DNA from: Mycobacteriales bacterium
GTDB taxonomy: Bacteria; Actinomycetota; Actinomycetes; DATLTS01
Assembly: GCA_035533475.1 (NCBI GenBank)
Contig: DATLTS010000044.1
Location: 1-39,833 of the forward strand
DNA length: 39,833 nt
Reading direction: 5' to 3'
A program made the translations under genes and the position numbers. Each line of letters starts with the position of its first letter. Within the stretch, counting starts at the first letter, position 1. The notes under the pieces are model-generated. The model saw only the letters and a program-made list of their open reading frames with translations, was not told where the DNA came from and made no database searches. Shown piece by piece: positions 1 through 39,833 of this stretch.

Positions 1-76
1 GGGACAGCAGCGCCCCGATCCCGCCGGCGACCGCCTTGCCGGCGCCACCGAACAGCCAGGTCAGCAGCCAGCCCAT
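1..76 (-). CDS. Partial membrane protein, N-terminal end only (probable conjugation membrane protein)
   Basis: Only the first 25 codons are inside the window. They begin at an ATG at 76 whose bases overlap the TGA of the upstream DUF6112 gene (ATGA overlap), so translation is probably coupled. The visible N-terminus (MGWLLTWLFGGAGKAVAGG...) is hydrophobic and glycine-rich. In actinobacterial conjugative elements the gene after a DUF6112 gene is often a large multi-spanning VirB6/TrbL-like channel protein that starts with a similar MGWLL motif. That assignment is inference from context, since the rest of the protein lies off the left edge. Confidence 0.55.
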   Translation of the reverse strand, partial: MGWLLTWLFGGAGKAVAGGIGALLS

Positions 77-354
77 CAGTGCACCGTCCCGCCGATGCCG
101 AAGGCGAAGTTGACCAGTGCGACCGCCGCGCCGGCGATCAATGCGCCGACCGCCCCACCGAGGACCATCAGCCGACCGGAGCTGGCAGCGCCGTAGTGGC
201 CCGCCCGGCTACCCAGCCCCCACGAGGCGGCGCCAGCCAGGATCGCCAGTACGCAGGCGAGCAGCACCCACGTCATCAGCCCACCCACCATGGCGGCGAG
301 CTGGGTGGTGCCGGGCAAGTTCGAGTTCGGGTTGACGATGATGCCGGTGGGCAT
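76..354 (-). CDS. DUF6112-family small integral membrane protein (conjugation-associated)
   Basis: A 92-residue protein starting MPTGIIVNPNSNLPG, an opening typical of the DUF6112 family found in actinobacterial ICE transfer operons. It has two strong hydrophobic helices, roughly residues 20-45 and 60-88, separated by a short polar loop containing GSRAGHYG. Its small two-helix form resembles VirB2/VirC-like membrane components, but no biochemical role is established. It is the first gene of a leftward operon and overlaps the next gene by ATGA. A GGAGG ribosome-binding site sits just upstream of the ATG, directly after a perfect 10-bp hairpin, and a GGTGAAGT repeat pair lies about 50 nt upstream. 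The family call is confident. Participation in a transfer channel is inferred. Confidence 0.8.
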   Translation of the reverse strand: MPTGIIVNPNSNLPGTTQLAAMVGGLMTWVLLACVLAILAGAASWGLGSRAGHYGAASSGRLMVLGGAVGALIAGAAVALVNFAFGIGGTVH

Positions 355-364
355 GGCAGCCTCC

Positions 365-393
365 GCAGGTCGACGGTGAAGCGGTCGACCTGC
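365..393 (-). promoter_or_regulatory. Perfect 10-bp hairpin abutting the ribosome-binding site of the DUF6112 operon
   Basis: GCAGGTCGAC (365-374) and GTCGACCTGC (384-393) are exact reverse complements around a 9-nt loop. On the minus strand the 3' arm is followed at once by GGAGG and then the ATG at 354. The loop carries GCTTCACC, one mismatch from the element-wide ACTTCACC motif. It could fold in the mRNA leader and control ribosome access, or be a protein-binding palindrome. The symmetry is seen directly; the function is inferred. Confidence 0.5.
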
Positions 394-406
394 AGGCTGC
401 TCAGCT

Positions 407-477
407 ACTTCACCAAAACTTCACCGGCCAACGCCAGGACGAGAGGGGCGACCCGGCGGTGAAGTAGGCGGTGAACA
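407..477. promoter_or_regulatory. Element-wide operator/iteron locus A (two GGTGAAGT pairs)
   Basis: Positions 407-425 hold ACTTCACC-AAA-ACTTCACC (repeat period 11 bp), which reads GGTGAAGT toward the leftward operon at 354. Positions 458-477 hold GGTGAAGT-AGGC-GGTGAACA (period 12 bp), which faces right. The same two arrangements recur at three other promoter regions in this window. The facing-right pair ends 22 nt before an ATG at 500 that opens only a 16-codon frame, so a divergent gene may once have stood here. Regulator identity is unknown. Confidence 0.6.
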
Positions 478-499
478 CGGAGCAAGCGCGCAACTTGCC

Positions 500-550
500 A
501 TGGCGGATCAGTCCGATGCCCGAGGTCGCTCAAGAGCACGGCTTCGGTGA
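500..550 (+). pseudogene. Possible remnant of a divergent gene start (16 codons)
   Basis: An ATG at 500 in the context GCCATGGCG opens a 16-codon frame (MADQSDARGRS...) that ends in TGA at 548-550. It lies 22 nt after the 12-bp-period operator pair. Two full genes elsewhere in the window (14,028 and 17,329) begin in a GCCATG context 20 nt after the same kind of pair. By that analogy this may be the surviving 5' end of a lost gene. The peptide itself is unremarkable, so the call rests on the spacing alone. Confidence 0.2.
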
Positions 551-911
551 GCGGCTCGGTCTGGGAGAGCAGAGCGCAGGCGGACGCAACGTGGGCTCCA
601 TCCGACCGATCAACGCACACACCGGCGCTCAGGTCGACGAACAGAGCTGGCAGTGATGCAGCATTCCGAAGGAACAGCCACCACGCGGGGAACGGCCTCC
701 GGATCGCCGCCTCTGTGCCGGTCGTGGCCTGCTACGCGGGCGCGGTCGGAGAGCGCCGATCACCCAGTTCGGCGGCGTGCCGTGGCCACCGCGGAGACGT
801 CGAGAGGATCCGCGCTCGCATGCTGGAGCAAGCACCTCGGGCCGCCCCGAAGGGGGATCCGTTTCCGGTGATCATCAGCTCGGCCGGGGGGCTCTCTGCC
901 AGAGTTGGGTC
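551..911. other. Non-coding or eroded stretch, nothing recognised
   Basis: Several overlapping open frames cross this stretch on both strands, but they are arginine/serine/proline-rich out-of-frame readings with no recognisable family. No tRNA, repeat or clear promoter was found. It may be debris of the gene whose start is suggested at 500. Confidence 0.4.
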
Positions 912-1340
912 ATGGCCACAACGAGCTTCGGCTACGACGGTGACGGCGGCCTCGGCGATCGGCTACTCGCAGCCGTGCTACGCGGTGAGAAGACGGCGAC
1001 GTCGTCGCTGGCCGTCGAGTACCTCTCCGGCGAATCGCTGCCGCGGGTCGGCCAGCAGTCCGAGCTGGTTGACCACGCCGGCCGAAGGCATGGGATGATC
1101 GAGACGACACGAGTCCGGATCATCCCGCTCGACGCAGTCGGTGACGATGTGGCGAGGGATGAGGGCGAGGGCTTCGCCGACGCGGTCGAGTGGCGCCGGG
1201 CTCATGAAGCGTTCTGGGGCGAGACCATAGAGATGATCCGCGCCGACGCCGGTGACTCCACCTGGGAGCTGCGAGACAGCGAGCCGGTCGTGGTGGAGTG
1301 GTTCCGCCTCCTCGACGACCAAGGGCCCACGACGGGCTGA
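912..1340 (+). CDS. ASCH-domain protein
   Basis: A 142-residue protein starting MATTSFGYDGDGGLGD. The pattern LRGEKTATSSLAVEYLSGE near residues 22-40, then G-x-x-S-E-L-V-D and VRIIPLDAVGDDVARDEGEGF, and finally W-R-x-A-H-E-x-F-W, is the ASCH (PUA-related beta-barrel) signature. Family members bind or process nucleic acid or nucleotides; some are RNases and one type is an amidohydrolase acting on N4-acetylcytidine. No specific substrate can be named here. I chose the ATG at 912 because the conserved domain begins within 20 residues of it, and longer readings upstream are low-complexity. It stands alone, convergent with the S66 peptidase gene, and is probably cargo of the element. Confidence 0.75.
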   Translation: MATTSFGYDGDGGLGDRLLAAVLRGEKTATSSLAVEYLSGESLPRVGQQSELVDHAGRRHGMIETTRVRIIPLDAVGDDVARDEGEGFADAVEWRRAHEAFWGETIEMIRADAGDSTWELRDSEPVVVEWFRLLDDQGPTTG

Positions 1341-1432
1341 CGCCGCGTCGTACGAGGATCCGTAACCGCAGCTGCCGCCGTTGTCGTGGCTTGTCTCGGG
1401 CTGGCGAGGGGGTGCGAGGAGTGCTGTGGGCT

Positions 1433-2482
1433 TCAGGAGTAGTCGGCCCAGATCCTGCGCTCGGTGCCGTCGACGGTGACCTCGCCACCGTAAGGTAGGA
1501 GCCACTGGGGCCGGGTGTGCCCGAAGGGCACCCCGACGCAGACGACCGCATCGGAGTTGTAGCGGCCGACGACGTCGATAGCGACGTCGCGCTGAGCAGA
1601 GCGGTAGTCCGTGCGTTCTGCGGCGGACGGCTGCTTGTCAAAACTCGACGCAGGTGGACGTGCCACGAGCAGGGCGCCGGCAGCGGCGAGCAGTCCCCGC
1701 TCACCGAGGGACCGCAGGATCCACCCGAACTCCCGGGCCGGGATGATCTCCTCGCTGGTTTCCAGGATCAGCACCGCGCCGTCGAGCACCGCGGGGTCTG
1801 GCGGGAAGCGCCCAGTTGCGAGGATCCACTGGAGGACCTCGACGCAGCCACCCCAGGTTCGGCCGGTCACGGTGCGAGCGGGACCGCCCCACGCCCAGGC
1901 TTCGGTGGTTTCGCGCTCGCCGTACTCGCTGAGCGCGGCGGGGTCGGTCCAGTCCTTGCCGAAATCTTCGGACTCGCCCGGGTCGGTGACCTCGAGGCGC
2001 TCGCCGGTCAGCAAGGCCGCGCGGAGCGAGGCACTGTGGCAGGCGTCGACCGCTGGGCCGGGACCCAGCTGGACCTGCGTCGAGCCGCCGTGGAAGCTGG
2101 CGATGCCGTGGGTCCACAGCCACGACAGCAGATTGCTGTTGTCGCTGTAGCCGCAGAACGGCTTGGGGTCCGCCCCCACGGGGCCGGGGTCGAGGTGCGC
2201 CACGACCTGGATCTGGTCCTCCCCACCGATCGTCGCGACCACGGCGCGAATCTCCGGGTCGGCGAACGCAGCGTTCAGGTCAGCCGCACGCTGCCGCGGG
2301 CTGGCGCCGACCTGGCGGGTGGTCGGGTACTCGACCGGGACGAGGCCGGTGATCTCGCTCAGGCGCCGCATCGCCTGCTCGTGAACCACCGGTGCCACGC
2401 CCGGAGCAGCGAACGACGGCGAGACCACCGCTACTTTCTCACCACGACGGGCCTTCGGCGGGTGCATGAGCTCGGGGACCAT
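1433..2482 (-). CDS. S66-family serine peptidase (LD-carboxypeptidase / MccF-like)
   Basis: A 349-residue protein matching the S66 family in length and layout. The N-terminus (RRGEKVAVVSPSFAAPG) is the typical family opening. IRAVVATIGGEDQIQVV precedes CGYSDNSNLLSW, where the GYSD serine is the family nucleophile. RTWGGCVEVLQWILATG and LILETSEE follow, and VCVGVPFGHTRPQWLLPYG carries the expected catalytic histidine. S66 enzymes cleave L,D bonds in murein tetrapeptides; the MccF branch hydrolyses microcin C and related aminoacyl-nucleotide toxins and so gives immunity. The absence of neighbouring cell-wall genes makes the MccF-like branch plausible but unproven. The start at 2482 (ATG) is chosen; an in-frame ATG at 2467 is an alternative. 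It is convergent with the ASCH gene. Confidence 0.85.
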   Translation of the reverse strand: MVPELMHPPKARRGEKVAVVSPSFAAPGVAPVVHEQAMRRLSEITGLVPVEYPTTRQVGASPRQRAADLNAAFADPEIRAVVATIGGEDQIQVVAHLDPGPVGADPKPFCGYSDNSNLLSWLWTHGIASFHGGSTQVQLGPGPAVDACHSASLRAALLTGERLEVTDPGESEDFGKDWTDPAALSEYGERETTEAWAWGGPARTVTGRTWGGCVEVLQWILATGRFPPDPAVLDGAVLILETSEEIIPAREFGWILRSLGERGLLAAAGALLVARPPASSFDKQPSAAERTDYRSAQRDVAIDVVGRYNSDAVVCVGVPFGHTRPQWLLPYGGEVTVDGTERRIWADYS

Positions 2483-3075
2483 ACGTCCATCCGATCAGGA
2501 CCGCACGGCTCCGGCAAGCGCGTTTCCCCCGCCCCGCGTCCAGCCTTCGGTCGGTGAAGGTCAAGTTTGCCCACGCCCTGGACAACTGCGACCGACCACC
2601 CGTGTCCGTGCCGCATGACGAACGGCCTACGGGAACGCCTGGTGGCAGAAGGTTCCCAAGAGCAGGTGTCCCGTATACCCCGCCCGAGAAGAAGCCCGGA
2701 GACCCCCCGCTATGCGGGGCACGCCCGGAAGCCTCCTCGACCGAGTGCAGGGGTGTTGCACGCAGCCCTGCGGCACCTCTCCTCACGGACGAGCCGCTTG
2801 CTGGGATTAGCACTGCCGGATTGGCCGGGCGGTGCGCTCGTCGAGCGAGCAACCACAGATCGCCCGCGGCCTCGCACCCGCTCCGAGCGACGGATCGCGT
2901 GTGTCCTTACCTAACCTCCGCATCGATACGGCCCTCTCCCGGACCGACCATAGCCGTCTACTACACGCCGGGTCGAAGGGTTCAGCGACGGTGCTCTTCG
3001 AACGCGAGGGTGCCCGCGCATGGCCTTGTCGGACCGAGCCGACGCCTACTGCGGAGGAGACTTTCTGGTCTCGGG
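2483..3075. other. Intergenic region, no gene recognised
   Basis: About 590 bp between the start of the S66 gene and the end of the pilus operon. All open frames here are antisense or extension readings of the flanking genes. Short GC-rich inverted repeats occur (for example ccccgc-tat-gcgggg near 2704), but none has a clear terminator or riboswitch layout. No tRNA was found. Confidence 0.4.
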
Positions 3076-5970
3076 TCAGCCGGCTTGGCGGGCGGCGCAC
3101 CGCTGGGCGAGGGTGTGGAGCCGGTCGAGTTCGCGGTCGGTGTCGGGATGCACCCGGTCAGCCAGATCGGCTTCGTCTTCGATGACGGTGTGAAGCTGTT
3201 TGGCGTAGATCTGCACCATGCCGGGTCGGCCGGCTTCGGCGGCGGCGGTTGCAGCCAGCAGGTACAGCGATTCCTCGTACGGGTTGACCTTGATGCCGGC
3301 GGCGGCGGCTGTTTCGGCGGCCGGGTAGTCGCCGTGGGCGAGGTCGGTTTCGGCGAGGTCACGGGCCAGGTCGGCGGCGGCGGAGCAGATTTCGGAGACG
3401 TGGTTTTCGGCGTAGATCCATTCGCAGCGGCGCCCCAGCCCGTCGAAGGGGCGGCCGCGCAGCAGGGCCAGCGCGGCCCGCTTTTGGCTGGGGTCACCGG
3501 CGGCCAACGTTTGGAAGCGTTGCCAGTCGCTGCCGATCGTCGGGTCGAGCCGGTGAACGGGGCCTTTGCTGATGGCGGCGTCGAGCAGCGCCCGGGCTTC
3601 GGCGAGTCGCTGGCTGACCACTTGGAGGTGGTAGGGCTTGTCCGGCCACAGCGCGGTGGACAGTTTTTCGGAGTCGACGCCGGAGCGGTGTAGGGCGAGG
3701 TAGACGATGAGTTCGAGCACCTTGAGCCGCCGTGGTGCGGGCGCACCGAGCAGCTCGACGGGGCCGAGGATGCAGACTTCGATGCCGGTCGCGGATTCGG
3801 CGGCTGGTGCCTGGTCACGGGCCTGTTGGTAGGTCGGGTCGTCGGCCGGCACGTCCGGCGGGGTCAGCTCGATCACCCGGGCCTGGACTGCCTGCCCGCG
3901 GGTGCCGCTGGTCGCCGCCGGGGTCGGCTCGCTTGGGTGCGGCGCGGGGACCGCGGGGTCGGCGAGGGGGACCCGGACCGCGGCCAGTGTGTCGGCGAGG
4001 GTCGCGAGTTCACCCGGCTCGGCCCGGACGGGGGTCAGCTCCCCGAGCCCGGGGACCCTGAGCAGTCCGCTGGCCTCGTCGAGCTGGCAGGCTTCGGCGT
4101 CGGGGTGCGCACCGAGCAGCACCGCGAGCAGGGGGCTGGCCGGGTCGCGGCCGGCCACGGCCAACTCGTCCGGCAGGGCGTCGGCGGAGATGCCGGCGAG
4201 CAGCAGCAGCGGGGTGGTGGCGTCGCCGGCGGCGCGGGCCGCGGCCACGGTGGGGGTGTCCGAGTCGGCGAGTTCGGCGCGGACCCGGTCGGCGTAACGG
4301 ACGAGCTGGGTGAGGTTGTCGGGGTCGGGGTCGACGGTGTCGAGCCGGTCGATCCCAGGCAGCTGCGGCAGCAGGCCGTGGGCGGTGTGCACGTGGGCCA
4401 GCGCGGCCCACGGAGCCCCGGTGAGTCCGAGAGCGATGCCGGCCGCGATCGGCGCGGTCTGCTCGATGGGGCCGGTCAGCGCGAGCAGGCCGACGGCTTC
4501 CAGGTTGAGGAAGACGTCGGTGTTGTCGAGTCGGCCGATCGGGGCGAGTGCGGGCGCGGGATCCGGGTCGGCCTCGATGGCGTAGGTGAACGGCCCGGCC
4601 TCGGCCGGTAACCGCCACCGGCCGGGCGCCGGTTCGGTGAACGGCGCTGGTGGCGGGACAGCCGGGTCGGTGAACAGGATGTCGATGGCGCCGTCCGGTT
4701 GGGCGAGCACCGCCCGGACGGTGGTTCCGTGGGGGGCTTGGGCGGCGGCGAGTCGCACCGCCTGGCGGACCCGGTCAGCTACCGGCTCGAGCTGGTCGGC
4801 GGCCCGGCGGATCGCGGCCGCCGCTGGTGGCTGGGGGCGGGGCCGGCGGTCGCGCCGGCGATGGTGCTGGGCGCTGACCGCGGCCCGGCGCAGGGTGGCG
4901 GCGGCCGCGGCCAATCCGAGTCCGAGACCGACCCCGAGGCCGACGCCGGCCGGGGTGATCGGGGCTGCCGGCTCAACTGCCCGGCCCGGTGGCGTCGAAC
5001 GGGGGTGCCCGTCGGTCGGGGACAGCACCGGCGCCTCGCCGCTGACCGACGGTTCTCGTGTGGGGGCGGGGGGGACGGATCGGGGTGCGCTGTGGTCGGG
5101 GGCGACTGGTCGCGGTTGGCCCTGGCGAGGGATTACCGGCGGGACGTCAGCGTCGGCGGGCAGTCTGGTCGCGTCGGCGGGCAGCAGCAGCACCCAGGCG
5201 GGGCGGATCAGGTTGGCCCGGGTCAGTCGCCCGCCGTCGGGTTGGAGCCGGCCTTCGTTCAACTGGTAGATCTCGCGCCAGCGCTGCCCGTCGCCGAGAT
5301 GACGTTCGGCGATGTCCCACAGGTTGTCGTGCCACCGGCCGTCCGGCGGGGCCACCACGTACACCCGCAGGTCCGCCGACTCAGGCAGCAATGCCGACCG
5401 TGAAACGCTGGCCTGCCGGCCCGGGTCGGCGGTCGGCGGGACCAGGCATTCGGCCGGACTGGTCGGGCGCGGTGGCTGCTCGGGACGGACGGCGGCCAGC
5501 GCCGTGGTGTACGCGGCGGGCGCGGCGGCCCGGGTGAGCACCACCGCAGAAACGGCGTGGCCGGTCACGGTCAGGGTTGGGCCGGCGCCGAGGGCGATCA
5601 GCACGCTGACCACCAGCTGGTGCGCGAGTCGCTGGCTGGCCCCGCCGAGGGGAATCCGCCGGGCGGGTCGATCGGACAGTTCGGCCCGCACCTCTGCCGC
5701 CACGCACACCAACAGGTGCGCCCAGGCCAGCCAACCCAGGATCGTGACGAACTTCAGCACGGTGCCGGCGGCCAGCGGCGCGGTCAGCCCGTGCCCCAGC
5801 CCGGCCAGCGTCGGCCAGCTGTGCGGGCCCGGCCAGCCGACCAGCAGGATCAGGGCAACCGGCGGACCGGCGAGCAGCACGAGCAGCGCGAGCGCGGCGC
5901 CCAGCCCGGTCGCCTGCCGGGAGATCGGCCGGGCGCGCGCCGTCGAGGCGGGGGCGGGGCGGCGGGTCAT
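3076..5970 (-). CDS. LysM and BTAD-domain membrane protein, last gene of the pilus operon
   Basis: A 964-residue protein. Residues about 20-48, 60-95 and 120-150 form hydrophobic segments. A LysM-type module follows (about 202-264: VYVVAPPDGRWHDNLWDIAERHLGD..., with W-x-x-I-Y and a closing WVLLLP). Next come a proline-rich linker and a further hydrophobic glycine-rich stretch. The C-terminal 220 residues are a winged-helix plus bacterial transcriptional activation (BTAD) repeat domain, with IEVCILGPVELLG and VLELIVYLALHRSGVDSEKLSTALWPD. BTAD domains are known from SARP regulators; LysM binds peptidoglycan. A wall-sensing signalling protein is inferred. The ATG at 5970 overlaps the preceding stop (ATGA); the open frame extends further upstream only through out-of-frame readings of the TadG-like gene. 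Confidence 0.75.
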   Translation of the reverse strand: MTRRPAPASTARARPISRQATGLGAALALLVLLAGPPVALILLVGWPGPHSWPTLAGLGHGLTAPLAAGTVLKFVTILGWLAWAHLLVCVAAEVRAELSDRPARRIPLGGASQRLAHQLVVSVLIALGAGPTLTVTGHAVSAVVLTRAAAPAAYTTALAAVRPEQPPRPTSPAECLVPPTADPGRQASVSRSALLPESADLRVYVVAPPDGRWHDNLWDIAERHLGDGQRWREIYQLNEGRLQPDGGRLTRANLIRPAWVLLLPADATRLPADADVPPVIPRQGQPRPVAPDHSAPRSVPPAPTREPSVSGEAPVLSPTDGHPRSTPPGRAVEPAAPITPAGVGLGVGLGLGLAAAAATLRRAAVSAQHHRRRDRRPRPQPPAAAAIRRAADQLEPVADRVRQAVRLAAAQAPHGTTVRAVLAQPDGAIDILFTDPAVPPPAPFTEPAPGRWRLPAEAGPFTYAIEADPDPAPALAPIGRLDNTDVFLNLEAVGLLALTGPIEQTAPIAAGIALGLTGAPWAALAHVHTAHGLLPQLPGIDRLDTVDPDPDNLTQLVRYADRVRAELADSDTPTVAAARAAGDATTPLLLLAGISADALPDELAVAGRDPASPLLAVLLGAHPDAEACQLDEASGLLRVPGLGELTPVRAEPGELATLADTLAAVRVPLADPAVPAPHPSEPTPAATSGTRGQAVQARVIELTPPDVPADDPTYQQARDQAPAAESATGIEVCILGPVELLGAPAPRRLKVLELIVYLALHRSGVDSEKLSTALWPDKPYHLQVVSQRLAEARALLDAAISKGPVHRLDPTIGSDWQRFQTLAAGDPSQKRAALALLRGRPFDGLGRRCEWIYAENHVSEICSAAADLARDLAETDLAHGDYPAAETAAAAGIKVNPYEESLYLLAATAAAEAGRPGMVQIYAKQLHTVIEDEADLADRVHPDTDRELDRLHTLAQRCAARQAG

Positions 5971-6419
5971 GGGCCTGTCCCGGTGAGCACCCCACGCTCC
6001 GGGTGGGCGGTGGCCGCCCCTCGGGTGACGAAGGTGTCGTATCCGATCAAACCCAGCAGCACGGTCGCGGTGTGGGTGGTGACGGTCACTGTGACCCCGT
6101 CCCCGGTGACCGTCGCCTGGCAGCCGTCGGCGGGTTCGGCAGCGGCCACGAAAGCGCAGGCGGCCACCCGTGCCGCCGGGGCGTCGATCCGGTCGATGCC
6201 GGTGGACCGGTACGCGGACAAGTCGAGCTGGTCGGCGCCGGCCCGGGCGGCCTGCCCGGCGAGGTCGGCGGCGTGCTGACGGGCGGTGATCGCCCGGCCG
6301 CCGTCGATGACCAGCCCGGCGAGGGCGAACAGGCCCAGCGCCAACCCGACGGTGAGGACCGCGACCATGCCGTCGTCGCCGGCACACCGCCACCGCCGCC
6401 TGTCGCATTGGGCTGTCAT
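5967..6419 (-). CDS. TadG-like pilus assembly protein
   Basis: A 150-residue protein with one N-terminal transmembrane helix (about residues 15-38: GMVAVLTVGLALGLFALAGLVIDGG) that ends in the motif VIDGGRAITARQHAADLAGQAAR, typical of TadG/TadE-like minor pilus proteins. A secreted beta-rich tail with two cysteines (CAF and DGCQ) probably forms a disulphide. It overlaps the upstream TadE gene by 4 bp (6416-6419) and the LysM-BTAD gene by 4 bp. In Tad systems such proteins act as minor pilins or assembly adaptors at the outer face of the membrane; the exact role is not visible. Confidence 0.75.
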   Translation of the reverse strand: MTAQCDRRRWRCAGDDGMVAVLTVGLALGLFALAGLVIDGGRAITARQHAADLAGQAARAGADQLDLSAYRSTGIDRIDAPAARVAACAFVAAAEPADGCQATVTGDGVTVTVTTHTATVLLGLIGYDTFVTRGAATAHPERGVLTGTGP

Positions 6420-6835
6420 GGCAGCCCCCGGTAGATCTCGATGGGTGCAGCCATGGTCGCGGTCAACGTCTTGTGCCCGGGCAGCCCGGTTCCGGTCAGC
6501 CCCGACAGATCTGCGGTGCAGGCCACGCTGACCCGGACCAACCCGCCGGGACGGAACAAGGTGGTGTCCACGGACACGGCCAGCTGGGTGCAGTTCATCT
6601 GCTGACCGGTCAGATCGGCGGTGGCCGCGGTCCGGGCGGCGGCCACCGCGGCGGCCGGGGAGTCGGTCAGGCTGGCCGCCCGGGCGGCGTCGCTGGCCGC
6701 GCCTTGCACCAGAGCGTCGGCGCCGGCGATCCGGCCGGCCCCGACGACGAACAGCAATACCAGCATGAGCACTGGGGCGAGCAGCACGAACTCGACGGCC
6801 ACCGACCCGCCGTCCGCAGCTGCCCGCCGGTTCAC
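6416..6835 (-). CDS. TadE-family pseudopilin-like protein (second copy)
   Basis: A 139-residue protein with the hallmark TadE N-terminus: a short basic leader, then GGSVAVEFVLLAPVLMLVLLFVVGAGRI (about residues 9-36). The glutamate in VEF is the conserved position within the hydrophobic helix. The mature part holds paired cysteines (MNCTQ and VACTAD). The start is GTG at 6835, overlapping the preceding stop by 4 bp. TadE proteins are minor pseudopilins needed for Tad/Flp pilus biogenesis. The tandem TadE arrangement is common in actinobacterial tad clusters. Confidence 0.85.
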   Translation of the reverse strand: MNRRAAADGGSVAVEFVLLAPVLMLVLLFVVGAGRIAGADALVQGAASDAARAASLTDSPAAAVAAARTAATADLTGQQMNCTQLAVSVDTTLFRPGGLVRVSVACTADLSGLTGTGLPGHKTLTATMAAPIEIYRGLP

Positions 6836-7302
6836 GACACACCACCGGGAGGGCTAGCCCCGGCGGGCGCCGAACCCGCGGTGGTGCCGGGGACATCGGG
6901 GTGGAACTGCTCGATCGGCCCGGTGGCCACCGCCCGGATGGTCAACGCCAGCCCGGGGATGATGCTGACTGCCCGGCCGGTGACGATCACGGTGGCGGTG
7001 GTCGTGGTGAGGCTGACCGCGAAGCTTGGGGCGGTGACCAGGTCGGGGCCGAGGGAGTGCACGTAGCCGAGCCCGGCGGTGCTCGCCTGGCTGTCCACGA
7101 GGCTGAGGCTGGTGGCAGAGCGGACGGTCCGGTCGGCCTGCTCGACGGCGGCGAGCAGCACCTGACGGGCGTAGTAGTACAGGGCGGCTTGCACCACCAG
7201 GAAGACGACCAGCATCAGCACCGGGGCGAGCAGCACCAGCTCCACCGGGGAGCTTCCCCGCTCCCCGGTCCGCCAGCGGCGAGGGGGCGTGCGCACGGTC
7301 AT
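6832..7302 (-). CDS. TadE-family pseudopilin-like protein (first copy)
   Basis: A 156-residue protein. After a basic leader (MTVRTPPRRWRTGERGS) comes SPVELVLLAPVLMLVVFLVVQAALYYYARQV, the classic TadE helix with its conserved glutamate at about residue 21. The tail ends in a serine/proline/glycine-rich segment (PGTTAGSAPAGASPPGG) that may be an extracellular linker. It starts at ATG 7302 and overlaps the next TadE gene by GTGA. The role is the same as for its neighbour. The two copies differ in their distal halves, so they are likely distinct minor pilins. Confidence 0.85.
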   Translation of the reverse strand: MTVRTPPRRWRTGERGSSPVELVLLAPVLMLVVFLVVQAALYYYARQVLLAAVEQADRTVRSATSLSLVDSQASTAGLGYVHSLGPDLVTAPSFAVSLTTTTATVIVTGRAVSIIPGLALTIRAVATGPIEQFHPDVPGTTAGSAPAGASPPGGVS

Positions 7303-7327
7303 GGTCGGTGTCGTCGTGACGTGTGTG

Positions 7328-7582
7328 CTACGGGGTGTTGAGGTTGATCTGGTGGGCTTTCTGGGTGACCTTCGCGTAGATCAGGGTGCCGACACCGATC
7401 GCCATCGCCGCGCCGATGGTCACGATGATCACCCACTGGATGGTGTCGCCACGGTCGGTTCCGCCGGTACGGACCCGGTTCCGCACCGTGGTGAACAGCG
7501 CGGTGAGCACGGCCAGTTCGGGGGCCAGCACCGCCAGCAGCGGTGCGGCGAGGCGGGTTGGGCTGGTGGGTCGGTAGGTCAT
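7328..7582 (-). CDS. Small membrane protein in the major-pilin position of the tad operon
   Basis: An 84-residue protein with a hydrophilic N-terminal half and one C-terminal transmembrane helix (TIQWVIIVTIGAAMAIGVGTLIYAKV). The ATG at 7582 is preceded by GCGGAGG at good spacing, which favours it over a GTG two codons upstream. Size, single helix and position between tadC and the tadE genes suggest a Flp-type pilin or pilin substitute. The canonical Flp cleavage motif (G followed by X4-E-Y) is not present, however: the helix starts GDTIQW. It may be an unusual pilin or another small assembly protein. Confidence 0.6.
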   Translation of the reverse strand: MTYRPTSPTRLAAPLLAVLAPELAVLTALFTTVRNRVRTGGTDRGDTIQWVIIVTIGAAMAIGVGTLIYAKVTQKAHQINLNTP

Positions 7583-7605
7583 GGGCACCTCCGCGGTTCG
7601 ATGGG

Positions 7606-8514
7606 TCAGAAGCTGAGCAGCTTCGCGACGGCCGGGTAGCCGAGGAACAGGAGGAACCCGAGGGCCAGAACAACCTGGGCGACGAGCATCGCCTGGGTGG
7701 CCTCGTTGGCCCGGCCGTGCAGGTCGGACAGTTCGCGGTCCCGCAGCGAGGCGGCCTGCGCCCGCAGGCTGGCCTCGGCCTGCGCGCCGCCGCCTTCGAC
7801 CAACGCGAGCCGGGCGGCGGTGTCGACCAGCTCGGGCAGGGCCAGCTCGTCGCCGAGCCGGCCGAGCGCGGCGGGTGGGCTGAGTCCGTCGGTGCGGGCG
7901 TCGGAGAGCGCGCCGCGGATCCGGGCGAACGCGTCGCCCCGGCCGAGCCGGGCGGCGTCGGTGAGCGCCTCGGCGAGACCAGCGCCGCTGGCCATCCGCA
8001 TCGCGACCAGGTCGAGGTAGGCGCCGACCGCGGTCCGCAGCCCGCGGCGGGCCTGACCGGCCCGGGTGCGGACCTGAACGTCCGGCAGATAGAAGCCGGT
8101 GAGGGCGCAGCCCAGGCCCAGCCAGGCCGGGACCAGCAGCGGCACCGTGATACCAGCCAGCCGGGCCACCCCGGTGAGCAGAACCGGGGTGAGCAGGCCG
8201 GCGAGGGTCCAGCCGAGCTTCGCGGCGGCGAACTCCGCCGGGTCCAGGTCGAGCACCCGCAGGTCCGCACCCAGGCCGGGGCGCAGCCAGCCGCGGGCCG
8301 CCAGCGCCGCCGCGACCCGCCCGCCGACCACCGCGGTGACCCAGCGGCTGCTACCGGCCACGGGGAAGGTCGGGCGGATCGCGGGACGCCAGGCGGCGGC
8401 CGCGTCGAGTCGGGTGAGGGTGGTCAGCGGGTCAGGCCGGGCGGGCCACAGGCCGACAGCGAGCAGCAACAGGCCGCATCCCAGACCGGCGCCGGCGAGG
8501 ATAGCGGCGGTCAC
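7606..8514 (-). CDS. tadC: TadC-like type II/IV secretion F-domain inner-membrane protein
   Basis: A 302-residue protein with an N-terminal membrane helix, a pair of central helices (about residues 105-150, LAGLLTPVLLTGVARLAGITVPLLVPAWLGLG) and a C-terminal helix (VLALGFLLFLGYPAVAKLL). The cytoplasmic F domain (about 165-265) carries DLVAMRMASGAGLAEAL and GRLGDELALPELVDTAARL, typical of T2SSF/TadC. It starts at GTG 8514, overlapping tadB by GTGA. TadB and TadC form the inner-membrane platform driven by the CpaF/TadA ATPase. I found no missing key region. Confidence 0.88.
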   Translation of the reverse strand: MTAAILAGAGLGCGLLLLAVGLWPARPDPLTTLTRLDAAAAWRPAIRPTFPVAGSSRWVTAVVGGRVAAALAARGWLRPGLGADLRVLDLDPAEFAAAKLGWTLAGLLTPVLLTGVARLAGITVPLLVPAWLGLGCALTGFYLPDVQVRTRAGQARRGLRTAVGAYLDLVAMRMASGAGLAEALTDAARLGRGDAFARIRGALSDARTDGLSPPAALGRLGDELALPELVDTAARLALVEGGGAQAEASLRAQAASLRDRELSDLHGRANEATQAMLVAQVVLALGFLLFLGYPAVAKLLSF

Positions 8515-9350
8515 CGCGGGGTCCCCCGGGCCGACGGGCCGAGCAGCCGGACGACCGGTTGCGGCGCGGACAGCCGGCGCAACCAGCCGAAGCCGAAGGT
8601 GAAAACGGCGACGATCACGGCGAGCATCAGCTGACCGGCCGGGGCGCGGTAGGGGGCCACGTAGCCGGGGTTGAGCAGCGCCAGACCGAGGCCGACGGTA
8701 ATGGTGACCGCCATCACGATGAGCACCCCGCGGCGGGTGCCGCGGCGGTCGGCCTCGACCTTGCGGCGGACCTCGAGCTGGGCACGGGCTGAGCGGGCCA
8801 GCGCGGAGAGCACCGCGACGAGCTGCCGCCCCTGGGCGTGCGCGTTGAGGATGAGCGCGGCCACGATCAGGTCGGCGTCCTGGTCGTCCAGCTCGTCGGC
8901 CAGCGTCCCCAGCGCCTCGGGCAGCGGGACCCGTTCGCCGACCCGCTCGGCGAGGGCGGCAAGTTGTGGGCGGATCGGCGCGGCCGCCGCGGGCACGCTG
9001 GCCAGCAGCGCGTCCGGTAACGCGACCCCGGCCGCGGTCAGGTCGCGCAGCGATTCGGCCCACCCGGCCAACGCCTCCAGCCGGGCGGTGGCCGCTTTCG
9101 CGGCGGCGACCCCGCCGAACAGCCGCGGCCAGAAGTAGACCAGCCCCCCCAGTGCCGCGGCGACCGCGACCCAGCGGGTGGCCACCAGCACCAGGACGGC
9201 TACCACGGCCGCGCCGGCCGCCCGTTCGGTGTCGCGTCGTGACCAGCCGTGCCGCGGCCCGGCCGCGGGGCGTGAGCCGAGGCCGATCATCAGCAGCCCG
9301 GCACCGACGCCGGCGCCGCAGCCGACGACCAGGATCAACCGGGTGGTCAT
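8511..9350 (-). CDS. tadB: TadB-like type II/IV secretion F-domain inner-membrane protein
   Basis: A 279-residue protein: MTTRLILVVGCGAGVGAGLLMIGLG helix, a second membrane region (AAVVAVLVLVATRWVAVAAALGGLVYF), the F domain (about residues 95-205, with LEALAGWAESLRDLTAAGVALPDALLAS and the ELDDQDADLIVAALILNA motif) and C-terminal helices (VLIVMAVTITVGLGLALL and LMLAVIVAVFTFGFGW). The ATG at 9350 overlaps the cpaF stop (ATGA) and is followed at once by the first helix, so longer upstream readings are not used. It is the partner of TadC in the assembly platform. Confidence 0.88.
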   Translation of the reverse strand: MTTRLILVVGCGAGVGAGLLMIGLGSRPAAGPRHGWSRRDTERAAGAAVVAVLVLVATRWVAVAAALGGLVYFWPRLFGGVAAAKAATARLEALAGWAESLRDLTAAGVALPDALLASVPAAAAPIRPQLAALAERVGERVPLPEALGTLADELDDQDADLIVAALILNAHAQGRQLVAVLSALARSARAQLEVRRKVEADRRGTRRGVLIVMAVTITVGLGLALLNPGYVAPYRAPAGQLMLAVIVAVFTFGFGWLRRLSAPQPVVRLLGPSARGTPR

Positions 9351-10660
9351 CGGCGAACCAGTTGGGTGTGGGGTGAGTAGCCGTGCGCGGCGAGCCGGGC
9401 GGCCCGGGCTGGGGTGATCGGCGCGGCCGGCTCGGCGAGCAACTCCCCGGGGCTGGTGGCGAACACTTCGGAGGACACCACCTGGGTGCCGTCCCAGCCG
9501 ACCACCTCGCGGACCGACTCGACGAAGCGGTGCACCCGCCCGTCCGGCAAGCTCACCCGGCGCATGTGCACCACGAAGTCGATGGCCCGGGCGATCAGCC
9601 GGCCGGTGGCCTCCACCGGGACGTGCGCCGGGCCGCGCAGCGCGTAGTCGGCCAACCGGTCGAACACACTGAGGGCGTCCCGGGAGTGGCACGACGACAT
9701 CGAGCTCGACGCGCCCTGACTCATCGCGTCGAGCATCGCGGAAACCTCGCCGCCGATGATCTCCCCGACCAGGGTGCGGTCCGGGTTCATTCGCCGGGAA
9801 CGTTCAACCAGTTCAGCCAGGCTCATCCCGCCGACGCCTTCGGCGTTGGGCAGCCGCTCCTCCAACGCCCGGACGTCGCGGTGCAGATCCGGGAAGTGTT
9901 CGATCCCAAGTTCCCGGAAATGCTCGATCGTGATGATCGACTCGTGGTAGGGGATGGCGTTCGCCAACGCCCGCAGCTGGGTGGTCTTACCGGCGAACGG
10001 CTCCCCGGAGATGATCAGGTTGCAGGCACCGTGGGCCGCGGCGGTGAAGAAGTCCAGGAGTTCGGTGGAGAACGAGCCTCGTTCGTGCAACTCGTCCAGG
10101 GTGATCCGCTGCAGCCGGTACAACCGGATGGACACGGACGGGCGTTCGCAGACGCTCATCAGGGCGTGCATCCGGGAGCCGTCCGGCAGCCGGGTCTCCA
10201 ACCAGGGGTGCACCGGGTCGAACGGGCGGCTGGACAGCCCGCCGTAGGCGCCGATGGTGCGCACCCACTCGATCAGCTCGGCGTCCGAGTCGGCCACCGC
10301 TGGACCGGCCACGAGCTGACCGTCGGTCTTGTGCAGCCACACCCGGTCGGCCCCGGTGATCTCGATCGCGATGTTCGTCCCGTCGTTGATCAATGGTTGC
10401 AACCGGCCGAGCCCGAAACGGGCGGCATAGACGGCCTCGGCCAGCTCACGGTCGTCCTCCGGCGGGGGCAGCGGCCCGCCGCGGGCGGCGAGTTCGCGGC
10501 GACGGAAGTCCTCGATCGCGGCGGCGATCAGGCTGCGCCCCAGCTCCCGCTCGTCGTCGTCACTCAGCAGCCGCTGGCCGGTCTCAGCGCGGGCCCGCCG
10601 GGCCGCCCGCAGCCGCTCGGCGACCTCCGCGCCGAGTTCGCGGACCAGGGTGTAGTCCAC
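9347..10660 (-). CDS. cpaF: CpaF/TadA pilus assembly ATPase
   Basis: A 437-residue secretion ATPase of normal family length. An N-terminal domain ending about residue 200 (LQPLINDGTNIAIEITGADRVWL; RPFDPVHPWLETRLPDGSRMHA) is followed by Walker A GEPFAGKT at 219-226, then an Asp/Glu-box region (ITIEHFRELGIEH), the Walker B-like DRTLVGEIIGGEV near 295-310, and the histidine box SSMSSCHSRDA. It starts at GTG 10660, 3 bp after the TadZ-like stop. It hydrolyses ATP at the cytoplasmic face to drive pilin assembly. In many ICEs a CpaF-like protein also serves type IV secretion, so a role in mating-pair formation cannot be excluded. Confidence 0.92.
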   Translation of the reverse strand: MDYTLVRELGAEVAERLRAARRARAETGQRLLSDDDERELGRSLIAAAIEDFRRRELAARGGPLPPPEDDRELAEAVYAARFGLGRLQPLINDGTNIAIEITGADRVWLHKTDGQLVAGPAVADSDAELIEWVRTIGAYGGLSSRPFDPVHPWLETRLPDGSRMHALMSVCERPSVSIRLYRLQRITLDELHERGSFSTELLDFFTAAAHGACNLIISGEPFAGKTTQLRALANAIPYHESIITIEHFRELGIEHFPDLHRDVRALEERLPNAEGVGGMSLAELVERSRRMNPDRTLVGEIIGGEVSAMLDAMSQGASSSMSSCHSRDALSVFDRLADYALRGPAHVPVEATGRLIARAIDFVVHMRRVSLPDGRVHRFVESVREVVGWDGTQVVSSEVFATSPGELLAEPAAPITPARAARLAAHGYSPHTQLVRR

Positions 10661-10663
10661 AGC

Positions 10664-11482
10664 TCAGCCCTCCCCCGCCGACGCCAGCTCGGCCGGCCTC
10701 GCGACCGGTGCGGTGTCGGTCGGCCCCGCCGGGAATGCGGGCTGGGTGAAGACGGCCAACCGGCCGGCCAGCTCGCGGGCGGCGCCCAGGTAGTGGCTGC
10801 GGTCCAGCCGGCGGGTCCACGGCGCGAACAGCCCGCCCGCCGCCGGATCCTCTGGCAGCCAGCCCACCATGTCGACCGCCAGCCCGGTGCCGGCCAGCAG
10901 GCCGCGCAGCTGCTCGACCGGGGCGGCCGGGGCGAGCCCGCCGACCGCGACCGCGATCAGTCGGCCGCGGCGGCCGGGCAGCTGGTCGGCGGCGGCCAGG
11001 GTGTGCCGGCCGTGCGCCAGACCCGCCACGCTGATCCGCACCAGCACGACCAGCAGGTCCGCGCCCGCGAGGATCGGCAGCGCCGGCCCGGCAGGGGCGA
11101 GCAGCCCGCAGTCGCAGACCACATCCACGTCACGCAGCCCGGCGAACAGGTGGGCCAGGCCGGGCCAGCTGACCGACATTGCGGCGGCCTGGGCGGGGGA
11201 CTCCACCCCGACGAGCACCGGCAGGCCGCCGGCGACCGTTTGCACATGCTCGGTGAGCCGGTCCGCGGTTCCCCCTTCACGCACCGCCGGGGCGAGGGAG
11301 ACCAGGCCCCGGTCGCGGGCCAACGGCCGGCCGTGCTCGTCGGCCAGCCGCAGCGCCAGGTCCCCGCCGGAAGGGTCACATTCGGCCAGCACCACCGGTG
11401 TCGGCCACACCGCCGCGAGCGCCGTCGCCGCGGTGGTCGCCCCCGGGCTGGCCTTGCCCCGGGTGATCGCGAGCAGGGTCAC
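10664..11482 (-). CDS. TadZ/CpaE-like ParA-superfamily protein with degenerate P-loop
   Basis: A 272-residue protein with a ParA/MinD fold: MTLLAITRGKASPGATTAATALAAVW, then PVVLAECDPSGGDLALRL (the switch I/Walker A' region), VDVVCDCGLLAPAG and LVVLVRISVAGLAHG. The deviant Walker A reads KASPGATT, where the usual form is KGGxGKTT, so the phosphate-binding lysine before TT is replaced by alanine. TadZ proteins localise the Tad machinery to the cell pole and are often atypical ATPases. It starts at GTG 11482 (GTGA overlap with cpaB) and lies directly upstream of cpaF, the usual tadZ position. Confidence 0.75.
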   Translation of the reverse strand: MTLLAITRGKASPGATTAATALAAVWPTPVVLAECDPSGGDLALRLADEHGRPLARDRGLVSLAPAVREGGTADRLTEHVQTVAGGLPVLVGVESPAQAAAMSVSWPGLAHLFAGLRDVDVVCDCGLLAPAGPALPILAGADLLVVLVRISVAGLAHGRHTLAAADQLPGRRGRLIAVAVGGLAPAAPVEQLRGLLAGTGLAVDMVGWLPEDPAAGGLFAPWTRRLDRSHYLGAARELAGRLAVFTQPAFPAGPTDTAPVARPAELASAGEG

Positions 11483-12177
11483 GACCCGGACCCCGCCAGC
11501 AGCGCGAGGCTGACCGTTCCGGCGGCGGCGGCGCTGGCCACGCTCACCGCCTGGCCGGGGCCGACAGCCAGATCGACCAGGGTGGTGTCACTGGTCGGGT
11601 CCGGCTGCACTGACAGCACCAGCGCCGCGGGCACCAGCACCCCGCCCGGGCTGGCCGACCCGCCGCCGGTGTTGGTGGCGACCTGTAGCACAGCGACCCG
11701 GTCACCGGCGGCCAGCTCGCCGCCGGGCAGGCTGCCCGGCTTCAGCGCGACCCCGACCACCTCCTGATCGCCGGTCGGGGTGCCGGCGGCGGTCAGCATG
11801 CCGGTCTCCAGCAGGGTGCCGGCCGGCAGGTCCGCGGTCAGGGTGCGCCCGACCAGCCGCGCCGCCGCCGACGCCGGGATCGCGTTCAGCCCGGACCCGG
11901 ACAGGTGGGCCACCCGCAGGTCGGCGGCCGTCATCGGCTGGCCGATGCTGACCGGGTGGGCCAGCGCCAACACGGCGAGCTGCCGGCTCGCCCCGGTGTA
12001 CAGGACGCCGGCGGTCACCGCGCACACGGTGATCAGCACCGCACCGGCGGCCGCGGTCAGCGGCCGGCGGGGACGGCGCAGCCGGGGCAACCGCTCGGCG
12101 CGCGCTCCCCCAGGTGAGCCAGGAGTGGAGCGGCGAGCCTCGGTCAGCACGCCCTGCCCGTTCGCCCGATCAGCCAT
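11479..12177 (-). CDS. cpaB: CpaB/RcpC-like SAF-domain pilus protein
   Basis: A 232-residue protein with a basic N-terminus, one membrane anchor (about residues 40-62: PLTAAAGAVLITVCAVTAGVLYTG) and a SAF domain (about 68-130: VLALAHPVSIGQPMTAADLRV ... LVGRTLTADLPAGTLLETGML), followed by a CpaB C-terminal part (VGVALKPGSLPGGELAAGDRVAVL). CpaB/RcpC proteins sit in the envelope and support the Tad secretion channel. It starts at ATG 12177, 20 bp after the preceding gene. In Gram-positive bacteria there is no outer-membrane secretin, so a wall-side structural role is likely (inference). Confidence 0.82.
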   Translation of the reverse strand: MADRANGQGVLTEARRSTPGSPGGARAERLPRLRRPRRPLTAAAGAVLITVCAVTAGVLYTGASRQLAVLALAHPVSIGQPMTAADLRVAHLSGSGLNAIPASAAARLVGRTLTADLPAGTLLETGMLTAAGTPTGDQEVVGVALKPGSLPGGELAAGDRVAVLQVATNTGGGSASPGGVLVPAALVLSVQPDPTSDTTLVDLAVGPGQAVSVASAAAAGTVSLALLAGSGS

Positions 12178-12197
12178 GCGCGGACCTCCCGGAGTTC

Positions 12198-13139
12198 TCA
12201 GCTGGAGCTCGACGAGACGACGGTTTCCCGCTCGGACACTTGCAGCGGGAACCGGTAGGAGCGGGTGATCGCCGGCAGTACCCCGGTCAGCCCGCCGGAA
12301 CCGACCCAGCTGACCTGCCAGCTCACCGTCACCGTCACCGTGAAGTAACGCTCGTTCGGGTCCGGGCCGCGCTGCGGCTGCGCCGCGCTCGACCGTGTGT
12401 AGGTGTGGGTGCACCGCGACTGTTGCCCCGACGCCGGCACGTTCCGGTTGTACGGAGTTCCCGCACCGTCGCAGACCAGCGCCCGCGTCCCGTCACCCGC
12501 GTCCCACGTCGACGACATCGGCCGCGCCGTCACCACCGCCCACAGCCCGCCGACCCCGGTCCGCTGACGAAGCGTCCGCCACTGCGCGGGCGAGACCCAC
12601 CACCACGTCGCCAGCCCCGTCAACGCATCCGTCGGATTGTGATTCGCCGCCGGCATCGGCAACGGCAGCAAGCTCTCCGCCCGCTGCGCCAGCACCGCCG
12701 GGGTCACCCGGGCCGGCGCGACCGGCACCGGCAGCAAAACCGACGCCGACGTGCCGAAGCGACCACCACCGCCGATGAAGATCCCCTGGTAGACCTTGCC
12801 GTCCTGGCAGTACAAGGTGAAGAACGCGCCGGAGTAGCCCGGCGACAGCAAGCTGCGGGTGTCGGCAGCATCGAACACGAAGACACACGACACCCCGCCC
12901 GGGCCCTTCATGTACACCACCGGCACAACAGACCCAGACGAGCGCCTGGTCGACGCCGGGGCACTTGTCGTGGTGATGGTCGTCTGGATGTCTCCTCGTG
13001 TCGGGTCACCGGTCACGACGATCGGTTTCGGGTGCCCACCTTCACCCTGGGAACCAGCGAATACGGGTGTGGCAGCAACGCCCGTCCAGGCAACCAACAT
13101 CCCCGCCGCAAGGGCCGTGATCGTGGTCAGGCGGCGCAC
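12198..13139 (-). CDS. Secreted protein of unknown function in the tad operon
   Basis: A 313-residue protein with a signal peptide (VRRLTTITALAAGMLVAWTGVAATPVFAG, cleavage likely after PVFAG or nearby). The mature part contains GGVSCVFVFDAADT, four or more cysteines, a tryptophan-rich GLATWWWVSPAQWRTLR and a C-terminal half with WDAGDGTRALVCDGAGTPYN. I do not recognise a family. The GTG at 13139, two bases after the preceding stop, is chosen because the signal peptide begins there. Its operon position between the lipoprotein and cpaB genes suggests an extracytoplasmic part of the pilus or mating apparatus. Confidence 0.6.
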   Translation of the reverse strand: MRRLTTITALAAGMLVAWTGVAATPVFAGSQGEGGHPKPIVVTGDPTRGDIQTTITTTSAPASTRRSSGSVVPVVYMKGPGGVSCVFVFDAADTRSLLSPGYSGAFFTLYCQDGKVYQGIFIGGGGRFGTSASVLLPVPVAPARVTPAVLAQRAESLLPLPMPAANHNPTDALTGLATWWWVSPAQWRTLRQRTGVGGLWAVVTARPMSSTWDAGDGTRALVCDGAGTPYNRNVPASGQQSRCTHTYTRSSAAQPQRGPDPNERYFTVTVTVSWQVSWVGSGGLTGVLPAITRSYRFPLQVSERETVVSSSSS

Positions 13140-13141
13140 GG

Positions 13142-13708
13142 TCAGCAACTCGTTTTCGGGTAGGTGACGAAAACGACACGCCACTCACCGTCCGCACCGA
13201 GGTGCATGGTGGCGACGATGTGGTTCCGCGATACGCCGACGGTCAGGTGACGGCCGGTCTTGCGATCCTGCAGTCCGGTGCTGCGCGAGTCCGCGCAGTC
13301 ATCGATTACGGCGATTCCGCGCGGAAGCGAGAACACGGCGATCTTCGGCCGGGGCACGTCCTGGCCGAAGAAGACCTGGCCGAGTTGGTCTGCGTGCGCC
13401 ATTCCGTGCAGCAGTGAGGCGAGTTCGGGATCGCCGCTGACCTGGGACAGCATTTGCAGCCGCTTGCCGGGCGCGGCCCGGGACGCTGGCGTGAGTTCGG
13501 ACCAGAAGGCGGTGTACTGCGTGAGGGCGCGGGTTTCGGCCACCGCTGTCGGGTTCGGTGAGGCCGGTCCGTCGCTGGCCGGCGGCTGTTGGAGTTGGAC
13601 GTGGTTCCCTACCGAGCACCCGCCGACGATCAACCCGGCAGCGATCAGCGTGCCGATCCGACGCGCGGCGCAGCGCCCCCTCACCGCCCCCCAGCATGCC
13701 CGTGTCAT
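13142..13708 (-). CDS. Lipoprotein of unknown function, first gene of the tad operon
   Basis: A 188-residue protein with a lipoprotein signal: RRIGTLIAAGLIVGGCS, where VGGC is a lipobox with the cysteine at about residue 31. The exported domain has FWSELTPASRAAPGKRLQML and a C-terminal WRVVFVTYPKTSC. No family is recognised. It opens the long leftward operon and is preceded by a TTGACA promoter (13,765-13,794) and by operator pairs further upstream. The ATG at 13708 lies about 17 nt after a GGAGG, longer than ideal, so the exact start is uncertain. Confidence 0.6.
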   Translation of the reverse strand: MTRACWGAVRGRCAARRIGTLIAAGLIVGGCSVGNHVQLQQPPASDGPASPNPTAVAETRALTQYTAFWSELTPASRAAPGKRLQMLSQVSGDPELASLLHGMAHADQLGQVFFGQDVPRPKIAVFSLPRGIAVIDDCADSRSTGLQDRKTGRHLTVGVSRNHIVATMHLGADGEWRVVFVTYPKTSC

Positions 13709-13764
13709 CCGGGTGCCACCGCGTTCCTCCGCCGGTAGACGGACCGGGCGGCTGATGTTGCTAT

Positions 13765-13794
13765 GGAGTACTGCATCCGATCCGGACATGTCAA
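13765..13794 (-). promoter_or_regulatory. Predicted sigma-70-type promoter of the tad operon
   Basis: Read on the minus strand, TTGACA (13,794-13,789) is a perfect -35 box. After 18 bp comes TACTCC (13,770-13,765), a weak -10. The transcript would begin about 50 nt upstream of the lipoprotein ATG. The 11-bp-period operator pair at 13,864-13,882 lies about 70 bp upstream of the -35, a position that suits an activator better than a blocking repressor (inference). Confidence 0.5.
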
Positions 13795-13863
13795 GATTCG
13801 GGCCCTTTCGTTCACAGCGTCGTTCCCTCCTCCCAGGTGCGTGTGGTCCAACCCTGCTCGGTG

Positions 13864-13922
13864 ACTTCACCAAAACTTCACCGCGAGGCGGGCGGCCGGC
13901 GGTGGTGAAGTTTTGGTGAAGT
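13864..13922. promoter_or_regulatory. Operator/iteron locus B, inverted pair of 11-bp-period repeats
   Basis: ACTTCACC-AAA-ACTTCACC at 13,864-13,882 and GGTGAAGT-TTT-GGTGAAGT at 13,904-13,922 are exact reverse complements, separated by 21 bp. They face the leftward tad operon and the rightward gene at 14,028 respectively. The same 19-bp unit is found at 407-425 and 17,391-17,409, and with one mismatch at 22,346-22,364. The long perfect inverted arrangement suits cooperative binding by a dimeric regulator that controls both directions. Confidence 0.65.
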
Positions 13923-13987
13923 CCGCCGATCTTGGCGCCCCCGGCGCGGCGGCGCGCCCGCCGGCGACCCGCCGCGACGGTCCTCGC

Positions 13988-14007
13988 GGTGAAGTCGGCG
14001 GTGAAGT
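13988..14007 (+). promoter_or_regulatory. Operator/iteron locus B, 12-bp-period repeat pair
   Basis: GGTGAAGT-CGGC-GGTGAAGT, repeat period 12 bp, ends 20 nt before the ATG at 14,028. The same unit lies 20 nt before the ATG at 17,329 and 19 nt before a GTG at 22,282. It could be read as codons (VKSAVKS), but a matched copy at 458 contains an in-frame stop, so conservation appears to act on the DNA or RNA. Confidence 0.6.
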
Positions 14008-14027
14008 CGGTGCGGACCGTGGCGGCC

Positions 14028-14585
14028 ATGGAGCGTGGATGGAAGGTGCAGGCGGCCGTCGACGCCGTCGGGGAAGCGAGCTGGCGGGTGCGCGCCCGGG
14101 CGACCGGTACCGAGCCGGGTCGGGCGCCGCACCTGGTGGTCCGGGCCGGGCCGGTGCGGGTGTACTGCCTGGACGGGCGGGCGGTGGCCGACCTGGCCGC
14201 GGCCTGGGCGCAGGCGTACGCGACGACCTGCCACCTGCTGCCGGTGCGGCTGCCGCGCTACCGCACCGCGGAGATCACCGCCGGGCATGCCTCGACGGTC
14301 GTGGAGACGGTGGTCGAGGGTCGCCAGCCGTGGGACGTCACGCCCCCCGACCCGGCCCACCCCTATGCGGCGGTGAGCACCGGTTGGCTGGTCGTGCGGG
14401 TGCACGATGTGGCGGCGTTGACGGTGCAGGTGCGGGCCTGGTCGGAGGCCACCGCGCTCGGCCGGCAGGTGCTGCGCAGCCGGCCGGCGTCGTTCAACCG
14501 GCTGCTGGCCATCGCCCGGGACGTGGGCTTCGTCGAGCGGGAGCGCCACGCCGCCCTCGAGCGGCCGGCCGGCCGTGACCGGTAG
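14028..14585 (+). CDS. Conserved element protein of unknown function
   Basis: A 185-residue protein (MERGWKVQAAVDAVGEASWRV...). It has a mixed alpha/beta composition, one YCLDGRAVADLAAAW segment, a single central HAS motif and no membrane helix or signal. I do not recognise a domain. It starts in a GCCATG context 20 nt after an operator pair and is the first of two rightward genes divergent from the tad operon. Upstream in-frame codons (VKSAVKSVRTVAAM) exist but coincide with the operator repeat, so the ATG is preferred. It is a candidate element-specific regulator or transfer-associated protein on position only. Confidence 0.55.
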   Translation: MERGWKVQAAVDAVGEASWRVRARATGTEPGRAPHLVVRAGPVRVYCLDGRAVADLAAAWAQAYATTCHLLPVRLPRYRTAEITAGHASTVVETVVEGRQPWDVTPPDPAHPYAAVSTGWLVVRVHDVAALTVQVRAWSEATALGRQVLRSRPASFNRLLAIARDVGFVERERHAALERPAGRDR

Positions 14586-14657
14586 TCCACAGCCCGGCTC
14601 ACCGCCCTGGCGCACCGGTGGCGGCCGGGGCACGCTGAAGCGTCGCTGGAGGTGGTT

Positions 14658-14981
14658 ATGAGCTACGAGCTGTTCGTCGTGCAGGACCTCGCGTCCTGGC
14701 GCCCGGGCCGACGCCTCGGCGTGTTCGACACGTTCGACGCGGCCCTCGCCGACCGGGACCGGGAGGTGGCGGCGGCGGTCGAGACCGCCGGGGAGCCGAT
14801 CGTCGTCCGGCACGTCGTCGTCGGCCCCGGCCGGGAGGGCCCCCGTACCGTGCATCAGCTCACCACGTCGCTCGGTGCGGATCGGATCACCACCGAGCAG
14901 GGGACGCCGAGCGCCGAGCTGGTCACCGGTTGGCTGACCCAGATCCGGGCCGCGGCCCGCACCGGTGTCCCCGGGTGCTGA
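14658..14981 (+). CDS. Small protein of unknown function
   Basis: A 107-residue soluble protein (MSYELFVVQDLASWRPGRRLGVFDTFDAALADRDREVAAAV...). A clear TGGAGG precedes the ATG at 14,658 at normal spacing. The FDTFDAALADRD segment resembles the short aspartate-rich helices seen in small element-borne proteins, but no family can be named. It is probably co-transcribed with the gene at 14,028 (72-bp gap) and ends 28 bp before the convergent gene at 15,010. Confidence 0.55.
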   Translation: MSYELFVVQDLASWRPGRRLGVFDTFDAALADRDREVAAAVETAGEPIVVRHVVVGPGREGPRTVHQLTTSLGADRITTEQGTPSAELVTGWLTQIRAAARTGVPGC

Positions 14982-15009
14982 CCGGCCGAGGCTGGCGCCA
15001 ATCGCCAAC

Positions 15010-15966
15010 TCAGGCAGCGGCATCGAGCAGGACGTCGGCGAGCTCGGCCCGCAACTCCTCGGCGCCGACCCGGGCACCCGCGAGGGTCGCGAGCGCGTCG
15101 TCGAGCCGCCAGGTGACCAGCTGGTCCTGGCGGGCCAGGTACAGCCCGACCGCGTCGACCTCGTAGCGATCGTCGAAGTCGAGCAGCGCGTAGCAGACCG
15201 GTTGGTAGAGCCCGGTGTCCGGAAGCCGCCGCGGGTGCATGGTGGCCTTGCAGTCGACCAGGCAGCCCCGGCAGTACCAGTCGGCGTCCGCGCCGCCGAC
15301 CAGATCCGAACCGACGAACGTGACGCCGATCTGCACATCGGTGCTGGCCGAGTAGGTGCGCATCGCGGCGAACCACCCGTCGGCGTGCCTGCCCAGCAGG
15401 GCCTGCAGGTCGGCCAGGTAGCCCGGGTGCACCCCGGCCAGCAGCACCTCCAGCGGCGGCACCGGTTCGGCGAGGGACAACGGACCGACCTCGTCCGCAC
15501 GTTCGTCGACCCGCGGCAGGCCACGTCGGTAGACGGCCTCCAGCCAGGCCAGCGCCACACAGCACCGGTCGAGACGTTCCTCGACCGTGCCGGGCAGCAA
15601 CACCGGGCGGGTCCGGTCGTCCGGACGCCACTGCTCGACCAGCGCCGCGACAACGTCGAAGAGTTCCTCGCAGCCGGGGTCGGGCCAGCCGATCTCGGCG
15701 CAGGCCCGCTCGAGAATCCAGGCCCCGATCCGCGCCGGCTCCAAGCTGAGATCGTCGCTGAGCGCGAACCGGTGCCGCAGATCGATCGCGGTACCGAGAG
15801 TGCCCCACGGCACCGGGTCGGCGTGACACGGCCAGCCGCACACCGTGGGCGCCGGGTGCAGCCGGGCCAGATAGTCGGCGCGCAGCCGGTCGGCATGCGG
15901 CAGCCGGACGCCCAACCACCAGCTCAGCGGGCTGTCCGGCGTTGCCAGATCCCTGGTCAGGCTCAT
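15010..15966 (-). CDS. Predicted PD-(D/E)XK-like nuclease-fold protein
   Basis: A 318-residue protein starting MSLTRDLATPDSPLSWWLGV. The C-terminal third shows VTFVGSDLVGG, then about 13 residues later CLVDCKATMHPRR, then LYQPVCYALLDFDDRYEVDAVGLYLARQDQLVTW. This order (D, then [D/E]-x-K on a strand, then a Q-x3-Y helix and a strand with an aromatic-R motif) is what PD-(D/E)XK nuclease folds such as Cas4/RecB-like proteins show. Cysteines at YCRGC are close to the site but too few for an Fe-S cluster. The fold is inferred from pattern only. It lies downstream of the DnaB-N-like gene and may serve element replication or processing. Confidence 0.45.
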   Translation of the reverse strand: MSLTRDLATPDSPLSWWLGVRLPHADRLRADYLARLHPAPTVCGWPCHADPVPWGTLGTAIDLRHRFALSDDLSLEPARIGAWILERACAEIGWPDPGCEELFDVVAALVEQWRPDDRTRPVLLPGTVEERLDRCCVALAWLEAVYRRGLPRVDERADEVGPLSLAEPVPPLEVLLAGVHPGYLADLQALLGRHADGWFAAMRTYSASTDVQIGVTFVGSDLVGGADADWYCRGCLVDCKATMHPRRLPDTGLYQPVCYALLDFDDRYEVDAVGLYLARQDQLVTWRLDDALATLAGARVGAEELRAELADVLLDAAA

Positions 15967-16055
15967 GGTGTCAGCGTGGAAACAGCGCGCCGGTCCGTCC
16001 AGCCCCCCGACGCAACCTGTGGATACCCCTCCGTCCCGCCCCGGCGGCGCGCAAC

Positions 16056-16095
16056 GCGGATCCGCCGGCAGGGCACTCCCCCGCCAGCGGATCCG
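16056..16095. repeat. Two copies of palindromic GCGGATCCG
   Basis: GCGGATCCG occurs at 16,056-16,064 and 16,087-16,095, 31 bp apart (about three helical turns), in the 268-bp gap between two leftward genes. Each copy contains the 8-bp palindrome CGGATCCG. This may be a binding site or chance in GC-rich DNA. Confidence 0.25.
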
Positions 16096-16234
16096 TACGG
16101 ATGGCCCGGCGCGACGTACGGGGCGGCCCACCTGCTGACGGCCGCCGGGCGCGTCGGGCCTACCCAACCTGCACGGCATCCTCGTAAAGCACGCCTGGCG
16201 CCAGGTCCGGACGGGTCCCTGCGCACGCCACGGG

Positions 16235-17329
16235 TCAGCGGCCGAGGCTGCGCCCGGCCGGGACGACGGGATGCGCGGCCGGCTCCAGGCGGCCGGTATC
16301 GGCGATCTGCGCCACGGTCGGCGGCAGCAGATGGGCCAGCCGGGTCGGACCCGGCGGGTGGCTGCGCTGCCAGCGGGCCGGCAGCTGGGTGAGCGGGTCG
16401 GTGTGCGCGAGCGCGCCGGGCAACAACTCGTCGGGATCCCCGCCCCGACATCCGGTCTGCAGGACCCGCAACCCGGCCGCCCTGGTCGTGCGGGCCAGCG
16501 CGGCTTCGACGACAAGCCGGCCGTAGGCGTCGAGGGAGGCCGGCACCGGCACCGACTCGATGAGTCGGAACAACGCGATCCCGTCGACCCCGGGAAGATC
16601 AGCCCGGCCGAGGGTGGCCAGCACTGCCGCCGGGTCGGCCGGCAATCTCTGGGCGGTCAGCTCACCGATGGCCCGGTAGGCGGCGGCACACGTCGGGTCG
16701 GCGAAGTCGCCGACCGACAGCCAGCCCGCGACCTCGCCGAGTCGCTCCGGGGCAAGGAGCAGCGTGCCCACAGTGACCCGTTCGACGAGCCGCTCGCCGC
16801 CGTCACCGGCACGCTCGGAACCGTTCGGTCGGCGCAGCGGCAGCCGTCCCTCGGCCGGCAGGCTCACCGACGTGCCCGCGAAACTACGGCGAGCCTGCCG
16901 CCAACGGCGCAGCCCGCCCTCGATCCGGGCCCGCTCACCTGCGGCGAGTTCGAGCACATCCTCGGCCGGGCCGGGGCGGACACCGGCCAGCCGCTGCCCG
17001 GCAGCCAGCACCTGACGGCGGATGCTGCCGGCGAGCACGTGCGCGGCGTAGTAGCCGGCCGACGCCGGACTGGGCACCTCGGCCGCGAGCTGAGCCACCT
17101 CCCGGGCGGCGCCCAGATCTCCGCCTCGCGCCAGGGCGACGCCCAACGTGACCTCATCCACCGCACGGGCCGCCTCGCGTAGCCGGGCAGTGGCCGCGAA
17201 AATCCGTCGGCACACCGGATCAGCGAAGTCCAACCGGTCTAGCCACGCGAGGGAGCTCGCCGTCGCGCCAGGAGCGACGATCATCGAACCCACCACGATC
17301 CGCTCGGCCCGCCCAAGATCCGTATCCAT
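16235..17329 (-). CDS. Tandem DnaB N-terminal-like domain protein without helicase domain
   Basis: A 364-residue protein with two copies of a DnaB-N-like helical domain. Copy one, about residues 7-110, runs LGRAERIVVGSMIVAPGA, then LDFADPVCRRIFAATARL, then VDEVTLGVAL. Copy two, about 185-280, runs RVTVGTLLLAPERLGEV, then LSVGDFADPTCAAAYRAI, then LPADPAAVLATL. DnaB-N domains mediate helicase hexamer and primase contacts. No RecA-like ATPase core or Walker motif is present. The protein may act as a helicase-interaction or replication-regulating factor for the element (inference). The ATG at 17,329 follows an operator pair by 20 nt. Upstream in-frame codons exist but fall on the operator. Confidence 0.65.
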   Translation of the reverse strand: MDTDLGRAERIVVGSMIVAPGATASSLAWLDRLDFADPVCRRIFAATARLREAARAVDEVTLGVALARGGDLGAAREVAQLAAEVPSPASAGYYAAHVLAGSIRRQVLAAGQRLAGVRPGPAEDVLELAAGERARIEGGLRRWRQARRSFAGTSVSLPAEGRLPLRRPNGSERAGDGGERLVERVTVGTLLLAPERLGEVAGWLSVGDFADPTCAAAYRAIGELTAQRLPADPAAVLATLGRADLPGVDGIALFRLIESVPVPASLDAYGRLVVEAALARTTRAAGLRVLQTGCRGGDPDELLPGALAHTDPLTQLPARWQRSHPPGPTRLAHLLPPTVAQIADTGRLEPAAHPVVPAGRSLGR

Positions 17330-17349
17330 GGCGACGACGCTGCTCGGCG

Positions 17350-17409
17350 ACTTCACCGCCGGCTTCACCAACTGCGGCCACGCGGCCTGCGGTGAAGTTT
17401 TGGTGAAGT
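17350..17409. promoter_or_regulatory. Operator/iteron locus C
   Basis: ACTTCACC-GCCG-GCTTCACC at 17,350-17,369 (12-bp period, one mismatch) faces the leftward gene and ends 20 nt from its ATG. GGTGAAGT-TTT-GGTGAAGT at 17,391-17,409 (11-bp period, perfect) faces right, where no divergent gene now stands before the 3' end of the ComF-like gene at 17,541. The right-hand target may have been lost when the DprA/ComF pair was placed here. Confidence 0.62.
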
Positions 17410-17540
17410 CGCCTCCAGGAGCCGCCCCGGTGTGCTCGATGCGCCCGGAGACGTGCCAGGGACGTTACCGAGGCGCGTGGCGACCGGGCCGGCAGAGCGC
17501 GACACCGGTTTGGGCGGCGGGCCTTGCACCCGCTGTCATC

Positions 17541-18305
17541 TCAGGGGTCGAGACAGCAGCGGTCCCAGGCCCATCCTCGACGCCGCACCTCCTGGTAGAA
17601 GGCCTCGTTGTCGCCCCACTCACGGACCAGCCAGCGCCCGATGGCCACGATGGCGACGGTGCGTGCCCCTGCCGAGTTGAGGGCCGCCGCCGCGGACTGC
17701 GCGTGAGCCCCGGTCGTCCAGGTGTCATCGATCACGAGGACGTCTTCTGCGACGACGCTTCTTGTTGCCTTGAACCGCTCTGCGGACTGCTCACGCTGCC
17801 CGGCTGAAGGGTTATCAATGCTCAACAGATCCTCGTAGCGCGATCGGGTTATCTCCACGAGTTCCGCGACGATCTCGCGGAGCGGATGCGGGCCAGGCCG
17901 CCCGCTTGTGCTTGGGACGACAGTGATCCGATCGAATCCGTCGATGCCGACGTGGCGCGCGATACAGGATTCGTGCACCGTGAGCCACTTCCACAGCACG
18001 GCGGCCAGGCCTACGGTTCGGCTCGCCCGGATCTCCGGCGGCACTGTCGAACGCTTATACGTGTAGAGCTCTCGTGCGAACTGCAGCCCGGCCGGCGCGA
18101 AAGACATGGGCACGACAACATCCGCGACCTGTCGTTCACCGAGGACTCTGCGTGCTTGGTTGCACGGATGGCAGCGCGGGTACCTCTCGTCCACAGCTAT
18201 GTGGCAGACACTGCAAACGCCGGGCAGTGCGGGCGGCGGGAGGTACAGGAAGTTCGCATAGGGACCGGCGATCTCATCGACGGTTCGCCGCGAGGACCCG
18301 TTCAC
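17541..18305 (-). CDS. ComF-like phosphoribosyltransferase
   Basis: A 254-residue protein. An N-terminal zinc-ribbon-like stretch (CSVCHIAVDERYPRCHPC, four cysteines near residues 31-51) precedes a type I PRTase domain. The PRPP-binding loop is VLVIDDTWTTGAHAQSAA near residues 190-207, with the conserved adjacent acidic pair and the TTG phosphate loop. ComF family proteins are PRTase-fold proteins linked to DNA uptake; the substrate is unknown. The GTG at 18,305 overlaps the DprA-like stop by 4 bp (GTGA), so the two proteins are co-translated and probably act together. Confidence 0.8.
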   Translation of the reverse strand: MNGSSRRTVDEIAGPYANFLYLPPPALPGVCSVCHIAVDERYPRCHPCNQARRVLGERQVADVVVPMSFAPAGLQFARELYTYKRSTVPPEIRASRTVGLAAVLWKWLTVHESCIARHVGIDGFDRITVVPSTSGRPGPHPLREIVAELVEITRSRYEDLLSIDNPSAGQREQSAERFKATRSVVAEDVLVIDDTWTTGAHAQSAAAALNSAGARTVAIVAIGRWLVREWGDNEAFYQEVRRRGWAWDRCCLDP

Positions 18306-19195
18306 TCCCAGACGAGCTCTACCGGTGCGAGGACCTGGTCCAGCGCCGTTAGCACGTCGTCTAGGCCGTCGACGACCACGGTGCCCGGCCGCTGGGCGTA
18401 GTCACGGGCCCAGTCGTGGGCGAGCAGGCTCCTGAGAAGGAACACGGGCCGTCCGTGCTCCAGAGCCATCCGGGCCTGCATCCGAGCCCCGCTCCGGTAC
18501 GCAGCCTCGATCACCACGGTGGCCGCCGCGTAGCCGCTCATCACCGCGTTCCGCATCGGGAAACTGTGGCGCGTGGGGGCAGCGTCGGGCCAGAACTGCG
18601 AAAGCACCAGGTGTTCGTCTCCCAGTCGTCGCTGCAGCTGGGCGTTCTCCGGCGGATACGCGCGACTGATTCCGGTTCCGATCACGGCGACGGTCCGGCC
18701 GCCCGCATCGAGCGCACTGGTGTGGGCGGCGGTGTCAATGCCCGCTGCCAGACCGCTGATCACCGTCGTGCCTCGCGCTGCCAGCCCGGCAGCGATCTCC
18801 TCGGCTCGGCGGACCCCGTCCGGTGAGGGTCGCCGCGTTCCCACCACGGCCACACCGAACCCGTCACGGGGGTCAAGCCGCCCCCGGAAGAAGAGGAACG
18901 GCGGACGTTCATGGATCGTCAGAAGCTGCGCCGGGTAGTCCTCGTCGAGCAGGGTGACCAGCTGCATCCCCTCGGAATGCCATGTGCCGATCGCGACCCG
19001 GGAGGCGTCGAGCTTCTCTGCCACCGTCGGGGAGCCGGCGAACAGATCGCCTTGGCCCGCCGGTTCGGCGATCAGCACTTTGTACGCGCTGCCGCAGCTT
19101 TCGACGTCGTCGGCGATCTGAGCCCAGCCGGACTTGCGGTCTCGAAGCAGGGCGAGCAGGGCGGCTTGTTCGGTGAGCCGATCCACATCACTCAC
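18302..19195 (-). CDS. DprA/Smf-like SLOG-domain protein
   Basis: A 297-residue protein. A helical N-terminal part is followed by the DprA Rossmann-like (SLOG) domain, about residues 80-290. Its markers are FGVAVVGTRRPSPDG, TTVISGLAAGIDTAAH, GRTVAVIGTGISRAYPPEN, FPMRNAVMSGYA and VVIEAAYRSGAR. Chromosomal DprA loads RecA on incoming single-stranded DNA; related SLOG proteins can bind nucleotide signals. The C-terminal winged-helix found in many DprAs is absent. The start is GTG at 19,195. It lies 97 bp downstream of the relaxase gene on the same strand, either as ICE support for incoming ssDNA or as a defence pair with the PRTase. Confidence 0.85.
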   Translation of the reverse strand: MSDVDRLTEQAALLALLRDRKSGWAQIADDVESCGSAYKVLIAEPAGQGDLFAGSPTVAEKLDASRVAIGTWHSEGMQLVTLLDEDYPAQLLTIHERPPFLFFRGRLDPRDGFGVAVVGTRRPSPDGVRRAEEIAAGLAARGTTVISGLAAGIDTAAHTSALDAGGRTVAVIGTGISRAYPPENAQLQRRLGDEHLVLSQFWPDAAPTRHSFPMRNAVMSGYAAATVVIEAAYRSGARMQARMALEHGRPVFLLRSLLAHDWARDYAQRPGTVVVDGLDDVLTALDQVLAPVELVWE

Positions 19196-19292
19196 CCTAG
19201 GCCCCTCGTCGTGGAAGCATTGGCAGGCGCGCTCATTACTGATCGTGCCCCTTGGCTACGACGTTAGGCCAGGCCGCTGCCTGGGCCGGGGG

Positions 19293-22190
19293 CTACCGGC
19301 TCAGTCCGCGGCTCGGGTCGAGCCTGGCCGCGGCAAGGGTGAGACCTGGGCCGCTGGCCTCGCTGCTGGCCATGCGTTGCTGGCGTGAGCTGAGCAGCCG
19401 CTCGGTCAGCGCCGCCTGCAGGAGCTCGGCCTGTTCGTCGCTGCGGATTCTGCTCAGCCGGGGATGGTCGACGTGGTGTTCGGGGTCTGGGTCGACGAGA
19501 CCGAGGCTGGTGTAGAGGTGGTTCGCCCGCCGCCCCCGGCTCATCCCGACGTAGCCGGCTTCCCGGCACAGCGCCGTGCTGCCGTACACCAGCGCAGTCT
19601 CCACCGTGATCCCCTGGGCGCGGTGGCTGGTCAGCGCGTAGCCGTGGATCAGATGGTCCGCGCACCACTGCCCGTCGAGGGTGTGCGTGCGCCCGGCGGC
19701 GGTGAGCTCGATCCGCCCGGCCCGAGGATGCAGGGCGGTGATCTGACCGCGGGTGCCGTTGAGCAGCCCGCACCGGTAGTCGTTGGCGGTCACGACGACC
19801 TCCTCGCCCACCCGCAGACCCAGTTGGCCGAGCTCGGCGGTGACAACGATCTCGGCATCCCCGAGCAGGTCATGCTCGATCAACGCGCCCCGGATCGCGG
19901 CGTTCAGGGTGTGGGTGTCGACCCGCCGGCTGGTGATCGCGACGATCCGGCCGGGGCCGGCGGTCCGCCGGTCGGCGAGGTAGTCGGCCACCAGCTGCTC
20001 CTGCGCGGTCCGGGTGCTGGGGGTGGCGTGCACCCGGCCGTGGGCCAGGTAGGCGTCCACCGCGGTGGCCACGTCGCCGTCGCGGAGCTTGGTCAACGCG
20101 TCGATTTCCCAGCGCTGCTGCTGGCGCTGGTTGCCGCCGAGACGCTCAGCTGCCGGCCCGCGGGACAGGACCGCGAACAGCCCGCCGGCGTCGATCTCGG
20201 GGAGCTGACATGGGTCGCCGACGAGCACCAGCTTGCCATCGGCGGCGGTGGTCAGGCGCATCAGCTCGAGCAGCTGGCGGGTGCCGACCATGCCGGCCTC
20301 GTCGACCACCAGAACCGCTCCGGCCGGCAGGCCGACCGGCGAGTGGGTGTCCGGGTCGACGCGGTTGACCTCCATCAGCAGCCGGGCGAGTGAGGAGGCG
20401 CAGATCCCGGCGCCGTCGTGGAGGGTTTGCGCGGCAATCGCCGCCAGCGCCGCCCCGAGCACCGGGTGGCCGGCCTGCTGCCACGCGGTCCGGGCGGCCG
20501 CCAGCGCCCGGGTCTTCCCGGAACCGGCCGGGCCCACGAGTACCTGCACCCCGGCGCCCGAGCTGGTCAGTGATCGCACCACCTGGGCCTGCTCGCCGGA
20601 CAACCCGGCCCCCGTGATCGCGGCGTCCACGGTCGCCGCCGGCACCATGCCGACAGCGGCCTTGCGCCGGGAGCGGGCCAACGCGAGCGCGTCACGTTCG
20701 GCGCGCAGCATGTCCACCGTGCTGTAGCGGCGGACGTCCGCCGGAAGTTCCGGTGCCAACGCGACGACCTGCGGGTCGCGGATCAGTTCGGTGGCCAGTG
20801 TCCGCAGCCGCTCCACGGTGACGTTCGCCCCGGCGGGTAGTTCGTCGCAGAGCCCGCGCAGCAGCCCGCGGCGGTCGAAACTGGCCCGCCGGAAGGTCAA
20901 TCCATGCGGGGCGAACAGCCGGTCGGCCAAGACGTCGGCGGCCGGGACGTCCGGTGGGGTGATCCGGTGCAGCACCTCGGTCAGCTCGGCCGGGTCGAAC
21001 CCGGCGTCGACGGACCGGCGGGTCCACTCCTCGCGCAGACTGGTCTCGCCGCGGTGCCGCTTAGCCGGGCGGGTCACCAGGGTCGCCACGTGTGCAGCCT
21101 TCGGGTCGTCCCGGCCGACCCGATCGAGTTCGGCTTCGATCTCGGCCCGTCGCCGGGAGAACAGCCGGCGCAGGCCGATCGGCACCCCACGGATGTCGGC
21201 GATACCGTGGCGCACCGGCGACCAGCCCACCCCGAGGTTGGCGGTGAGCTGGCCGCGTAGCACCGCCTGGTAGAGGTGGCCGGCGGTGAACGCCTCGGCG
21301 TATACCGCCCGGGTGTCCAGGGCGGAAAACCGGCCGTCGACACCGCGGACCAGGTTGACCAGCACGACGTGGGTGTGCAGCTGCAGATCCTCGGCCCGGC
21401 TGGCCCGGTGTTCGAACGCCACCCCGATCAGCCCGTCGGTGCCGATCCGCAGCGCGGATGCTCCGTCGTGGTGGCCGCGCAGTGCGGTCGCGCACCGGCG
21501 CTCGAGGTAGCCGACGGCCTCGGCGACCGCCGTCTCGTGCGCGGACCGAACCTGCTCGGCCACCGCCGACCCGGACAGCCCGTACAGCACGCTGACGCTC
21601 TTCGGTGGGGAGAAGCACACATCCAGACCGGCCCGGCGGACGTCCACCCGCTCCTCCGCGGCCGCCAGCGCGGTCGCGAACCGATCGACCCCGTTCGGCT
21701 GCCGGTACAACCCGGTCGCGTCCACCCCGACGGCCGCCGCCAGCACGGCGATCCGGGTCGCCGGTGCCGCCGCCCGAGGTAGCCTCGCCCGGCTGCGGTC
21801 CCGGTCCACTGCGGCGGCGAACCGGGCGAACTCCCCGGCCCGTTCCGGATCCGCGATCAGACGCTCGACGCTGACCTGCTTCTCCGCGGCCTTGCGGGTG
21901 ATCGCTTCCACCAGCGGGCGCAGCGGCAGCCGTGCCCGGTCCGGCAGCCGACGCACCGGCGCGACCAGCGGCCTGCCATCGGTGTCCCGCCCCGCCAGCA
22001 ACGCGCGCAACCGCTCCTCCCCCGCCTCATCGAGCTCCCCGACCAGCCCCAGCCCGCGGGCTCCCGCACCGATCCAGACACCGCGCCGTTCCCCTTCCCC
22101 GGTGTAGTAATCGGCCGGGCAGCCCGCCTGCCGGCGCAGGTAGTAGTCCGCCGCCGACCGTCCAGCCCCGAGCCGCCCGATCGAGATCAT
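19293..22190 (-). CDS. MobF-family relaxase with C-terminal RecD-like helicase (TraA/TrwC type)
   Basis: A 965-residue protein. MISIGRLGAGRSAADYYL is the usual MobF start, with catalytic tyrosine candidates at 16-17. The three-histidine metal site is seen in FEHRASRAEDLQLHTHVVL (His at about 261, 272 and 274). The C-terminal SF1 helicase has Walker A GPAGSGKT near 554-561, VLVVDEAGMVGT near 627, and a late LTSHRAQGITVETALVYG motif. It nicks the transfer origin, stays bound to the 5' end and unwinds the DNA. The ATG at 22,190 is chosen over an in-frame GTG 20 codons upstream because the family begins there and a short leader frame overlaps it as ATGA. Confidence 0.92.
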   Translation of the reverse strand: MISIGRLGAGRSAADYYLRRQAGCPADYYTGEGERRGVWIGAGARGLGLVGELDEAGEERLRALLAGRDTDGRPLVAPVRRLPDRARLPLRPLVEAITRKAAEKQVSVERLIADPERAGEFARFAAAVDRDRSRARLPRAAAPATRIAVLAAAVGVDATGLYRQPNGVDRFATALAAAEERVDVRRAGLDVCFSPPKSVSVLYGLSGSAVAEQVRSAHETAVAEAVGYLERRCATALRGHHDGASALRIGTDGLIGVAFEHRASRAEDLQLHTHVVLVNLVRGVDGRFSALDTRAVYAEAFTAGHLYQAVLRGQLTANLGVGWSPVRHGIADIRGVPIGLRRLFSRRRAEIEAELDRVGRDDPKAAHVATLVTRPAKRHRGETSLREEWTRRSVDAGFDPAELTEVLHRITPPDVPAADVLADRLFAPHGLTFRRASFDRRGLLRGLCDELPAGANVTVERLRTLATELIRDPQVVALAPELPADVRRYSTVDMLRAERDALALARSRRKAAVGMVPAATVDAAITGAGLSGEQAQVVRSLTSSGAGVQVLVGPAGSGKTRALAAARTAWQQAGHPVLGAALAAIAAQTLHDGAGICASSLARLLMEVNRVDPDTHSPVGLPAGAVLVVDEAGMVGTRQLLELMRLTTAADGKLVLVGDPCQLPEIDAGGLFAVLSRGPAAERLGGNQRQQQRWEIDALTKLRDGDVATAVDAYLAHGRVHATPSTRTAQEQLVADYLADRRTAGPGRIVAITSRRVDTHTLNAAIRGALIEHDLLGDAEIVVTAELGQLGLRVGEEVVVTANDYRCGLLNGTRGQITALHPRAGRIELTAAGRTHTLDGQWCADHLIHGYALTSHRAQGITVETALVYGSTALCREAGYVGMSRGRRANHLYTSLGLVDPDPEHHVDHPRLSRIRSDEQAELLQAALTERLLSSRQQRMASSEASGPGLTLAAARLDPSRGLSR

Positions 22191-22282
22191 CGCTGGCCGG
22201 CCGAGAAGGCTGCCGCACCCACCGGATGCCGGGGTCGGGGCTCGTTCCACCGGCGCGAAGCCGGTCCGTCCTGAGTGCGCAC
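22187..22282 (-). CDS. Possible 31-codon leader peptide coupled to the relaxase
   Basis: A GTG at 22,282, 19 nt after the operator pair, opens a 31-codon frame (VRTQDGPASRRW...). Its TGA (22,189-22,187) overlaps the relaxase ATG as ATGA. It is in a different frame from the relaxase. The start-to-operator spacing matches the full genes at 14,028 and 17,329. It may be a small protein or an upstream frame that couples relaxase translation. No homology is recognised. Confidence 0.35.
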   Translation of the reverse strand: MRTQDGPASRRWNEPRPRHPVGAAAFSAGQR

Positions 22283-22301
22283 GGGGCCAGCGTCGGCAGC
22301 G

Positions 22302-22364
22302 ACTTCACCGCCGACTTCACCGCAGCCACCAGGCACCCAGCAGCGACTTCGCCAAAACTTCACC
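22302..22364 (-). promoter_or_regulatory. Operator/iteron locus D, upstream of the relaxase
   Basis: ACTTCACC-GCCG-ACTTCACC at 22,302-22,321 (12-bp period) and ACTTCGCC-AAA-ACTTCACC at 22,346-22,364 (11-bp period, one mismatch). Unlike the other loci, both pairs point the same way, toward the leftward relaxase. Being upstream of a relaxase gene, the region is also a natural place to look for the transfer origin, but no nic site was recognised. Confidence 0.6.
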
Positions 22365-22366
22365 AC

Positions 22367-22684
22367 CGGCCGGCCGGCGACGCCGTAGGCAACGGCGAAC
22401 TACGCTCAGCGGGCCGTGCGGAGGGCGCGCCGGTGCCCACCTGGGAGCCAGCGGTCCAGCCGTCAACCGCGGCCGGGAGGGAGGGGCCGCCGCTCGGGGC
22501 CGGCCCGGGGGCGGGAAAACACCGACGTCCAGGCCGTCCTGACCTCGCATCCGACCTGCAGACCCGGCGCCGACGAGCGCCGAAGTAGTCCACGACCAGC
22601 ACCCCAGCCGACCGGGCGGCAGTACACCCCGTGCCCGGTACCGCACCGTCTTCATGATCACCGAGAGGACAGGCCCACACAATT
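22367..22684. other. Intergenic stretch, nothing recognised
   Basis: About 320 bp of GC-rich sequence between operator locus D and the degenerate recombinase element. It has no supported gene and no clear hairpin with a T tract. It may contain part of an unrecognised oriT or the end of the conjugative element. Confidence 0.35.
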
Positions 22685-22716
22685 GTCTCTTTATGCCGGG
22701 ACCGGCATAAAGAGAC
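22685..22716. repeat. Perfect 15-bp inverted repeat with 2-bp centre
   Basis: GTCTCTTTATGCCGG (22,685-22,699) and CCGGCATAAAGAGAC (22,702-22,716) are exact reverse complements separated by GA. The inner TTATGCCGG is the motif repeated in the flanking inverted repeats of the recombinase remnant. This has the form of a tyrosine-recombinase crossover site, perhaps the outer end or a target junction of that element. Confidence 0.55.
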
Positions 22717-23508
22717 CTATGCCGGCTGGGCTGTTATGCCGGCTTCCGGTTCGTCGTGGGGCGCTTTCCCTTGCTGGCTACGGGTTCGGTTCTGGAGGGG
22801 CCCGGCATAACTGCCGCGAGTTGATCAAGCAGGCCGACCATGAGCGAACACAGCGCGTCCTGGACGAGATCGACACCGCCGCCGCCAACCCCCACCCGCA
22901 CGCCGAGGACGGACTGAGATGACCGGGCTCGTCTGGGCCGACGTACACCTCGGAGTAGGCACCCACGTCCGCTGCCACGGCAAGGGCCGGCGGGAGCGGA
23001 CCACCCCGCTCACCAGACCGGTCGCCGCCGCGCTCGCCGACTGGCGACGCGAACGCGACCCCGCCCCCACCGAACCGGTGTTCCCCACCCGGGCTGGCAC
23101 CCGGATGTCCACCGACGCTGTCGCCGACCTGCTCGCCAAGCACGTCGCCGTCGCCTGGCAACGCGCCTCCGCCGGGGACTGGACCAGCTACGCCGCCGAA
23201 TACAGCCGCCGGAACGGCCCGAACAACGCCCCCGACCCTCGCCCGCGGTGATCTTTCCTGAAGGGCTATTCCGACAGTTCCAATATCCCACTCCGCCAGA
23301 GCACGCGGACCTGGCGATCAAGGAAGCGGCCCTCGCCCGCACCGCGCGCCAGCCGCTCGCCCGGCGTCGATACCGGCCACCGGACCGACTGCTTGCCTTC
23401 CTCGAAGCGCTGTAGTTATGCCGGCCACTGCGCGGGCCAGATCGCCTTGACCAGCCGCAACGCCGCACGACGCACCGGAAGCCGGCATAACTGCTCAGCC
23501 GGCATAGG
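22716..23508. mobile_element. Degenerate tyrosine-recombinase element (RIT-like) with ~95-bp inverted ends
   Basis: The left end (22,716-22,812) and the reverse complement of the right end (23,414-23,508) match at about 42 of the first 46 positions and again at the inner GGCATAACT. Each carries several TTATGCCGG/CCGGCATAA palindrome arms. Between them lie only the tail of one open frame (about 22,816-22,922, ...LIKQADHERTQRVLDEID...) and a broken recombinase that begins with an ATGA overlap. Recombinase-in-trio elements are known to have three overlapping recombinase genes inside long palindromic inverted repeats. Here most of the genes are deleted. Family assignment is inferred from architecture. 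Confidence 0.6.
22919..23415 (+). pseudogene. Tyrosine recombinase, N-terminally deleted and frameshifted
   Basis: The first frame (22,919 onward) reads LVWADVHLGVGTHVRCHGKG RRERTTPL, then PVFPTRAGTRMSTDAVADLL, the catalytic-domain core around the first conserved arginine and beta-strand region of actinobacterial XerC-like integrases. The last part is in another frame (about 23,248-23,415). It reads HADLAIKEAALARTA then YRPPDRLLAFLEAL and stop, the normal C-terminus of the same family. The segment with the HxxR box and catalytic tyrosine is missing or scrambled between them, so the enzyme cannot be active. The stop codon TAG touches the right inverted repeat. Confidence 0.75.
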
Positions 23509-23742
23509 GATCACGATCCCGAGGCCGCTGGGGCGAATTAGCAAGGGTGACCGGCGGACGCTTGGCCAGGCCGGTTTCGCCGTCGCAATCGGAGGTGCCC
23601 CGTCGCGTTGGCCGCTATCACGCACCGAACGGTAATGACCCGTCGGTGCTCTGACTGATCCGTCACGACCAACTTCCTGTGGCCAACCGCTTGCGCGCAC
23701 GCAAGTCGCCCGAATGTCGGCGCCATCCTCCATACTCCGCGA

Positions 23743-24152
23743 GTGACCCAGCAGACCAAGGCGCCGAGCGCGGCGAGCTACCTCGCCCACCCCGTCATCG
23801 CGGTAGTAGACGCCACCGACGAGGCAGTAGCGGTTTGGTGGGTTCGTCTCGTTCGGATGAGTCAGATGAATGACCGCATCTGCGGCGCCTGGAGGCTCGC
23901 GCATAGCGACGTGGACACGCTGCATTCGGTGATTGCCCGACGAATCGGCCTTGCGACCACAGCCGGTCAGGTGGGACTCGACAAGGCGGGCGGTCTGGGG
24001 ATGGCCCGCTACGTCGACCGGCTCCTGGAGGCTGGGACAAGCTCCAGGACATCCGTACGAACCGGTCGGTACTCGAGGCCGCTACCGGCGACTCCGTGAC
24101 CTCCGACCCCGAGCCTCAGCTGTTGGCTCTCGTGCTTGTCGGTGCTCGATGA
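23743..24152 (+). pseudogene. Small gene of unknown function with one -1 frameshift, coupled to the exonuclease gene
   Basis: From a GTG at 23,743 the frame reads VTQQTKAPSAASYLAHPVI and continues with good coding character to RYVDRLLEAG near 24,036, then degrades. Stepping back one base there gives DKLQDIRTNRSVLEAATGD and on to ALVLVGAR with TGA at 24,150-24,152, which overlaps the exonuclease ATG as ATGA. One lost G in the run GGG at 24,034-24,036 would explain it. The restored product would have about 136 residues. It may be a true mutation, a sequencing error or, less likely, programmed frameshifting. No family is recognised. Confidence 0.5.
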
Positions 24153-25102
24153 GCCTGACCTTCGCGGCGATCGACGTCGAGACCGCGAACAGCGAACGAG
24201 GCAGCATCTGCTCCTTCGGCGTCGCGGTGGTCCGCGACGGCCGCGTTGCGGAGAAGCATCACTTCCTGACCCGACCACCCAGAGAGTTGGACTGGTTCGA
24301 CGGCTTCAACGTGATGCTCCACGGCATACGTCACGAGGACGTCGCCGATCAGCCCCGCTTCCAGCAGCGACTCGCCCAAGTCCTCGACATTGTGGGAAAC
24401 CTTCCCGTCGTGGCGCACAACGCCGCGTTCGACATCGGCGCAATTCGGATGGGATGCGACGCGGACGACCTGGACTGGCCAACCCTGACGTACGCGTGCT
24501 CGCTGATCATGTCTCGCCGCGCGGGCCTTGCGCTTCTGAGCTATCGACTGCCGGTCGTTTGCGAAGCGCTCGGCCTCCCCTCCGGACAACATCACAGAGC
24601 TGACGATGACGCGGAAGCAGCGGCACGAGTCGTGTTGGCCCTCGCCGAACGGCAGCAGGCTGAGAACCTCGAAGACCTGGCTCGCAGCCTCATGGTTCGG
24701 TTGGGCAAGATCACGCACACCGAATGGACTGGCTGTATCCGAGCGTACGCGGGAGCGGCTCAACGGCCCACGGCGAACCTCGACGCCGACCCCGATCACC
24801 CCTTGTTCGGCAAGTCGATCGCCTTCACCGGAGGGATCAGCATCGTCCGGGCGGACGCATGGGCCCTTGTCGCCGACCTTGGGGCCACGCCCTTAAAGGC
24901 TCCGAACAAGCACACCGACTTCCTCGTCATCGGGGACGGATTCGCCGGAACTTCCGCCGCAGACTTCCGCGCAGGCAAGGCGGCCGCAGCCGTGCGAATC
25001 AACGCCAAGGGTGGGCACATCGAGGTACTCACCGAAGGAGACCTCCTAGACCTGCCCGCCGAAACGACGACCTCTGGATCACGCGTACAGGCGCCCGTCT
25101 AG
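24149..25102 (+). CDS. DnaQ-like 3'-5' exonuclease fused to a BRCT domain
   Basis: A 317-residue protein. The exonuclease domain (about residues 4-170) shows the DEDDh motifs: AAIDVETAN (Asp9, Glu11), VVAHNAAFDIGAI, and HHRADDDAEAAARV with the final His-x4-Asp. A helical linker is followed by a BRCT domain (about 215-300, with LFGKSIAFTGGIS, ALVADLGATPLKAPNKHTDFLVIGDG and KGGHIEVLTEGDLLDL). Such fusions resemble the DNA polymerase III epsilon-like proteins of actinomycetes and probably trim DNA or RNA 3' ends. It overlaps the upstream small gene by ATGA and lies 239 bp before the Shango-type genes on the same strand, so it may be an accessory of the defence cluster (inference). Confidence 0.87.
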   Translation: MSLTFAAIDVETANSERGSICSFGVAVVRDGRVAEKHHFLTRPPRELDWFDGFNVMLHGIRHEDVADQPRFQQRLAQVLDIVGNLPVVAHNAAFDIGAIRMGCDADDLDWPTLTYACSLIMSRRAGLALLSYRLPVVCEALGLPSGQHHRADDDAEAAARVVLALAERQQAENLEDLARSLMVRLGKITHTEWTGCIRAYAGAAQRPTANLDADPDHPLFGKSIAFTGGISIVRADAWALVADLGATPLKAPNKHTDFLVIGDGFAGTSAADFRAGKAAAAVRINAKGGHIEVLTEGDLLDLPAETTTSGSRVQAPV

Positions 25103-25341
25103 CAACCCGAGACCTGGCTGCAAGCTCCCCGGGGCACCAGGAATAGCACGCCGGGCGGGCCGGTGGATGGCGGCGGTCTGAGGGCTGTCCATAACGACGC
25201 TGTTCTGGATCACCCCCAGGCACCTCGCGTGAGGCTCCGTACCGATGGGTCCTGGTCTGATTCAGCCTCTTCCGTCCGGGGGTGGCCGTAGCCTTACCGG
25301 GGTTCGGGGTGCGATGTCGACGACGGCGTGAGGGGTGGCTG

Positions 25342-27660
25342 ATGGGACTTCTAAACAGAATGAAGGCGCGAGCGGCCGAGTCCGCCGCCCGCCAAGCCGA
25401 GAGGCTTCCGCCAGCGCCGCAAGCTCCCCTTATCCCTCCGCCGCTGGCCCCCAAGTCTGCTCGGCCGGCAGCACCCAGACCCGCAGCCAAGCAGAGCGAG
25501 CCCACCGACCCGTGGGTGCCGTTCGGCCAGGCCGTCAATGTCGGTGGTCTGACGCTGTACGGGGGCCTGCTCAACGTCGGGCCTCGTCTGCAGTCCCTGT
25601 CACAGTGGCGAGGTGACGAGCCGGAACCCTCCCTGATCAAGCCCACGTTGAAGATCAACATGAGCAACCCCGACGACGCGGGCGCGGGCGTCGGGTATTG
25701 GGCGTCGTACAGCAACCTGAGCCCCGAGACGCGGGCCGGCTATCTCCGCTGGCTGGCCGAAGGCCGCAATCGTCCCGGTGGCCCGATCGGCTTCATGTTC
25801 TTGTACTTCTACGGGCTCGAACGCCGTCTGCTCGTCGACATGCACCAGGCCGGGACCGTGGCCACCGAGCGGCCCGTACTGATCAACGAAGTTCAGCGGC
25901 TGCTCGACCTGTACGGCGATCACAGCTCCGTCAGGCGCTACCTCAGCGGACTACTCACTGCCGTGACACCCCTTGACGGGCCCCGCAGATACCTGGGCGC
26001 CCCAACACCTGCCGGGTACTCATGGGAGATGCCGTTCGACACCGCGCTCGGGCTCGGACAGCTCGTCACCGACGGAAAGGCGATCCCGACCGCATGGGCT
26101 CAGGCATGGTGGCAGAGTCACCCGGACTCTCACCCGCGAACCGCCGTTCAACGTTGCCCGCCGGAGTTCGCAGAGGTCTTCGCGGCCTTGTACACGAAGC
26201 AGTTCGGTGAGGGACTCGTACTCAAGCCCAACAAGAAAATGCTGTCCTGGCAGTACCGGCCAGCAAGCCCGAGCATGAACGGCGGCATCACTGTGACCGC
26301 GGACGTTCCCGACGTCCGTACGCTCAAGGGCCCGTTCAACAAGCTAGCTACAATCGCAGAACAGGCGACGGACAGCCTGGACGCGTACAGCCGTCATGTG
26401 CGCAAGAACCCGTTACGAACGCTCTCACCACATGCCATCGGGCTGTTGCCACCAGAGGTCCAGCGAGTCGGCGATGCGGACACGACGGCGCTCCTTGAGT
26501 ACGCCGCTGCTATGGTCGAGGGATACACCGAGCGCTCGGTTCGCCTCGTCGAGCTGACAAGCCGTTGGGGTAGCCCCTCGTTCGTGAGGGCTGACGCCGA
26601 CGCGCTGGCCCGACTGCTCGAGCGGCACTCCATCGGCATCGAGCCCGACGTCCGCTTCGGCGGCCCCGTACCCAAGCCTGACTCGCGTGTCGCGCTGTTC
26701 CGCCGCGGTGACAGCCTGACGTCCGCGCCGACACCCGCGTACCTGGAGGTGGTCTCACTCGTGCAGCTTGCCGGTGCTGTGGCCGCGGCCGACGGTCCGG
26801 TGCGCGAGAACGAGATGGACACCCTCGTCGAACACGTCAGCCGGGGTGCTGGGCTGAGCGCCGACGAGCAGGCCCGGCTTCGCGCCCACCTGCTCTGGGT
26901 GAGTGAACACCCACCGACGCCAGCAGCACTGCGCAAACGCGTGGACTTGCTCGATGACAACCAGAAGGAGCAGGCGGCCCGGCTCCTGGTGGCGGTGGCC
27001 GCTGCGGACGGACAAATCACACCGGCGGAGATTGACGTCCTGGCCCGGCTCTTCGTTGTCTTGGGTTTCCAGTCCACGGACGCGTACGCCCAGGTCCACG
27101 CCCTCGCGGCGGGTCAGGGGCAGTTGCGAAAGCCCACCGTGCGCCCGGTCGCGGACCCGCTCGCCCCCGCGAAGACGTCGGGGCAGCCCTCACCCGGCTT
27201 TGCCTTGCCGCCCAGAGAATCGGCGCTTGGCGTGCCAGCTCCGTCCGACGTGGAAGCCCTCCAGGTATTCGCCCTCGACCCCGAACTGCTCGCAAAAACG
27301 CGTCAGAGCAGCGAGCAGGTAGCCACCCTTCTCGCCGGCATCTTCACCGAGGACGAGCCCGTTCTCCCCGCGCCAGAGCCAGCGGCAGCTGCCTCAGACG
27401 ACGAAGAGCAGGACACCGCATCCGGTCCACCGCTCGTTGGCGGACTTGACGCCGCGCACAGTGATCTGCTTCGCGTCCTGGCAGGTCGTCGGACCTGGAG
27501 CCACGCCGACTTCACCGCCGTGTGCGCCGAGCACGCCCTGCTTCCAGACGGGGCGCGGGACACCCTCAACGAGACCGCCCTCGACGTGGTCGGCGACCTC
27601 GTTTGCGAGGGCACAGATCCGATCGACATGAACAGCGACGCCCTACAGGAGATGCTTTGA
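25342..27660 (+). CDS. sngA: SngA-like TerB-domain protein (Shango system)
   Basis: A 772-residue protein. A basic, alanine/proline-rich N-terminus (about 1-60) is followed by a TerB-N region (about 60-360, with SPETRAGYLRWLAEGR, GFMFLYFYGLERRLLVD and LALLD-type helices), a middle TerB-like helical domain (about 470-600, with VSLVQLAGAVAAADGPV and RLLVAVAAADGQITPAEIDVL, a repeated acidic AAADG motif) and a TerB-C end (about 690-772). The ATG at 25,342 has GAGGGG upstream; an in-frame GTG at 25,282 is less likely. TerB domains bind divalent metal and are found in stress and defence systems. With the two following genes it matches the known Shango anti-phage set. Confidence 0.85.
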   Translation: MGLLNRMKARAAESAARQAERLPPAPQAPLIPPPLAPKSARPAAPRPAAKQSEPTDPWVPFGQAVNVGGLTLYGGLLNVGPRLQSLSQWRGDEPEPSLIKPTLKINMSNPDDAGAGVGYWASYSNLSPETRAGYLRWLAEGRNRPGGPIGFMFLYFYGLERRLLVDMHQAGTVATERPVLINEVQRLLDLYGDHSSVRRYLSGLLTAVTPLDGPRRYLGAPTPAGYSWEMPFDTALGLGQLVTDGKAIPTAWAQAWWQSHPDSHPRTAVQRCPPEFAEVFAALYTKQFGEGLVLKPNKKMLSWQYRPASPSMNGGITVTADVPDVRTLKGPFNKLATIAEQATDSLDAYSRHVRKNPLRTLSPHAIGLLPPEVQRVGDADTTALLEYAAAMVEGYTERSVRLVELTSRWGSPSFVRADADALARLLERHSIGIEPDVRFGGPVPKPDSRVALFRRGDSLTSAPTPAYLEVVSLVQLAGAVAAADGPVRENEMDTLVEHVSRGAGLSADEQARLRAHLLWVSEHPPTPAALRKRVDLLDDNQKEQAARLLVAVAAADGQITPAEIDVLARLFVVLGFQSTDAYAQVHALAAGQGQLRKPTVRPVADPLAPAKTSGQPSPGFALPPRESALGVPAPSDVEALQVFALDPELLAKTRQSSEQVATLLAGIFTEDEPVLPAPEPAAAASDDEEQDTASGPPLVGGLDAAHSDLLRVLAGRRTWSHADFTAVCAEHALLPDGARDTLNETALDVVGDLVCEGTDPIDMNSDALQEML

Positions 27661-29087
27661 GCGCCCCAGACGACGCGACCGTCGTTCCCATGAGACTGCG
27701 GCCACGAGACCGCGATGCCGTGGTCAACAGCCTCCGGGCCGGAGTCGTTCCGCACGGCGGCTTCCAGCACATCCAGGTCGGCAGAGCTGCGGAAGTAGCG
27801 GCACTCAGCGCCGACCTCACGAGGGTGGCCGACGGCGGCAGCCTCGTGCGATTCGTCATCGGCGAGTACGGAGCGGGCAAGACTTTCTTCCTGAACCTCA
27901 TCAGCTCCATAGCCGCAGAGAAGAAGCTGGTCACCGCTAGCGCTGACCTCAACCCGGACCGCCGTCTTCAGTCGAGCACCGGCCAGGGCCGATCGCTCTA
28001 CGCAGAGCTGATGCGCAATCTCGCCACCCGGGCCCAGCCTGACGGAGGAGCGCTCGGAGCTGTCGTTGAACGCTTCGTGACGAGCGCCCGCGCTGAGGCT
28101 GGCAGCCACGGGATCGAGACTGGCCAGGTCATCGCCAAGCGCCTCGAACGCCTCTCGGAGATGACCGGCGGATATGACTTCGCACACGTCATTGGTCAGT
28201 ACTGGCGGGGGTACGACACAGGTAACGATCAGCTCAAGACGGATGCCGTTCGTTGGCTGCGCGCCGAGTTCACCACCAAGACCGACGCTCGCATAGCGCT
28301 GGGCGTGCGCACGATCATCGACGACGGCTCGTTCTACGACAGCCTGAAGCTACTAGCGACGTTCGTGCGCCTCGCTGGCTTCACCGGGCTGCTGATCTCA
28401 CTCGATGAGTGCGTGAACCTGTACAAGCTCGCGCACACGCAGAGCCGCAACGCGAACTACGAGCAGATCCTGCGCATTGTCAACGACTGCCTGCAGGGCC
28501 AGGCCATCGGCCTGGGCGTGTGTTTCGGGGGAACGCCAGAGTTCCTTATGGATGGTCGGCGAGGGTTGTACTCCTACGACGCGCTCCGCAGCCGTCTCGC
28601 GGAGAACTCCTTCGCGATTGGTGGGCTCGTCGACTTCAACAGCCCGGTGCTGCGTCTGGCGAACCTCACCCCGGAGGACCTGTACGTGCTCCTCGGCAAG
28701 CTCCGTCACGTGTACGCCGCCGGTGACACAAGCGCGTACCTGATCCCGGACGAAGCCCTTGAGCAGTTCATGCAGCACTGCCGCACGCGGGTGGGAGACG
28801 CCTACTTCCGCACCCCACGCACCACGATTCGCGAGTTCCTCAACCTTCTCGCCGTTCTCGAACAAAACCCTGGCCAACACTGGCAGAGTCTACTGGGCAA
28901 GATCGAACTCGCCCCCGAGTCCAACCCCGACCTTGAGCCCCTCCCGGACGAGACGCCCGAGCGCACCGAAGTAACGGCTCCGGTGCCTCCGGCCGACGTT
29001 GAGCAGCCCAGTGGGTTTGACAGCCCCGCCTTCGATACAGGCATCCATGGCGACGATGACGATGACCTCGCCACCTTCAGACTCTAA
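27657..29087 (+). CDS. sngB: SngB-like ATPase with BREX-type (DUF2791/BrxD) domain (Shango system)
   Basis: A 476-residue P-loop protein. MRLRPRDRDAVVNSLRAGVV and VPHGGFQHIQVGR open the domain. Walker A is IGEYGAGKTFF near 68-78 and Walker B LLISLDECVNLY near 249-260. GLGVCFGGTPEFLMD and LRSRLAENSF follow, all typical of the BREX ATP-binding (BrxD/DUF2791) family. The C-terminus is acidic and disordered ([11 protein letters not shown]). The likely start is a TTG at 27,657 with AGGAG five bases upstream, sharing TTGA with the sngA stop; an ATG at 27,690 is the alternative. Translation is probably coupled to sngA. It supplies ATP-dependent action in the anti-phage complex; the mechanism is unknown. 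Confidence 0.87.
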   Translation: MSAPDDATVVPMRLRPRDRDAVVNSLRAGVVPHGGFQHIQVGRAAEVAALSADLTRVADGGSLVRFVIGEYGAGKTFFLNLISSIAAEKKLVTASADLNPDRRLQSSTGQGRSLYAELMRNLATRAQPDGGALGAVVERFVTSARAEAGSHGIETGQVIAKRLERLSEMTGGYDFAHVIGQYWRGYDTGNDQLKTDAVRWLRAEFTTKTDARIALGVRTIIDDGSFYDSLKLLATFVRLAGFTGLLISLDECVNLYKLAHTQSRNANYEQILRIVNDCLQGQAIGLGVCFGGTPEFLMDGRRGLYSYDALRSRLAENSFAIGGLVDFNSPVLRLANLTPEDLYVLLGKLRHVYAAGDTSAYLIPDEALEQFMQHCRTRVGDAYFRTPRTTIREFLNLLAVLEQNPGQHWQSLLGKIELAPESNPDLEPLPDETPERTEVTAPVPPADVEQPSGFDSPAFDTGIHGDDDDDLATFRL

Positions 29088-31467
29088 CCGGACCCTTGAC
29101 GTGGCCTCAACCACCGGATCCGGCGCGTCGACCGCCTTCGACCAGCTCGCTGTCCATGTGCGTCGGTGGGTCTACGACGAGGCGTGGACCGGGCTACGCG
29201 ACGCGCAGGAGGCGGCGATACCGCTGATTCTTGGTGGGCGACATGACGTGCTCATCAGCGCGGCAACTGCGGGCGGCAAGACCGAGGCGGCGTTCCTGCC
29301 CATCGTCAGCGCGCTCTTGGACACACCCCAGGCCGGCGGCGGTATTCACGTCTTGTACGTCGCTCCGCTCAAAGCGCTCATCAACGACCAGTACCAGCGA
29401 CTGTCCAAGATGTGCGACGGCACCGACGTCGAGGTCCATCGCTGGCACGGGGATGTCGCAGCGGACCGCAAGCACAAAGTGCTCCAGAACCCGGGGGGGA
29501 TTCTTCTCATCACCCCAGAGTCGCTCGAGGCCATGTTCGTCCTGCGGGGCACGAAGATCCCGGGCCTATTCGCGAGCCTTCGTTACATCGTGATCGACGA
29601 GCTGCACGCTTTCCTGGGAACCGAACGGGGTGCGCAGCTGCTGAGCCAGCTGCACCGTCTCGAGCTCGTCGCCCGGCGCCGGGTCGTCCGAGTCGGGCTG
29701 AGCGCGACGCTGGGAGACATGCGTCTTGCGGCACAGCAGCTCCGGCCCGCAGATCCCGACCACGTCGCGCTCGTCGAGAGCTCCGAGGGCGGCCAGGATC
29801 TGCAGCTGGCGATCCGCGGCTACCTCGAAGTGCCACCACCACCGGCCTCCCGACCAGCAGCCTCGACGCACGGCCGGGGTGGTGCTCAAGCAGATGCTGG
29901 GGGTAGCGGCTCCGCCGAGGAGCTCGACGACGACGACGCCGAGACGAGCCGGGCTACGCCCGAGCGTCAGATTGCGGAGCACCTCTTCGCGGTACTACGC
30001 GGAAACGACAATCTCGTGTTCGCCAACAGTCGAACGAATGTCGAAAAGTACGCCGACCGGCTTCGGGTTCTGTGCGAGCGGACCAACCTGCCCAACGAGT
30101 TCTTCCCGCACCACGGCAGCCTGAGCAAGGATCTGCGGGAGGACGTTGAAGCGGCGCTCAAGGACCCGAGCAAACCCACGACCGCGGTCGCGACAACAAC
30201 GCTGGAGATGGGCATCGACATCGGAAGCGTCACCTCGATCGCGCAAGTCGGCGCCCCATTCAGCGTCGCCAGTCTGCGTCAGCGGCTGGGCCGCTCCGGA
30301 AGGCGCGGAGAGCCCGCCGTCCTCCGCGCGTATCTCATCGAACCCCAGACCGACGCACGCACTCCCTTAGACGACCAGCTCCGCGGCGGACTGGTTCAGA
30401 CCACCGTGATGCTTGAGCTGCTCCTGCAAGGCTGGTGTGAGCCGCCCGACCCGGCGGTCTTGCACTCCAGCACCCTCATCCAGCAGATCCTTAGTCTCAT
30501 CGCCCAGCACGGCGGTGCGAGGGCGGAACAAGCGCACCGCGCGCTGTGCGGACCAGACGGACCGTTCCAGGGCACCGACCCGAGCCGCTTCACCGCGCTG
30601 CTGAGGGCGCTGGCGGCAGCAGACGTTATCGAGCAGGACCCGGACGGCGCTCTGCTGCTTGGCGAAGTCGGCGAGCGGGTTGTAAACCACTACAGCTTCT
30701 ACACCGCATTCCAGACACCCGAGGAGTACCGCCTTCTCAGCAACGGCCGGCAGCTGGGGACACTGCCGGTCGACTTCCCGCTGTACTCGGGGCTGCTGCT
30801 GGTATTCGGCGGCAAGCGCTGGCAGGTCATCAGGGTCGACGACCGCCAGCGGACCGTGGATCTTGTCCGGGCAAAGGGCGGCCGGCCGCCCGCGTTCGCT
30901 GGCGGCGGACCCGACATTCACAACCACGTAAGAGCCCGGATGCGCACTTTCCTCGGCGGTACGGACGTCCCCGCGTACCTGAACCCATCGGCACGACGGA
31001 TGCTCGAGGAGGCCCGTTCGGTGTTCGCGCGCGAGAACCTCGGCCAGGTGGGCGTCCTGGACCGCGGGTCGAGCACCATCCTCGTTCCCTGGGTCGGCAG
31101 CAAGGCCGCGCATACACTCGCGATCCAGCTCCGGGCGGCCGGGATTGAAGTCGTCGTTGACGGGCTCACCCTGACATGCGAGAAGAACACCACCCTTGAG
31201 GTAGTCGAGGCACTGTCCGACCTTTGCGCTAGCGGGCCCGCTGATCCGGTGGCCCTCGCGGTCGGAGTCCAGGCGAAGGAAGGCAACAAGTACGACGCTT
31301 GGCTCAGCGAAGCGCTCCTCAACCAGGACTACGCGGCGCGAGCCTTCGACACCAGCGCCGCACACACCGCCGCCGAACGTCTCCTTCACGAGGTCCAGCT
31401 GATGCCGGAGGAGGCGGCCAACACCGTTCCGAGCGACGAACCCGTCGACGTCGACCGCCTGGCTTAG
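29047..31467 (+). CDS. sngC: SngC-like DEAD/DEAH helicase of the Lhr type (Shango system)
   Basis: An 806-residue SF2 helicase. Q-motif-like region [13 protein letters not shown], Walker [14 protein letters not shown] near 70-82, [26 protein letters not shown] (DExH), [10 protein letters not shown], then the second RecA domain with [38 protein letters not shown] and [13 protein letters not shown]. The C-terminal part is Lhr-like. The start at 29,047 (ATG) overlaps sngB by 41 bp; several later in-frame starts (29,056, 29,062 and GTG 29,101) are possible and no ribosome-binding site decides between them. It presumably translocates on nucleic acid in the Shango defence complex. Confidence 0.87.
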
Positions 31468-31696
31468 ACGCCGCAACAAGGCGCCACTGTCCAGACGCAA
31501 GCGAAGGCCCCCGGGGACTCAGGCACAAGATGCCGAACGGTGCAACCCCAGCGGGCACCGCGCACCGCGCTCTGGACTATCAGGGGAGCCCGTTCGGGCG
31601 AAGGTGACGCGGTACCACCAGACGCCGCGCAGCAAGGCCAGCAAAGTGTCGGAGGAGATGCGCACAATGTGCATCGACGGTTCGGGAGAGGAAGCT

Positions 31697-31998
31697 GTGA
31701 CGGTGGAGTTCGCGCCTCCGGACGAAGAGGAGCCGGCACTGTCGCCCGCCCCGGATCAGCCGCCGCATGTGGGCCGGGTGATCGGCACCGAGGACGCGAC
31801 ACCGCTCGTCTTTCACGTCGCCCTGGGTGAGGAGCAGTACCTCCAGCTCGATGAGGTGGTCGCGTCACGAGCCGCCCTCTGCCGGGCGGTCGCACCGTGA
31901 CCACCTCAGGCGTCGTCACCCAGGTGACCGGACGGCACGAAGGGGCAACATTCGCCTCGGACGGCTTCCTCATCAGCGATGGCGTGCATGGCGAGTAG
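31697..31998 (+). pseudogene. Truncated and frameshifted HerA-like ATPase N-terminus (HAS barrel)
   Basis: From a GTG at 31,697 with GAGAGGA upstream, the frame reads VTVEFAPPDEEEPAL, then VGRVIGTEDATPLVFHVALG and EEQYLQLDEVVASRA. This is the HAS-barrel opening of HerA/DUF87 ATPases. One extra base near 31,875 shifts the frame. The continuation LPGGRTVTTSGVVTQVTGRH then EGATFASDGFLISDGV is read in the next frame and is also HerA-like. It stops at TAG (31,996-31,998), formed by the hairpin sequence that begins at 31,989. The whole ATPase core is absent. It is probably the remains of another defence gene (HerA partners include NurA and SIR2 proteins), cut by arrival of the adjacent module. Confidence 0.65.
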
Positions 31999-32031
31999 CC
32001 GGGGGGTGAGATTCCTCCCGGCTACTCGCCA
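31989..32031. terminator. Strong 15-bp hairpin, left boundary of the SbcCD-helicase module
   Basis: TGGCGAGTAGCCGGG (31,989-32,003) and CCCGGCTACTCGCCA (32,017-32,031) are perfect reverse complements around a 13-nt loop containing GTGAGATTC. It lies between the broken HerA gene and the end of the leftward helicase gene and could terminate transcription from both sides, although no T run follows. A closely related hairpin in the opposite orientation lies at 39,517-39,542. The form also resembles the last domain of some bacterial group II introns (GCCGGGGG...CGGCTACTCG). Confidence 0.5.
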
Positions 32032-32082
32032 ACATCCCTCGAACCGCCGCGCCAGCCTCCCCCCGATGCACCTGGCCCAGGG

Positions 32083-35000
32083 TCAGTGGAGCTGGGCGGT
32101 GCGGGGGGTGATCTCCTCGGCCAGCTCGACGTACCGGCACAGCACGTTGGCGAGCCGCATCTGCTCGACCGTGCGACAGCGCACCGCGAGCAGCGACGGG
32201 CTCCCTACCACGACACACAGGGCCTTCGCCCGTGACACGGCCACGTTCAGGCGGTTGCGGGAGTAGAGGAACTCCATCCCGCGCGGCACGTCCTCGGCGC
32301 TCGACGCCGTCAGTGACACGATCACCACCGGTGCCTCCTGGCCCTGGAACTTGTCGACTGTGCCCACCCGGGCGCCAGCCGGCAGGCGCTGGGCGAGCAG
32401 GTGGACCTGGGCGTTATACGGGGCGACCACGAGGATGTCGTGGATGCCGAGCGGGACGCGTGCTCCTTCACGGTCGGTCCACTCCCGGCCGACCAACGCC
32501 TCGAACACCCGAGCCGCCACCTCGGTCTCCTCGACCGACGACGTGCGGTTCCCCTCGTGCTCAACCCCGAGCCACCGCAGGCCGGCTCCTCCTACAACGG
32601 GTCCGTCATCGACGCGCTGGAGGGCACAGCGGTCCTCGCTCTGGAGGCGCCCGTTGTAGACCTGCTCGGAGATGAACCGACAGATCTCCTGGTGGAGCCG
32701 CCAGCTGCGGTCGAGGAAGAGCCCGAGATGCTCGGGCACCGTGGCCTGACCGGCGAGCACGTGGTCAAGCCCGGATACCCCCGCGCCGTCGGGATGCGTG
32801 CCCTTCGACGGCTGCGCCAGCTGACGGGGGTCGCCCACCAGGATCAGGTTGGATGCGGCGGGCGCGACGGCCAGCACGTTGGCGAGCGACAGCTGGCCCG
32901 CCTCATCGACCACGAGCGTGTCGACTGCGCCGGCCATCCCCTCCCTGGCAAACAGCCAGGCGGTGCCGGCGACGACGTTGACTGCGCCTGCCGCCACGAC
33001 GGCCTCGACGTCGTCGTTGCTCGTCGTGGTCCGGACCGACGGGTGATCGACACCGCCGCCGTCGTCGGACACCTTCTGGACGGCACGCAGCCTGATGTCC
33101 TGCCTGGCCGCTTCGCCGGCGACGCACATGAGCAGGTTGGAGATCACGGCGTGGCTGTTGGCGGTGATGCCTACCGTCCGCCCGTCGGCCACCAGCGCGG
33201 TGATCACCCGCGCCGCGGTAAAGGTCTTGCCCGACCCGGGTGGTCCCTGGATCGGCAGGCACGAGCGCTCGAGCCCTCGGGCCAGGCGGATTGCGGCAGC
33301 GAGCACCGGCTCGTCGCTGCGACGCAGGGGATCCCCCTGACGGACCCCGGTCACCCGGGGTGGGCGGCCGGCGAGGAGCTGCCGGGCGGCCTCGGCCGGG
33401 CCCGGACCATCGATTCCGTGGTCGAGCAGCGCTTCGGCCACCCGTCGCAGCGAGGCCCGCTGCTCGGCGGTTCGGATCGGCCCGCCGGGGATCAGGGCGG
33501 ACGGATGGGGGGCCGTTGAGGTGGCGCCCCGTCGCAGCTGGAGGGTTCCCCCTACCGGGTCGACGCTGACCAGGGTGCCGGGTCCGGGGATCTTCGCGCC
33601 GGTGTCGTACTTCATCCGCTCGGTGGCCGGGTCGAGCACCTGCGCGCCGGCCTGGAACTTGTGCTCCTGGGCTGGGTCGAACTCGTAGCGCCAGATGAGG
33701 GACCGCTTGTCCGGCGTTGGCTGGCCAACCGGGCGCAGCCCGGCGATGGTTTCGGTGTCGGCGAGGAGGTCGGCCTCGTCGCAGCGCAGGACCCGGTCGA
33801 AGTAGCGCCACCACTCGGGCTTGTCCTCGCGGCGGTGCCAGCGCAGCAGATGCGCCATCAGCCAGCGGGACCGGGTCTTCTCATCGGCGTCGGTCGGTGG
33901 GTCGACGCGACTGCCGAGCAGGCGACCGGCGAGATCGTCCTCCTCCGTCGGTGTCTCGGGCGGGGTCTCGTCACTTGCCGCCACCGATCGGCTCGCGGGA
34001 CGGACGACCTCCTGTCCCGCCGCGACTACGTCTTTGCGGCGCTCCTCCAGCCAGTCGCGTAGGCGCCAGGTCGACCCGACGTCATCGCGGTTGTATGCCT
34101 CGATGTCATCGAGGATCTGCTGGTCGCCGGTCTGCAGCCACCGCTCGTAGCCGACAATGCTGGTTTCGGAATCGGTGATCTCGCCGGTGCGGGCGCCCAT
34201 GTAGAGGGGCTCAAGCTTCTTCAGCGCGTACGACGGTGAGCCGATCACGAGGCCTTGGCGCACCACCCGGTACAGGTCGACGAACACGGCGCCTCGTAGC
34301 AGGTCGTCAAGCTCGGCCTCCCGGGTGCCATAGCGGCCCATGAGCCTTCCGAGCGCGTTCGGCTCGTAGGGCGCGTAGTGGTACACGTGCATGCGCGGAT
34401 GGAGCCGGCGCCGCTCGACGATCAGGTCGATGAGCTCCTCGAAAGCCCGGCGCTCCTCGGCTGCGGTGTGGGCCCAGAGCGCCCGGAAACCGAACCCGTC
34501 GACCTCGGCCCAGCCGACGCCGTGGAGGTACTCGATCCCGACGGTCCCGACGTAGGGGTCGCCCTCGATGTCGTAGAACAGGTCGCCGGGATTGGGCTCC
34601 GGCAGCGCCGCGAGCCCGCGGTCGGCCTCGACTGGAAGGATCAACTCCACGGGCGGCGCTTGCCCGACCCCCCTGGCAGCCTGGAGGCGGGCCTGCTGCC
34701 GCAGCCGAGCGAGGGTTGCCGCGCCGACGCCGCGCACCGCCAGCGTGTCGGGACTAGCGGCCAGCGCGGCCAGCGTGGCGACCCCGGCGGCCTCCAGCTT
34801 GCGGGCCTGCTCCCGGGTGAGGGTCGCCACCCGGCACAGGTGATCGTCGTCCTCCCGGCGCTGCTCGCACGCCTCCACCCAGCGGCACACCGAGCAGTGC
34901 TCGACCGGCAGCGGGTAGGTAACCCGCCGCCCGGCGAGCGCGGCGAGGAAACGGGCGCGGGCTGCCCGGTAGTAGGCGGCAACGTCGGCCAAGCGGACCG

Positions 35001-35562
35001 TCTCGCGGTGCTGGCCGCCGAGCACGACGTGGATCTGCTGTGGGGCGACCCCCTGGATCCGTTCCACCTGTTCGGCGTAGTGACAGAGCTGCAGGATCGC
35101 CGACGGCTTCACATGGCGAGCGAGCTTGGTGTCCTCCGGCTCGTAGCCGTGATCGCCGAGCGAGCTCGGGTGCCCGACCTTGCGGAGGAAGTCAGCGTGA
35201 CCTCGCCACGCCACGTCGGCGGTCTCGTCGAGAAACGTCGCCTGGAACACGATGTCGATACCGGCCCGCATCGCACGGACGGTGTCGGCCTCGCGTCGAC
35301 GGAGCGCGGCGAGGCGGTCGACGTCAACAGCGGGTTCGGCGATCTCGGCGACGCTCAGCCCGGCATCGGCCAACGAGGCAAGGTAGGCGGCCTCATGTTC
35401 GAGTCCACGGCGCTGGAGAACCTCGAGCTCGGGGTCATCGCGGGTGGGCTTGCGCAGGCCGCCGTCCAGCGCTTCGAGATCGAGCACCGAGAGGTGCCCG
35501 CAGGCCAGGTGCCCCACCAGATCGGTGGCGCTCACGATCAGCTTCCCGCCCGCTCGATCCAT
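32083..35562 (-). CDS. TM0106-family RecB-like nuclease fused to SF1 (Dna2-like) helicase
   Basis: A 1159-residue protein. A PD-(D/E)XK nuclease domain (GHADF Asp124; EDTKLA Asp144/Lys146; LQLCHYAEQV) is followed by four cysteines at 223, 226, 232 and 243 that could hold an Fe-S cluster as in Cas4/Dna2, and by a helix-hairpin-helix region (about 255-295). A predicted RNase-H-like exonuclease domain carries FYDIEGDP (Asp331, Glu333). The C-terminal SF1 helicase has Walker A GPPGSGKT near 773-780, LVVDEAGQL, LILVGDPRQL, VDKFQGQEAP and LNVAVSRAK. It likely resects or degrades DNA ends. It is the last gene of the SbcD-SbcC operon (72-bp gap). The ATG at 35,562 fits the family start. Confidence 0.87.
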   Translation of the reverse strand: MDRAGGKLIVSATDLVGHLACGHLSVLDLEALDGGLRKPTRDDPELEVLQRRGLEHEAAYLASLADAGLSVAEIAEPAVDVDRLAALRRREADTVRAMRAGIDIVFQATFLDETADVAWRGHADFLRKVGHPSSLGDHGYEPEDTKLARHVKPSAILQLCHYAEQVERIQGVAPQQIHVVLGGQHRETVRLADVAAYYRAARARFLAALAGRRVTYPLPVEHCSVCRWVEACEQRREDDDHLCRVATLTREQARKLEAAGVATLAALAASPDTLAVRGVGAATLARLRQQARLQAARGVGQAPPVELILPVEADRGLAALPEPNPGDLFYDIEGDPYVGTVGIEYLHGVGWAEVDGFGFRALWAHTAAEERRAFEELIDLIVERRRLHPRMHVYHYAPYEPNALGRLMGRYGTREAELDDLLRGAVFVDLYRVVRQGLVIGSPSYALKKLEPLYMGARTGEITDSETSIVGYERWLQTGDQQILDDIEAYNRDDVGSTWRLRDWLEERRKDVVAAGQEVVRPASRSVAASDETPPETPTEEDDLAGRLLGSRVDPPTDADEKTRSRWLMAHLLRWHRREDKPEWWRYFDRVLRCDEADLLADTETIAGLRPVGQPTPDKRSLIWRYEFDPAQEHKFQAGAQVLDPATERMKYDTGAKIPGPGTLVSVDPVGGTLQLRRGATSTAPHPSALIPGGPIRTAEQRASLRRVAEALLDHGIDGPGPAEAARQLLAGRPPRVTGVRQGDPLRRSDEPVLAAAIRLARGLERSCLPIQGPPGSGKTFTAARVITALVADGRTVGITANSHAVISNLLMCVAGEAARQDIRLRAVQKVSDDGGGVDHPSVRTTTSNDDVEAVVAAGAVNVVAGTAWLFAREGMAGAVDTLVVDEAGQLSLANVLAVAPAASNLILVGDPRQLAQPSKGTHPDGAGVSGLDHVLAGQATVPEHLGLFLDRSWRLHQEICRFISEQVYNGRLQSEDRCALQRVDDGPVVGGAGLRWLGVEHEGNRTSSVEETEVAARVFEALVGREWTDREGARVPLGIHDILVVAPYNAQVHLLAQRLPAGARVGTVDKFQGQEAPVVIVSLTASSAEDVPRGMEFLYSRNRLNVAVSRAKALCVVVGSPSLLAVRCRTVEQMRLANVLCRYVELAEEITPRTAQLH

Positions 35563-35634
35563 ACCGACTTGCCCGCCGCCTCTCCCTCACTGTCTCACGC
35601 GGGCCTGCCGGAGATCAGCACCGACCAGCCGGCC

Positions 35635-38339
35635 TCAGTTGGGCAGCGAAACCACCGTCGCGCTGCCAACGCTCTCGTACCGGCCCGGCGTACAGGTGAG
35701 CACAATGATCTGGCAGGACCGGCCAGCCACCGAGATGACTGCGCCCATGCGGTCGAGTTTGCGTGGGTCGCTCCAGCCAAGCGCGTCATCGAAGATTACG
35801 GGTGCACCACCGTCGGCGGCGACGATCGATGCGCAGGCCAGTCGGCTGATCATGCCGAGCTGCTCCTGCGCACCGCCGCTGAGGTCATCGAAATCGAGAG
35901 TGACTCCGTCGAGGGTGCGGCGTGCGATGCGTAGGTCGTCGTCGAGTTCGACCTCGAGTGAGGGACGGAACACAAGGCGACCGAGCTGCTCGATGCGCTC
36001 TCGGAAGGGAGCAACGTAGCGATGGTGCGCCTCTGCCCGTCGCTTGGCGAAGGTGTCGAAGAGGAGCTTGGCCGCTGCGGCCCGTGCCTCGAGCCGCTCG
36101 TGATCGACGGTCAGGCGGACGAACTCGGACTTCGCGATGTCGAGCTTGTTGGCCAAGCCCTCTTCGCCTCTAAGTGCCAGCTTCGTTCGGAGGTCGCGAG
36201 TGGTGACCTCATTGTCGTGCAGATCGTCGGCAAGCCGTTTCTTGACTGCACGGGCATTCTGCAGGAGCTCCTCCACCGAGCCGGGGTCTTCCGCTGCGAG
36301 TCGTGTTTCGGCCTCTTTCAGTTCTTTGATACGGGCAAGCACCGCTGACTCGGTATCGGCCAACTGTTTGGCCACGTCCTCGTCGACGACGTCGTCTCGC
36401 GCTACGTCGAGCGACTCTTCGGCCACGCTCAAGGCGGCTTGGGCCTGCGCGAGGAGCGCCTTGGAAGTGGCATCGCCCAGATCAACTTCCTGGACTGCGG
36501 CCGAAGCAGCGACAAGATCCTTCTCAAGGCGCTCGCGTTTCTCCCGGCACTCCTGCAGGACGCGGTCGCACTCGGAGGCGAGCACCTGAGCCGAGCCGAG
36601 GTCGGGCGGGATGGGAGGCTCGGGCGGCCGTTCGGATTCGTAGCTTGCTACGTGAGCCGTCAGTCGCTCGACCTTCTGGGCTAGCGCCTCGCGCGTGAGG
36701 TCGCGTAAGTCTTGATCGATCGACTTTGCGACCTCGACGAGCACTCGCTCTGCTTCGTTGCGAGCCGCCGCGGCCTTGCGCGCATCCGCTAGGCCGGTGA
36801 CGTGCCCCTCCTCGCACACCGACGCGAACCCGGTCTGCGCCTCGGCAAGACGATCGGCAAGTACCTGAGCCTCGGCACCAGCCTTGACGACCATGCTGAC
36901 CGTGCCCGGCACGATCACCTCGACCGACCCTGCCACGACGATCTTGTGGTGTCCTCCGGATTCGAGAACGACTGATCGGCCGTCGATCTCGATGCCGATG
37001 TCGGTCAGTGCCTCGGTGTTGACGGTGGCGGCTGCGCTCGCTGCTGACGCCCCGGCCTTCGCGAACTCCAGGTGCGCATCCTCGATGCGCTTGACCAACT
37101 CATCGTCGACGTGGCTCGCATCGAGGACTGTTGCAGCTTCCGAACGGCGGCGCATGGCGTCCAAGACCCTGTCGTTACGCTCGGACAGTTGCTCCATCTC
37201 GATCTGCTGGCGCCGGTAGTCGCGGTCGCCGAGGGCCAACCGTTGGGCGATCTCGGCCTCACGCACCTCGCCCTTGCAGACGTCGAACGTCTTCTGCGCC
37301 TCGCGCCGACGATCCTCGACCTGAGTGCGAGCGGGAAGTGCGGCCGCTACCTGCGACTCGAACTCGGCGACGGCATCGGCCGCGTCGGCAGCCCGCTGGA
37401 CGAGCTCGGTCCGGCTCTTGCTGACCTCGAGCGCGCGGTCATGGTGTGCTTGGCCCGTGTCTTTCAGGCCCGCCAGCCGCTCGACCTCGTTGCGGTGGGT
37501 CTTGATGGCTTCAAACCGGGCGACGAGATCGTCGAGCACCTCGTCGTGGTCCTTCTGCTTGTTGACCAGCGCTGCAGTATCGGCCATGAGGCGCGCTACC
37601 TGCTCAGCATCTTCCTCTAGGCCAAGAAGGATGGCCTCGAACTCGGCAACCTGTGAGGCACTCGCAGCGACGTGAGCCGAAGCGGCTGTTCGGTCAGCTC
37701 TCGCCTGGCCGGTCGCGGTCCAGTAACGGTCTCGTTCGGTGGTGATCCGAACCCAGAGATCGTCCTCGCGATCACCCGCGGAGTCACCCCCGGCGGCAAG
37801 GTCGAGCGCTCGACCCAATGATCCGCCTGCGAAGGCGGCCTGCTCAAGCTGGGTGCCCTGCCTTAGGCGTAATGCCTCCCACAACCCGCCGTCAAGGGTC
37901 TCGTCAAGGATCGAACGCACCTTGTCGTGAGCTTCTCGACCCGTGAGCTGGGTCCTCTCGGGTTCGAGGATCTCAAGCACCGTCTCCTTCTGCCGGTGCC
38001 AGCGCTTGCGGTAACGGAAGCGGTACGGACCAGAGGACATCTCGATCTCGACCTCGGCGCCCACATCCCTTCCTGCCGGCTTCACCGCCTTGACCCCGCG
38101 CTTGCTGGAATCGTGGCCCTGTCCGGGCGGATTCCAGGCATCGTCACAGTGGGGCCAATTCAAGTTGACACGGCCATGGAATCGTCACGCTCGGCGAGAA
38201 CGAGGTCGATCGCCTCAGAGAGAGAGGTCTTGCCGACCTCATTGTCACCCTCGATGATCGTGACCCCCTCGTCTGGGAACTCGACCTCGGCATCGATGAT
38301 CCCGCGGTAGTTGTGGAGCTGGATTCGATGAATCCTCAC
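35635..38339 (-). pseudogene. SbcC/Rad50-like SMC ATPase, split by a 71-bp insertion
   Basis: The N-terminal fragment starts at GTG 38,339 (GTGA overlap with the SbcD stop): VRIHRIQLHNYRGIIDAE, then Walker A EGDNEVGKTS near residues 30-39, ending after 59 residues at a TGA (38,162-38,160). The rest (to 35,635) continues with KRGVKAVKPAGRDVG, long coiled coils, a beta-rich insert near the middle, the signature LSGGAQEQLGM and Walker B APVIFDDALGWSD. Removing 71 bp at 38,107-38,177 joins the halves in frame (...AERDDSSKRGV...). Intact, it would pair with the SbcD-like nuclease to process DNA ends. As written it is broken, although a TTGA overlap could let a TTG at 38,163 restart translation. 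Confidence 0.8.
38107..38185. mobile_element. 63-bp insertion with 8-bp target duplication inside the SbcC-like gene
   Basis: GGAATCGT occurs at 38,107-38,114 and 38,178-38,185. The 63 bp between them (38,115-38,177) begin GGCCCTGTC and end GACACGGCCAT, giving 9-bp terminal inverted repeats with one mismatch. It encodes nothing. This is the structure of a miniature element or of an internally deleted insertion sequence. The inner GGGGCCAATTCAAGTTGACA resembles insertion-sequence termini, but the family is not identified. Confidence 0.65.
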
Positions 38340-39469
38340 GACGCGACCCCCGCCAGCCGGTAGAGCAGGCCCAGCGCATCACGGGCTTCGAGCGCGTCAT
38401 CCTCAGTTCCGGCTCCGAGCTCGCGGAGGTCCTGGAGTGCATCGACGGCGAAACCCGACAGTCCGAGGCCCTCGAGGTCGTCGCCATCAGGCAGGACGAC
38501 AAGGTCACTGCGTCGCTCCCACCTCTCCAGCGCACCTAGGAGATCCGAGGCGAGCTCGAGTGTGACCTCGAGTTGAGCCATGTCGGCGAGCGACAACTGC
38601 CCGACGAGCGAGAGCTTCACGATGGTCCGCTGCTTGTCGGGAATCCCATCGAGGAACTGCTTCACCCGCTCACAATCCGGGAGGCCTACCAGGTCGAAAT
38701 GCTTGCGCAGGAAGTGCCAGCTGCCGACCCGACGGGGTTCAACGGAGATCGAGCCAGCCCTCAGATCGACGATCAGAACATTGCCGGGATCGGTCTCGTC
38801 GTAGTCCGTGGGCTCAGGCGCACCCGAGTACCAGACCCGACCGGTGCCACCGACTGAAGTAGTGGAGTGCCGATCGCCCAGAGCGACGAAATGTATCTTG
38901 CCCGCAGAAACCGCAGTCTCGACATCAGCGAGCACGATGAGTGCAGGATCGGTCGGGTTGGGCGACAAACTGTCGGTGGCGCCGTGGCCCACGACCACCC
39001 GGAGCATTCCGTCGGCAGGCAGGTCGTTGATGGCACGCGACACGAGGTCGACTAATGGCCGCTTGTTGGGCCAGGGAGCCCCGATGATCGTGACGCCTGG
39101 TGCGACCGGTCTCTCGACGCTGGCATCGAGGGTTACGACGTTGGGTGGACGGTTCTCAAGGAAGGTCTTCGAACGGAAAATTGACGCGGCGTCAATGGGG
39201 TCGTGGTTGCCCGGAAGCAGGTAGAAGGTGACGTCAGGAGTGGCCTTCATGGCGTCGAGAGCGCGAACCACCACCTGGCGCTCGACCTGGTTGGACTCGA
39301 ACACATCGCCGCAGACCACAACGAAGGAGCAGTCCTCCTTGAGGGCAAGGGCGCCGATGGCGCCGATGGCCTCAATTCGTGCTGCGGTGAACCGGGCTTG
39401 AGCCTCGCCCTCAAGGAAGTGTCGGGTCATCCCGAGTTGCCAGTCGGCGGTGTGCAAGAACCTGGTCAC
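38336..39469 (-). CDS. SbcD/Mre11-like metallophosphoesterase nuclease
   Basis: A 377-residue protein with the calcineurin-like phosphoesterase motifs in order: FLHTADWQLGMTRHF (motif I, with Gln where many have His), FVVVCGDVFESNQV (motif II), YLLPGNHDPIDAAS (motif III), RVVVGHGATDS (motif IV) and VALGDRHSTTSV (motif V). The start is set at GTG 39,469, just before the conserved first strand; the longer open frame upstream has no family match. It overlaps the SbcC-like gene by GTGA. Mre11/SbcD enzymes cut DNA ends and hairpins with their ATPase partner. Here the partner gene is interrupted, so the complex may be inactive in this strain. Confidence 0.88.
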   Translation of the reverse strand: MTRFLHTADWQLGMTRHFLEGEAQARFTAARIEAIGAIGALALKEDCSFVVVCGDVFESNQVERQVVVRALDAMKATPDVTFYLLPGNHDPIDAASIFRSKTFLENRPPNVVTLDASVERPVAPGVTIIGAPWPNKRPLVDLVSRAINDLPADGMLRVVVGHGATDSLSPNPTDPALIVLADVETAVSAGKIHFVALGDRHSTTSVGGTGRVWYSGAPEPTDYDETDPGNVLIVDLRAGSISVEPRRVGSWHFLRKHFDLVGLPDCERVKQFLDGIPDKQRTIVKLSLVGQLSLADMAQLEVTLELASDLLGALERWERRSDLVVLPDGDDLEGLGLSGFAVDALQDLRELGAGTEDDALEARDALGLLYRLAGVAS

Positions 39470-39516
39470 GTAGCGACGGTACAAAAGTGGTGTGACAGTC
39501 GCCGTGGGTGGCGAGC

Positions 39517-39542
39517 AGCCGGGGGGAATCTCACCCCCGGCT
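39517..39542. repeat. Hairpin related to 31,989-32,031, inverted (right boundary of the module)
   Basis: AGCCGGGGG (39,517-39,525) pairs with CCCCCGGCT (39,534-39,542). Read on the minus strand the loop is GTGAGATTC, as in the left copy, and the sequence after the stem (CTGCTCGCCA against CTACTCGCCA) also matches. The minus-strand sequence upstream (CCGTACGTTTCTAGGAGAGCC) resembles the segment before the terminal domain of group II introns, so this may be an intron 3' remnant. That reading is tentative. Confidence 0.45.
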
Positions 39543-39546
39543 CTCC

Positions 39547-39833
39547 TAGAAACGTACGGTTGCGGTAGGGACCTGTGGGGTGCCAGAGTCGCCGCACGAG
39601 CCTCCGACCCGGAGCTTTGCCAGCCGAAGGAGGGCCGCAGTGTCGGGCACGTCCAGCGATCGGCCAGATTCCGCAAGACTCGGCTCAAAGCTTCCGGGGT
39701 AACCAACGAAGCCGTGCGTTTCACGCTGAAGGACGGGTCCTGACGCTGTCCGCCCGGGCCGCGACGCGAATGTGGCCGGTGCTGATCGATCGTCCCACAA
39801 GCGAAACGTCTTGCGAGAGGTCGATCAAGGTCC
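39547..39833. other. Right-edge stretch, no supported gene
   Basis: Short open frames of 83-84 codons exist on both strands (for example a minus-strand frame ending at 39,546 directly before the hairpin), but neither shows a recognisable family and each overlaps the other. It may be debris of an intron or another mobile sequence continuing off the window. Confidence 0.3.

Follow-up and report, generated by a model that had tools for sequence, protein, structure and literature searches.

The AcaCD operators are common to IncC plasmids and SGI1, i.e. to a conjugative element and a mobilizable element residing with it, and lie upstream of transfer or excision genes (PMC4605294, PMC5058578). Operators of the Streptomyces PHO/AfsR type consist of two units that follow each other head to tail at a distance of about one helical turn, e.g. 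CTTCACC-N4-CTTCACC, and OmpR-type regulators bind 11-nt direct-repeat units such as the PHO box (PMC4415409). BldC and the HTH_17 excisionases RdfS and Xis, members of one family that links ICE excision and transcription, bind direct repeats cooperatively in a head-to-tail manner (PMC5859096, PMC11963761), and the TraB recognition repeats (TRS)/clt of Streptomyces plasmids are repeated 8-bp motifs on conjugative elements (PMC3583192). The window, i.e. the whole stretch of 39,833 nucleotides that was analysed, carries 8-bp repeats that can be compared with these systems, and we consider it probable, at roughly 0.6, that these boxes serve as composite operators of a sequence-specific DNA-binding protein that acts in trans and is used by several co-resident elements.

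The 8-mer GGTGAAGT is found in 16 exact copies in the window (0.57 expected; none of 100 shuffles reaches 16), 15 of them being located in four intergenic regions (Table 1) and the remaining one in a coding region (27509-27516). With an intergenic fraction of 12.7% according to our own gene calls, this placement has a binomial p of ~5e-13. Just as the first-pass annotation had proposed, there are nine pairs in these regions, five at 11-bp and four at 12-bp spacing, and the pair coordinates confirm that each of the four loci combines both types. The sequence between the arms of the divergent double boxes is not conserved, and thus the boxes are not copies of a mobile repeat. Judged from their position the four regions would be promoters; a scan for the sigma70 consensus in 13500-14100, the only region scanned, found no promoter.

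Table 1. Double boxes and neighboring genes in the window
Feature	Position	Strand	Remarks
11-bp double box GGTGAAGT-TTT-GGTGAAGT	407-425	-	exact; upstream of DUF6112 transfer gene
12-bp double box GGTGAAGT-AGGC-GGTGAACA	458-477	+	2 mismatches; inner gap of 32 bp to 407-425
11-bp double box	13864-13882	-	exact; left arm of divergent composite, between Tad operon (-) and + strand gene
11-bp double box	13904-13922	+	exact; right arm of composite with 13864-13882, inner gap 21 bp
12-bp double box GGTGAAGT-CGGC-GGTGAAGT	13988-14007	+	exact; possible GTG start (14010) 2 bp on
12-bp double box	17350-17369	-	1 mismatch; 20 bp upstream of DnaB-N gene start (17329, -)
11-bp double box	17391-17409	+	exact; inner gap of 21 bp to 17350-17369
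12-bp double box	22302-22321	-	exact; 111 bp upstream of TrwC relaxase start (22190, -)
11-bp double box	22346-22364	-	1 mismatch, GGCGAAGT in one unit; upstream of TrwC relaxase, same strand as 22302-22321
DUF6112 protein, first gene of transfer operon	76-354	-	Pfam PF19607, E 1.8e-10; operon runs off contig
LysM-winged-helix-BTAD protein, end of Tad operon	3076-5970	-	BTAD E 0.028, below Pfam cut-off; wHTH and LysM by inspection
Tad pilus genes (TadE, TadE, T2SSF, TadA ATPase, RcpC/SAF)	5967-12414	-	
P0005, gene upstream of Tad genes	13142-13543	-	homologues near Tad genes in pKRAD01 and G011
191-aa protein directly 3' of the 13988 box	14010-14585	+	no family; low-confidence model without clear HTH
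DnaB N-terminal-domain protein, two domain copies	16235-17329	-	PF00772, E 5.2e-28
TrwC/MOBF relaxase-helicase	19293-22190	-	PF08751, E 4.5e-67; 51% identical to C54 relaxase

As the window comprises contig C44 in full, the transfer operon breaks off at position 1. The contig ends were searched for its remainder, and since neither an overlap with window position 1 nor further T4SS genes were found, the element is incomplete in the present assembly. Contig scans with the BTAD protein and with the relaxase as queries returned no loci. Two small proteins encoded on the + strand next to the 13988 box were assigned to no family and have no relatives on plasmids; their models, one of which is of very low confidence, show no clear HTH.

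The first-pass annotation had confined the pairs to four loci of one element. This holds within C44, but a fifth locus with three boxes is located on contig C54, immediately in front of the gene for a second TrwC relaxase, on what looks like an integrative mobilizable element, so that the proposed regulon has to be called cross-element rather than element-wide. Genome-wide there are six 11-bp pairs with ≤2 mismatches, five in C44 and one in C54, all others being 3-mismatch background; thus, the 11-bp pairs are not common outside such elements, which had been named as a finding that would speak against the idea. The 12-bp type has a coding background in this genome, and the one near-match checked, in contig C26 (1 mismatch), is part of it; no box copy was found at a chromosomal gene of this genome. 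The single word is not over-represented either (1.32 Mb of this genome contain 78 copies, with 71 expected), by which host KOPS are rejected. The occurrence of one site in front of several operons of an element, here at four window loci, and again in a second, apparently mobilizable element of the genome is reminiscent of SGI1 and AcaCD. Unlike for AcaCD, which is of the FlhDC type, the host is an actinobacterium and the sites are tandem 8-mers.

Each 8-bp unit would take one DNA-binding domain. The arrays consist of two to four units in head-to-tail order at a distance of about one helical turn (11 or 12 bp), and often two arrays point outward from a gap of about two turns (19-22 bp). Due to this arrangement the putative binder probably loads as a cooperative oligomer. 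By binding to the boxes it may regulate transcription, be it by activation or repression, and may jointly switch the window element's operons for transfer, pilus, DnaB-N and relaxase; the relaxase cluster of the C54 element would be switched via the same boxes, i.e. one protein would serve both elements. The layout is not strict, however, as the gap is 32 bp at one locus of the window and both arms lie on the same strand at the relaxase locus. That the inverted boxes instead act at the RNA level as hairpins is hardly conceivable: 13860-13926 (z -7.2) and 17346-17413 (z -6.6) fold far more stably than shuffles, but 403-481 does so only weakly (z -1.9) and at the relaxase locus there is no hairpin (z -0.6), although the boxes at both still match the word, and hairpins are thus no general property of the four loci.

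The architecture is conserved in other actinobacteria, where the words are different, e.g. GGGGACG and GTGACGGA. In the 600 bp upstream of each of 11 TrwC homologues from other actinobacteria, this genome being left out, 28 tandem repeats at 12-bp spacing were observed (mean of 4.1 in 100 shuffles, with at most 9). Of the spacings tested between 9 and 21 bp, 12 bp is the only one to stand out; at 24 bp, twice 12, there are 10 repeats, as many as in the highest of its shuffles. The inner gaps of divergent double boxes are 21, 21 and 21 bp in this genome and 19, 19, 21 and 22 bp in others, despite differing words. Boxes with other words recur in TrwC, AICE and integrase elements. One word is common to a TrwC element and a RepSA/FtsK AICE (pSAM2-type) in G097, to TrwC elements and an integrase element adjoining tRNA-Gly in G085, and to TrwC elements and a serine-recombinase locus in G159, nearly all exact 12-bp copies of these three genomes lying in mobile-element loci; in G001 exact copies of the word are confined to the region upstream of TrwC. 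In the few genomes examined, the word follows genome or lineage and not element type. Clear boxes are absent upstream of the TrwC relatives of G067 and G291 and, weakly, of G042 and G032. Two viral contigs also have GGGGACG pairs, which are situated among long ORFs, form no box clusters and were read as background.

The conservation of boxes upstream of TrwC in many elements would also suit transfer-DNA sites, i.e. relaxosome accessory sites (TraM/TrwA-like, oriT) or repeats for an FtsK/TraB-type translocase, the more so as pSVH1 TraB recognizes repeated 8-bp motifs via its wHTH domain (PMC3583192) and one box-bearing AICE (G097_C220) has an FtsK-type gene. We nevertheless regard this as rather unlikely, as three of the four window loci are located upstream of Tad, DUF6112 and DnaB-N genes. 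In contrast to clt, which occupies one cis locus next to the tra gene, the boxes mark several operon 5' ends with fixed pairing. Moreover, boxes precede integrase genes in G169 and G085_C12, with no relaxase detected in the region fetched, and no FtsK/TraB gene was found in the window, from which the rest of the element is missing. The suggestion of an 8-bp translocase or replication recognition repeat is thus weakened in its first part, and the four dispersed loci do not correspond to the iterons of theta replication, which cluster at one origin beside a rep gene. Single loci may still serve in oriT or translocase function, and a single one as origin or iteron.

If the boxes are operators, the question arises which protein binds them. 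The first-pass annotation saw no regulator in the window; a wHTH-bearing protein is in fact present, the LysM-wHTH-BTAD protein, whose homologues are annotated as LysM/BTAD on actinobacterial plasmids. As the clearest, and only evident, candidate it might be a SARP- or PhoP-type activator acting on 11-bp direct repeats, and the 11-bp box ACTTCACC-AAA-ACTTCACC resembles the PHO box and CTTCACC-N4-CTTCACC (PMC4415409). Five of the window pairs have 11-bp and four 12-bp spacing, the latter also being that of the boxes in other lineages. The evidence does not favor the protein as binder, however, and we give it little chance. A 12-bp spacing is unusual for OmpR-type binding. Relatives with the BTAD gene (pKRAD01, pNOCA01, Kitasatospora, G011) show no comparable double boxes upstream of their Tad operons, none of the box-bearing genomes G001, G085, G097, G159 and G169 is among the 54 of 198 with a homologue, i.e. 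boxes and SARP-like gene do not co-occur, and the LysM domain suggests a role at the membrane or pilus. From PHO/AfsR-type operators the boxes further differ in being limited to mobile elements and in the divergent composite layout, with no OmpR-type protein co-varying. Co-variation with one DNA-binding protein, as expected in the first-pass annotation, was not found for any word.

BldC and the excisionases provide another comparison, but BldC recognizes AT-rich units of 9 bp, in contrast to the G-rich 8-bp words at 11- or 12-bp spacing found here, and among the genes of the window, in which the element is incomplete, none of the HTH_17 type was detected. Because head-to-tail binding is known for some excisionase-like HTH_17/BldC proteins (PMC5859096, PMC11963761), the boxes might be excisionase or arm-type integrase sites, which we hold to be very improbable. 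In G169 boxes do flank a 10.6-kb element bounded by 42-bp tRNA-Gly repeats, within ~230 bp of both ends, but in two other delimited elements (G159_C65 and G085_C10) the att repeats put them 2-6 kb inside. Moreover, elements with tyrosine and with serine integrases have the word in common, and the window boxes belong to internal operons.

The sharing of one word by different element types within G097, G085 and G159, almost exclusively at mobile-element loci and with differing words between lineages, could point to a host-encoded regulator or silencer that acts on many unrelated mobile elements and whose word drifts with the host lineage. This appears unlikely, since C48, another conjugative element of this genome, has at one of its loci an 11-bp repeat of another word (TTGAACA), which is hard to reconcile with a single universal host factor, and no copies were found at chromosomal genes, the one near-match checked (C26) being coding. 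Operators of a cross-element regulator thus remain the best fit, and word sharing could partly stem from an exchange of modules. Tentatively, one may even think of a lineage-specific "mobilome code", in which unrelated integrative elements of one cell use the same composite operator word and one regulator, host- or element-encoded, with a word that drifts from lineage to lineage and a constant spacing and layout. The element types concerned are MOBF ICEs and IMEs, a RepSA AICE and integrase-only islands.

To our knowledge, the triggers of transfer in MOBF-type actinobacterial ICEs and IMEs are poorly understood. Our findings suggest that unrelated elements in a cell may respond to one shared regulator, which would make coordinated mobilization (or silencing) directly testable. 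A recognizable composite operator would provide a handle on when such elements move, its words would link IMEs to controlling elements or hosts from sequence alone, and box DNA is a ready probe for a pulldown of the regulator.

The 11-bp box type was found only in this genome, 12 bp being the spacing in other lineages. Exact pairs of the window word in other members of the class are nearly all of the 12-bp type, isolated and mostly consistent with coding background; a single 11-bp exact pair occurs in another class member (G264, L026).

The window contains 16 copies of the 8-mer GGTGAAGT, as compared to 0.57 expected, and 15 of these are intergenic and fall into four regions (see table), intergenic DNA making up 12.7% of the window. 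The first-pass annotation had confined the 8-mer to these promoter regions, which holds for all copies except the sixteenth, located in a coding region at 27509. Its description of nine tandem pairs (double boxes) with two fixed spacings, both present at every locus, is borne out by the counts, i.e. five pairs are spaced by 11 bp (TTT spacer) and four by 12 bp (GC-rich spacer).

Box regions in the window and the genes they precede
Box region	Located 5' of	Basis
407-477	DUF6112 transfer gene	annotation
13864-14007	Tad operon and small + strand gene	annotation
17350-17409	DnaB-N gene	annotation
22302-22364	TrwC relaxase gene	annotation

The window corresponds to the whole of contig C44 in a genome (3.27 Mb, 68 contigs) that is the sole member of its family and order among the genomes compared. 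As 12 bp correspond to four codons, matches to the 12-bp pattern also arise as background in coding DNA, so that restriction is tested more cleanly with the 11-bp type. In a genome scan allowing up to three mismatches, the 11-bp pattern occurs with at most two mismatches at six sites, five in the window and one on another contig, C54; outside these two contigs all matches have three mismatches. GGTGAAGT itself shows no over-representation across the 1.32 Mb of the genome that were counted. The site on C54 takes the 11-bp pairs beyond this element. It is a three-box cluster immediately 5' of a second TrwC gene, which is followed by genes for an HTH_17 protein and tyrosine recombinases and adjoins chromosomal-looking genes (acetyl-CoA synthetase-like, GH18). 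The two relaxases share 51% identity over 874 aligned residues. Three of the C54 tyrosine recombinase genes lie in a row (L084 3687-6846), recombinase-in-trio-like, and fragments similar to one of them are found beside the relaxase locus of the window (22844-23415).

Relaxase homologues were drawn from 297 genomes of the class. In the 600 bp 5' of 11 TrwC homologues, this genome being left out, tandem 8-mers with 12-bp spacing occur 28 times (shuffle mean 4.1, maximum 9); the other spacings from 9 to 21 bp that were compared with shuffles are within the shuffle range, and 24 bp, i.e. two units of 12, reaches 10, the same as its shuffle maximum. The 11-bp type is known from this genome only. 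Divergent double boxes have inner gaps of 21, 21 and 21 bp here, with one window locus departing (32 bp), and of 19, 19, 21 and 22 bp in other genomes; arrays of three or four units are also found. The repeated words differ from that of the window, being GGGGACG in the actinobacterial genomes G159, G097 and G085 and GTGACGGA in G001. About 150 bp 5' of TrwC in L138, L137 and L144, apart from the boxes, lies a stretch GGGGAAACCC...GGGGAACGGTT, alike in the first two loci and more diverged in L144, which is possibly the nic region of oriT.

A search for GGGGACG pairs in nine genomes yielded further loci. In G097 an AICE operon (FtsK, RepSA, serine recombinase) and a TrwC element carry the same word, tRNA-Gly and an integrase gene flank the boxes in G085 and G169, and those in G159 are close to a gene for a serine recombinase. 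G001 carries exact copies of its word 5' of TrwC only. As different element types within a genome have the word in common, it appears from these few genomes to vary with genome or lineage and not with the type of element. Att repeats place the boxes deep within the elements G159_C65 and G085_C10, and these are thus not simply integrase arms. In G169 a 10.6-kb integrative element (L181 4892-15578), bounded by 42-bp tRNA-Gly repeats, has boxes near both ends and immediately 5' of its integrase. Two G159 elements (L137 8561-8863, L179 9720-10301) encode homologous small CxxCxGxG ORFs, DnaJ-zinc-finger-like, adjoining boxes.

From the sequences we infer protein binding, regulation and a regulator common to the elements. 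A cooperative head-to-tail binder, e.g. a winged-helix or HTH oligomer, may sit on an array of two to four phased units. A pair of such arrays, pointing away from each other with two helical turns between them, would form one composite operator, and the binder would control transfer-operon expression in several co-resident elements. In function the closest analogue is AcaCD, which acts on both IncC plasmids and SGI1 (PMC4605294); in binding mode PHO-type operators (PMC4415409) and BldC/RdfS (PMC5859096, PMC11963761) come closest. A reading of the boxes as hairpins fails at the relaxase locus. LysM-wHTH-BTAD, the SARP-like protein encoded at the end of the Tad operon, is not favoured as the binder: homologues occur in 54 of 198 genomes, the box-bearing G001, G085, G097, G159 and G169 not being among them, and the relatives' Tad operons are devoid of double boxes. 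The suggested co-variation of the boxes with one DNA-binding protein did not emerge, no family besides TrwC and integrases tracking them.

The element is cut off at window position 1, where no overlap with any contig end examined was detected, and the right end of the window (39833) shares at least 55 bp with the beginning of contig C43 (reverse). Another contig of this genome, C48, carries a further conjugative element (VirB4-like, coupling protein, Replic_Relax, LysM-BTAD, Tad) with its own 11-bp double repeat, TTGAACA-N4-TTGAACA (L082 9997-10128), 5' of a gene whose product contains a sigma-70 region 4-like domain, and pKRAD01 has a tandem array of ~24-bp period near a ParA gene (L090 ~6900-7250). 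Finally, the window strongly matches all three Shango anti-phage genes at 25282-31467 (E values: SngA 3e-78, SngB 1e-173, SngC 7e-265), adjoined by a Mokosh-like helicase gene (32083-35562).
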